From NCBI GenBank assembly GCA_947034885.2, contig OX344749.2:44855682-44919681 (forward strand): DNA of 64,000 nt. Direction: 5' to 3'. Origin of the DNA: Thuidium tamariscinum (Eukaryota > Streptophyta > Bryopsida > Hypnales > Thuidiaceae). Under the pieces are notes generated by a model. The model did not search any database, was not told the origin of the DNA, and saw nothing but the letters and a program-made list of their open reading frames with translations. Positions 1-64,000 of this stretch are shown here, one piece after another (positions within the stretch are counted from its first letter, which is position 1; each line of letters opens with the position of its first letter). The position numbers were made by a program, and so were the translations under genes.

Positions 1-1418
1 GATGAAAGCTTTCTGATGGTACTAAGAATGCGATTGGAGTATACATGGTCTAGGAGATCTTTGATGGAAAAAAATATTTTAAAGAAAAAAATTATTTAAT
101 CCTTGAAGGACCAATATGCTTAGAGGCCTACAATTGCTTCAAAATACTCATCTCTAAAGCAACTGAAGGTCAAAAGATTTGTCAATATTTATTTCTTGAC
201 AAATTCAAGTCTAGGATCCTTTAGTTATCTTGTTCAAATACATAGTCCAAAATTTTTAGAATGAATACTTTCATTGATTGTAAGTTCAATGTGCCTAAAT
301 TTCAAAATATAGTTTCTTCAAGCCCTTCTGAAAGGCAAAGTTTTGTCTTTCAACATTTTAAGGAAAAAATGTGTAGGCTCTCTAACTTGTGCATTTTAGA
401 CAGTATGTTGAAAAATGGATTGAAAACATATGCAAAAAAATTATTTAAAAACCTTCATATTTATTTATTTTTAAATTGTAAAGTGAAAGGTGCTATTAAA
501 TGAAAGATAAAACGAATATGCTAATAAATTTTGGAAGAACTTGAAAATGATTCATTTCTATGGTTAAAATGTTCTAGTAAACAATTTGTATCTTTTATCT
601 TCATTTTTATTTGGAATTTAAAAAAAATTGAGAGCAAAAGACAATTTTATATATTATTTCTACCTTCATTGCCTGTAAAATAAAACTTTTCATAATTTTT
701 ACCTCATTATTTAGAATTGAATGTTCAATTTTTTTGAGTAGGTATCAATCTATATGGTTCTAAAAAAATTTATTTTTTATTTTTTTGGAAAATATTTTTT
801 GGTGTCCAGTTTGACATTGCAATTAAAAAAAAACTTTTGACTTTTGCAATATTTATTGAAATGACACGAAACAAAGCTTCACATGCTGATTATGACAAAT
901 AGCATCAATTCCATTCTAAAACAATCTTAAAAAAATTCCAAGTTATGCAGCCAATGAAGTGTGCCCATAAATTTTTCAACAAGTCTAAGGTGGGTTCTTT
1001 GATCCTTTAGGGGTTTATTTGACATTGGCCCAAAGGTCAATAATACTCTCATTCTTTTTGTACTCATTCATCAAGCTTAGGCCTTGTCAAATCACGTATT
1101 TTTTGAATAAAAATTTCATTCTACCAAATTGGCTTGGCCTTTAGGTGTAAAAGGGTTTGAATTGATTTCAACCTTTTGTCCAATCATAGGTGAGGATTTT
1201 GGATAAAAACACAACAAATTGGCCCTCTCTTTTAGATGTAAAGTAATCCTAAATTTGTTTAACTTTTCAAAAACTGTGAGTATAAAATTTTGTATTAGAG
1301 AAACTACCTTGTAGCCTTATAGTCTTTTAGGAATTAATTTGTGAAGGTAAAACAACCTATAATAGGTAGAATGATTGATTTTCTATGTTGACATTCTTGA
1401 AAATTTTAATTTATTTTC
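1..1418. other. AT-rich spacer, no gene
   Basis: No recognisable coding, RNA or mobile feature. Reading frames are short and of very low complexity, with many homopolymer A/T runs. It ends at the target-site duplication of the first ~700-bp inverted-repeat element. Confidence 0.6.
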
Positions 1419-1423
1419 TACAA

Positions 1424-2123
1424 GGTGATTGCAAAAAACACCTATTGTTTTGGTTGTGATTTCATGATTTTTCAGGAGTACTTTAAGATTAGAAAAATAA
1501 TTTAAAAAAAAATTATATACACCTTTATAAGGCAAAGGTAACCACCAAAGGAAATGTATAGAAAAATTCTCTAAGTAGGAGACCTAGAAAAGTGCCAAAT
1601 CTCAAAAAAATACATACTTTGATGTTTTAAATAGGAAAAAAAGGGAATTTAAAAAAATAAAATTAAGAATAAATCATTTGCAATAATTTTATAGAGATGT
1701 CCACTCACAAAAAAACTCATCAAAATCATTTTTTACATGTTTCAAAATGCAAGTAGAAAGAAGCTTGCTTTAGGGACTTCAACACCACATTAAAATAATT
1801 ATTAAAAAAATTCTTTTGGTCGTTATCTATAAGTCTACTAGAAGATCATCTCCTCCCAATTTCAGCTCAAAATTTGTTTTTTTGGATGCTAAATAGAACT
1901 AAGACCATCCAAACTAGTAGGTGTGACATTCAATTGGGGTCTATTTTTGGATAATTAACTATTTTAAAAATTATAAATTTTTTTGGCAAGGTGTATAATA
2001 GTCATGGGTACCTTCTCTATAAATTTTGAGTCATTTAGAGCCAAAACACAAAATTTATAGCCAAAAGAAAATTAGCACACATCGTGTGATGCAAAACAAT
2101 ATAGGTGTTTTTTGCAATCATCC
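1424..2123. mobile_element. Non-autonomous TIR element, family M1, copy A (700 bp)
   Basis: The element begins GGTGATTGCAAAAAACACC and ends with its inverted partner (GGTGTTTTTTGCAATCATCC). It is flanked on both sides by TACAA (1419-1423 and 2124-2128), a 5-bp target-site duplication. It has no coding capacity. Part of the interior (a recurring AAATTCTCTAAGTAGGAGA block near 1565) is shared with copies B and C, so this is a diverged member of one family. The superfamily is uncertain because 5-bp duplications are unusual for common plant DNA transposons. Confidence 0.75.
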
Positions 2124-2533
2124 TACAAGGCCTACATAGAGACAAATGTGAGAATGGAGAGAGTAACAAAAGTGTCTAGGAAATTTAGGATTTAAAAAAA
2201 ATTGTTTTACCAAATCCATCTAAAAGAAAATTGGAAATTTGTCAATTATTTTATAGAAAAGAAAATTGAAAATGGTATAAAATGGCAACTTTATCTTATT
2301 AACCATTGCCATGTGAGTGACATGGTTGGAGGCCAAAAATTTACATTGATTAGCATTTACCAAGTTACCTTCCCCCAAATGATCTTGTGACAAACCAATA
2401 ATATTCAGATGCACTGTTCATTTCCAAAGTAATCAAGAAAGTCATCCATTGGCCTTTTTTTAGGATTCAACATCCTTAAAAGGTTATTTGGCTTACATTT
2501 TATTGGAACTTTTGTACATTTTTGCTTATAAAT

Positions 2534-2600
2534 ATCTTTTATATCTATATCTATCTATATGTATATCTATATATTTGTGTGTGTGTGCACGCGTGCACTA
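2534..2600. repeat. Microsatellite (TATC/TATA then TG/CA)
   Basis: Imperfect TATC/TATA-type repeats are followed by a (TG)n run and a short CACGCGTGCAC palindrome. It lies between two M1 elements in gene-free DNA. Confidence 0.7.
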
Positions 2601-2758
2601 TTTCCATGTCCTAGTTGAATAATGTGCATGGTTAGATTAAATGTTAAAAACGATGCTTTGTCTAATTCAACATGGAATGATAGGTTTAATGAAATGTGGA
2701 ATTTCCTAAACACTTGGTTTAAGTAGAAATGAATTGAACCAATTTCAAATTGATTGTA

Positions 2759-3491
2759 GGGTCATTGCAAGAAACGCCGTCCATTTTCCGTAGCGTTTCA
2801 TAGTACACCCCCTTTTTCTTTAGGAGTACTATTTAATTAGAAAAACAATTTTTAAAAAATATGAAAAATATGAACAATGTATACACCTTAAAGAAGAAGG
2901 TACCCTACGGGAGAAAACCTTAGGAAAATTCTCTAAGTAGGAGAACTAGAAAAGTGGAAAATCTCATGAAAATGGGCATAATTACATTTTAATTTGTAAA
3001 AAATAGGAAAAGCTCTTTTTCTCAAATCTAAAAATTGGCCATTTGAGAAGAGTTGATGGTGATGAGATTTCACCAAAAAAATAATCTTAGCACTATTGTC
3101 AATGGTCAGGAATTGCGTGCAATTGGAGTGTTGTTTGCATGCATGTGGAGGACATAAAATAATATATTTTTAGATTCTCTTTGGTAGGAATATACTTTCC
3201 TACTATGCAAATGAACCATGAAAATTTCAACTTTAGATCATTAAATTTGGGTACTCCTAACGTAGTAAAAACCCCTAAACCTCAGTTTGTGACAAATTAA
3301 CAAAAATTAATTTTAAATATAAAATGATTTTTTTTAATTTATGAAAAATAAGGGATGTAAAAACCATCAAGTTAGAGAGTTCCAATAATTATTTCATATT
3401 CTCAAATATTTTTATTCAATAGTTATAGCAGAAAAGAACAATGAAACTCCAATTGTGACAGGAAATAGGACCGGCGTTTCTTGCAATCACC
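2759..3491. mobile_element. Non-autonomous TIR element, family M1, copy B (733 bp)
   Basis: The termini are GGGTCATTGCAAGAAACGCC and its inverted partner, ending TTTCTTGCAATCACC. The flanking direct duplication is TTGTA (2754-2758 and 3492-3496). The interior carries the family block 'AGAAGGTACCCTA ... AAATTCTCTAAGTAGGAGAACTAGAAAAGTG' (near 2892-2955), which is found again in copy C. It has no open reading frame of interest. Confidence 0.8.
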
Positions 3492-3496
3492 TTGTA

Positions 3497-5300
3497 AAAG
3501 AAGGTTGCAATATTGTAAAGTGCAATGTTATTTTGGATGAAATCAATGAGAAGTTATTTAGAAGAAAGATTGATCAAGAAACATTCTATTCACCATCTAG
3601 ACTATGGATATCTAAGCACTTTGAGATAATTACTAGAAAAAGGTAAACACAACAATGTAAAAGTGTCATTTGCACCCTAGAACTACATAGTCAATAGCAT
3701 TGACATAGTAGGAGTAGAAACCATTAAAATAATTGAAAGTTCTTAATGACAAGCTCAGAGAATTTTTGTATTGTTTGTGTCTTTGTGAATTTTCAAAGTC
3801 AAGATTAGAAAAAACTTAAAAGTATTCAACAAGAGCGTGTTTGAAGTGCCTTGCGAAAGATCCAAAACCATTGACTAAAAACTTTACAACCACAAAGCAC
3901 CATATGTGAAGTAGGCATCATTCAAAGCAATTGGTTTGTAGTTATATTGGTGACATTTCAATACACACCTATTTGATAGTCATTGGGGCAAATGGATTGC
4001 TTTAGCAGTGTTTTCAAAAATTGAAGCTAATAATTTTGAAAATCACATTATGGACCACTGATATGTCTCCATAGTCGGTTCCCAATTGTGGTTGAGCTTC
4101 TACCAATGTTCAAAAGTGTGCTCCAAAAATGTAAACCCTTATTTTTATTATATTTAAACTTGCATTTTTTTAGGTCCAAGATGACCTTAAACTGGTACCC
4201 AAATTGAATGGCGTGGGTGCATGTTCAATACCTAAAACTGATAAGTTCTTTACCTTGTCTGAAATTAACTCCTCTTCTTGATGAATCCCTTGCAGTGTGA
4301 CCTGAACACGCTTGAGTCAAATAAAAGGGAATGAAATAAAAACTTGCATTTTGAGTGCATTTAGCACTGTTTTTAGCAACTGCAGCTACTTCTGAATACC
4401 ACATTGTTGTCACTGCGTGTCTGCAAAGTGTTCAAAGACGTGACTAAACTTGTACCGCCCCCTTTTTTTTTACAGCTCCAACAATGTCAAACCAACTTAA
4501 GCTTGCTGTGTTAAAACTTGAAGTATAAGCTGATTTACCAGCCAACAGTTTTTAAAAAAAATTTACCAGCCGACAGTGTCTTTATGGAGCTGATTCTGCA
4601 ATACCACATTTGGGGTCACTATGCCTATTCATGGTGAAAGAAGGAATTCCATTTATCACTTCAAAGATCAGATTTTTCTTTATCACAAACCCCTTTTTAC
4701 AGTGTCCTAAAACCAATGTTTGGGGTGACCTGCGGGTTAGATCATTGTTAGCTAGTAAGTTAGAATTGGAATAAACCTGGTAACAATTTGAAAACATTGG
4801 GAAAAAGTATGGTGAAAAAGTATTTGGAACTTGAAAAAAGAGTCGAGAAACAACTGGACTCGGTCCTTGAAACCCGGTTTAGGCGTTCAGCAGGGGAATT
4901 TGAGGACTGGTAAAACTGAGAAAACGCTACAGTAGTCCAAACTTGCATGTGAAGCTCCATTGAGTGATTTTCTGGGCCTTTTGTTTTTAGCCCCGCAGCT
5001 AATTCTGAACCTCCGGCAATTGAGAGTTGCGAGTGCGGAGACCCCGGCTAGCTCTGCCGCCATTCCATCGACGATCGGTCGCGTCCCCCCATTCAGTGCG
5101 TGCTCCGCATTGCAGGCGATCCCTTGGGCAGCAAGAGTCCGAGCCTCCTCATCAGCTAGCTAGCCGGCGCGGGCAGACAGACAGGCGGGGTCGGGGTCGG
5201 GTCGGAACAATAATTCTTCCGTTCCGTTCGGCCCCAACGGAGCAGCAGCAATTCGTTGCTTCTGGGGAGGCGTGTAGGCCGACATGGCGGCGCGGGTGGC
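3497..5300. other. Spacer, no gene; GC rises from about 4960
   Basis: The AT-rich part to about 4950 has no supported gene. A short direct repeat (TTTACCAGCC followed by AACAGT or GACAGT) occurs at 4535 and 4562. From about 4960 the composition becomes GC-rich (runs such as GGGGTCGGGGTCGGGTCGG near 5187), marking the proximal promoter of the NAC gene. Short reading frames at 4960-5535 on both strands look like by-products of this GC-rich tract. Confidence 0.5.
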
Positions 5301-5334
5301 AGCCTCCTTTTAATTTGGCCTCCGCCAGAGAGGC

Positions 5335-5343
5335 TTTTATAAG
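5335..5343 (+). promoter_or_regulatory. TATA box, probable NAC promoter
   Basis: TTTTATAAG sits in a GC-rich context. A pyrimidine-rich stretch (CTTCTACACTTCTCCTTCA) begins about 25-30 bases downstream, suitable for transcription initiation near 5365-5375. The next coding gene on this strand starts at 8991. Confidence 0.5.
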
Positions 5344-5369
5344 CCACGCCATCCTCTTCTGCACACTTC

Positions 5370-8300
5370 TACACTTCTCCTTCACAACAGCGAGCTCCTG
5401 GCGCGCGCTTCCCTTCCCTCCCCTAGCCTTGCTCCTCGACCGCCCGCGGCAAGCGATCAAGAGGACGTACGTGCAGACGATCGACTCGACTTGAAGGACC
5501 GGTGCTACCTTACGAGAATTGACGGTAACGATCATTAGCTCGATCTCTGTATTCGTTGTCTGGATTTGGGGTCACATTGCTGGTGAGCGTTGGTGGATCG
5601 CATGCATAGTGTGCTTGTAATTTGGTACAGTTAGCTAGAGCTAGCTTTTTGTTTGTGAGTCCATGTCAGTTCCGTGGTCAGTTCATGGGATATGGGAAGC
5701 GAAATTAAAGGCCGTCGTCGGCCGGGTTGATACAGTGCCCGCATGCATGTGGCGACAGTGAATTGTGGGTGGTAGTGATTGTTGATTAAAAGGCCCGGAG
5801 ATGCCTTGCGTGCTTCAGGAATGAATGCAACTCTGCGGATTGTTCCAATGTTGTGAATGGACCGCGAGTTCGTCGTCCAGTGGGGCGTGGTGATCAGGAC
5901 CGTGACGTACCCTTGATTCGATCGCTTGAATTAGTTGAGTGGCTACTGTGTAGAAATCTTGTCGTGTTGCCAAAGGGGTTAGTGCTGAAGGATCGGATGG
6001 TACGTGGGGGGCGTTTGAGAGGCTTTTAATTCGTGAGCTAGGGCTTGCTCCAGCTGTGAGTGTGGCTGGGTGATGTGCATGTCTTGGCTTTTCTCGTAAG
6101 TGTGTAGCTAGTGACAAATTTGTCAAGAGAGATGGGTTACTGTATTCGTTTGCGACTCCTCAATGCACGCTGAAATTTGAGCGCGGCTTGGGAAACCAGA
6201 GCAATGAGTTCTGGAACGTGGATTTTTTTCCCTAAGTGTTTTCAAGGCTCTAGTTTCGAGATTTCAGAACTCAGGACATCTTGGATGCTCTCTGGTTGCT
6301 TGTCTCGTAGTGTTCGCATTATCGAACTCTGAGCTCTTCAGTTTGTTCGATCGCAGACATGCACGGGAAGGAATAGTGGGTAGCTTCTCGGACACTCCAT
6401 CCAGAGCACTAGAGCCAGCCCACTTTGCTTCCCGTGTCAGACTGCATCTCTCTCCATCGATCCCATTTGGATTTTACATCGACCCCTTTGCGTCTGTCTG
6501 CGGTAAGCCACGTGTTCCAGCGATAGCCATTATAGTGCTAGCTAGCTTCTGAGTTTCAGCATCTCCTTACTGCTTGCGTGGTTGTATACATATATTTTAA
6601 TATGTTTCAGTCTCTCGCTGCATTCGTCTGAGCTTGTGCACAACGTGCTGCAACTGCGACACAAGATTTTCCCTGAGAGCTTTTGTGAACGATCGATCTA
6701 GTAGTACATCTGGCTCTTCAGGACGACGTAGATCTATACAACTCAAGTAGTACTTACTCCTTGTATTATTCGGAGTGGGAATAAACCGTGTTTGAAGTCA
6801 TACAATGCGAATCGCATGCAGCATCAAGTCGAACGATCTGCGATCTGCACTAGAATATCATTTCCAGCGCGTCTCGACACTAGGTAGTGCGACAAAGCAA
6901 CGCTTTCCATGGAGTTTTTTAATAGGGATGCTTCTATTGGTTGATTCTTGCTCTCGCTTGTGGCGAACTCAAGATCAGGGAAGCTGTATCGAGTGACGTC
7001 CAGGTTGTAGAACGGAGTCCAGTACTTGGTCGGTGCGTGCGTAAGCGTTTCTGTCTGTCTCCAACTTTGGGTAGCACTTACTAGTGAATCATAAACTCTA
7101 CTCCGCCATAAAGTGCCTCCCGGCCCCCAACTGAAGCTAGGTAGAGTGACGCTCAAGGAACCTCCAGGAAGTACGAAATTCCTTTCTTTTTCCTTTACCG
7201 GCTTTCATTTCTTTTTCTTTCCAGTCCTGTCCTCTGGATTCCCTTGCTTTTCCTTTCCTTGCCTTCGATTTCCTTCCCTTGAAATCGTTTCCTTGGTCCC
7301 TTGCGCCTGGGTTTCTGACAGAACGGTAGTCTGTACCAATTACCATTTCCTGCGCAAAAGTAGGGCAACGGCTGCGTAGTCTCGGGCCTGAAATCCATCT
7401 ATTGTGGCCTGTCTTCCAGCTTGAATTTGTACGTCCTTTGGAGTTTCGATCTTCCGATCGAAGCGGGTCCGTGTTATGGTTCACACGTTATATACATGGT
7501 TCTGGACAACCATGTGCTACCTACCGTGCGTTCCCTAGCACGCCAGGACATCAGTAGCTCTGCTCTGATAGTGAAGTTTTTGGTATCAAATTCTGTGTGG
7601 TCGTGGTGCGTGTGTGAGTGTTAGTGGTGTTCATCAATCTCACGAAGTCGGGATACATAACAAGAGAATATCACAGTCAAGGACGGATTCCTACCTTTCA
7701 GGTAAACCTCTGGACAGCTGTATGTAGATGTGGCAGATCAGTGCAGAGACGGAGAAGCGTTTTGTTCCGGGAATTCGGTTCGGCTGACTCAGTCAGATCT
7801 GCATATTTTTCAGGGGTTTCATTTTTGTTTCTATTTTTTTTTTTTTTTTTGAATTATTTTAACGGCGGAGAGATTCGAAGGTGAGACTGAGAGGTGACCA
7901 TGACTTGAATTGCCTGGTGCTGACTTGTGGTGTGGAGCTAGCCCTCTGAACACTTTATTATTAGTGACAATATTGAGGTTCGCCATCCTGTACAATGGAC
8001 GGGGGGTGGGGGTGGGGGCGAATCCTCTTGTGCGTGTTCGAATTCCTGCCTTGGGAGGGGGGACCGGGGCGTTTACTCACTCACAGTTTGCTCATGAAAT
8101 TGATTAGTCATGATGCTAACTTCCAGAGCAGTTTCCTTGATTGCGGCATGAATAGCTTTCGGCTGGAATTCCGACTGGCGTGGCCAAAGAGCTAGAGCTT
8201 GAGTGCATGTGGTAATTAGTTCGCAATTTGGTGTAAACACCGACCCCTGGACCCTCCCGAAAGTTGCAAAAAATTTTCAAGGACATGCACCTGTCCACGG

Positions 8301-8967
8301 TCAACCTCATCGAAAGCTAAGATTTTCATGTTCCAATAAACGCGTTTCAGCTTCTAGCGTCCACGTTGTTTAACACCCAAATTAAGTAGGGCAGTGTAAA
8401 AGCTAGGGAAAAGGTCGAGAAAAAGTGGCCAAAAGATAGTATTTCTTGCACTTTTTTTACTCCTTGCCCGACTGAATAAACTGTCGAGGATTTTCAGTTG
8501 CTTACCACCCGCTATACTAGGCATCTAGAAACTGCCTGTCTGGTAATCTGATTTGCTTTGTACTAACTATAGGACTCCATATGATAAGCTCGTGGGGTAA
8601 CCCAAATTTGGGTCCTCATTGACCTGCTGATGCACTCCAACAATAGCTGGTGTGCATGCTAGTCTGCAAAAGGGCCCCAGCTCATTTTTTCTAAAGCTGA
8701 TAGTGCCCAGCCAGGGACCAAAATATCAGCATAACCACCACTTCTTCCTGAGGAACCTTTTGATCGATCAGTCAAGTTTGTTGCTTACAGTACATAAGAT
8801 TTCCAGTAGGTTTCAAAGTTTGGAAGCACGATGAAAACCTCCCGTCCATCCTCAATCGGTGAACTTAGCCATCTGTCTGTTTGCCCCAGACCCTCACATA
8901 AGAACGTTGGAAGCTGGGCTTGTCTTGTGTGCTGATCTTGTGTGCACCGTGTTTTTTCTTGGTCCAG
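5370..8967 (+). other. Probable 5' leader: exon ~5370-5524 plus 3.4-kb leader intron 5525-8967
   Basis: From the presumed start (~5370) to a good donor (GACG|GTAACG, GT at 5525) the leader contains no ATG. A strong acceptor (TTTTTTCTTGGTCCAG, AG at 8966-8967) lies only 23 bases before the NAC start codon. The ~3.4 kb between them has stops in all frames, a 15-base T run near 7840 and no recognised protein, so a long leader intron is the simplest reading. Additional leader exons, or a separate non-coding transcript, cannot be excluded. Confidence 0.4.
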
Positions 8968-8990
8968 TGGTGAAGAAGAATTAAAGCAAG

Positions 8991-11539
8991 ATGAGCCAGC
9001 TGACTTCCAGAGTTCCAGTAGGATTTCGGTTCCACCCCACGGACGAAGAATTGGTGGGATACTATCTCCCGAAGAAGGTCAATGCCAGGAAGATCGACCT
9101 GGATCTCATCCGGGAGCTTGATCTGTATAAGTTGGAGCCATGGGATCTCCAAGGTGAGCACTTCGCTCGAAAACCAGTGTATAGCAGTTATTGTTGGCTG
9201 GGAGCCTCTTCTAGATTCAATCAAAGCTAATCTTCGCAGTTCGTGATATCAAACAAAGCCCGAGCTCTTTCTTTTTGAAGATAGTTCTTTATGAGTTGGA
9301 TTGTCGTCGTTTTATATTGTTATTATGGTGGTCGGTTTCAGAGCTCTGCAAGATTCCGTCGTCCTCGTCGGTCAGTGTATAGTACTTGTTGGGAGCCTCT
9401 TTTTAGATTCAGAAAAGGCGTAGCCAGACTCTTTAAATTTGAAGCTAGTTCTCAGTGAATCCGATTGTGGTTAGTGTTGCGGTGGTGGTCGGTGGCTGTG
9501 CGAGATCTCGGCGTCGTTATTTAATTAGTGTGTAGTACTTGTTGGGAGCCTAGACTTCTAGATTCAAACAAATCGTAGACTCTTTAAATTTGAAGCAAGA
9601 TAGTTCTTAATGAATTCGATTGTTATTGTGGTGGCGATGGTCGGTTTGAAGAGCTGTGGAAGATCCAGGCGTCGTATCGTAATATATTGTTGGGAGACTC
9701 TTCTATTAGATAATATCAAAGCTAAGACTCATAAGATTTGAAGTTCGCACTGAAGTAATTAGATTGTTGTTACTGTTGTTATGGTGATCGGTTTCAGAGT
9801 TCGATCTGCAAGATTCAGTCATCCTCGTCGGTCAGTGAGTAGTACTAGCTTGTTGGCAGTCTCGATTAGAGTCAATCGAAGGTGTGACTCTGTAATTAAC
9901 TTTGAAGCTAGTTCTAATTGTGATTGTTGATGTTGTTGTGGTTTCTGTAGAGCTTTGCAAGATCCAGTCTTCCTCGGTAGCGGTGTCCGTGGAATTATCG
10001 AGTGAAAAGCCGAGCGACTGCTACTTCTTCAGCCGCAAGGACAAGAAGTACCCGACGGGAAACCGGGCCAACCGCGCCACGGCGAAGGGTTTCTGGAAAG
10101 CCACGGGACGCGACAAGCCCATCAGCGCCAAGCTGCACACGCGACTCATCGGGATGCGCAAGACGCTGGTGTTCTACCAGGGAAGAGCCCCGCATGGCAT
10201 CAAAACCGAATGGATCATGCACGAGTTTCGACTGGATGACGGACCAGGACGACCGGCTCACGTACGAATCTTCGAAAACCTTTGCTTAGCTTGATTGGGA
10301 TCCAAAGTCCGTGGATTCAATTCCTCCTCTTGCAATCCATCAATGCCTAGCTAGCTAGCTAATTCCAGGCCGGGCTCCAGTTAGCTAGGTTCTTCATTTC
10401 ACACCGCTCCTCAGCTTCAGTGTTGGTTAGCTTCTGAATGATAGGCTTTGTTCGCTTTGCAGGTATACTCGCAGTTTGTATCTATGTATTCTTAGCTATA
10501 GTCGTCGTTTTGATCGAGCGTCTCTTCTTAGAGTATATACATAGATCTTCAGTTTGAATGAATTAATGCCTTCGATCTCAAAGTCATTCAATCTAAGTTT
10601 TCATGCACGTATCCTTAGTCCTTGGCTCTGTTTGGGGTCTCCTGTGAGTTTATGTTCTCAGAGTCATAGTTGTAATGAAGGGTCGTCGTTCCTCCGTACA
10701 TATCCTTAGGTTATGCTCTCGATCACTTTGACGTCTAGAGTTCTGGTTGTCCAATCCTTCTCCAGTTCTACCAAACTAACATGAATCCAATATGGTAGGA
10801 AATTAATTGTTTTGAAGCTAGAACGTACCACGTGGACCGAACTTCATTGTCAAATTGTAATTGTTTCCAGGAGGACGGAGGCTGGGTGATCTGCCGCGTC
10901 TTCCAGAAGAACAAAAACCTCAAACTGAAGCTCCACGAGCGCGTCGTTTCCTATGGGGAGCAGCAACTCGGTCTTCTCCCCGAGACCTTAGGCTCCCAAG
11001 ACATTCTTTCCACAGGTCGTTACACCTTCTCCGAGCACCACCAACTGTACAATCAATACACCAGCCCATCAATCAAGCAAGAGATTATCAACTTGGACGA
11101 TTACCAAAGCCACCACCACTTACACGGAAGCTTCCCCGTGACTTTCGCCCACAACTCGACTTCTATGCTGCCCTCGTCGACGACCTTCGCTCGAACCTTG
11201 AGCTTCCGAAGACCTTCCGAGGAGGAGGAAAACGGCGGTTATTTCAACATCCCAGAGAGCTTCCAGCAGGCGGACAGTTTCCAGAACGAAGCCACCACCA
11301 GTGGCAGCGATGGCGAAGAAGCCATTCTGGGAGTGGAGAATGTGGACTGGAGCGCACTCTTGCAGGAGTCTCCTAAAACACCAGGCGGCGGCTCGGGTGT
11401 GAATTCCATGGAGCATGCACGAGGCTCGTCGGGGAAGATGAGCGCCACTGATTCGGGGCAGCAGATCAAGCGACAAAACTCGGACATTTTCTCGTCCATG
11501 GAGCTTTGGAATTACAACCCTGTTGCACAACAGCTGTGA
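8991..11539 (+). CDS. NAC-domain transcription factor, VNS (VND/NST/SMB)-like
   Basis: Coding exons are 8991-9153, 9951-10261 and 10871-11539, giving 380 residues; all junctions are GT-AG and in phase. Exon 1 carries NAC subdomains A and B ([17 protein letters not shown], then [21 protein letters not shown]). Exon 2 carries C and D ([56 protein letters not shown]). Exon 3 begins with subdomain E ([14 protein letters not shown]). GRAPHG-K-(D/E)WIMHE is typical of the VNS group, nuclear regulators of water-conducting, fibre and root-cap cell differentiation. The remaining ~205 residues are a diverged, serine- and glutamine-rich activation region with an aromatic/acidic patch ([10 protein letters not shown]). 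An extra ~12 residues rich in S and V follow ELCKI before YFFS, where VNS proteins usually have a short G-containing linker. The promoter is inferred at 5335, with a long leader intron. Target genes cannot be deduced from the sequence. Confidence 0.9.
9177..9990 (+). repeat. ~153-bp tandem repeat in NAC intron 1 running into exon 2 (5 units)
   Basis: Units start with (T)AGTACTTGTTGGGAGCC-like sequence at about 9177, 9373, 9528, 9677 and 9835. Each continues through TTTGAAG(C)TAGTTCT, GATTGTTGTT and GGTCGGTTTCAG to a copy of the exon 2 start (AGCTCTGCAAGAT-type). The exon-start copies fall at 9342, ~9497, 9652, 9798 and 9951 (the real exon 2). Spacings are 155, 155, 146 and 153. The first unit is longer by about 40 bp. 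The copies at 9342 and 9798 keep an intact CAG acceptor. Confidence 0.8.
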
Positions 11540-14500
11540 AGCGAAGATGGGATCGATCGATCGAGCACAAATTTCCAGTTCAAATTGTATATCATCTATC
11601 GATCTCTATGGATCTCCATGGATGCTCAATGAGCTGAGACGTACTCCGTCGTCGTCACAGATGCAACTTGTACAGAAAACAAGCAACATTGAGTCGATCT
11701 CTGGAGGGATTCCATGGTGAAGTGTGCCTTACATTCAAGTTCATTTCAAGACATTCTTTCTCTTCTCCAACTTGGTGCTGGAATTGAAGATTTATGGGAG
11801 CTAGCATCATCGTGTATACAGAAGAAGCAACAAGCTTGGCTTGAAATTAATAGCAGTGAGCCTGGTTACTTAATTGTCAGTCTTAACTTGTCGATCTCTG
11901 TGCGAGCTTATAGGAAGCTCCTGAAGGGATTAATTTAAAAGGTAAATTGGAGCAGGATGTGGTAGTATGGTGTGTTGGTAATTCAAAGGTTGAATTTAGG
12001 TTTAAATGCATGCATGTATTAGTGTTCCCCTTGATAGAGGACTCCGTTACGTTGTAGGGGTTCCGGGGAAGGTACAAAATTAAATTTTACAGAGCCGGTT
12101 ATTGAAAGTGGTATATATACAGGTTGGTATACTGCAGGTTGGTATTCAGGATTAATTAGATTTTGTTCATAATTTGTACACAGAAACACACGATCAGTGC
12201 ATTCTCGATCGATCAGCGTAGAAATGAATCATACCTCGTGATTTAATTTGAAGGTTGACTTCCAGGATACATACAGTGTCTTTTTTTTAATTACTTATAG
12301 TAGCGTTTTCCACACATTGTGGGAAATTGTTTTTGTGTTCATGTGTTTTTGTTGATCGGCCGGTTTCGATTGATGGATGTTTCGGGATGGGCTGGATCAT
12401 GGTGTTCTGTAACTATTGTAGAGGTTGTGCACTTGTGATCTGTTTGCACTGCTTAATTTAGGTTTACACGTAAATGAATGTTACTCTTGTTTCAATTCGT
12501 AAATTAAAACAAGATACAACTCAATCATCACCAAGTGATGGATAGAAACCTGTGGCTTGATGTTATTCAATTCTTAACCTGACTTGAAAGCATTCTTAAA
12601 GACTGCCTGGGAGGAACAAGTTTTAATTTCATTCAATCATAGTCTGCATCAATCTTAAGCATCTAGCTGAGGTGTGTGCACTGTATTGGATATCTAATGT
12701 CACGTACGTCGTAACATGTCTGTTGCTCAACCGGATGAATTGCTTGTCAAAAATCACATAATCACTCACTGGCAATCGATTAAGTTCATGATTTTTCTTT
12801 CTCCCTCCGCTTAAAAATCATGAACTTACCGAAAACATTGTTGAAGAATTAATCAAACATTAGGCACCTCCTTTTTTGGAAGAAAATGCTTTGAATTTGT
12901 TGATACATGTCTCTTCAATTTGACAAAGACCCACCTACAACTGGTAACCAATGTGGCCCGAGCATGATTATCGATATCGCTACAGGCCTACAGTGGTTCT
13001 CCTGTTACTGCACATGACACTGATTTGCAAAATTAAAGACACATGAATCCGTAATGTGTTATTAAGAAAAATGACTGAAATATCTACTTAATTTGTTGTA
13101 GATTTGAAGTCTAACTTAAGTTTCTAGTGACACTAAATTTGCTCTCCCACTTCAAGTCAAGATCGAGTTCTCAATATTATGAAGAATAGCGGCACCTCCT
13201 GCTTGTATCACTTTCATTCAACTGCCGGAGGTCAGCAATTCGAGAAACGCGTCGGCCGACTATTGCGAGAACCGTTGTTGCCTATTAAGGACTTTTTACC
13301 CATTGTGGACTCCCAGGAAGGAGCCCATTACAATTTTCTTCCAGAGACTGGGATTTTGGCCACAATCAATGGCTTATCTAACTCGAATGGGGTGATTGGT
13401 GACCACATAGGAATTTTCAGTTTTTCAGTGTTAATTCACGATAAGAAGTGACTTTTTCAAGCCTTCTGTGTTAGAAAATATTTTGACTGCATTAGGTGAG
13501 TAAGATGACCATTATGGATATAATTTTAGTTGGTTTTGGGTAGTGTAGAAACCATGATGGGTAGAACACTTCAAAAATTATTCAGCGAATCTCTGGAACT
13601 TCAGTTTGGCAGAAGCTAGCTTCAATCTTTGAGTTTAATTCCATGACCTTCGTTGTCTTTGAAGTTTGAAATGACACCATGTGCGCTCCTGAGTCCTGAC
13701 GTACTCAGCTCAGCACTGCAACATAAATCACTTCACATGAATTCTTGGACAGCGAAAATTGTGCTACCACAGTAAGGTCATAGTCATAGTGTCTTCTTAG
13801 GATATTTTGTTTGCCGGTTCATTTGAAGGAAAAGCCGATTTTATTTCCAAAAACTAGAGGAATTCTTGGTGCTGCCAACTAGAAAAACAGAAATCCCATT
13901 TCTTCAAACGGAGTACCAAGATCATTAGCCAAGCGGTGTGCGGCTTGAAGCTTGTTGTTGAAGGTATATGAGAAATGTGCACCCATAATTGCCAACTGAA
14001 ATGTAGCCATTCGATCTGGTTGCGCAACCTTTGCCATAATTATGATACTGAGTTTGTTTGAATGCTTTTTTCTGTGATATCTTCTCGCAAATGTATATGA
14101 GAAAATTGTTCATTTTCTATTGATGACAGGTTCCCAATCTGAACCCATTATTTTGCTATCAGGGTACCAAAATTTCATTGAAACGGCGGTATTCCACAAA
14201 CTTGGCGACAGGGCTTTTATTTTTCTGGCTTTCTGCTGCCAGATTGCACCCACAAAAATGATTTGGCTAAAAAAAGCAAAAAAACTGCAAATTAATTCAC
14301 CTGAAAACTTTAAACTAAGAAGAAGTCTTGAATGAAATTATCAATTTGTGGAAGAAAACATAATTATGGATATGTGATATGTACATTGTACAAATGTGAT
14401 ATTTTTTATCCAATTTGTAGATGAATGTTGAAATTTGAAGCACCAATCAATCGTTTTATATTGCCTTTTAGGCACTTCTTAAAAAAATGAAAAATAAAGC

Positions 14501-14575
14501 CTTGCTTGGCACTTTAATGTTTAGAGTGTGTATTATGAAATCTAGACTTGACCTAGACTTTATACAAGTCCTAAA
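11540..14575. other. 3' flank of NAC and gene-free spacer
   Basis: It begins with the NAC 3' untranslated region. No further gene is supported. A 90-codon frame at 13179-13451 (+) has no recognised domain and no convincing splice partners. The only distinct structure is the hairpin at 12781-12828. Confidence 0.5.
12781..12828. repeat. Perfect 16-bp stem hairpin
   Basis: TAAGTTCATGATTTTT (12781-12796) is repeated inverted at 12813-12828, around a 16-base pyrimidine-rich loop. It could be a minimal MITE remnant or a structured transcript end about 1.2 kb past the NAC stop. There is no U-rich or polyadenylation context that favours the second option. Confidence 0.6.
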
Positions 14576-14579
14576 CTTT

Positions 14580-15110
14580 AGAGTATAACTCTTCATCGCC
14601 TATAGGGATGAAAAGTGTCCTCATAGTTCAATTCAAAGCGCTATAATTTTTGCATTCAATGTCCGAATTCAATCAAACTTATTGCGAAAGTTGCACATAT
14701 TAGTCTAGTTTGCATGGTAATTAACAAGTTCTCAAATCAATTCAAGATGTAATGATTTTTTGGGAGACAATCAAAGTTCATAAGTTAATTTTGAATTCAC
14801 CAAACTATAGTTGATGGTTGCAACTTCAAGGGCTTGTATTTCCTTCATCCAATGTTTGTTTTCAATAAAAGTTGTTGAATAATGTTCCTCTAAAAATCTA
14901 GTTATTGTAATCAAATTTTCATAGCAATCCAAATTGTTTTGAATATTTGAGAGTAATTCAAAAATTATAAATAAAACATTTTTGGATTATATTGAACTTG
15001 AACAACATGTTCCTTCTTCATACAATGTATATTTCTAATAATTTTTTTTGGAAAAGTTGCACATTCTAATAGGGTGTAGCTAAAATTTCATATCAATCTT
15101 TGAATTTGCA
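14580..15110 (+). repeat. Dispersed repeat R3, copy 1
   Basis: About 530 bp aligns by eye to 52020-52560 in the same orientation. Shared blocks include AAGTGTCCTCATAGT, TTCATCCAATGTTTGTTTT and CAATCCAAATTGTTTTGAAT (near 14925 and 52370). It is non-coding, and no terminal repeats were found. Confidence 0.6.
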
Positions 15111-15812
15111 ATAGGGAAAGGTTCACTATATCCATGTAGTGGAGGGAGGTGACCCAATTCAAAGTACAATCAAACCCCTTGCTAAGCCTTTGCCAAGGCT
15201 CAATATTTGGCTGTTTGTCCATCAAATTTGGACCTTGCCCATCTCCACTATGGGGTAGTAAGGACCTCCTTACATATATCAATGGGCAAGGAAACTTCAC
15301 AAGGACTACTACAGGGGAAAGTAATCTTTACAATTTTACATGAACTTGGTGGGTAGAAGAGAAACAATTAGAAAAGCACAGATATTAAATTCTCTCAAGC
15401 TTGTCAAGTCTTCACCAATGAAATTGTCCACCAGAATTGGTGAAACTTCTTCTCCTCCTTTCCTGTTTGCCCACCCCGGCAAGACTATCCACGAAGCCTC
15501 TTTTATCTTATACATTGAACGACCTTGAACGACCACTGTTCTTGCCCACTGGGCCAGCATGTAAGCGCGCCCTAACTCTGACCCGACCCAGCCAAATACA
15601 CAGTTTGGCGTCTTTGGCAGGGCAACTGTGGCCATGCTCTTCGGCCACCATTTTTTGCGGGCACAGCCGCCACAAGGATATTGTAAAATAAAAAAACCTG
15701 CTTCCCTTTTCCCCCCCAAAATCTTGCAGGTTTGATGGGCGTGTGAATCCCAGTATGAAGCATTATCTCTCAGTCCACGCTTTCATGGGTCCTGCTACAC
15801 CTTGCTCCGTTA
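15111..15812. other. Spacer, no gene
   Basis: A locally GC-richer patch (about 15430-15720) gives overlapping short frames on both strands. None has a recognised domain or plausible splice partners, so none is called. Confidence 0.45.
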
Positions 15813-15881
15813 CGCATCAAGGACAAGCATCAAGGACAAGCATCAAAGACAAGAATCAAAGACAAGCATCAAAGGACAGGT
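15813..15881 (+). repeat. 14-bp minisatellite, ~5 units
   Basis: Units of the type GCATCAAGGACAA recur about five times with single-base variation (GGACAAG or AGACAAG). It lies about 0.9 kb beyond the 3' end of the DUF1499 gene. Confidence 0.75.
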
Positions 15882-15970
15882 CTATGAGACTATTCTATGA
15901 AATTCGTCCTCCAGAATTACATTATCTAGCAGATACTGATGCAGCGAAATTTCTAAAAATCATTTTGAAA

Positions 15971-16650
15971 CCCAGGTCATGGATGTAACGTTCAGGAGAG
16001 CCCAACCTCCAATACCGTATTAACGTGCAAATGTTTCCTTGCAGAGATTTTCTCAAAAGTGTTAGTAAAAGTAATGCTCCCCCACAAGCAATACTAATCC
16101 AACATAATACTATCTAGCCGGTATTTATACACCCCAAATCTTTAAAAAAACAAAAACCAAGGTCATGGATGAGACGTTCAGGAGGGCCAATGTCCAGTAT
16201 CAACATGCAAATGGTTCCGCGTAGAAAATTTTCAAAAGCAGTAGAAAGCATAATGCTCTTCAAAACGAATTATCCACCATTGATACAAACTAGCACATAA
16301 TTATGGATACAGCCCCCAAAAAATTTGAATTCGAAAACCAAGGTCATTGATGTGTGAGCCTAAAAGTCTAGTTAGTAGTAACAAGCAAATGTCTCTGCGT
16401 ACAAAAATTCTCAAGCAGTAGAAAGAACAATGCTCCCCAAGATCAGTAATCCAACATACTTACAACCCAGGCAGATATTGTTGATACAGCCAAGAAAGGT
16501 TAAGAACTCAAACACCAAGACCATGGATATGAATATTCAGGAGAGTCAAATGAATGTACAGTATTAAACATACATACAAAGTTCGGCGTAGAATTTTCTA
16601 AATTCAGTGCAGGTTGTAATGCTGATATTAATCTACATTTGCAGTTAAAA
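15971..16650 (+). repeat. ~180-bp tandem repeat, 4 units
   Basis: Units begin with CCA(A)GGTCATGGATG-like sequence at 15972, 16157, 16338 and 16515 (periods 185, 181 and 177). Each continues with TTCAGGAG(A/G)G, a (A/C)GTGCAAATG-type block, a GTAGAA..TTTTC block and (T)AATGCTC. Divergence between units is moderate. The array ends about 170 bp before the stop codon of the minus-strand DUF1499 gene. Confidence 0.75.
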
Positions 16651-16817
16651 TAAACTCAGAGATCATGTCTTATCCTACCCAGCCATGAAAGAGAAAGAAT
16701 CTAATCAAAAACTATTCTCGAAGCTACCCCAAAAGACATCAGGAGGAAGGACGGCATTGTGTTGGTGGTTACCTGGTTTGTAATCATGATGATCTCCCTT
16801 CTACAACAATGCAGGTC

Positions 16818-19806
16818 TCAGTCTGGAACAAACTCTACTCCACTTTTGTAGTCAAAAGTGGGAGGTGGCTCCGGCCCAAATGTGTCCCACGGAGACTCGA
16901 TGAAGAAGAGCCGCCGCTGCCGGTTCCTCAGGATTGGGACCTGCGCAACAACGCAGTCTCTGTTGTCAGCATTATCCAGGTGCCCGGGATTCTGATCTTG
17001 GTAATTGGCGAGACAGAGATTATTTACAATTTTAAACACGGTTTAGCAAGGTTTTAGTTTGTGTTTTGGCAGGATTCTTTAAGTAAAACTGAAATTGAGA
17101 GGGTCTAGACAGCCACACAGAACGCAAACGGTATTCACAAGTAAGACCGTGTAAAAAACAAATTGACTGACTAATTTGAGTTGACGAGTTCAAGAACAGT
17201 TACGTTTGATAACTGTTCAAGGTTCAAGGTTCAAGGTTCAAGAACATTTACGTTTAATATTTACAACCAATCTGGTATTCCACTCCAAGATAGCAAGCAG
17301 CTCATGGTGTACCATGCACTGGTGTTTACAAATTAAATTTCTAACTTTTGAAGCGATTTATGATTAGGTAGTCAACAAGGTACCGTTACTCTTCTTAGTT
17401 TCTTGTCTGCCCCAGATTGCAAAATAAGGATTTTCCCTTCTTCACTGTTTAGTATGTGTGGACTTGTTTTGGCACGAAGTTATAAAGATTGACATCACTG
17501 GCAGTTGAATAACGGTATTAAAGACTCGAGATAAGTTTTAGGATCCAAGTTACTGCCAATAGCAAACACATCATATCTAGACTGTTTAGCCACTTCTGCA
17601 GAAAGTGGTCAGTTTCCCAGTCTTGTGTAAGTGAACCCACTCGGAGTTTGGGCTTTCGACTTGTCAATGACATAAAAACACAAGAATTTAAACTATGGTA
17701 CAGATCTGACGGGAAAAAAAATTCTGCTGAAAAAGAAATGTCATCATGTAAGTGATGAGAAAAACCTGCTCCCAACCCAGTTCCATACGCAGAGCCTCCA
17801 GTCGTTTGCCATTCCTGCCACTGTCTTTGTAATTCGTAGCACGAGATGCAGACCTCACATTCACAGTGGCATCCTCCGTGGGATCACTGAATAGGAACTC
17901 GACGTCGTCGCTAACACCATCCTCTCCTGTAAAAACCGCATAAATGTATCTGCGTTTCAAGGACAATCATGGTGAATTCATTAACAATCTTAACTGTTTC
18001 TATGAGTGCACCCATCTTTATGTTCATCTTACAACATACAAAAAAACACGATATGATTGATGTAAACTAAGGGCTTCAATTTCTTGAACTCAAGATGTAA
18101 GAGGATGTGTGTAAAGACAGTAAAGATGTCAAAGGATTGCAGCATGTTAAATATCTTGACACTTCCTTGGGCCCAAGGTTTTAGGTGCTGTATTTTGAAA
18201 CTCATTCACCTCACGGATATACGAGCCCTAAAATAAAAAGATAGACTTAATAACAACTAAAAATGTTGCAAAAAATCCATGTCGGAAGTATCAATGACCA
18301 ATTGACAGTCCTTGACAAAGAAATTGCTGTCCTTCAAGCTCGACAACGTAATTAAGGGTCATCACACTCCTTGAGAAAGACTCAAACAGTGATGAGTTTC
18401 GGTTGTATCTATCAGCAGTATTCATACCTCTCACTCTTTTCCTTAATGGAAGCTCCTGTACGCTGTAAAGCTTCCTGAAGATTACTAACCGCAGTCTTCA
18501 GTCCTCCTGGAAATTCCCAAGGTGCAATAAAGAAGTTCGGCCTGAGCACAAGAAATATTTACCATTATAAAGGCTTACAACAAGACAACAAAAGATTATA
18601 TCAAAACCGAATTCCTTGGAAAGATTGATCATCAATTTAACCTACAGCAATTTGTTACCAAATTGTACCTCAGGTTGCACATCACCTTAACCTAAAAGAA
18701 ATTGTTGCCAAAACGCAGTCCACATTGCACATCACCCCAGCCAAAAAAGAAATTGCTACAGAACTGCAGCTTGCATTGCACATCACCCGAACCGAAAACA
18801 AAATTTTCCCAAAATACAGCCCCACTTTGCACGTCACTCTAACCTAAAAAAAATCACTACAAGAGCAGAGCTCACATTGCACACCATCGTAACCTGAAAA
18901 AAGTCGTTACAAAAATAGAACTTTTAGATTGCATATCACCCTAACCCAAAACTTTTACATTGCACACCACCAAAGCCAAAAACAGATTATCACAAAAATC
19001 CATAAATCTCACATTGTGTATCACCTTGACCGAAGATGATTCGTTACAAATTGTCAAATACATGCATACCACATTACACATCACCTAACTTAAAACAAAC
19101 TTATAGAACTGCAGCTCACATTGCACAAATGCATACATCTCACATTGCGCATCACTTAACCTAAAACAATTCGTTAGAAATTGTAAAATGCATAGATCTC
19201 GCATTGTTAACCTAAGACAAATTGATACAAACACGAATAGATCTCCCAATGCACATCACCTAAACCTAAAACAAATCGTCACAAATTGTTACAGAAATGC
19301 ATCTCACATTGCGCATCACCTGAACCCTAGAACAAATTGTCACATAATGTTACAGAAATGCATCTCAAAATTGCGCATCACCTGAGCCCCCAAACAAAAT
19401 TGGTACAAAAATTCACCGCAAATTCCTCAAGAAAGCTGTCAAGAAGACGTCCCCACCTGTCGTCAAACGAGGAGACGCAATTAACAGTGGCACTACACGA
19501 GCCCAACGTATCGTCCACGACGCCAATGCAAGTCGAGCAGGTCCCGAGTTTCGGCTCCTCTTGCTCCGGCGTCCCTCGCTCCCACGGAAGCCAATTAAAA
19601 GGAACAGCACCACCACTACTCCTCAACTCTGCCGCTACAGCACACCCATGGAAACAGCTCAAGCTCAAGCTCACACTCACCACACTGGATATCAAAACGC
19701 TCACCCTCTCTGCTGACCTTTCCGAATTCACAATCGTCCCAATGGAGCTTGTGATCATCCTCTGGTGGCGGCGCTGCCACACAGAAGCTTGTGCAGCTAT
19801 CGCCAT
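16818..19806 (-). CDS. DUF1499 family protein, probably plastid-targeted
   Basis: Exons on the minus strand are 19806-19457, 18541-18428, a short exon near 18227-18215, 17926-17766 and 16940-16818; the product is about 253 residues. Exon 1 has a hydrophobic Ser/Ala-rich leader, then FNWLPWERGTPEQEEPKLG and CIGVVDDTLGSCSATVNCVSS. Exon 2 reads FFIAPWEFPGGLKTAVSNLQ. Exon 4 has DDVEFLFSDP and VRSASRATNYKDSGRNGKRL. The last exon has LRNRQRRLFFIESPWDTFGP. The CIGVVDDTLG, APWEFPGG, DDVEF and RSASR blocks are those of plant DUF1499 proteins (Arabidopsis At3g60810-like), whose biochemical role is unknown to me. Junctions 1/2 and 4/5 are in phase. The 2/3/4 junctions are not fully resolved: the conserved YIR reading of exon 3 needs one more base than exon 2 supplies. 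Either a small exon was missed, or the gene carries a one-base lesion. The start at 19806 follows an upstream in-frame stop. Confidence 0.8.
17213..17243. repeat. 7-bp minisatellite (GTTCAAG)
   Basis: Four to five perfect tandem units of GTTCAAG lie inside the last intron of the DUF1499 gene. Confidence 0.8.
18625..19400 (-). repeat. ~60-bp degenerate minisatellite filling DUF1499 intron 1
   Basis: The phrase CATTGCACATCACC(T)AACCTAAAA recurs about 13 times, for example at 18677, 18733, 18775, 18827, 18875, 18930, 19014, 19073, 19143, 19250, 19310 and 19372. Each is followed by an (A)CAAATTGTTACA(A)AAATGCA-like stretch. The array occupies nearly all of the intron between exons 1 and 2 (18542-19456). 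The copies closest to exon 1 (19250-19400) are the most alike. Confidence 0.8.
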
Positions 19807-21494
19807 TGTTGAGCAGATCGAACTTGGTGCAGTCCCAGTTCAAATACAGACAGCTTCAATTCTACCTGTGAGAAATGGGAATGACAAACATCGGATGGAT
19901 ATGCATGGGAGGAAATTGAATGCAATGAACAAGAGTTGGACTGAAATGAATAAATTGTCATTCACCAATTGCTTGTAGGTCATGTAGATTCAAATGACTG
20001 CAAATTCAGGGAGATAGCATGAAATTAAGCTTCGTTGACGGAGGTGAGAGAGATGAGCTTGCACTACAGTAAGAGTTTTGCCTTTGGTTTGTTCGTTGAC
20101 GTCCACGAGTTGTAGAACTGGATAGAGTTTCTCCATTGTGGATCACGCAGTGGCCTCGGAAGAAGGAACCCATTCCTTGGGGCTACTAATAATTGTCAGA
20201 TTTCGCAATTCCACATTGAAAAGTTGGAGGCACCTTTTTCTAGATTAAAACATATTCATAGTCTTTGAAATTGGAATTCATGTATTTTCATAAAAATAAT
20301 TAGAATTTTTGGATGAGACATGTAATTGCTATGAAATTTCTAAATGGAAATCCATTAGCCACTGAAATCTTGTATAGAGATTGGTCACAATGCCAAGAAC
20401 TAGTAGTCAACCAATTGCAATTAAGTATAAGAATAGTGTTTGTCCTTTAGTAGAGTTTAAGAGTAGAAAAAGACGTTTTGAAAATTCAACCACCTTAATA
20501 GAAGGACATGTTAAGTTTGACTTCATAAATTTGTTTAGCTTCAACACCCCATTCATTAGGCACACAAATGGAGAAAAAGACTTTATGCAAGTCTTTGGCA
20601 AAGCAAGGCACTTTATATTGTAGAAGACATCTCAAGCAAGGAAATTTACCTCAAGATGGTCACTTCTTCTTGGGCATCTTCCAAATAAGTTGTCTACTTT
20701 TGAATTTTGTCCTCTAATAGATGGAATTTGGCTCTTTAAAGGGTCATTTCCAGCTAGTTCCCCTTGCTATTCTTGTAGTAGTGAGGGAATGGTTGACAAT
20801 AGTGAGCCAATGTAAATGCCTAAAAAAAAATTTAATTGGGAGGGACCACTAAAATTGAAAAAAAGACGTTTTGTTTTGTTTTGTTTTTTCAAAAAGAAGA
20901 AGTGACATAGTCATCATCCAACCACATCAACTTTCTACTAATCTACAATTCCCATAGTTTTGTACTGCATAGAAATTCCTAGTCTTCTTTTCACATAAAT
21001 CTCCTCTAATGTATATTTGGAGTACCTTATTTAACTAATGCCTTACTCTACACAATATTTTCCCTTTAAAATAGTTATGTTCAAACACTATAGTGAACAA
21101 AAAATGCCTAAAGAATGACTTTTAGATTTATATAAAAACAAATAATATTCTTATTCATCTAGGATACAAATTTTTTTTATAGCCTAGTCTATCATTCTAA
21201 TTGCATTTACATCCACTGTATAAGGTAGAAGCATCCAAATGTAATACAATTTGTTTTCAAACATCCAAATAATGACCTAAATTTAAGCACAAGTGAACCC
21301 AAAGTACACAAGTGGGTTAGTGGGGTTCTAAGAAGCTATCATTTTTTCTAGAATTTGACAATTATCCATCCATGATCCATAATTAGAGTGTATTGCTTTC
21401 GGGTGTTTCCAGGCCTACTAGGTTGTAGTCTAGTGTTTATAGTAGGTGCATCTACATAGTTGTTTTCAAAAATTTGTATTGTATCCATGCAAAC
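19807..21494. other. Promoter side of DUF1499 gene, then AT-rich spacer
   Basis: 19807-20190 is the upstream flank of the minus-strand DUF1499 gene. Beyond it no gene is supported. There is a (TTTTG)n microsatellite at about 20869-20886. A short frame at 20381-20623 has no recognised domain. Confidence 0.5.
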
Positions 21495-21892
21495 TTAACC
21501 CCTAAAGGTTTTTGACTATGTTTCCACCAAAATCACTCCAAAACTGTGATTTTTAATACAAGTGCAATTTTTTTGAAAAAACAACATTATTTGACATATT
21601 TAACCATAGGATCTTGTAGTTAGGTGGTTTGAAAAGATGTGGAAAAAATTTCAAAAATTTCCACCGTGTAGATTGCAAGATATTACCATTTGAAGTAGCA
21701 AAAATCCTTTTTTATCCCTACAAAAACTCGGGCAAGTGCTCTTCACAAAGTCACATTTGTATGAAAAAATACTCAAATTGATGGTTACTCTTTGAATTCA
21801 TTTTACAATGCAAGTCGGCCATATACTCAAAAAATTTCAAATCATTTGGAATTGTGCAACATATAGGAAAAAAATAGTAAGTAGAAAGAAGT

Positions 21893-23152
21893 CCCAAGGA
21901 GGACACTTCCCATTTTTTAATAATCTACGTGCGGCAGAATATAGGGTACATTTAAATGATTTTAGGTAAAATTTATAAGAAATTTACATATAAATTAGGG
22001 GACATTAAAAGTAGCATGTCCTTTATAAGTAATATAGGGAACCGGAAAATATGGTCCATTAGAATTTAGGTAGATATAAATTAGGGGCAAAAGAATGGGA
22101 TCCTAGGAAAAAAATTTAGTAGGTTCAATTAATATTTATAGTACTAGTCAGTTACAGCTTAAGATATAGGTACTATAATGTATCTACAACTCATTAGGCA
22201 TTGTTGTATATCTACAGCTCATTAGGCACTGTGGTATATCTATAGCTCATCTACGGCATATCTTTAAGTCATATCTAACTCCATTGATGTTTGTAACATT
22301 AGATGAAATCTGAGGGCATTACAAGGCCGTTTCGGGTCTGTTCCCGAAACGGCTCCCAATGCCGCTATCCGTTGTCAGGCCGATTTTTTTTTATTTCTTT
22401 TATTTCTTTTTAATTTTTTTAAATGGGTCCTGGAATATGAAAATAAGTCCAAAAAAAATTTGAAAAAAAAAATTATTACGTGGCAGGGTCGCGACCACGT
22501 AGGATTCAAGTTCACAAGGCAGAAACTGCGTTCCCGCAGTCCGGGATCCCGCAGTCTCCTAATGCCCTCAAATTTCATCTAATGTCTGGTTGGGTGCAGG
22601 AGTTTATGCTGTGAACGACCTCTCTGAAGTTTAGGTAGCACCATGTCATAGAGCTTGATTTTGTTTTTTCACATGTGATGGAGGGCATTAGAACGACATA
22701 TTTCTGATGTAATTTTTTTATATGAGGCATATATTTGTGGTCATAGTTCACAAATGAACTTCATGTCTGTGTTTTTAAACACATTTTTGTCCCTAAAGTC
22801 TCTTCAATACTTTTTCAACCCTAATGTCTTGCTTTTCATACATGTATTTGTGTTGTATTTGTATTCATGCATTGTTATAACTTGAATCTTTTTTTCTATA
22901 AGGTATTTGTTAGTCACTTGTATTCTCATTATTTTTTTTGTTATTTTTTTTAATACAAAGAAAATAGCCTCTAATATATTCCTTTGGCCTATATATTATA
23001 AGTAATGATAGATATGATAATATGGGTAATTTTTTTGCTTTATGTAATAATAGGGGTCCTTTAAATGCTTTCTAGGAGATAAATAACCCCCCAAAAAATA
23101 CCCCACCGCCGCATGTGGGTCCTCCAAATACACAAGAAGTATCCCCCCTGAG
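21893..23152. mobile_element. hAT-like non-autonomous element R2, copy 1, nested in R1
   Basis: Termini CCCAAGGAGGACACTT and AAGTATCCCCCCTGAG are imperfect inverted repeats. The element is flanked by a perfect 8-bp duplication AAAGAAGT (21885-21892 and 23153-23160), the size produced by hAT transposases. After subtracting the 288-bp M2 insert its length is 972, against 975 for copy 2 at 48812-49786. A short tandem array (TATATCTACAGCTCATTAGGCA-type, about 33 bp, three units) lies at 22165-22262. There is no transposase. Confidence 0.8.
22297..22584. mobile_element. MITE family M2, copy 1 (288 bp), nested in R2
   Basis: Ends CATTAGATGAAATCTGAGGG and its inverted partner CCTCAAATTTCATCTAATG. 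The interior includes a perfect short hairpin CCGTTTCGGG..CCCGAAACGG (22327-22352) and an A/T-rich middle. A second, inverted copy is at 26308-26604. The target-site duplication cannot be told apart from the terminal repeat: TA with a preferred CAT_ATG flank is possible. Confidence 0.7.
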
Positions 23153-23715
23153 AAAGAAGTAGAAAATGCTTGAAAATACTAAATACTAAATATTTTATTT
23201 ATAAAAATGAAAAATGACAATCCCAATGGTTAAAATATTTTAGTAAAAAATATTCATTCAATGTTTTAATTTTCTTACAAAAATATTAAAAATTGAATTA
23301 GATAAAGAATTTCAAATTTTTTTTGTAGAGTAGAGATTCTATAACTACTTGCAAACTATTCCAAACTAAAATTCCTCACAATTTTTGACTCATATATCAA
23401 AATGGAATGATTCAAAGTTTTCCACATAGATAAAAATATAATAAAATATTTTTAATTTTTAATTTTTTTTAAAAACAAGTTTCAAAAAAAGGGTTTTTTT
23501 GCTGTCTGTATTGCCTAACGTTCAAAGGAAACAACATATCATGTCATAATTTTTTAATAATGTAGTCAAAAGTTATAAAAGTTGTTGGGCCTTGAAGATA
23601 CTCCTTGGACACATCTTGTGTGAAAATTTCAAAGAAAAAAAAAATCTCCATTTATAGTGAACTGCCTAAAATTACTATGTTGCCAAAAAATACAGTTCAA
23701 GGCTTTAGGGGTTGA

Positions 23716-24875
23716 AAAAGATACAAAATCAATGTTATTGGTTTCTAAAATATATTCTAAAAATCACACATCATTTTATTCTAAAGCTTCTCTCAACATC
23801 TACTAATCTTGAATAAGTGTCATATTGAAGGTTGATACACTAGTTGCCAACCATGCCTAGTTTTCATCAAGCAAGGTGCAAGAACCTATTTTTGACCAGG
23901 GACCCATGCCCAACTTATAGAGTGCAGCTATTTCCAGCCAAGAGTAGAATATATTTCCTATTAAAGTTTTAATTGTGTTTTTTCCTCCTTTTGAAGATTG
24001 GGCCCAATAAGATGATGACTCATGTCCAAAGTAGTCAGCAAGAAAGTAGGAAGTAGTGAGTGGAAAAGAATCTAATCTATGATTGAAATCAAAAGAGTTT
24101 AGACATTGGCTATTAGTCCAATAGATTTTTGGCTCCCAAAAATCATAGTATTTTTAATTTTGGGATTAAAACTCTGAAAAATTTGCATTCTCTATATTTC
24201 CTATTTTTCTACATGGCAAAAAATTACTTGCCTTATATTGCTCACAATTTGCTTGAAAATTGCTCAAGTGATCAACTATAGGTACTTCTACCTTAGAAGT
24301 GCAATATTTCCAATCAAAGCTTCGAATTTGTTATTTGGTCTTGTAGAGGTCAAGATCGACTAAGAACAATCCCATGGGTCTACATGCCAAGTAGGGCGCC
24401 CAGGCAATTTCTAGTGTAGCTATTGGCAAACCATGGAAAGAGAAATTGAGCAGTACCCTACATCAACCATACTGAAGGACCATGCCACCTTGGAATTGCT
24501 TGTATGTGGGTAATCAACTAATCAAGCCCAACCATGTCACAAAATTCTTTGGCCCTGTTAGGCTAGGTGGTGTTATTCCGCCCAAACCATTTGATCCTTG
24601 TTCTAGGGCCGGGCGAGGTTATGTATTTTGGCTATCCAATTGTTTACATAGTTTTTTGGAATAATCAAGAAAGAAGATGGCATTTTTTTTTTATGGGAGT
24701 GAAATATTTGTTGGTTAATTTCTGCCATTGTTGTTGTAGAAGGATGGATGCATGGAGGGTGAGATTAGCTTCTCACATTCAGACAATGCGTGAAGATGAT
24801 GAAGAAGAGGATTTAGTCATCAACAATTATTTAGATCAGGTTAGTCTTGATTTGAATGTTCCACAGAGGTACAAA
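23716..24875. other. Spacer and left part of the PIF/Harbinger unit
   Basis: No supported gene. 24009-24260 matches 30448-30665 in direct orientation (see that entry). A weak frame at 24720-24876 contains an acidic stretch (DDEEEDLVINNYLDQ) that could be the N-terminal tail of the transposase pseudogene. Confidence 0.45.
24009..24260 (+). repeat. Dispersed repeat R4, copy 1
   Basis: It shares CAATAAGATGATGAC, AAGAAAGTAG.GAGTAGTGAG and CTCTATATTTCCTAT.TTTCTACATGG with 30448-30665. A shorter third piece (CTCCATATTTCCTTCTACGTGG) lies at about 31115-31170. Copies 1 and 2 flank the PIF/Harbinger unit as direct repeats about 6.4 kb apart. Confidence 0.55.
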
Positions 24876-25372
24876 TGAGAGGTTCTAAGCCAAGTCGACA
24901 AGGCAATTTTGAGAAGAGAGGCAAGAAGGGCATGAGAAGATGGTCTTTGATTATTTCGCAAAGACCCCAATTTATAGAGCATTACATTTTCATTGCTACT
25001 TTTTCATACGCAAGTGACTATTTTTATCCATCATGGCAAGGATTTGTGATATACGTATTTCTTGCAGAAACGTGATGCCATTGGGAAATTAGGCTTGTCT
25101 CCAATTCAAAAGTGTACGGCAACAATTTGAATGCTAGCTTATGGCATTACAACGGATGCCACTGATAAGTATTGTAGGCTAGTTGAGTCCACTGCCATGG
25201 AAGCTATGAAGCAATTTTGTATTGCCGTTCGTGTCAAGTTTGGTGGTCAATATTTGAGACAACTAATAAGAAGTGACTTTGAGAAACAATTGGCAATTAA
25301 TTTTGAGCTTGGTTGTCAAGGGTGTTTGCATCCATCGATTGCATGCATTATAATTGGAAATATTGTTTAGTA

Positions 25373-26102
25373 GGGACATTGCAAGAAAGACCAACCAATT
25401 TTGGTAGCGTTTTCCACAATACTACTGAAATTTTTGGGAGTATTGTATAATTAGAAAAGCAATTTTTAAAAAATGTAAAAAATATGTTCTATGCATATAC
25501 CTCTAAGAAGAAGGTACCCTAGGACGAAAAAGTGTAGGAAAATTCTCTAAGTAAGAGAACTAGAAAAGTGCAAATTTTCATGAAAATAGGTACTTTGACA
25601 TTTTAATTTGTAAAAAATAGGGAAAAAAATTTGTCTTAATACTAAAAAATTTCTATTTGGGAGAACTTTACGATGAAGAGATTTCACTAAAAGAATGATC
25701 TCAAAACCATCTTAAATGTTCAAAAGTATGCGCGCAAGGGAGGCCTGTTAGCGCACATGTAGAGGAAAGAGAATAATGATTTTTGAGATTTTCTTTGATA
25801 GAAACATGCCTAACTAGTATGGGAATAGGCCACAAAAATTTTAACTTTATATCATTAATTTTGGATGCTCTCCAGTACTAAAAACCTATAAACTGCAAAG
25901 TGTGACAAATTAGCTTAATTGAAATTTAATTATAAAATGTTTTTTGAAAATTTCTGAAAAATAAGGAATTTGATTGTTGTCATATCAGACATCTTCTATC
26001 AAAATTTCAAGTTGATATGGTTCATACTTTAAAAGTTAGAATCAATAACAACTCCGTCATTCAAAGTGATGCAAAATAGTACCAGTCTTTCTTGCAATCA
26101 CC
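25373..26102. mobile_element. TIR element M1, copy C (730 bp), inside the transposase
   Basis: Termini GGGACATTGCAAGAAAGACC and GGTCTTTCTTGCAATCACC-like inverted end; the flanks are TAGTA (25368-25372) and CAGTA (26103-26107). The interior block with AGAAGGTACCCTA and AAATTCTCTAAGTAAGAGAAC is shared with copy B. Excision of the element plus one flank joins KYC to VAWQG in the correct transposase frame, which confirms both boundaries and the 5-bp duplication. Confidence 0.9.
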
Positions 26103-26307
26103 CAGTAGCTTGGCAGGGTGACTATGGTGACAAAAGTGGGAATAGGTCTATTATTCTTGAAGCCATAGCAGATAAGAGTTTGCACATTTGGCATGTCTTT
26201 TTTGGTTTGCCTAGTGCAAACAATGACTTGAATGTCCTTGATTAAAGCCCACTTACATAGAACATGTTAATTGGTGAAGCCCGTTAAATGGAATTTGTAG
26301 TGAACGG

Positions 26308-26604
26308 CATTAGGGGAGATATGAGGGCTCTAGGAGTCCGCAAATTCCTATAGTCCGAGAACGCGGAAATTGCCGCGGGAACGTAGTTTTGTAGGAATCC
26401 TTCGTGGTCAAGAGAGAGCCACGTCATTAATTTTTATTTTTTTTGAAAAAAAATATTGGGGGTCTTTTTTTCATATTTCAGGATCTAAATTTTTTTTTTT
26501 TTTTTTTTTTGGAAAATGCTGGCCTGACGATGGCCAGTAGTTCCCGGACCAATTTCAAAAACAGTCCCAAAATGGCCCTTGGAGACTTCAAATCTTCTCT
26601 AATG
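26308..26604. mobile_element. MITE family M2, copy 2 (297 bp), inside the transposase
   Basis: Ends CATTAGGGGAGATATGAGGG and CTTCAAATCTTCTCTAATG. Relative to copy 1 at 22297 it is inverted: the GAGTCCGC..GAACGC..GGGAACG block, TCCT.CGTGGTC and GGCCTGAC appear in reverse order and complement. It contains a T run of more than 20 bases. Rejoining the flanks as CATTAATG restores the frame VNG-I-NGYFIAD of the host transposase. Confidence 0.8.
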
Positions 26605-27060
26605 GGTACTTTATAGCTGATACCACTTGCTTACAAATAGGACTATATACCACCGTGGTTGTGTTTTGTTCAAACCATAAACACACCAAATGATGAGAAT
26701 CAATACCTATTTTTTTCAACAACAAGAAAGTGTCCGCAAGGATGTTAAAAGATGCTTCAATGTGTTGCAAGCTCGATTCAACATCATATACAATCCATGT
26801 AGGCTATGGAGTCTTGATTGCATAGCTAATGTCATATATGCATGTTGTATTCTATACACTGATATGATATTAGAGGATGATGAAGATGTGAACCTAGATT
26901 TTCCTTTCAATTATGACACAAGTCAAGCATTGCAACATGATATTTCATATGAGGACTTGGTGATGGATACAATACAAATAGAAAACCTAGACATACACTT
27001 CAGCTTGAGGAGATATTTTATGGAGCACCTATGGGCCCTCAAAGGAGCTACAGCTCACAT

Positions 27061-28599
27061 ATGAACTTATAGTACAATATGAAGTTTAATACATTGTAGC
27101 ATTCAAATCAAAACTTGTAGATTTTGCATTGTTTCTTCTGTATTGTGTAGTGTGTACATTCATAGTTTTCAAGATCTACTGCAAGATTGTCATACTTTGA
27201 TTGTAACCAATATGACTTGTTATTATTGTAATTACCCAATGATGGTATTAAAGGAGACATGGAACTCTACTGATAAGGTTAGGGAGGATTGCAAAGTTGA
27301 TTGGACAAAATTATTGGCATGGTAATTAAACTAGTGTCCACCTACTAATTGTTGGAGATTGGGCGGCATGGGTTGGTGTCCAAAGATGTTGTCTAAAAAT
27401 GAAGCCTTGGTTTTTGTTGTAAAAATCTATGGGGCTAAAGAATAGACAATCCATATACATATTAGAGAAATTCTATAAAAACAAACTAAGCTTTGTTGGA
27501 CTGTATTCATGAGCTTAGCAATATGTATCCATCTCTACCTTTGTAATTTGTTGTGGAAGTGAAATGCCTAGTCTAAATGACAAACTTTAATGCAATGTGA
27601 CATATGTAAAAATAATTAGAATACAAGCTTCTTAGCCTCATTGATTCAAAGCGTCCTATACAATGGAAATAAAGCAGGAGTGTTTCTAAAATAAACAACA
27701 TGATAGTACATACTAAATTTGATTATTAAAGCAAGAAAGATTTGGAATTCTTAACTTGTTTTACCTGTCTATGGCAGTTTGATGGATACTACGTTCTAAA
27801 GTACCAAACTGAGAGCCTACATTGTCTTTTGCTTGAATTGCCAAGAAATTCAAATATGTCCTCCCTTCGCTACCTTCTTTGTGAGCTACAAAGGAGTCAA
27901 AAAAATAGACATAAACATTGCCATTTACATATGAAGGGAAGAAAATTTAAAAAAAACAAGAAAAAAAACCCATCGTTGCAAAGACATGAAATTAGGCTCA
28001 CCTATTATTGGAGCAACAAGTGCAATTGAGTCGTATTGTACTTTCTCATAAATCAAGTCTTCAACACCACCTTCTTCACAGTTATTAACAATATGCTTGA
28101 TTTGGTTCTGTGGCTCTTCTAATTGTTCCTCGTCTCCATATCTTAGTTGTGCAAATTTGCGAGGGCTATATTCTTTAATTTCTTGCACTTCTTGCTTGTC
28201 ATCATCATCATATTCAAGAATCTATGTTTCAATTCTTGTAGGGTAGATTTGAGAGCAATTATCTTTATTTGTTATACTAAATTCCTCACCGGGATTAGCT
28301 TCATAGCCATCACTGTCCAACCCTACAACGCCCCCCTCTTGGTCATCAATACAATCTTCATCTTCCCATTGGGAAGAATCTCATCTGTCATGTTGCCCCT
28401 GAATTGTACCATTCACATTGGCTTTCTCTTTAGAACCCTACTCTTAGAATTCTAAAGTAGGTCTGGCTTCATTATTACCACCCGAGTTGCCATAGCGTCT
28501 ATAGGATGCTAACTGTTTAGAATATATTTAAGTAGGGGATCTCATTGCTTTAGCTACTTTCCTTTGCAATACTTCATTAGTTTCCACCGGGATTAGTGT
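27061..28599. other. Interior of the PIF/Harbinger unit between its two pseudogenes
   Basis: AT-rich, with no intact gene. On the minus strand a fragment (about 28188-27990, EIKEYSPRKFAQLRYGDEEQ then EEGGVEDLIYEKV) is acidic and may be a degraded 3' portion of the accessory gene or of another transposon exon. Confidence 0.4.
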
Positions 28600-29560
28600 T
28601 GGTGTATGAGGGGCATTGGTTTTGCGTGAACGTCTCCCTACTAGATGGCTCTCTCACTTCTCCAATTCTTCCTGTTGTCTTAGTAGTAGATACTTCGATG
28701 CACATTTTGAAATGACATCATTCATGGGATGCATCCTGAAAAGGAACAAGTTCGCATCCTTCTGAATTTTTATTTTCTTTAATGTAGCCTCAACCATAGC
28801 TTGTGCCATTGTAGCTTGGGCTTTCATTGCACTGTCACATACAATTGTCACTCATCGATCATCCTTCACCTTCTTTGATCCCTGAAGTCATTGCCTACTG
28901 TTGCTAGCTACTAAACCTCTTCCACCATATGTATTTTTCTCTCGCCACAAGTCAGTGCAATCGGAATCTACAAACACATCTTTCCTCTTCATCGCAAGTG
29001 TAGGAGTCTTCTCTTTAGTCGCCCCAAAATCCCATCGAGGTACATCCTTCACAAGCTCCTACACATGTAAATATAAAAACTCAAAATTCTTCAATGATTT
29101 ATCTTATACAATTGCAAGGCCTTCTTAAGAACGTCACTTGCACTAGCACCACTAATATTTAGATTTGAGCATTGCTGAAGCATTCCAATAAATTTGATGT
29201 CATGTTTGATTAAATCTCACTTAGATTCTAACGACCTAGCATGCAAGCTGGAAACTACTCGATCTCCATTGATCATAGTGTTGAAACATATGTTCCCAAA
29301 AAGCTTTCTCCTTTTGTCCATTTTCAACTATTGAATCTTGTGAAATCCTAACCACACTTTGAGTTAGTTGTTTTTCTTCCTCAAGTTGAAATTTTTTCCC
29401 TTTCTATCCCTTTTTTTTTGCTCTCCGTCTAGCACAACATGAATTTTTATTGCATCATCACCCCTTCTACTACAACTAGCATGATTTTTGCCCTAAGATC
29501 TTCTTCCTTGTCCCCTATCGGACTGTCCTCTCTCTTATTGAATTCACAAAAGAAAATTTC
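28600..29560 (-). pseudogene. Transposon accessory protein pseudogene (Myb/SANT-like plus NAM-associated C-terminal)
   Basis: Reading from 29560 downward, the first piece is EEEKQLTQSVVRISQDSIV followed by NGQKEKAFWEHMFQHYDQW, a Myb/SANT-like segment. Next are VVSSLHARSLES, DIKFIGMLQQCSNLNISGAS and ASDVLKKALQLYK. Then come ELVKDVPRWDFGATKEKTPT and KRKDVFVDSD, and last GSKKVKDDR, AQATMAQAMVEATLKKIKIQ and LLLRQQEELEK. This order is that of the plant transposon-encoded proteins often annotated as 'glutathione S-transferase T3-like' or NAM-associated, which accompany Harbinger transposases. Several stops and frameshifts interrupt it. It is convergent with the transposase, as expected for the two genes of one PIF/Harbinger element. 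Confidence 0.7.
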
Positions 29561-31340
29561 AATTTCCATCATCAAAATCACAAGAAGCCATTGACAAAAA
29601 ATTGTAAGTTGCCATTCTTTGCAAGAATTTAGGTAATCGGCAGTTCATTTAGGTCACAAAGAATTTAATAGTGAACAAAAACTCTCTCACAATCTAAACC
29701 CTAAATTTGAAAAAAAAAATTGTCTAGGATTTGTATACAAGAAGTACACAAACAATATGAAAAGAGAAGGATAAAGTCATGGCCATCAAAAAACAAAATG
29801 TGAAACCTAACCCTACAATTTGTATTTAGTTCATACTTGTTGTGAAGAGGACCTACAGAATGCATGGCCTCGACCTATCGAAGAATTCACAACTCCGATC
29901 GATAGAATTAAACCGCTCTTGGGTTGTGACCGCCACGCCCTCTCATGCCAATTCCTTGACCTCACCCCCCACAATTGATCGGCGCAACTTCATCATCTCT
30001 ACTGTTTTGACTCCTTTTTGTTCTCCCCACAAAGACCCTTGAAGCTCCAAGCTCAGGACGAATCTCAAACCCTATTCAATATTGTTCCACATAATTTTTA
30101 GAAAATCCTACATTCCTTGGCTATGGAACTCCCTTGCCTTGTCCAAGCAACCTACGATCAATGTGGTTGGAACTTGATCACCTTCCACGAACTTCTCCAC
30201 ACCCTCCAACCATTTCAAAAATTTGGGGATAATGGTGGCTACAAATCCGTTCAATGCTAGCACAATGTGTACGTATGGGTATGGCGTGGCACATGCAAGC
30301 CACACCATTTGCCAAGGCCTTCAACAAAATGTGGTGTGCTTGGGCTGTTTTTTCCACGTAGCATACGTGCCATGGGAAGAAAAATTATCCCAGCCACTTC
30401 CAGTGCCCATGTTTGCCATGCTTGAACATGGCCCTATGGGGTTGCTCTAATAAGATTATGACAGATGCCTTAAATTAGTGAACAAGAAAGTAGAGAGTAG
30501 TGAGAGGAAATATAATTATTGAATGATCAAAATTAGAAGACTCTAAACATTGACTTCTAATCAAGAGTACTTTTTAGCTCCCAAAATTCCTAAAATTTTA
30601 CAATCTCTATATTTCCTATCTTTCTACATGGAAAAAGTTTCTACCATTTCATATTGCACACTATCTAAGGTAAACCAGCCTAATTCCATCTACATCCCAT
30701 TTCTATCACCCTATATTTGGCCCAATTTCTACCTATGCCACCATCCCAATCTGTTTAGAAATCCAACAAAATCAGTACATTTATGTCACTTTGGGTAACG
30801 TGGCAAAAGCTAATTGGTAAATATCTAAATGCTTATAGGAACATAAGAAGGTGGTTATGGGTTGTAATTAGGGTGTTCATGATCTTAATCTTGGGCACTT
30901 TTGCAATTTAGGGCTGCACACTTCAAAAGTTCACAGAAAGTATAATTTTGATCAGAAAATTATAATTCCACTTTGGTTTGATTTGTGAAACATGCGCACA
31001 CCTCTGAAAAATATGTGTCCTTCTTTGAATTGGCCCCAAGATAGGCAGATTGCAAATCAGGATGGTCTACCTTATTCCAAAATTGCTTGTTCCTGGTGCC
31101 TCAACCTAATGAATCTCCATATTTCCTTCTACGTGGGAAAAATTTCCACCATCTCTTACTGCACACAATCTTCTCCAAAATTGCTAGTTACTGGTGCTTA
31201 AACCTAATGAGTTGCTTCTACCTGACGTTACTTGGGCTGGGGCGACCGTTCCGATCCGAGGTTGTTCGGCCCTCAATCCGGTCCTAGTTTGGAACTCTGA
31301 GTCCAAAGCATCTTAAGCGCTAGTTAACAGCCTACAATGG
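29561..31340. other. Right part of the transposon unit and spacer
   Basis: No supported gene. 29840-30450 is less AT-rich, with short frames on both strands that lack domains. A GGGGTTGCTCTA-type motif near 30437 recurs as GGAGTTGCTCTAG near 31340; these could be element ends but no matching partner was found. The right copy of repeat R4 lies at 30448-30665. Confidence 0.4.
30448..30665 (+). repeat. Dispersed repeat R4, copy 2
   Basis: Direct-orientation match to 24009-24260, with the same blocks (AAGAAAGTAGAGAGTAGTGAG, CTCTATATTTCCTAT, TTTCTACATGG). It lies just outside the right side of the PIF/Harbinger unit. Confidence 0.55.
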
Positions 31341-31662
31341 AGTTGCTCTAGGGTTTCAGTGCCCCTGCATTGACACCGAGCAAACTTTGTCGAAAGGGCG
31401 GGATTCGACGTCTGAAGCAATTGCTCCTCCGACAATTTGATTGAAGAAGAATCTTAGTTTCAGTCAGCGGTAGTACGCAATCAGAGGCTATGGCGATTTG
31501 AATTTCGGCACCATTAGAAGTGAATGTAGTTACGGAAATCGAAGGGGCGTCGAAATTATGGATCGTGTGGCTGCATTCTTCGCATTGCAACTCTTCTCAT
31601 TCGCAACTGCGGAAGTATTCGTATTTCCAGTGTTAGAAATTCCATGATTGCGGAGAAGAACA

Positions 31663-33450
31663 ATGGCTGGTACATCCGTGGCGTCGATTTTATCGGAATG
31701 CCACATTTCCGTGTCACAAGAGGAGGTGCTAGCTAATCTTCGCGGAGGATGGGAGCGCAATGGCCACTACAGTTTGGACGATACTCCCAGCCAAAATGCC
31801 GGCTTTCACCTTCCGAATCCGCCAATGCACTGCGAAGGTGACGACGGATCGGCGTCTTCGGAGTCCGACGGCGACTTAGGGTTTACACAGGAGCCAGTGG
31901 AATGGATTTCTCCGTCGAGCAGCCCGCAGCAGGCGAATGCAGTTGGTGAGGGGAATGATGACGGAGTGGCGAGGGAGGATAGTTATGTTGCAGCATTCGA
32001 AAGCGATCGCTCGCAGAGTCCTAGTCAAGATTGGCAGGGACAGATAGAACAGCCCGATCCTGAGGCAAATTTAGGGATGAGTGTGGACTTCCTCACGCAG
32101 CCCGCCGCAGGAGTCATGGATTTTCAATTCACGGCGTCGGAGGATGTAGAGCAGCAGATTCTCAGGCGGGAGACGATCCCGGAAGAGGAGTTTCAAATTC
32201 TGCCTAGATGCAATTTACCATTGCTGTTCCCGATTCCAGGAAATGCTGTGATCGAGGCTCCTGATCTTTTGGCGGAATCGTGTATGCAGCCCTTCACGCA
32301 ACCAGCTCTTGAGACTCAGCCGTTCGAGTCTCTCAGTCAAATTCAGGTACTGCGAACATGTTCCTCCTACCCTATATTGTTGTACCATCGTTGCAGAATT
32401 CTATCCTCAAGAATTAATATTGAATAGATACCCGAGAGTTGCTCTGGAACAGCCATGATGAACGAAGGCGGTCATTTTCCCCCAAAGGATCAGGCCTAAA
32501 TCGGGTTTCATGTTTTCTTAGTAGTTTGAGTAGGTCATACGAGAGTTGTTTTTTCCTTCAAATATTTTTTTTCTGCTTGACCAATACATGAAATGGCCTT
32601 CACTGATTTTGGTGATTTAGTACATGGCCTCATCTGAGATCTATTATTTTCATAATATGATGAATCGAAATATTAATTCTCAAATGATGAATCATTTGTC
32701 TTTTAGGGGCTACATATGAAGTTGAATGTGACTGGAAGTCGAGTGTTGTTTCTGCAGGAGCCCGTGCAGCACATGCAATTGGCAGAGGGAAGGAATGAGA
32801 CTATTGATAATCCTGCCACCGTAGATAATGAAAGGGTTGACACGGAGGATCCCCACCTAATACAGCAAAGACTTGGACGAGATGAATTAGTTATGGATGC
32901 TCCTGCCTTAAAGAACGTTAAAATTGAATTCACAGAGGAGCAAACTTCGCAAGAGAGAGGAGAGGACGAACTTCTTCCTAATGACTCTCCACTGGCTATT
33001 GACGACTCAAGGGACTCTAGGTCGGCAGAGCACAACCAGCAACCAGAACATCAAACTTCCAGAGAAATCCCTCTTATAGAAGTCCATAGTGGTTCAGGGT
33101 TATTAGAGAAAGCACAGCCTGTAGTCGACTGTGAGACTGAGCGGACACCCTCAAACTCGGAGCCAAACCCGGAGCAGATGCCAAGAAGCAACGGGGACAC
33201 AAACTCTCTCTCAGAATCCGTAAGACGAGTTGACAATGCTGAAGAGCTGCGTGGACACCAGAAACGTCAGAGAGTAGAAACCTCCCTAGTGAGGGACCGA
33301 AGCTTCCCCAAGACAGTTATGGATGTTGTAAGATCTCGCTCCAGATCATTATCCAATTCTCTTGTTGATGATGATTGCAACATCCTGAGTATAGTAATGC
33401 GCGCTGGAGTAAGCTTCCCTCCCTTTGTATATGAAAAACGTTCTGTATAG
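31663..33450 (+). CDS. Unrecognised acidic, low-complexity protein
   Basis: Exon 1 is 31663-32346 (228 codons, starting MAGTSVASILSECHISVSQE). Exon 2 begins at 32707 or 32758: both follow AG and are in the same frame, giving 475 or 458 residues with a stop at 33450. An alternative last junction exists at GCTGGA|GTAAGC (33408). The protein is rich in E, D, S, P and Q, with a basic RSRSRSLSNS patch and a C-terminal DDDCNILSIVMRAGVSFPP. No membrane segment or known domain is visible. GC content and codon use resemble the other host genes, not the surrounding repeats, and both exons are long and open. I do not recognise a family. Composition suggests a nuclear, disordered protein, which is inference only. 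Confidence 0.65.
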
Positions 33451-35281
33451 CCCATTACTTGCATACGCGAGTTTTATGAATTTGTAGAATATCCTCTTGA
33501 TTCATTTCTAGCTGAGTCAATATGTGAACGTCATTGGAAGCATCATTGTAAACTCAATGTTGCATTAGTTCTCTTTGAGAATAAAATGATCAATGGGTTC
33601 TGTGAACTCTCTTGGGTTCATGCCTTGTGAAGAAATTGTAATTGCACCGCTAAGAATCACTCGTGTTTGACTGTTGATGTCTTCAATCTGTACTATTTCC
33701 TTTTTTTCTTTCTCAAAAACTTGCCACTGACGATAAAGAGGTAACGTCGAGAATTCAAGGTTACAAGAGGAATGCCACGTTCTTGATACATCAGTATTTG
33801 TACCAGGCAGCAGGTGATGTCGTTACAAAAATCTTGCAGGATTAGTGTTCTTTAGAGCTTTCATATGTAGAAGGGAAATTTATTGTTCAATTGCATGCTG
33901 GGAATAGTACAATGTTCTAGGTCTCATTTGAGAAAGAAGTGGGACAAGAGACCTGAAGTTGAAACATTGGAATTTTCGGGTGGTTGTATTCTTCGTCATT
34001 GTAAAACCACAGAAAATTACTTCAGGTGTTGGATTCGCCTGCTGTAGCAACAAGAGTCACATTTGTATGAGAGATGTAATGTAGAATTGTTGTATACAGT
34101 GGGGTCCAATAGTCATACAATTGACATTTTTCATCTTGCATTCAAATTTTACACAATTGTAATGAAGCATACCTAATTTTAGTACCAGAAAATCAAAATT
34201 TCATTGTGGTGAATCATTTTATTTAATATTCATTAAATAACATTGGTGATGAATAGATATGTAGGTAACATTCAGATGCACATTTTTTTTTCAACAAGCA
34301 TCTCCAAGAAGTTCCAAAATTTCTTTAGTAGAGATTTCAATGTTGGTGGTGACAATGGCCAAATTTTATAAAATCAATCTTTTTACTGTAATTAGATTTT
34401 TCTATTTGATCTTATTGTGGTAATTGGTTTTGTACAAAGGAGCAAGCATCTCCAAGAGTGATTTAGAATTTGTTCAATTGATAATTCAATGTTGGAGTGA
34501 CAATGTCCAAATTTTGTAAAATCAATATCTTTTTGTTGTAACTAGATTTTGCTATCAAGACATTAAATCCTTTAATTGAGATGGTGAGGTGGTGATTGTC
34601 CTTAATTTCAACAAGGTCAATGTCCTATAACATTGTGACCTTGTGTAAATATTGTCCTATAGAGCTGCACAATGCACAATTAACCTGGCCCGGTGATCAA
34701 AGGTGGGTCCCATATTAGGCCCACTTTCAATTGTAAGATATAACATCCCACACTTTGCTATTTGATTTTACCATGATAACTAATTTGTACTATACATTTG
34801 AGCATGACGGTGCAATTCCTTTGCTAAAATCTCTACAAAAGCATTGCATTAGAATGTACTGATGGTGTCCATTCTTGGTTTATAGTAATTCACTTTTAGC
34901 AAAGCTGATCTCTGCCTAGGGTCACTACCTTGGAACTTTAGAAGTTCAGCATACGTAGGCCACTTTTAAAAACCACCTTACTGCATAGAAAGAAAAGAGT
35001 TGAATAAACAAACACAAATGTGAAAATTCTCGAGAAATCGCTGAAATCCTGCCGTGAAATTGGACTTCAGGAGTCCATGCAGACAGTCGACATCATCTGG
35101 AGCAGAGAAACAGGACGAAGAAAAAGGAAACGATGTACAAAATAGAAGCTCTGAAAGCACAAAATAAAATTGCAGCCCTTGGTACGTTACAATGAAAGAG
35201 GTTCGAAATGTGCAAGCGGTAGTTGAGTGGGTTCCATAAGCAAACTTCAGTTCAAAAATTAATGGAACAGATAGTCCATTC
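33451..35281. other. Spacer between convergent genes; contains a direct repeat
   Basis: No supported gene. An internal direct duplication is recorded separately at 34285-34560. It separates the unrecognised + strand gene from the - strand tandem GST-N gene. Confidence 0.5.
34285..34560 (+). repeat. ~155-bp imperfect direct duplication
   Basis: AAGCATCTCCAAGA, TTCAATGTTGG.GTGACAATG, CCAAATTTT.TAAAATCAAT and TTTT.CTGTAA(T/C)TAGATTTT occur in the same order at 34295-34400 and 34443-34548. Confidence 0.7.
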
Positions 35282-38200
35282 TTAGGCTGGAGCCAGAGCG
35301 TATGTTTTCCTTACATACTCCACAATGTCGTGGCTCTCAAACAACGCTGCACCAGTATTAGGATCCTCCAGATACGGCACCTGTAGCAGCAGCGAAGGAA
35401 ACCAACAACAGTTCTCAGCTTGTAGTTCATGACCTCATTACATTGATAAATTGATTTATCAAAATAATGATATATTTCTGTCGAGACAAAGCGCACATCA
35501 GATGCCCGATTCCAGGTTCAACCGTCAAAAATGGTCAAGATATTTACCTGAAATTTGCCAGTTTTCTGTAGCAACAAGTCCCTCTTGACGCTTCCCCGAG
35601 CACAACTGCCACGTGCGTTACAGAGGAAGTTTAGACTTTGTAAATTGAACGGATGTCAACTTTCAACAAGAAAAAAACATTGGAGGAGTCAAATATACAT
35701 AAACATTGCAGCAGAGTCCAGGACAACATTGATAGGGGTAATTGATCCGTCTTGTACGCACCTGTGATAAATGTGAGGTAACTCAAGCTCTGACAAAGCC
35801 TCCCTTGCAATCTTGCAGAAAGGTGAAGACTGCAAATTCAATTAGAATTACACGTTAGGGTCATGAGTCATATGCAAGAAATCTACGCATTTGAGAGACT
35901 TTGAGGTTATAGATTATACAGTAACGATCTACAGGGATGCAACTTAACAGCGAACCAGGTATATATGCTTTAGTTACAGAGTAAGTTTAGCTCAGAAACT
36001 TATGCAAGCGGAATTTATGCATAAATTTTGAACATTACATGTATGAACCAAAAACCACATGAACTGATTTTCCCAGTAGATTGGACTAATTAGACAATTT
36101 CCTAAATGAAACTTGAAAATAACAATCAGGATAAGAATGACCCACCTCATATGCCCACAACTCGAGCGGTTTCTCAGGAAGCTTAGCTGGAACATACGTG
36201 GACCCCTGCAAATGGAACAGCAAAACCGGTAAGGACTACCTTAAATTAAAAAAATAGGGTAGGAGCATAATTGATATCAAATGAAGAATCGGTCGCCGGC
36301 TTTGAGTATTTTGCAAATCGGGATGAAATTATTTGACCAAATCAAAGTGTAGAAGGAACAGTCAGTCACCTTTCCGAAACGCCCGATTAGGGCAAGGCCA
36401 GCAGTAACCGTCTGCACCCCCGAAAAAACAAACAGTCAGTTTAAGATATCATACATCCAAGTCAGTAATTATCATAAAGAAAATACCAAAAATACCCTCA
36501 AGAACTCCTCTGCACGTCTACGTTTAACATGCATTTATGTGCCAGCGATGAGAACAATAATTACGGTCAATAACACGTGAAACATATGCGCAAGAGTCAA
36601 GCTGGTGCAACTTAAAAAGCTTGGTCTATTTACCGTCAAGACGCCAAGGTTGAGCAAAAGTGGGACCTTTCCATCACCTGCACAGATTCAGTTGCCAAGT
36701 GCCAAGCTTGGGTCAAATTGAAACGATTCTATCTGCAACTGCCCAAATATATTCTTGAAAAAATCCTATGGTAATTGAATGCAATATAACTTTTGCAACA
36801 TACCATATTTTTCAACCAAATACTTGATGATGTCGTCTGATTCATACATAGCGACATTTGTGTTCGGGTCAACCTGCAATACGGATCCATTGAAGTGAGA
36901 GTTAGTAATCTAACTGTAAAACATAATTCCTTGCTGGCAAACATGAAAGAGAATATACTACATAAGTTCAAAAGCTGAACTTATAATCCAAAATGAATGA
37001 TTAAGTTCGCAATACGCTGAATCATTCTTTCTAGTTTAAATATATGGAATCATAGGAAACAACACGCAGACAGGATTGGAATTGGACTCGTACCATGTAT
37101 GGGAACATCTTCTTTCCACCCAGCTGATTAGCCTTTGGTCGGAAGTTGGGACCATCTTTCGGACATGGATAGAAGAGTACATCGATGTCCAAGATGGAAA
37201 CAATCTCCCTCACCTGTTCGTCCCAAATTAAGATCTGAATTAATCTCTCTTAAACGAGCAAGCGTGGTTCAATATGCAAACCTGAAAGAACTACTAGGAC
37301 AGGTAACATCAGGGAAAAAAAATATCGACAGAGTTTTTGGAAGTAATAAGGCATTAGATAAGCATTTGAGTTAATAGCCATTAGATTCATACAGTTCTCA
37401 TGTCAAGCTAGCGCTTACTTAGTGTTTGGTTAATTTTCTAACACCCAAATCTTTAGTGATTTCTTGCATATTACAGCAAATATCTTTGTACAAGCATAAC
37501 ATTTACCCAAAACAAGGTTGATTCTTAAGGATTCATGCATCACTTTGCAAAAAATGGTGTTAGCTTAATATTAGAGTGATGTTAATGCCCTTGGCAATAA
37601 CTTGACATTACCCTGCCAACTATTAGGTGAACAGTACGTCAATAATAACTTGGCACTAATTTACCATCATCTTCACCATTGGTAATTTATTGAAACTAAT
37701 ATCTAAAGTGAATAATGCTCCATGGAAATCACTTAGAAAAAACAAAAAAATCTCCCTAAAACATGAAATCAGACTAAAATTAGTTTGGCAAAACACGAGG
37801 TTTTGAGGAGCATACCTTTCGGCAGAAAGGACAACTGTGGTCATCAAGCAGCATCGAATGAGGCCAAGGTCGTAGAATCCACACACTCAAGCAAAACTTT
37901 CAGGACGTATACAAAATTGTGTGAACTCCCACACTTGATAAACCATATAAGAAAAAACTGATAATATAGAGTCGAAAGAAATGCCATGTGTCATCCGAAA
38001 ATCCATTCTAGATACCATTGCAACCGAGTCTATCCGCGTGTACATCTGAAATAACACAGCGCTAAACCAATATGACATCTAGCATGGCTAGAAAACAATT
38101 TGCATAGTTATCATACCCTTCAAACTCGTAAATCTCGATGGGTTTCTCAGGTCTTGGTCCTATATTGGCAACCTCTACAAATTTGCGACCTGAGAAGGAA

Positions 38201-39667
38201 AAAAAACTGCCTTTGATCAGATATGCTAGGCAAGGTCGATGAGAGGGACATTGCTCAGTAGTGAACATGTACGAAGACGCAAATTTTTTTGATGAACATG
38301 GCACCTATTTCCATCTTATTTTCTCTAGCATACAACAAAACAATGAATACTCAATTGCAACCATTACTAGTACAGAATCCACCCTAAAGGAGTTTTAGAA
38401 ACCCAGTCGCCATGCAGTTGGCAGAGTTTCTGTAAGAAGCTGCCTTGAGTGGAATTTCAATAGGCAGAATCTATAATAAAATCTACTTTCAATGATGTTA
38501 CAATTAGCAGGATTTAACGTGGCTACGTTTTCTAAAACACCTCAAAAGAAAGTTCTCTATTAAGTCATGGTAACATGAGGAAGCACCTGTTCGATTCTAA
38601 AAACGAAAATCAGTTAGCTCTTCAGCCATGCACAGTGCAGAAACGCAGAGCACAAAAGTCACGCAGAGTCTGATCTGACTTGAACTCCACAAAATTTACA
38701 CCTTCTCAAGATCAGTCACTCAAGAAATGTCATCACTGAGAAAACCCTAAATACATTGAATTATATTACCCTAAATAACTGTTCACCTGCGAATGGAATG
38801 GCATATTTGTCGCCTGCAACTTCTGCAGCGGGACGATTTTCGATCTTGTATCTGCATGTTGCTCACAATCGTCAAATGTTGATAAATCAGAGATATCCTT
38901 CAAATCTCAACCCTTTTTCAGATTCACGATTGAACCAAAAAAAGAGCTTGCAAATATCAATTCACGGCATTATTCATTAGATTCAACATACCTTCTCACT
39001 GAAACAAGGTCAACATCTCCTAAACCCTCATTCAAAGTGGGAGATGAATGGTAACCCTAATGTTGCTAAAATGTGGTTGGAATGAAGGAACTCAAAATTT
39101 CAGCAGTCCAAGGCTGAGTACAAATTCACGGAATGCACTCTCACAGACAAGAATGGTGCACATCCTCCTGTTACCCTTTCACAGAAAGCAGGTCACCATC
39201 CCCTAACCCCTCATTCAAACTGGAAGCTCAATGGTAACCCTAACATTGTCAAAAAGTCCTTAGAAAGAATGAAATTCAAAATTTCATGAGCACACTCCTT
39301 CGTACAAAATCACACAATGAACGCTCAAGAAGACAAGAACGGCGCAATCCGTCTGTTACCCTTTCACAAGAGCGCCAGATCCAAGTCGAAACGGCACATT
39401 CAAGGCGCCTCCTAGCACGGCGCCAATCATATCCGACCGGACCTTAAACCTCCCTCCCTTGAAATCCGACTTTACAGTCGATTCTGGCACAGAGGACGCC
39501 GCGGGCGCCGGATTCTCCACCTCCGTTTCCGTAATTTCACTCTTCTCTGCCCGCGGAATCATCCCAGCAGCCTTCCTGGAGCTTCTGCGAGCTGGTGATG
39601 TGCCCAACAAGGACGGTACCGTCGTCTTAGCGACTTGCAACCACGACGTCGAAGTCGCCATGGCCAT
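35282..39667 (-). CDS. Plastid-type tandem GST-N/thioredoxin-fold protein
   Basis: Twelve exons on the minus strand: 39667-39360, 38851-38787, 38189-38117, 37834-37816, 37213-37094, 36873-36804, 36677-36634, 36411-36370, 36205-36146, 35829-35762, 35605-35548 and 35380-35282. Every junction is GT-AG and in phase; the product is 341 residues. The N-terminus (MAMATSTSW, Ser/Ala/Arg-rich) looks like a plastid transit peptide. Two thioredoxin-fold, GST N-terminal-like domains follow. Domain 1 (about 140-228) has EIYEFEGCPFCRKVREIVS and ends NTNVAMYESDDIIKYLVEKY. Domain 2 (about 258-341) has LELWAYESSPFCKIAREALS and ends NTGAALFESHDIVEYV. The C-terminal GST helical domain is absent. Architecture and length match Arabidopsis At5g03880-type 'thioredoxin family' proteins, which may act on plastid thiols or glutathione; the substrate is unknown. 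Domain 1 keeps CxxC, while domain 2 has SPFC, with only the second cysteine. Confidence 0.92.
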
Positions 39668-40419
39668 GGCCAAAAATCTCCGGGAGCAAATCTCTCGGAA
39701 CAAATATCTGCATGCAAATGTCTATCTGTATGCAAACAATGTCGGATTGTACGCAATTCGTGATCAATTGCGACTTGCTCTTGGCTGGAGTGTAAAAGCT
39801 TAGCAAAGATTTGATCGGTGATGAGAGAAGAAAGGGGATGCTTCATCAGAAGATGGACCACTGTTGCTGGAGTGGCGACGTGGCGTCTCGGGATGGGCTC
39901 TGACGGGTGGGAATCCGAGTCGACCTTGGAATGTTCTGAGTTGGCATTTCCAGGGATGGGGTTTGGGCCTCTGGTTTTTGAGACACGTGGTGGGGCGGGG
40001 TTGGGCCACGCCTGCGGGGTGGATAGGAGGATGGGCCCGCAATTGGGTATCACTTGAGGGTATCAGAACTTGCTGGATTTCTCTGCTTTCATGACTTCTG
40101 ATAAGGTTCCGTTTTGTTTGGGTATCAGAAAGGCACCCTGGGTAGACTGCTTGCAGAGTATGGGTGGGTACACAGAGACCTGGATACAAAGGTATTATAT
40201 TTTTCAGTACATATTCAGTGGAACCTCTAACTTGGTAGGGTCAGGACTTCCTGCTGCAAGGGGATAACTTACATGCCATACTTTTCAGAAAAGGACATCA
40301 CGCGTTGTGATTGAGAAGCTTGTTGAAAAGAATATTTAACCTTTTTTTGACAAAGCCACGATCCACCATAATTTTCTTAGTAGGCTCATCTGATGTTACT
40401 ACATATTTTATTCTTGAAG
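39668..40419. other. Upstream region of the tandem GST-N gene
   Basis: GC-richer promoter-proximal DNA. Overlapping frames on both strands (39800-40267) have no domain and no splice partners, so none is called. Confidence 0.5.
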
Positions 40420-40511
40420 TTAGGACCACCGGAGCCTAGTATTCGTTTATATAACATTTCAAATTGGTATTGCGTGGATCTTAGGACCACCGGAGCCTAG
40501 TATTCGTTTAT
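40420..40511 (+). repeat. Perfect 31-bp direct repeat, 61 bp apart
   Basis: A 31-base unit starting TTAGGACCACCGGAGCCTAG occurs at 40420-40450 and 40481-40511 without mismatch. The intervening 30 bases are unrelated. No flanking TIR was found. Confidence 0.85.
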
Positions 40512-42268
40512 GAAGAGGCATTTAAACTTTCAATGAACTTACTAAAGGCTCTAAGACATATTGTAACTTCCCCTAATATATATAGTGACACCTTGATTTT
40601 TATAGTCTCTTATTTGGATCTAAATGAACAAATCTAGATGGAAATTTGTTGGCTTTGGATCAAAAAAGAGGAGGCTTTGCATCCATTGAAGCTACTCTAA
40701 GGAAGTTTGAATCTTACCTTATTTTAAAATTGAGCTACTTTAAGGAATAACCTATGATGTAGTATGTGAGTATGAAAGTGAGCCTTGAGTATGTGAGTAT
40801 AAGTAGATATAATACTACCATTGAAGGTGATTATAGCATAAACATCTATAATATAGGTATCCATAACATAGTTGGACTATAATTTTTCTTAAATACTATA
40901 TTACAAACACATAGACCATAGATGTATAGTCTTTTAGGCTCATGAGCTGACATTTTTAGACTCACATAACAACAACCTTCAAAGAACAGCAAATAATACT
41001 AAGAGAATTTTTTTTTTTTACTTGTCATTTTTGCAATTCATGTTTTTAATGCTATGGTGATAAAAAGTCTTACAATGACATTGACAATGAGGCAAAAAAA
41101 AAAGCGATGAGCCTTACCCAATGCCAACCCCCCCCCCCTTTATACACTTGAATGTCTAAAACATCAAGGACCGTTGAAGCAAAAACAAAGAAATGGGTCT
41201 TCTTTCCAGGGTTGTCAATCTAATCAATCAAGGAAATCTCCGACCATTGATGGTGTTGTTGTTAGAATTAATCTTGGCTATCCAAAATCAAGAGTGTGCA
41301 CTTTTTTAGAAGCTTGTCAAGGCATTGCTCTAAGGTAAGGTGCTCTAAAAGCAACTTGGCTTTGAAAGCGCCTTCTAACATTGAGGTGCATTTTGCTTTC
41401 TTCAATGTACCAACAATATACATTTCAAGAGGGGTCGCTTTTAGATACCACTGCATTTTAACTTCAAAAATTTATAACTAATTCCACAAAGGTCTTAAGA
41501 ATATGAATTGACTTAGGTTGGATGCCAATTCCAATTTTCTTCCTATAAAAATTTACTGAAAATTGTTTTATAGAGTTTAGCTTCCCTCAAAATGCAATCA
41601 ACTCTTAAAAGGTTGTTTTAAGAGTACACTATTTTAGATGCTCATAACATTCAATAGTCAACTTGGCATTGATATTGCCATTGCTTAGAGAAGAAAGTGT
41701 TGGAATATTCTACATCCAATAGTTTATACAAATAGCTAATTAGAGTAGAGGGTGTAGAACACTATTGGATGTGGAATATTTTACATCATCTTTGTAGAGC
41801 TAGTAAATGTTATACTTGCAAGTTTGCTATTTCTATATTTGTGTAATGTGATGGAGGTAGAAACTACAATTTTGTAAGTAGCACATAGGGTTTTAAATGC
41901 TTGCATTAGATTTTTCTTAGTATTCTTCAATGCCACATCACAAATGGTATCAAATAGAGAGTAATCACTACAAGGAAATGTAGTCCAAGATGACAACTTT
42001 ATAACAGAGAATTGTCCGAAATGACAACAACCATATTTTTGCACCTTCATCTAGTCAATCTGTGAGAATTTAGTCAAGTTGTTGTTAAATTCTTTATTGA
42101 TATTTGATCCCTCCTTCCACACACATTGTCCATGGATGACATGAAGAGAAACAAATGATTATAAAGATGGATGGTTTGCCAAAAATCTAAAATTAAGAAA
42201 CCATTGATTATTAAATCAATGTAATCTTTATCTATTTGGCATCAATATCTTGGTTTGAATTGTTTACA
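40512..42268. other. AT-rich spacer, no gene
   Basis: No supported gene. It contains a nine- to ten-base C run near 41130. A small hairpin at about 41700-41786 repeats the block CTATTGGATGTGGAATATT in inverted orientation. Confidence 0.5.
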
Positions 42269-42870
42269 AAGAGGACAAGCTCTCTCTATATACTTGGGTG
42301 GTAAGAGGTAGAACAATCCATGTGGGATATGTATTTTAGAAGTTGTAGAAGCTCAACCGCTCATAGTTAAAATTGAAATAGGAATTAAGTTATAACTAAA
42401 ATTTCAGACCCCATTTAGGCATGGTAAACTATCTTTTTACAAACAAATTTGAACTAATAAAATGCGGAAAATAAAATCAAGTTTCATCTCCAAAAATCCA
42501 TTTGACATTTTGAGCCTTCAATCAAAAGTTATGGAGAAATTTCAGATGAAGTTTTAAATTGTCAAAAAAAATGTCCCTTCCGGCCCCTCTCTGAAATTTG
42601 TCTATAACTTTTGATTGGAGGCTTAAAATGTCAAATGGATTTTTAGAGATGAAACTTTGTTTGATTTTTCACCTTTTTTAAGTTTCAAGTTTCTTGTAAA
42701 AAGATATTCTACTATGCTTAAATGAGGTCTAAAATTTCAATTTTAACACAATTCCTACGTAATAAAATTCAACTATGAACAATTGGGCTCCTACAACTTC
42801 TAAACTACATATCCCACATGGGTTGTTCTACCTCCCATCACCCCATGAGTATATAGAGAACTTCTCTTCT
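42269..42870. repeat. ~600-bp foldback (inverted repeat), short loop
   Basis: The left arm (about 42269-42549) and right arm (about 42590-42870) are inverted copies. GCTCTCTCTATATACTTGGG pairs with the right-arm block around ATGAGTATATAGAGAAC, and GAACAATCCATGTGGGATAT pairs with ATATCCCACATGGGTTGTTC. TCCATTTGACATTTTGAGCC pairs with the right arm near 42625, and TCAATCAAAAGTTATGGAG with 42600-42620. The loop is about 40 bases. Arms are moderately diverged, with no coding capacity and no clear target-site duplication. This is a foldback MITE-type structure. Confidence 0.75.
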
Positions 42871-43195
42871 TCAATCTCACCACAAAAAATGAATGACTCG
42901 TGAAGCAAAGTAAAATAGTAGATGGATTCTATATTCCCTTTACCTTTTGTGTACAATATTTGAAAATTAAACCTTAAAGCAAATTTAATTGTCATTTTGT
43001 CTTTAGTAAAAAGGGGAATATTTTGACCAATTATTTCTAATTAATTAGGAGTCATGTTAGTATGGCAATGAGCCTACTAATATAGGAGGACGCAAGGGAA
43101 TGAAAGTTGACAGAAGTTTATATTAGAGTGCCAAAAGTTGACAAAATTTTGTCAAAAAACTGGCAAAATCAACACGTTCCCATTGACAAAACAAT

Positions 43196-44131
43196 TGACA
43201 AATTTTTGGTAGCTCACTACAAATGGAGTTGTTTGTTTTTTTCTTTGAAATTTTCACACAACATGCGTTCAAGGAGTAGCTTTAAGGCCCAATAATTTTC
43301 ATAACTTTTGACTGTACAATTAAAAAGTTAGCATGATATGTTTTTGTTTTTTAATGGTGGGCAGCCCGGGCAGCAAAAAAACTTCTTCAAAAATTTCTTT
43401 TTTAAGAAATAAAAACTTAAAATTGGTTTATCAGATTTATATGTATGTGAAAAGCTTTGAATCATTCCATTTCAATAAATGAGTCAAAAGTTATAAGGAA
43501 TTTTAATTTGGGGTAGTTTATAGGTAGTTATAGAATCTCTACTGTACAATAAAGTTTGAAATTCTTTATTTAATTCAATTTTAATATTTTTGAACAAAAA
43601 CTAAAACATTGGATGAAGATTGTTTATTACAATATTTTAACCATTGGAATTGGCATTTTTCATTTTTATTAATAAATTGTTTACAATTTAGTATTTTCAA
43701 GCATTTTCTATTTCTTTCTACTCACTACTTTTTTCCTATATGTTGTACAATTCCAAATAATTTGAAATTTCGTGAGCATTGTAAAATGAATTCAAAGAGC
43801 AACCATCATTTTAAGTACTATTTTCATACAAATGTGACCTTGTGAAGTGCAGCTACCTAGGTTTTTGTAGGGATAAAAAAAAGATTTTTGCTAGTTCAAA
43901 TGTTAATATCTTGCAAACTACATAGTGGAAGTTTCTGAAATTTTTTCTACATCTTTTCAAACCATCTAACTACAAAATCCTATGGTTAAATATGTCAAAA
44001 AAAACATCAAAAAAACATTTTTTATCAAAAAGAATGCTTTTTTAATGTTTTTTTTCAAAAAAATTGCACTTGTATTAGAATCACAGTTTTGGGTTGATTT
44101 TGGTGGAAACATAATCAAAAACCTTTATAGG
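43196..44131 (-). mobile_element. TTAA-flanked TIR element R1, copy 2 (reverse)
   Basis: It reads as the reverse complement of copies 1 and 3. In plus orientation it ends AAACCTTTATAGG then TTAA (44132-44135). Shared blocks include AACATATAGGAAAAAA, TTTCCAC.ATGTAG.TTGCAAGATAT and CATAACTTTTGACT (all in complement). The 3' terminal repeat at the 43196 side is missing, so this end is truncated or eroded. Confidence 0.7.
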
Positions 44132-44135
44132 TTAA

Positions 44136-46101
44136 AACAATGAGTGATATCATTGTACATAACAAGTTGTTTTGTATATCCTAAAAGTCAACCTCATATG
44201 AGGTGGAAATATAAAGTTTATACTCGCATTGATACCAATTTTTGTTTATTGAAATAATTAGCAGTCCCAATACTGTCTTTGTCATTGATACCCTCTAAAA
44301 TTCTAAATCAGTATTTGACTAATATGTTGTAAATTTGGCCTACGTCCAACAGTAGACAAATGCAAGAAAACCAAAAAGAAGAAATATACTCACGTAACTA
44401 CATGAAACTGAAGTTGGTGTAGGGAGGCAACAATTGCAAAAACAAATGGACAAGGTTGCAATAGTATGTGATCATGAATTGGTAGAATTGCTTGGGTATG
44501 TCACAAGTTAGGGTTTGGAAGGAAATAACTTATACGACGTTGAACCATTTAAGGATGGCTTTGGTGCACCTTGAGCAAAAATTTATTTATTAATCCTACA
44601 CCTAAAAGTTGTATAATATGAGCATATGATGAGCTACACAAAGATAACACCTCAAGTGAAAAACATTATAGGAGTGCAAACCAACAAAGAGTGTCTTTTC
44701 GCTCTCCAAGCTCTATCTTATATATTGGAGACTATCAATAAAGATTATTTGTCTTTAAAATAAAGTAGGACTTCTTTTCTACCTTTTAGCATTCTATTTT
44801 TGGTTCTATCTAGAACCATTCATAAAAAAAAGGTCATAGATACACTTCTTCAATTACATCTAATCAAAAATTTCTAACTCATTATCTTTGTTGAGTCTCT
44901 AGGATTCTATTACTTAAGCTCAAATTGGTAGAATTTCAAATTTTACAATGTTGTTATTGGTTCTATGCTACTTTGAAATTTTTTGTAAGTCATTGATGTA
45001 ATACAATAAACACAAAGGACCCTTAGATGGGAACTTCAATGTGACAAAAAATTGACAAAGAGTGCAAAATTCAAGAAAATGATAGAAATACAGTTGAAAA
45101 ATGTGGGCTTTGTTATCTTGGACACTTTCTTATCAAAAGAATTTCAATTTGGATGCCTTTTCTTTGAAATATAGGAAATGCAAAGAAGTGAAAGGAATTT
45201 GGTTTATTTTTGCTATTTTAGTATACTTCTTGTATTTAATTCATAGAGCTCTATTTTGAATATTAATTCATTGTGGTTTTGTATAGGGTTTGTGAATGGT
45301 ACCACCAATGTCTCAAATCACAAACACTTCAAAGAAAATAAATATAGACACAAATATCAATAGAGAATGGAGCAAACAACACAAAATCTAAGTCTACTAA
45401 GAATGTTGTTGATACATTTGAAGTGATACTTTTTCAAGAAAACATGTAGTTGCTTATTTTATCAATTGTGATGCATTCATTGTGACACTATTATGAGAAA
45501 AAGAAGTTTGATTATCACAATTTTTGTTAGATTGTTTATAATAACATTTATTATTTATCTTAAACAATAAAATGTTTACTTGGAGTCTAAAGATTTAAAG
45601 AATTATGATAGTCAAATTTTACTTGAAAGTGTTAAAATTTTAATATAGTCATTAACAAGGATTTCAGCAATTGTTAACATTTTGTATAATATAGGAAAAG
45701 CTAAAGAATAGTTCACTACAATACTACAAAATCATTTTTTACTTGTTATATATACCATGATAAACTAGTTTCTAAGGATGCAAGGCAATTCATTTCATAT
45801 TATATTTCCATGCTTATAAAAAGTTTATTTCTAAACTTTGTCATTACTAGTTTTCAATGCTTATATTTGTAGTTAAGTTTTCTCTATATATATTGAGAAA
45901 GATGACTACTATATAGTCTTTGATGAAAGTAAACATCGGCAATGTAGAAGCGATGCTATAGTTCCTTGGGCAAATAATTAAGGTGATCATATTATAACAT
46001 CATATAGGAATTGTCCCTCATATTTGAGACTTGTGTAGAAACAATTAGACATTCACCATAGTATGCAAAGTTGGCCTTGAGCAAAGACTTTAGACTTGTG
46101 A
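44136..46101. other. AT-rich spacer, no gene
   Basis: Nothing recognisable: no long frames, terminal repeats or structured arrays seen. Confidence 0.5.
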
Positions 46102-46253
46102 CACTACTAGAAAATACACTTGAATCAACAGAAATATAGTTGATTAGGACAACTTGATTCGGACAATTTTAGCATAGATTTGTTGATTCGGACATTTTTG
46201 AGTTGGTTCAGACATCAAAATTTTGTTAATTCGGGCCTAGTTTTCTAGTAGTG
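46102..46253. mobile_element. CACTA (CMC/EnSpm) MITE, 152 bp
   Basis: Terminal inverted repeats CACTACTAGAAAA and TTTTCTAGTAGTG are the canonical plant CACTA ends. They are flanked by the 3-bp duplication TGA (46099-46101 and 46254-46256). The interior is 126 bp with GATT(C/A)GGACA-type subterminal repeats (46141-46235) and no coding capacity. It must be mobilised by a transposase elsewhere. Confidence 0.92.
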
Positions 46254-46256
46254 TGA

Positions 46257-48811
46257 TTTATACCCCAACACAAAGAGTGAAATAAAAGACTTGCCTTCTT
46301 TACTAAATTTTTGTCTCCTTATGTATGTGATTGAATACTTTGAAACATTCAAGAATACAATAAGGAAATATAGAAGACCTAAACTTTTTATAGCCTTAAT
46401 ATAAAGTTGCTTGTATAAACATGAGTTACTTATCTATTTTGTAGTAAAGTAAAGGAATTCCAAATGTCAACCAACAATGAGGCTCTTAAAAGTAAGGTAT
46501 TTTTCAATGACTTTCTTTTGTAAAAAAAAAATAAGCATCAAGATAATATGATGGTAACAAGAGGCACCATTTGTATAAGAGAGCAATCTATATGTGCTCA
46601 ATAGACATGGAAAACCTTTTATTTTTATCATGAGATACATATTCACATTCAAAGGAGAATCTTCATATTAAATTCATGCATAATAAATTAGTTTCAATAA
46701 TTTGTAAGGACCAACATCTTATTTGATTCAATCAAGGACCATATCAATTATTATTTATTTATTTTTTCAACTTCATTGATGCAATCTTCTTTAAAGATAA
46801 GAATGTCTTTAATCCATAATGACCTAAAGCAGGGATAACTTTCAATTTGGACAAAAATTGCCAAGAACTGGAGCAATTTGTTTGCTCATTTTTTTATAAG
46901 ATCAAATTGAATGTAGTTGTAGGATCTTGTAGTTCATACTAAAAGTGTGAACTTCAAAAAAATTCAAATTATTAACTACACAATTCAGTAGATATTTAGA
47001 TTTGAAGTCTTATTCTGTTCAATAGAAAAATAGATTGTAGCACACTTTGAATGAACATATTTTAATGAGAGTATTTCAAAATGATGAACTTTTAGTGCTT
47101 AGAAAAAGATTAGAGAGTTGAAAATACTCATCTAAAATTTCCAACAACATTCAAGTCATTTTTCAATTCATTGTGGAGCTTGCAATGCATAGTGGTTATT
47201 GAAATGAGAGTAGTATTTGTAAGAAAAACATTCAATATTGAGACACTTGTCTTCTCTTTAAGTTCCTTGAATTTACCCCTTTCAAGGTGGACTTAATCTT
47301 TTTGAAGTGGGCAACAACTACATTGGTCGGTTGACCTTTTAATCCGTGTCCAAACTAAATCTCCAAAAATGAATTGTGAACTACACTATGCCACTCAAAT
47401 TTTAAAGAATTCACACAAAGTAGATATTTATTCAAGATTCATGAAACTATGGCCATTGGATTTATAACGCCGCTTATTTTCTATAAATATATATTTATAA
47501 ATTTTCAGATTTTGAAGTTGGAAAGCTAAAAAAAGAAGGGTCAACGACCAAAATATGGTCACTTAGGACATGAAGAGTTAACCTTGAAGTGCTTTTTGAC
47601 ATCCAATTTTAGGACAATGAACAAACTCAAAACCAATTTTTTTAATGCTTGGACGAAACTCATCTAAATTTGTGAAAATACTTTTTTAGGTTGTTGTCCT
47701 ATTTGATGGTTGGATTTGGTGTACTAGGGTACACATTTTTCTAAAGAGTTACAAATTTGGAAGTATGTCTAATAGTTGACCAAGCAAAAATTGCATTGAT
47801 TTTAGTTCAAAACTAGATTTGCAAAAGTGAGATCATAGATTTCAAGAACACAAAAAATTGTAACAATCACCATATTAAAAGAACATCATTTCAAAGCCAT
47901 TCCAACAAAAATTACTCAAAAAATGATCATCTTTTGTTTATCATTGAATTTTGAGGGAATTTTGAATTTTTCTTTTCAAAATTTATATAAAAATATTGGT
48001 GATAGCATTGGTAAATCCAACCATACAGATGGGATTTCAAAGTCAAAATCTAAATTTTTTATTTGTGTCTCAATTCCAAAATATACTTCCCAACACTACT
48101 TTATATTGATTTTTCCCACTTTGTCAATTATAGAAAAAACTCCAAACAGTTAGATATTAAACCTATGGCCATGCATGTGGCATATCTCTTTGGTAAAACC
48201 TTAAAAAAAAGGAATTTTATCACTTCCGAATCATTACATGATAGAGCAATGTCCTCGGGACTCCTCTACCATTTGGGCAAAATTCAATCACACTTGGCTC
48301 AAATCTAGTTTTCACTCATAAGGAAGGATCCTTTATCATTTGGAGAGAAAAAATTCCACTTTCATGCAGTTTTATTTAGGGCGGCATTTGGTATTTTGGC
48401 TCTATTTTTTCTTCCTTTTGGTCCTACCCTTGGGCCTAGACGTGTGTTTCTTTGGTTCCTTTAAAGAAAGAGTTCTTGCCATTTGTTCAAAAAAGAAGAA
48501 GATAGAGCTACAATTATTATGGTCTAGAAATTGTATAAATTAAAAAATCAACTTCTTCATATTCGTACTATTCTAAAATGGTCCAAAAAGGGCTTAACCC
48601 CTAAACACTACCCGTGCCAATCCTTGGTGTTTGGATGAGCAAAAAGTGATACGGAGAGAGATTGAGATCATTTTTTCATCCATTTTTTGTTTGTCGACCT
48701 TCCATGGAGGGTTGCAAAGAGTATTTAATTGATTTTGTAATCTTGCTAGTATTTGTCTTCATATGAATGATAGCTTAATAAAAAAACGAATGGCAAAATT
48801 TGCTATTTCAA
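46257..48811. other. AT-rich spacer, no gene
   Basis: Low-complexity, AT-rich sequence. Short frames at 47923-48543 (+) have no recognised domain. No terminal repeats were identified. Confidence 0.5.
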
Positions 48812-49786
48812 CTCGGGTGGGTCACTTCCCACATTTTTAAAACCATGTGTGGCATAATATAGCATGGACTTTATTGTTTTAAGGTAAATTTTATAAAAGA
48901 TTTACAAATAAAGTCAAAGATGCATTATAAATAAAATAGGTAGCTAAAAAATCTCAAATATTAAAAAAATTTACATATAATTTAAGGACTAGAGATTAGG
49001 ATCTTGGAAATTGTATTTAGTAGGGTTAGTTTTATTTAGAGTTGGTTGTACAAAGGAGTCAAAGTATAAAGGTGGTAAATGATGTTTGCATAGTTGGCTG
49101 TACAAAGTAGTTAGAGTATAAAGGTGTTATATGATGTTTGCATAGCTAACTATTGTGTTGTACTGAGTAATAGACCTTGGATGGATGAAAATAGGGGCAA
49201 TAGAGATGTAGTTGAAGATGTGTGGATGGACTTTGAGCTTCAAGTCAGGGTTATGTGAACTTTCCATTGTGATCTGTATCTCACTTTTCAAAGCATTACA
49301 ATTTCTATAAACCATGATTCTATTGTTTTCCTTTCATGTATTGTCAAATTGTGTTTTTCATACATTGTAGATGTTTTTGTACATTCAATTTTTGAATTTT
49401 TGTATATTGCAAGTGATAAAATTGTCATACTAGTTCACTTGACTAAATTCTATATACAAAAAGGGTGTCACAACGGAAAAGAATATTGAGTAAAGTAATT
49501 AAACATCTCAATTTTTCATGCAAATTTTCTTTATCTTCTCTCTAATCTTCTTGCTTTTAACTTTCTCTTCAATTCACTTTTTCTCCTTATAAAGATAATA
49601 CTGTACAAAAAAATACTTTCACCTACGAAATATAAGTAAGTATAGGGTGCCATAATATAGGACATTTTCACAAATTATGTAATTATAGGGGACCATTTAT
49701 TTGAGCCTTCGAGATAAATAGCCCCCCAAAAAATACCCCCTTGCCGCATGGGGGGTATGAAACATACAAAAAGTGACCCACCCGAG
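48812..49786. mobile_element. hAT-like non-autonomous element R2, copy 2 (975 bp)
   Basis: Perfect 16-bp terminal inverted repeat CTCGGGTGGGTCACTT / AAGTGACCCACCCGAG. The flanks TATTTCAA (left) and TATTCAAT (right) agree if one T is allowed to slip. Blocks near both ends match copy 1: GGCA.AATATAG.., AAATTTTATAA.A.ATTTACA on the left, and GAGATAAATA.CCCCCCAAAAA and TGCCGCATG on the right. A ~55-bp tandem duplication (GTACAAAG.AGT..AGTATAAAGGTG) at about 49041-49150 occupies the position of the 33-bp array in copy 1. Confidence 0.85.
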
Positions 49787-50299
49787 TATTCAATGTATTT
49801 TACTCCTCTCTAAATCTGATATTTCTCCTTGAAAATGACATTTTTTGAGTTAGAGTCCACTCACAAAATGAAGGTTATCTTTGTAAGTTTCTACTCAAAT
49901 TGGAATTTTGAAAAAATTAGTATTATTGAATATTTTATTGCAATTTGAACTTTGAATGTATTTTCAATGTCCATTCTATACTAATTATAGAATGACACGG
50001 AAATCAAGTTTACACCATGATGTTTGTCACCGCAATGCTCAAACATGGTGAAATTTTCAAATTTTTTGAAATGATTATCTATTCGATGTGATTTTTTCTT
50101 CACTTTTTCTTCCAAAATTTTCATAAAAATCAAATTTTCTCAAATAAAATTTATATTTTTTTGGAAAATACAGAATACATATAATTTCATCTCTGAAAAA
50201 TAACTATAAATTTTTTTATACATATCTAATTCCAAAATGGCAACAAACTGAGTCTTCAGCAACGAGGCTGAAACCAGTGGTTCTAGGTTCGACCTTTAA
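49787..50299. other. AT-rich spacer, no gene
   Basis: No gene. Near its end (50283-50293) a GGTTCGACC motif resembles a Pol III B box, but no convincing tRNA structure surrounds it. Confidence 0.5.
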
Positions 50300-50569
50300 G
50301 GTGGGTACACCTAAAATTTTGCCTCACCTAAAAGTGCCATCTATAGTTGCTGTACATTTCTGAATTCCATTATGTACCTATTTGGCTGAAGCGCTTTTAG
50401 AAACAGACTTTGAACCTTAATAACTTTTGCATATCGTATCCAAATGCTGCATTTTTTTGTCCATTGGAACGTGCTTTCACTTGCCAAGAAGACTACATGA
50501 AAATTTGATCAGACCAGTAATAGATATTAGGCGCAGTACCAAAAAGTGGCGCTTTTAGGTGTACCCACC
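50300..50569. mobile_element. TTAA-flanked MITE, 270 bp
   Basis: Perfect 17-bp terminal inverted repeat GGTGGGTACACCTAAAA / TTTTAGGTGTACCCACC, flanked on both sides by TTAA (50296-50299 and 50570-50573). It is non-coding. A TTAA duplication is the signature of piggyBac- and Kolobok-type transposases. No second copy is in the window. Confidence 0.8.
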
Positions 50570-50573
50570 TTAA

Positions 50574-50950
50574 GGGTTAATCATCCACTGCAACAAGGGA
50601 CTGAAAACAGGGGAATCGTGGTAAACGAGAAGACCTGTTCAATTGCATGGTGCTATATTACGGAGGTCGACCGTTGGAGGTCTGGGGACGGTTGCACTGG
50701 AATGTACTCCCGAGGAGGTGCCAAAAGCCCAGCAAGAAAAACATGGGCGTTCAGTGTCCGGGGAGACCCGCCGGGTATGAGTTCACTGGTATCAAACCAA
50801 GTGCCTTTGGGGAAATACGACAAAATTGGACAAAAGGGGTGGACAGGGTGGTCGTTGTGAAGTCATCCTTTCTGGTGCAATGAGAATTGTCTATTTGAAA
50901 AAATACCAAATAGTATTCCGTCGAGGTCAAACTACCATGCAAGACCTCTT
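50574..50950. other. GC-richer patch without recognised gene
   Basis: Overlapping frames of 60-104 codons occur on both strands (for example 50546-50860 +). The longest begins inside the adjacent MITE and has no domain, so none is called. Confidence 0.45.
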
Positions 50951-51930
50951 CTTTTCATACAAAATTATGAGGATAGGACGTGGCTCTAAAAGTGACCCTC
51001 TTCTTCAAACTACTTTGTAGGGAGATCTGTAAAGAACGGTAAGGTAGCCGGCTTGAAAAGCGACCCTTTAAGGGCTGTTGGCCTTTTTGATGGATTTCAA
51101 ATGCTCAAAATTTTTTTTCACTTATTTTTCTCTTGAAGAAGAATTGATGAGGAATCTAACCCAAGTGGTTTCATGTTTTTCGGAGCATTTATGAATTACT
51201 TATGAATTTTCAAAGAATTTTGGGGTAAGTACCTATTCCTGACTTGTAGGCCTTACAAAAACCATGTACATGTGGTCTGAAAAAAAATATGGCTTGACTT
51301 CAAATAAGCAGTGTTGCATCAAAAAAGTAATCATTTGAAGAAGAGGGTCTCTTTTTGAGCCACCTATCATAAATGTTTCTAAAATGGACTGCCAACAATA
51401 TGAGAGCATAATTAAGACTTGTCATATATTGCTTTTATACTCTGCCAATGGATGGAATAAGAACTAAGGAGGGTCCATTTCAAAGCCTAGTCATGTCTGC
51501 TTAATTTTTCTGAATGAGAATTGATTGCCAAATGGCCTTCTAGCTTCCAAATGGCCTTCTTCCAAATGTCAAAATAATGTAAGATTCATTTAAATTTAGT
51601 AAGATCCATTTAGGAACCTCATATAATATTTTTTTGATGGAGCAATGATTATTTTTAGTCAAGCTGGCCATATCTTTTTTCAAATCACATGAGTGTGGTT
51701 TTTGCAAGGGCTAGAAGTCAAAAATAGGTACCTACTACAAAACTCTTTGAAAATTCATAAGTAATTCATAAATGCTCTAAAAAAATATGAAACCACTTGG
51801 GTTAGATTCCTCATCAATTTTTCTTCAAGTAAAAAAAGTGAAATTTTTTTTGGACATTTGAAACGCATCAAAAAGGCCCAACAATCCTTAAAGGGTTGCT
51901 TTTTGAGCCACCTCCCTTATGCCCTTCTTT
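50951..51930. repeat. ~950-bp complex foldback with two nested inverted pairs
   Basis: The main arms are about 51056-51302 and 51658-51905. TGATGAGGAATCTAACCCAA pairs with TTGGGTTAGATTCCTCATCA, TTCATAAGTAATTCATAAATGC pairs with the left-arm block near 51190, and AAAAACCATGTACATGTG pairs with CACATGAGTGTGGTTTTT. A second pair lies outside and inside: 50955-51013 (GGCTCTAAAAGTGACCCTC) pairs with 51335-51380 (GAGGGTCTCTTTTTGAGCC). The central 350 bp is partly unpaired. It has no coding capacity and no clear duplication. Confidence 0.75.
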
Positions 51931-52019
51931 TCCTTACACAAAATGATTAACTATCATCCATCAAACCACTAGGGTTGACAACGACTTTATAGGGCTAATC
52001 TTTGAGCACCCTAGGGAAC

Positions 52020-52560
52020 CAAAAGTGTCTCCTCATAGTAAGGAAGTCCAATTCAAATTGTTGTAACTTTTGTATATGAGGTCCAAATTTAACAAAACTT
52101 GTTGGAAATTTTGTGTTCTTTCTTCTAAATTGTGTGATAAAATTTTCAAATCAATGCAAGATGTACTATTTCTTCTGAAAGCATAATTTGAGTTCACCAA
52201 ACTGCATTTTTTTGAAATACATGGACAAATTACATCAACCAAACTACATTTTGATAGGTGCAACTTTAGGGGTTTGTAACTCTTTCATCCAATGTTTGTT
52301 TTTAATAAAAACTTGTTGGCTATTATTTTCTTCAATGTCTTGTTATTATAATAAGATTTTCATGTCAATCCAAATTGTTTTGAATGTTTGGGAACAATTT
52401 GAAATTCAAAATCCAAACATTTGGGGGATTACAATGAATCTTGGAAGCTTATTTCTTCTTCAATTAGTGTCCATTTTACAAACATTTTTTTAGTGAAAAT
52501 TGTACATTCTAGTCTAGTTTATATGGTTAAAATTTTATATCAATCCAAGAAATTATAAGT
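52020..52560 (+). repeat. Dispersed repeat R3, copy 2
   Basis: Same orientation and block order as 14580-15110. Shared blocks include AAGTGTCTCCTCATAG, TTCATCCAATGTTTGTTTT, CAATCCAAATTGTTTTGAAT and AAAATT.TATATCAATCC. It is non-coding; its ends are not defined. Confidence 0.6.
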
Positions 52561-53416
52561 GCCTAGAAAATATATTAGGAGAGGGAGGTTCAGCTTAAGG
52601 TATATTTCTTACAAATATTTTTTTCTATTTTTTGACATTTCGAAATTATTTTTCAAAGACAATGAGTCAATTGAATGATATTTTCTTCCACCAATGTATT
52701 TTATATGATGGTTTACAATCACTTTATAGTTTGAATTTCTTCTCATTTGCATATGATCAAAATCAAAATTTCATTTCCAATGTATTGTTAGGAAAATTTC
52801 AACATCTTTTTCAACACTAAAACATTATAATCTTGCAATCTATGTAGCCAAATGACTCCAACTTTGATTCATGTCATTTACAACACATACACTACAAGAT
52901 TATATGATTGAAGTTTCTCTACCTTGGTGACATTTAGATCAATAACACTTCAAAAGCAATGATGTTTTTAAAGTAGAATAGCCCTATGCATTTGGAAATT
53001 AATTGAACATGCATGTGTTATCATTGTCAATGAAGGTTGAAGATGATTATTTAAGTCTATTATAATACAATTGACTACATTAATTATCAAAATTATTGTC
53101 ATTTACATCTACGTTAGTTGGGCAAACAAGTGAAGGAATAGGATAGATTTGTTGTCAAAATAATCATATGTGTGTTTACTATTACTAAGAATGTGATGCT
53201 TTCAATCGTTTAAACTTTTGTCCCATACACTAAGTTTCTAGCCAAATTAGACATAACACATACCATTACAAAGCTCTCAATGACACCTTTTTAATGGTGT
53301 ATAATAGCACCAAATTGGAACTAATTTTAAAAATTCTAGTACTAGATACAAGTCTCAATATAATATTGACATTTTATTGCAAATCAAAATTAATTACTAA
53401 AGTGAGAAAAGTACAG

Positions 53417-53617
53417 TTGCTAGTATGTAAGCATAGAAAGTGTGAGCCTATGAACCTATAATTTTATACATCTATAGTATAGGTGTTTATATTATAAACA
53501 CTTCAATGGTTATAGTGTATAATTTATGTTCTAAACACCTTCAATGAGTGTAGGATACTTACTTATACTTAGGCTCAAGACTCATAGGCTTACACTTCTA
53601 TGCTGATATACTAGCAT
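53417..53617. mobile_element. Small TIR element (~200 bp), about 35-bp terminal repeats
   Basis: TGCTAGTATGTAAGCATAG..GTGTGAGCCTATGA at the left end is matched in inverted form by TCATAGGCTTACACTTCTAT and GCTGATATACTAGCA at the right end. The interior is itself partly palindromic (TATAGGTGTTTATA..TATAAACACTTC). No target-site duplication was resolved. A related, weaker palindrome occurs at about 40750-40870. Confidence 0.65.
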
Positions 53618-53645
53618 CGTTGTGGCACTTTGCTATTTGTGCAAG

Positions 53646-53888
53646 GTCATTTAGGCTAGAATACTTTAATTCAACATAGTCAGGGCTTTAGGGGTAAACC
53701 AAAAAATTTGCATTTAAGTTGTAAGGATCCATTGAGTAGATGGAGATGACAATTAGTGACTTATAAGCTTCCACTATAAAGAAATTGTATCTTTTTAATG
53801 GATTTTCTGGACATCCACCAATTTTCATGTTAACAACAATTAATATCAAAATGTTAATGTTGAATTAAAGTATTCTAGCCTAAATGAC
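53646..53888. mobile_element. Small TIR element (243 bp) with perfect 31-bp terminal repeats
   Basis: 53646-53676 (GTCATTTAGGCTAGAATACT...) is a perfect inverted match to 53858-53888. Its right end abuts R1 copy 3 exactly where the first ~90 bp of R1 are missing, so it either truncated R1 or marks an R1 breakpoint. It is non-coding. Confidence 0.75.
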
Positions 53889-54747
53889 ATTTTTGACTCA
53901 TGTAACCGTAGGATCTTGTAGTAAGGTGGTTTGTGAACATGTGGAAAAAATTTCAGAAATTTCCACCGTGTAGATTGCAAGATATAGGCATTTGAATTGA
54001 CAAAAATTGTTTTTTTATCCCTGCGAAAATCCGGGCAGCTGCACTTCACAAGGTCACATTTGTGTGAAAAAAACTTCAAAATGGTGGTTACTCTTTGAAT
54101 TCATACTTCAATGCAAGTTGGCTACATTCTCAAAAAATTTCAAACCATTTGGAATTGTACAACATATAGGAAAAAATAAGTAAGTAGAAAGAAGTAAAAA
54201 ATGAGCCAAAATACTAAATTGAGAACATTTTATTCATGGAATTGAAAATTTTCAATCCCAATGGTTAAGATGTTGTAATAAACAATCTACACCTTATATT
54301 TTTATTTTTTTCCAAAAATATGAAAAATTGAATTAAATGAAGAATTTCAAACTTTTTTTGGACTGTAGAGATTCTGTAACTGGCCACAAACCACCCCAAA
54401 CTCAAAATCTTCATAACTTTTGACTCATAGATCGGAATGGATTAATTCAAAGCTTCCCATGTCTGTATAAACCTAAAGAACCAATTTGAAATTTCACTTT
54501 TAAGAAAAAAGTTTTTTTGAAGAAGTTTTTTCATCTGCCCGGTCTGCCCGCCGAGTAAAGGAAACAACATATCCTCCTATAACTTTTTAACCGGGAAGTC
54601 AAAAGTTATGAAAATTGTCAGGCCTTAAAGCTACTCCTCGGTCACACATTGTATCAAAATTTCAAAGAAAAAAAATAAAAACTCCATCCGTAGTGAGCTG
54701 CCCAAAAAATTTATAATCTCAAAAAACGGGGTTCAGGGCTTTGGGGG
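53889..54747 (+). mobile_element. TTAA-flanked TIR element R1, copy 3 (5' truncated)
   Basis: Aligns through its length with R1 copies 1 and 2 (GTAGGATCTTGTAGTAAGGTGG, TTTCCACCGTGTAGATTGCA, AACATATAGGAAAAAA, GTAGAGATTCTGTAACT, GGAAACAACATATCC). It ends CTTTGGGGG then TTAA (54748-54751), the intact right terminus. About 90 bp of the left terminus is absent. Confidence 0.75.
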
Positions 54748-54751
54748 TTAA

Positions 54752-55402
54752 CTACATGGAGGTCTAAATTCAAGTATAACATGAATGTTTGTACCACAAT
54801 ATTAAATGTGTCATGATTCTAATCATAGGATTTGAAAAATAATACAATTTAATTGAAGAAAATTTATGTTTTCACAATAGACCCTATAGACAAAATGTCA
54901 AGAAGTTTATTTAAGAAGATTTTGGACAACTTAGACAACATGTGCAAAATGTCAACCAAGAACTACAAAACATGTGAATTTGAAGTTCCTCAATTTATAA
55001 AACAATAGGAGAGTAGATTCATCATTTTGAGAGGGAATACAACCACACAAAATGACCACTATTGACTCCAAAGACTCACACATGGCTCACACAAATTAGT
55101 CACAACCTATCACCTCAAGAGCCAACAAATTTTATAATATTTTTTTAGGGATTTTTAGTGTCATTCAATTCATTCTAGAAGACTTGAAGGAATGGATTCT
55201 TTTGAAGTTTTCAAAAAGAAAAATCAGCCAAAGTATTCAATATAGAATCAATATCAACATACATATTTTTACATGATAAACTCTTTGACGCCTTGAAAGC
55301 AAGGTAAGTTAGTTCAATGAGCTATACAATGGGTGGAAGTCATAAAAGGGTTTATTTTGCGGAGTTAGACAACCACTCTTGCATGCTTTCTTACAATTAT
55401 AA
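54752..55402. other. AT-rich spacer, no gene
   Basis: Nothing recognised between the end of R1 and the palindrome. Confidence 0.5.
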
Positions 55403-55869
55403 CTATGAAGATACGCTGTTTGTTTGTTTGGATGTTTGTTACGTTGAGATCTCCCGGACCGTGAGTCCCCGGGTGCGTGTTTGGTACCATCGGAAAGCCC
55501 TTGGCGAGGAGGGGTGCACGGGCTTTGGTTCATGGTGTTCCAACCTACGGCATGAAAGTTATTGAATTTTGAAGTTTCTATACATTAATAAAATTAGACC
55601 GTGGCAACGGCACGGGCCACCCTAGTAACTACTACAAGGGTGGCCCGTGCCGTTGCCACGGTCTATTTTTTTTAATTTTTTAATGTATAGAAACTTCAAA
55701 ATTCAATAACTTTCATGCCGTAGGTTGGAACACCATGAATCAAAGCCCGTGCACCCTTCCTCGCCAAGGGCTTTCCGATGGTACCAAACACGCACCCGGG
55801 GACTCACGGTCCGGGAGATCTCAACGTAACAAACAAACAAACATCCAAACAAACACCGTATCTTCATAG
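55403..55869. repeat. Near-perfect 467-bp palindrome (13-nt loop)
   Basis: The left arm 55403-55623 and right arm 55637-55869 are inverted copies with only a few mismatches and small gaps (e.g. GGTTCATGG against CCATGAATC, and unequal GTTT/AAAC runs). The loop-proximal stem GTGGCAACGGCACGGGCCAC is GC-rich and itself partly palindromic. The arms have GC content unlike the AT-rich spacer on their left. No target-site duplication was found. Transcription through it would give a long hairpin RNA. Confidence 0.85.
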
Positions 55870-55922
55870 GGGGATGTTAGATCCAAATTCAAGGCATTTT
55901 GATATATATAGCCTCCATCTTT

Positions 55923-56291
55923 TCACAAGTTGGCTACCCCTGACCTAACGCCCGGGCGGATCTCCCCGGATATTGAGTGCCCATGTTTTTCTCGACTGAG
56001 CTTTGGCACCTTGCTGTTGTCCAACCTCACCAGATATCCGACAGATGGATGCCCAGCTGGAAAAACATTCGACTTCCGTAATATAGCCCCTGCAATCAGG
56101 CCTTTTGAGCGTACCGCTTTCCACGCAGGCTTTGGAATTGTCTTCCCTCGAAGGAAGTGCTTTGTCAGCCTCTGGTTCAGTCCCTCGCCTGCGAGCAGAT
56201 TCTGTTCCTCCAGATACTCATGCTTCGATACAATATGGTATAGTACGTCTGGAACATCGTATTGGTTGCGTGAAGAACCGCAATCCACCAT
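55923..56291 (-). CDS. Hypothetical protein, 122 codons, possibly an exon or remnant
   Basis: An open frame beginning MVDCGSSRNQYDVPDVLYHI, with a basic middle (LTKHFLRGKTIPKP) and ending GEIRPGVRSGVANL. GC content and amino-acid composition resemble host coding sequence rather than the AT-rich repeats. I recognise no domain, and no splice partners were found. It would be transcribed divergently from the MscS-like gene. It ends about 50 bp from the palindrome, which may have truncated it. The frame could be fortuitous. Confidence 0.3.
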   Translation of the reverse strand: MVDCGSSRNQYDVPDVLYHIVSKHEYLEEQNLLAGEGLNQRLTKHFLRGKTIPKPAWKAVRSKGLIAGAILRKSNVFPAGHPSVGYLVRLDNSKVPKLSREKHGHSISGEIRPGVRSGVANL

Positions 56292-56762
56292 GATGTTGCG
56301 TTTGAAACGAAGAGTACAGGCCTTAAATTTGTATCATACCTCAGTTTAGCAGTGTGGGTTGAGGGAGCTGGAGTCTGGCAGGGGAATGTTTCGGAGTTTG
56401 ATGTTGCGGTTTTGGGAGTTTTTCTGACCACTTTCTGAAATTGGATTGTGAGTTTCAATCTTGATTTCCGTCTTGAATTGTGGGTTGAATTGGTGTGTTT
56501 TTGTTGTTGCAGCGTTAGCATGTGTTTGAAATGAAGATTATAGTCCTTACCTTGATGGCGCTCTTGTATGTTTCATCTGTTTTGCATTGTGAGTTTAGGG
56601 AGATGGAATTTGGGGGATGTTCTGGAGTTTGATATTGCGATTTTTCAGTTTTTTTGACCATTTTCCTGGAATTGGATTGTCGGTATAAACGTTTATTTCC
56701 GTCTTGAATTTTGGGTTGAATTAAAGTGTTTGTTGTTGCAACTTCATTGATGCAGGGTGGAT
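56285..56762 (+). repeat. ~237-bp tandem duplication upstream of the MscS-like gene
   Basis: Two units (about 56290-56524 and 56525-56762) share TTGAAA.GAAGA, GGAGTTTGAT.TTGCG.TTTT, TGAAATTGGATTGT, TTTCCGTCTTGAATT.TGGGTTGAATT and GTTGTTGCA in order. They lie in the presumed promoter or leader of the MscS-like gene, whose start codon is at 56874. Confidence 0.7.
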
Positions 56763-56873
56763 AGGGGTCCATCCATTTCCTGGAGAAAGCGAATTTTGAA
56801 TTCCGTCGCTGGTTTGAAATTGATGGCGACGAAAGCTACATTGTAGTTTGCGTTTGTGTCGCGGAGGTTCCTC

Positions 56874-59800
56874 ATGGCGGCCCTTCTTCAAGCTTCGGCT
56901 GCACTTTCGGGGACCACTGTGATCTCCAAATCTACTTTCAAGAGCCCGCTTCAATTTAGGGTAAATGATCCACAGCGAAAGCAGATTTTGTATGAGCGTT
57001 TTTTGTATTGTTTTGAAGGAGTGGTTTGGTACATGACGCACACTTCATGAGCATTCTGAAGTTTTGTGTTTCGACCCTAAAATTCGCAAAGCCTTTGCAT
57101 TGCTGTGGAGTTTGGGGTCTCACTCGTTTGAGGTTTTGTGGCAGTCTGTTTCTTGCTTCACAGGGACGAACGTTCGATGGAATCCAAAACCTTTAAAGCC
57201 TTTAATCGTGCGAGGTCGCCCGGGTGTTGCGAGAGCTTCAAGTCCAGACACCATCATCGAGGATATTTGCCAAGTCGGTGATCATTTCTTGGACTCTGCG
57301 AGCAATTTCGTCCTCAAACAAATCCAAAAGCCGATTGCCAAGTATTTTCCCGCCGGTTGGGATCCCTTGGAATTTCTGCCTGTCAACATTCAATCGAAAC
57401 TCCACAAAAGTGAAGCCATTGTAAGAATACCGCCTCGTTCACGGTTTAGATTGGTTTTGTAGCTCGGTGAAGGCATTACAGTTTGGGAATTCGAGTCCAT
57501 GACTTTCAGTCCTTTGAATGGAATTGTTTATGAGAAGGTCTTGGTCCCACTTTTATGAGGATCCCAACGCACTATTTATGTAATGTTGGGGTATTGTATG
57601 AATTAAGTTATGAAGCAGTTGGATCCCAATCATGAGACTAGCCTACCGTGAGTATTACATCTACAGTGTAGTTCATGGCCCCATCTTTGACCGCGATAGA
57701 ACCTAGAACTCACATTTGCATAACACTTGTATTGTAAATGGGTGATTATAAACCCATGGGACCCCCAGTAAATGGGTTTCTTACCTTGATGATCTTGAGG
57801 GGGGTTTGTCTTCAATCGTAGCAATGGGCATTTTTAGAGATACTTTTGCTATAAGAAATAGCTACTTGTGTACCGTTTGTGCTAATGTGGTGTGGTATAT
57901 CCTTTGCAACAGGCAACCTTGGTACTTCGTGAAATCATTGTGCTGGTTTGGTTTTACTTGGTATACCATGGGGTTAATGGGTTCTGCAGAAGGATGTACG
58001 GGTATGTCTCTATATTCTTCAAAAGTTCTTGTTCCTTGTCTTATATGTAAACATCTTAGAACAACAAATAGGGTTTTCAGTAAATTGGACTGTTTCAGGA
58101 ACTGTTAAGATGACATCTTGAAGAGAATCTTCCCTGTGATTCATGAAGAGGGCTCGCTTCTCCAATATATATCGGGAGGCCAATTATTTGTGACCATGGG
58201 GAAATCTATGATCGGAGAAGATTCTCTTTAAGATGTTGTCTAAATGTTCCTGATATAGTCTAATTCTATTGAAAAGCGTGTATGGAGTTTCTTATAATTT
58301 TGTGAGTCAGTTTGACTGTGTTGACATACTGGGGTGGAGACAACTGGGATTCAGACTGTACACGCGAATGCATAGAGACGGAAAGGAACATGATGACTAT
58401 GATTATGCTGCATCACCATTCCAAGCAGCTCAAACGCCTATACGCAGCTTTGTCGTGATTTGGGCAAGCACGAGACTGTAAGGGCTTGATTCTAGTCCTG
58501 TATTAGACTGGTCAATTATTTTTATTGTTTTTGTTATCAATCGAAAGAGGATTCCATTGAACAAAGGAATGTATTATGTGGACACCATATGTAAAGGCTG
58601 TGAAGTTTCAACCTTTTATTGATAGATGATCTAAAACTGACACTTGAAACAGATTTTATGACGTCTACATCCTCCTAATGAGTTTTTACAGATTCTAGGG
58701 TAACGATTTGGGGTCAGTGTCGATTATGGGTTTTGCTATCTTAGTGCAGAGACATCCATTCTGATAATGTTATAAACTGTGGATTGGGAACAGGCTGTGG
58801 ACAATAGCGGTGTTATCGAAGATGCAAGCAGTGCTTACTGAGGAGATTATTTACAATATCCGAGCATCAGGTCTCGTTATCATGGTTACTTGGTTCTTAT
58901 TCCGTTGGAAACGGATTTATGTGAAAGAGTTTGTGGAGAAGAGATTACTTGACGAGGTAATCTCAGTGACCCTCTATTTTTTTCTGTCCAGCATTTATCT
59001 TAAATTTAATTTTGCTTGAGAAATCTTGTAGTGATCACAGGATTGACATAATGACTTAACTATGTGTTTGACGTAAGCATAGGCATTCATTCATTTCTTC
59101 TTAGTTTATTCAGAGACGTTGTGTTGGATGTTCGCGGCGGTTGTTGAATGGTGTGACAGAATTGACTGCCAATCACCCATTTTTTGGAGACTGAAAAACT
59201 TTCTGTGATCTCGTGGTCGCATTAAATTGTGGGGAGCTTCTGAATCTAGATAATGTGTTTGAGAGAAACACTGACACTAAGATTGATGCATTATGCTGTG
59301 CAGAGTCAAATATTGAGTATCGACAAAGTAGTGTCGCTGGCTATGTATTTCCTAGCAGCGTCATGCATCTCCGAAGTTTTGGGCTTTACGCTAAATTCAT
59401 TCCTCGCAATAAGTGGGATCTTTGGTATGCAATTTCAATGAAAACCTTGTCCTTTTCGAAATGAATAGCATACTGTGCCTCCGTGTGCACGTTGACATAG
59501 CCAACACTCGCATATTGAATTCGCATTGGATTTGATCTTCAGTGGATATATGATAAATAGATTGCGGAAATGTAATAAGCGAATGCTTTTAAACCGTATT
59601 GCTTGACTTGAAATGATGGTTTTCAGGTGTAGCGGTGGGTTTAGCGGGTCAGGTGGTTCTGGGAAACATGTTCGGTGGCGCATCTCTGTTCGTTACCAGG
59701 CCGTTTATTGTTGGTGAAAAGATCAAGGTTTTTATTTCTTTACTGAATTAACTGCTTTTCTCTTTATCCTCCCTTTAACAACAACTATTGAAAACCTCCA

Positions 59801-61319
59801 TGATCTTCAGAGATTTATCTCCGAAGTGATCAGAGTGGCCGATTGTGGCCACTTTCATATGCATAAGAATTGAAACAAATCATTTAGGAAGCTCGAAGAA
59901 GGTAACATAGTATACCAATAGAGAGAAGAAATCATACCCTACATTTCTTAAACAGTAGAAATATATTTTTAATGTTACTATAGTCAACTATTAACTTCGA
60001 AAATGCATTTTCTATTTCAATTGGGAACTCAGGGATTTAGCGGCAGTTTCCGTTATTTAGACTTTCATCATGGATTGTCTCATTGTTTTGGGTTAGCACT
60101 GATGACTTTTTTGGTATTCTGCATGCAGGCTGGGAATGTCTCAGGGCTTGTGCAGGACATTGGGTTCATGCAAACTAAAATGACGGGCTTCGACGGCGTC
60201 CCTGTGTATGTTCCGAATAATTCATTCACCAGCGAGGTTAGTAACTTTGAACCAACGTCGTGGGCAAGTAGGGGTGAAATACCAAACTTAAAGTAATGAC
60301 ATCTCATGACTTATTGGTGTAACAAGTGTCTAATCCACCTCTCAGAGTAGCTTGAAACCTTGTTATATCAAATACTTTTAGCATGCCACTTAGGAGCCAT
60401 GTAAAGACCGCCTCTTCATGCTAATTCTTGTTGCTTGGACTGTATGAAGTTGGCATTGAACAAAAGGAGGTAAAACAAATGCACCAATCTATTTTTGCAC
60501 CAAATCCTTGTGTAGAATTTCCTCTTATCTGAAGCTTGTTGCTTCAATGAATCTTTTCAATCTGAAGTGGCTCTTATGCTGTGATAGACTCTTTCGTCTA
60601 TCGTCTTTTGTTGTTTCAACACTCCGGGTTTGATCGTCATCAGGCGACGTTGCATTACAGAAGTTTTTGTATGAGTAAAGTAGTTACGGGTTTTGCATGC
60701 TCTTTGATTATCGTCTAACTGATGCGTGTCATGATATTTAGATCATCACCAACTTTTCGAGGGCAAAGACTAAGGTGCTTGAGGCATCAATGCAGCTTAG
60801 TAACCGACACATCTTCTTGGTGCACACCATAACAAAAGAAGTTCAGAGCTACTTAATATCACATCCAAGCGTTGACACAGTGAACGAGACTCCCGTCTGC
60901 TACTTGAAGAGCATGGAAAGTGACGGTCCTGTGCTCGCCCTTTTTTGTTTGATAAATTCCAGTGTAAGTTGCATCATCTTCTTCTTTATTTGATACGCGA
61001 ATTTAAGCAGGCATCATCATTGAGAATTATTAGGTCAGAATTTTTGCTCAATCCAGTTGTTTTATCACCCTTGCATCATCCTACTTTTACCATATAGGAT
61101 GTCAACTTGGGCTCCTTTCTGAGTTTTCGTTTGAACCTTCGCTTGCAGGGAGATCGCTTGCAGGGAGATCATGTCTTCTATACGATTCAACAAGAGATTC
61201 TCATACATGTTGCCCGAATTATCACTGACCAATTGGGGCATGATTCGCCATTTGCGCCTCTCACAGTTCCTAGTACCGACGAAAAGATCGTGAATGCCGA
61301 AGGGAATTTTGTTCTGTAG
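56874..61319 (+). CDS. MSL: MscS-like mechanosensitive ion channel, organelle type
   Basis: Ten exons: 56874-56960, 57145-57420, 57913-57960, 58311-58477, 58794-58956, 59250-59424, 59627-59727, 60129-60236, 60742-60963 and 61149-61319. All junctions are GT-AG and in phase, giving 505 residues. The N-terminus (MAALLQASAALSGTTVISKS) resembles a plastid or mitochondrial presequence. Hydrophobic segments include VLREIIVLVWFYL (~125-137), SFVVIWAST, LVIMVTWFLF and VVSLAMYFLAASCISEVLGF. The pore-lining helix and following beta domain are clear: SGIFGGVAVGLAGQVVLGNM (~301-320), FVTRPFIVGEKIK, GNVSGLVQDIGFMQTKMTGF, VPVYVPNNSFTSEIITNFSR. Such channels open on membrane tension and relieve osmotic stress in organelles. 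The start at 56874 is the first ATG in frame with exon 2. Two in-frame acceptors 15 bp apart precede the last exon (61149 or 61164). Plastid versus mitochondrial location is undecided. Confidence 0.92.
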
Positions 61320-64000
61320 CCCTTGTACATTATATATCCTTGTAATACCTGTTGTGTCATGTGAATTATACAAGTCTGGGTCAGCGCTCTCTGAACCAGC
61401 AATTTTTTGTAATAAAGTTTGATCCTGCACTTTGCAGACGTGTTTTTCAGTGCTGCGGTATCCATCCCACCTACATTTGGGTGATTTTTGTCCACTGTTT
61501 GTGTGGTCAGAACTACATTATGATCAATTTGAGGTTGAGAAGTCTGTAGAGTCGAGAGTGATGCCAAAAAACATTGAGTAGTAGCATGAGCCTCTGTCTT
61601 GTCAACACATTCATAAAGCCTATGTAGCATCTTGGTATATTGGCTTGCTTCATATTTTTATTATTATTCTGTTATATCGGTTGTAAGACAATTCTATTGT
61701 TTGCAACATTCGTTCTTGTTCAGATTTAACTTATTCAAGTATTGGTTGTTTCCTTAACAGTTCAATTAGAGCTTATTGGCCAATATTTTATTGACAGGTC
61801 CTTTTGTTTTGAAGAGGCAGCTCCTTCATCCAAATATCTGAGACCAACTTGAGTCAAGGAAATGAAGCCATCGCTTCAGCTGGGCTTGTACCCTCTTCCC
61901 ACCTGCCTTGTAAGAAGACTTCCCACGTGACATGTAATGAACACGGACGACCCTGGCAAGCACCACCTTATGACGCGTTAATAGGTACGTCAATTAAACC
62001 ACGAACTTAACTTACTTAAGTAGCTCATTTGTCTTGTCAAGTAATTCAATCGAATTCAACCACGTCTGAGCTTTCAATAGAAGCTTTCATTAGCTATGCA
62101 TGAACCCTGTGGATTAGATTTTGAAGGGAAGGCTATCCACTCATACAGAGGTTCACTGAAAAATCAGTTAATTACTGTATCTGCTCAATTTTTCCTCCCA
62201 TTTTCTAGTCCGTGTTTGTTGCATCAATTAATAACACGATCCCTATCATGACCTGATGCTGTTGACGATTTTGCATTCTATTAGACTAACATCACAATCT
62301 GACATAACTTAGTAACTTAGAGGCCACTAAACAATCAATGATCTGCCTGGTCTCGTCATGTAAGGCACTTCATGTGAGCTTCGAATATAACTGGGTAAAT
62401 TACTCTGAAAAGATCATTGACAGGTGCTCTGAAAACTGGCTAGCAGGGCCAACTGAAGCCTATTTTTAACTTTCTAGCATTTCTTGAGGGAAAGAAACCG
62501 AGAGAGCAAGTTAAAAATCCTGAAGAGAAAATCTTAGGACTGAAGATAATAATCTCACTGATGGTCTCTGTGCACCTGCTTAGATTTGACGTTTGACGTT
62601 ATTCTCGTGTCGTGAAGCTAAGCTAGACTTCCCACTTCGGTGGTCCTCTTAAGTTGTGACCAGCTAAGCGTAAGCTAGTTACGTGCAGGTGATCTCGAAA
62701 GGCCGAGTGGCCTGCCGGCTTCAGCTCGTTTTGTCCTTACCTTAGTTCCAGCTTTGTAATCTCGCATTTTCCCACCCCAATAAGTTAGTCATCATGTGGC
62801 CGTTTACATGTGCGAGCCAGGCCGAAGTTTTTCTTGACTCACACTTGAAGATTTGCAGGGACCGCCTGTTACTACGTTAATGATGCACCAGATCGATGAT
62901 GGAGCTCCAGCCAGTAGTGTGCCGGCCTGAGTTGTGTGTCAGGGCGTGTCCAGTACAACCTGGGTGTGTCACCAGACTGATGGAAGATGGCACATGGAAG
63001 TGGTTTTGCTCCTCCTCTCAGGCGGTAGCACATGACCTTCCCACATGCTGGATCTGAAATGCTTCTGACCGGCGACTACCCGAAAGAGAATTCAGCTGAA
63101 AGTTGCAGACAGGCGGTCGCCACTACGACCAGGCTGCTGGTGGGTCTTTTTCCCGAATATTCCTGCTTTTGCACGTCGACTAAGGTACGAGCTGCTCTTC
63201 GAAGGCTTGACCAGCTAAGGTGGTAGACTCTGAGACTGCAAGCTGGAGAACAAGAGGATTGAGGAGCATAATGCTGCAACAACCGAACCGAACGCCTGTG
63301 TCCCTGTGGGGCATGGATTGGATAAGGTGTTGGTAAGAGTATTATTGCAGCCTGGCCGGGTGGAGCCTGAATCTCCTGGTAACTCACTCACTCACTCCAG
63401 CTAGCCTTTTCATCTATCTGTCGATCTATCTGTTGTGTTGTCTCTAGGGCCTCTGACATGCCTGGAAAAAAGAGGACTCACTCGGTATGATATCATAGCT
63501 CTCTGTTTTTTCCGTAGGTGGAGGCGAGCAACTGCTGGGGTCGGACAAGACACCGAAACAAACACCAGGCATGAATCGAAGAACACAACAGGGTCGGTTA
63601 ACGTAACCTTGTTACTTAACCCTTACATTGTGTAATGACTGATGGTCTTGGTTGTATTGAAAAGCGCAACTTACACGCGGTTACTGCGAATCCAAATGAG
63701 ACCTTTCAAATTAGCTCAGTCAAGTTGCTGAAAAACACTCCTCAATGAGCTAAAATCTCAAATTGAACACTCTCTTAAGATATCCCAATTCTTTGTGCCA
63801 GGAACCCAAGTTGTGGTGTTAAATTCAGCCGACATTTGTAAGAGGCGCTAACTGGGTAAGTAACTGACCACATCTTTAAGTGTGAAATTCAGTGGCAGGG
63901 CTGAAGTTAAGCTTAACTTACTAACTTAACTTACAGCAGCAGGTTTGTGTAAGGAAGCAGAATTTTTATCTCATTAGTTTGGGGAGGGGCTCTGCACTGG
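61320..64000. other. 3' flank of MscS-like gene and spacer
   Basis: No supported gene. Composition is closer to genic regions than to the repeat-rich desert, especially 62560-63600. The frames there (such as 63032-63226 + and 63076-63387 -) lack domains. The short motif TTAACTTACTTAA / CTTAACTTACTAACTTAACTTA recurs at about 62010 and 63912. This may be the promoter flank of a gene beyond the window. Confidence 0.45.

Follow-up and report, generated by a model that had tools for sequence, protein, structure and literature searches.

M1, a high-copy family of non-autonomous terminal-inverted-repeat elements with 4-bp duplications in the moss Thuidium tamariscinum

The stretch of Thuidium tamariscinum DNA analysed here (64,000 nucleotides, hereafter the window) contains three short inverted-repeat elements, designated copies A, B and C of the M1 family. 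In the initial annotation these were described as an inverted-repeat transposon family flanked by 5-bp duplications, a length outside the usual plant classes (2, 3, 8 or 9 bp), and an unusual or uncharacterised mobilising enzyme was suggested. The locus raises two questions, namely what the true length of the duplication is, and which transposase it points to. The three copies are real and had been placed correctly to within one base, and the family proved to be much larger than these three members; the duplication, on the other hand, had to be revised.

The M1 family within and beyond the window

The three window copies are related and lie in the same orientation (Table 1), B and C being 71% identical over their whole length, with 53% identity for A-B and 54% for A-C in a three-way alignment. 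At all six ends a G-rich terminus is followed by ATTGCAA-R-AAA, and the left and right repeats co-vary inside each copy (A ...AAAAAACACC, B ...AAGAAACGCC, C ...AAGAAAGAC), as expected if one enzyme reads both ends. Both M1 termini correspond to GGGTS-ATTGCAAGAAA, and the inverted repeat ranges from 16 to 21 bp, reaching 21 bp with 20 of 21 positions matching in the majority sequence of subfamily B. Elements are about 0.70-0.75 kb long, and palindromic derivatives about 0.8-1.1 kb. Throughout the 363-Mb genome, the end motif GGNNATTGCAAGAAA has 12,381 exact occurrences versus 7 for its reversed control, an excess of approximately 1,770-fold.

Table 1. Positions in the window of the M1 copies, their flanking duplications and the gene interrupted by copy C
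Feature	Position	Strand	Length	Remarks
4-bp duplication, left of copy A	1419..1422		4 bp	TACA
M1 copy A	1423..2123	+	701 bp	subfamily A; left end AGGTGATTGCAAAAAA, right end GGATGATTGCAAAAAA
4-bp duplication, right of copy A	2124..2127		4 bp	TACA
4-bp duplication, left of copy B	2755..2758		4 bp	TGTA
M1 copy B	2759..3492	+	734 bp	young subfamily
4-bp duplication, right of copy B	3493..3496		4 bp	TGTA
Decayed Plant_tran (PF04827) gene hit by copy C	~24744..27064	+		outer limits by eye
4-bp duplication, left of copy C	25369..25372		4 bp	AGTA
M1 copy C	25373..26103	+	731 bp	within the decayed PIF/Harbinger-type transposase gene
4-bp duplication, right of copy C	26104..26107		4 bp	AGTA

The subfamily of copy B includes at least 39 further copies, full-length or nearly so, with 94-98% identity. 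Forty copies of subfamily B lie at a median distance of 2.7% from their majority sequence, and their longest open stretch spans 88 codons, so that no long open frame is present. M1 comprises thousands of copies in several subfamilies, and part of the family is young. Short inverted repeats, a duplication of fixed length, high copy number and the lack of coding capacity are the features by which MITEs are recognised, and all of them are found in M1. Accordingly, we consider it very probable that M1 is a group of high-copy, non-autonomous terminal-inverted-repeat transposons (large MITEs) with a 4-bp duplication, an assignment that leaves the enzyme unnamed. M1 resembles large plant MITEs in its short inverted repeats, AT-richness, non-coding nature, thousands of copies and several subfamilies; with about 730 bp, however, it is longer than most MITEs, described as mostly shorter than 500 bp (PMC10741241), and its 4-bp duplication is absent from the MITE classes enumerated in a BrassicaTED passage. 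Among the papers listed for 4- and 5-bp duplications and for Sola elements, no family named for the M1 ends was seen, and no paper was matched by the end letters themselves; these searches covered papers, and M1 may already bear a name in a repeat database. Rfam produced nothing at the gathering threshold over the window.

An internal 40-bp block was also considered as a family feature, since 35 of its 40 positions are invariant in the three window copies, a conservation that shuffling of columns never attained in 20,000 trials and shuffling of blocks attained in 13 of 20,000. Its 38-base core was recognisable (at most 7 mismatches) in 12 of 21 elements, whereas the other nine, which are members of other subfamilies and palindromic derivatives, displayed 15-18 mismatches; hence the block was discarded as a general feature and no claim is drawn from it. 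The exact degenerate 31-mer of the block had no match in genome_contigs or viral_contigs.

Length of the flanking duplication

Two sets of copies were tabulated. One consisted of 42 copies, the three from the window and 39 fetched from the host assembly, all of the latter retrieved by searching with copy B and therefore not a random sample of the family. With GGGTS-ATTGCAAGAAA taken as the terminus on either side, an exact 4-bp duplication is present in 40 of the 42, the exceptions being L010 and L038. The best counts obtained over 36 fixed end choices were 18 for 5 bp, 4 for 6 bp and none for 9 or 10 bp, and 25 copies become readable as 5 bp if either end is shifted by one base. The second sample, equally non-random, covered mixed subfamilies picked by end motif in 20 hand-chosen stretches from one end of one contig; 13 of its 25 end pairs showed an exact 4-bp duplication and in 4 others 3 of the 4 positions agreed, while three pairs were exact at 2 bp and none at 3 or 5-12 bp. 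Some of the pairings among the 12 that are not exact at 4 bp are probably spurious. The sequence of the 4-bp duplications in M1 is varied. Tabulation of genome copies, the check proposed in the initial annotation, gave 4 bp with slipped ends, an outcome which that annotation had itself named as contrary to its claim, and the 5-bp duplication is not borne out.

The apparent fifth base is explained by terminal mutations in copies A and B together with a one-base slip at the end of copy C. Copy A carries an A in place of the left terminal G, and copy B shows the same change at its right end (on the minus strand), giving AGGTG for GGGTG; the mutated terminal base equals the neighbouring flank base. 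The right end of copy C had been cut one base short (CACC/C), and the 5-bp reading required one mismatch there, whereas AGTA is perfect on both sides. The flanking matches exceed what chance would give, exact 5-bp agreement at the spacings of the three copies being seen at 327 of the 189,450 positions considered in the window (0.17%); the genome-wide excess of the end motif over its control points the same way.

Insertions into other M1 elements provide a further view of the duplication. Among the 39 copies tested, one (L041) is nested in another M1 element in such a way that the rejoined flanks can be aligned over the insertion point: with copy C as reference the score was 314 when 4 bp were removed, compared to 309 for 3 bp and 307 for 5 bp, although against copy B removal of 3 bp was slightly favoured (201 against 198). 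Another copy, L021, is inserted in an M1 terminus, with flanks GGATGATTG and ATTGCAAGAAAC that overlap, as judged by eye, by exactly ATTG.

Copy C interrupts a gene matched by the Pfam profile PF04827 Plant_tran (PIF/Harbinger-type), and restoration of its frame upon deletion of the element plus one 5-bp duplicate had been taken as independent confirmation of the boundaries. The reading frame is indeed restored, the profile fit being best when 735 bp are removed (77.4 bits, against 72.9 for 732 bp and 71.8 for 738 bp); the boundaries, however, are not independently confirmed, because the fit depends on the combined length of element and duplication alone, and 730+5 and 731+4 are not told apart. 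By eye, the same gene apparently contains a second MITE-like insert, near 26309-26602.

Candidate sources of the transposase

In the mobilisation that we propose, a transposase supplied in trans (DDE/D) would bind the M1 inverted repeat, cut the element out and join it to target DNA at points 4 bp apart, after which gap repair would leave the 4-bp duplication; cut-and-paste movement, action in trans and the identity of the enzyme are what we infer. A longer copy with M1 ends and a transposase, whose existence the initial annotation had suggested checking, was not found among the end pairs listed. Specifically, no convincing coding element appeared in C1:1-2.95 Mb, either among the end pairs listed (100 of 12,381 places) or in 20 stretches there, nor among the matches listed for the subfamily B ends (100 of 111) or for a 30-base end (100 of 1,335). 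End pairs of 2.4-2.7 kb (L048, L049, L053 and L054) are apparently M1 copies that harbour nested insertions or lie next to other elements.

Among the superfamilies reported in plants, Sola is the best match to the duplication length. Sola elements are described with 4-bp flanking duplications and as present in the moss Physcomitrella (PMC10741241), for which Sola1 is tabulated, as it is for Capsicum (PMC9033089). It is quite conceivable, though tentative, that M1 was mobilised by a Sola transposase, most likely of the Sola1 type, resident in the genome or recently lost from it: the length observed in both samples (40/42 and 13/25) fits, while the apparent scarcity of Sola in flowering plants (PMC10741241) and the lack of an autonomous copy with M1 ends among the end pairs listed speak against it. 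Sola1 of Physcomitrella and M1 are likened here by duplication length and plant occurrence (PMC10741241, PMC9033089), and M1 differs in being known here without a transposase. Ginger2/TDD-4 and hAT5 likewise produce short duplications, 4 or 5 bp in length (PMC2836005, PMC10045372, PMC12730594); however, Ginger ends are TG...CA (PMC10741241), unlike those of M1, and the hAT5 duplication is 5 bp. M1 does not show the 3-bp TWA duplication of PIF/Harbinger, its own duplications being 4 bp of varied sequence. That the elements are solo LTRs has practically no chance of being correct; a length near 730 bp and the earlier 5-bp count would suit this reading, given that rice Copia and Gypsy solo LTRs leave 5-bp duplications (PMC8505701), but the GGG...CCC ends with a 16-21 bp inverted repeat, instead of TG...CA, and the 4-bp duplication led to its rejection.

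The ATTGC core beside a G-rich terminus is reminiscent of Mutator-type ends, which would count in favour of M1 being derived from MULE (Mutator) elements whose duplication is exceptionally short, and AT-rich internal sequence is shared with non-autonomous elements of that kind. Duplications of 4-10 bp are likewise given for IS256/MuDR (PMC10045372). Mutator MITEs, in contrast, have duplications of 9 or 10 bp (PMC4077149), lengths shown by none of the 42 M1 copies under any end choice, and the M1 repeat is short. Moreover, no M1 end (at most 3 mismatches) was present within 1.5 kb of any of 30 MULE-domain loci (33 matches in the genome), and in one MULE group, whose copies are nearly identical, the inverted repeats measure at least 850 bp and the 8.2 kb read contain no M1 end; the outer ends of this group were not reached, so the exclusion is not full. 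Overall, we regard a MULE origin as very doubtful.

An enzyme from a superfamily undescribed in plants, or undescribed altogether, is somewhat unlikely. The limited search found no transposase with M1 ends, and no common plant superfamily matches 4 bp of varied sequence together with GGG ends; nevertheless, a partner missing from such a search is weak evidence, and Sola already explains 4 bp in plants. In a more specific form, the several subfamilies that have GGGTSATTGCAAGAAA ends and a 4-bp duplication in common would be the debris of an undescribed plant transposase lineage, recently active given that copies lie about 3% from the majority sequence, which we deem unlikely. A duplication of 4 bp, like one of 5 bp, falls outside the 2-, 3-, 8- and 9-bp classes; since plant Sola elements are described with it (PMC10741241), no new lineage is required and the oddity claimed for M1 largely disappears.

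Significance of the corrected duplication

With only three copies available, point mutations at two termini, combined with an end misplaced by one base, mimicked a consistent 5-bp duplication; left uncorrected, this boundary slip would have pointed to a novel class of enzyme. M1 is of modest importance, yet a plant MITE group with 4-bp duplications and of this size would offer a good route to an active plant transposase, whether Sola-like or new.

M1 copies in the window and neighbouring elements

The initial annotation had placed three related copies of the M1 inverted-repeat transposon in the window, and its coordinates held to within one base, all three lying in the same orientation. Copies B and C share 71% identity from end to end, and copy A is more remote (53-54% identity to B and C in a three-way alignment). 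A G-rich terminus followed by ATTGCAA-R-AAA is present in all six ends. A scan of the window with GGNNATTGCAARAAA returned six sites at no more than one mismatch, which correspond to the six known M1 ends, and ten more at two mismatches, the chance expectation of 9.6 covering all matches. Since only the known ends match at this stringency, the scan revealed no longer partner element with M1 ends in the window. A NAM-domain gene is also present, and the host was taken as a plant because of it.

Location and traits of M1 copies and other elements (L handles are stretches fetched from the host genome; G000:C1 and G000:C5 are contigs of its assembly)
Feature	Location	Traits
M1 copy A	window 1423-2123
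M1 copy B	window 2759-3492
M1 copy C	window 25373-26103	in a decayed PIF/Harbinger-type transposase gene
MITE-like element	window 22296-22585	CATTAGATGAAATNTGAGGGC-type inverted ends
MITE-like element	window 26309-26602	CATTAGATGAAATNTGAGGGC-type inverted ends; within the Harbinger-type gene that copy C interrupts
Dispersed repeat family, separate	window 21584-23673, 43200-44001, 53890-54712	three copies, one inverted, 73-86% identical
Inverted repeat	window 48811-49787	ACTCGGGTGGGTCACTT; similar-looking to the L048 insert
Palindrome, strong	window 55403-55869	467 bp; 176-bp arms 96% complementary; CTATGAAGATACG ends
Insert in M1 copy	L048:400-2085	1.7 kb; CCCGGGTAGATCACT-type ends; apparent ~8-bp ACTTTATG duplication (by eye)
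Subfamily-A M1 copy, seemingly split	L049:3708-7398 (G000:C1:829585-833275)	~2.1-kb insert with psbO-like gene fragment (PF01716 MSP, two frames) and another gene-like stretch, possibly captured gene fragments; flanking 4-mers CTTA/CATA match at 3 of 4
MULE-type group	L070-L076 with L098, L099 (G000:C5:9099300-9107500)	seven copies with 98-99.9% identity across 3.3 kb; inverted repeats ≥850 bp

Length of the target duplication

The host assembly comprises 363.2 Mb in 19 contigs, eleven of which measure 17.5-54.2 Mb. A search of it with copy B had 6,339 candidates, and the 40 best of these gave 45 matches. Forty of these matches were full-length or nearly so, one being copy B itself; the other 39 were fetched with 100-bp flanks and joined to the three window copies in a set of 42, with ends fixed five bases before ATTGC. 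With both ends fixed, an exact 4-bp duplication was found in 40/42 copies, the exceptions being L010 and L038. The best counts over 36 fixed end combinations were 41 for 3 bp, which is the inner portion of the same 4-mer, 40 for 4 bp, 18 for 5 bp, 4 for 6 bp, 3 for 7 bp, 1 for 8 bp, and none for 9 or 10 bp. Because all 39 fetched copies resemble copy B, a second sample was drawn by end motif from 20 stretches of our choice within contig C1:1-2.95 Mb, giving 25 end pairs spaced 350-1200 bp. Of these, 13 displayed an exact 4-bp duplication and four more a 3-of-4 match. Three pairs matched exactly at 2 bp, including one of those exact at 4 bp; 3 bp and 5-12 bp had no exact match in any of the 25. 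Both samples point to 4 bp rather than to the 5 bp of the initial annotation.

The 5 bp of the initial annotation arose as an end-slip artefact in a sample of three copies. In copy A the left end opens with A for G, and the last base of the copy B right end is T for C (plus strand); in each, the changed base equals the adjoining flank base, hence the apparent 5-bp match. In copy C, the right end had been drawn one C short; with the end at CACCC, AGTA stands on both flanks without mismatch, whereas the 5-bp reading needed one. When a one-base end slip was permitted per copy, a 5-bp reading became possible in 25/42, and in this way a handful of copies can wrongly suggest 5 bp. Deletion of copy C plus one duplicate had also been proposed to restore the transposase frame and thereby confirm the element's boundaries. 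The restoration is sound, as the Plant_tran profile (PF04827) across the site scored best with 735 bp removed (77.4 bits, against 72.9 at 732 bp and 71.8 at 738), but it is silent on boundaries and duplication length, because 730+5 and 731+4 sum alike.

Two nested insertions lend support to the 4-bp reading. Among the 39 copies tested, only L041 has joined flanks that align across the junction to a window copy: against copy C the score was 314 with 4 bp removed, 309 with 3 and 307 with 5, and against copy B 3 bp was slightly better than 4 (201 vs 198). In copy L021, the flanks GGATGATTG and ATTGCAAGAAAC share an ATTG overlap that gives an ordinary M1 terminus (by eye).

Candidate enzymes and mobilization

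The longest open stretch among 40 subfamily B copies, the relatives of copy B, is 88 codons, so these copies would have to be moved in trans by a protein encoded elsewhere. That inverted ends co-vary within a copy and that the 4-bp duplication is fixed argue for a DDE/D transposase, which would join excised M1 ends to target DNA at a 4-bp stagger.

MULEs were considered as mobilizers because the ATTGC core of M1 ends resembles Mutator ends. From 33 MULE-domain matches in the genome, 30 loci with 1.5-kb flanks were inspected; an M1 end at three or fewer mismatches was found in none of the 30, and chance-like 4-mismatch strings in seven. Nor was any M1 end detected in 8.2 kb of the MULE group with the most similar copies, whose inverted repeats measure at least 850 bp, the stretch stopping short of the group's outer ends. 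From these 30 loci and this one group, mobilization of M1 by a MULE seems unlikely. Among unusual duplication lengths, 4-10 bp is reported for MuDR/IS256 and 4-5 bp for Ginger2 (PMC10045372), and 5 bp for hAT5 (PMC12730594). Sola elements are described as having 4-bp flanking duplications, as found in the moss Physcomitrella and as seemingly uncommon in flowering plants (PMC10741241), and a table in PMC9033089 also records them in Physcomitrella; Sola would be the best-fitting candidate enzyme source for M1, a reading that depends in part on whether the host is a moss or a seed plant. No coding M1 copy was found among the end pairs listed.

Family size, age and derivatives

Palindromic M1 derivatives of 0.8-1.08 kb carry arms of inverted internal M1 sequence. 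Compared as inverted copies, the two halves agree at 97% in L050, 94% in L051 and 84% in L052 (each ~1,080 bp), at 79% in L059 (804 bp) and at only 64% in L062 (1,014 bp); both ends of L051 match copy C bases 1-47, and its arms match copy C 210-604 in opposite directions.

Genome-wide, the two strands carry 6,132 and 6,249 occurrences of GGNNATTGCAAGAAA, as opposed to 2 and 5 of its reversed control. At two ends per element, this amounts to at least about 6,200 M1 elements, and more in fact, since many copies have an altered end. Counts of subfamily ends are 1,335 for one of 30 bases and 111 for that of subfamily B (21 bases). The 40 subfamily B copies differ from their majority sequence by a median of 2.7% (range 1.0-4.5%) and from each other by 0.3-8.7%; having been selected by top score, this set is probably somewhat younger than subfamily B as a whole. 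M1 is a genuine MITE family, abundant, in part young, and flanked by duplications of 4 bp.
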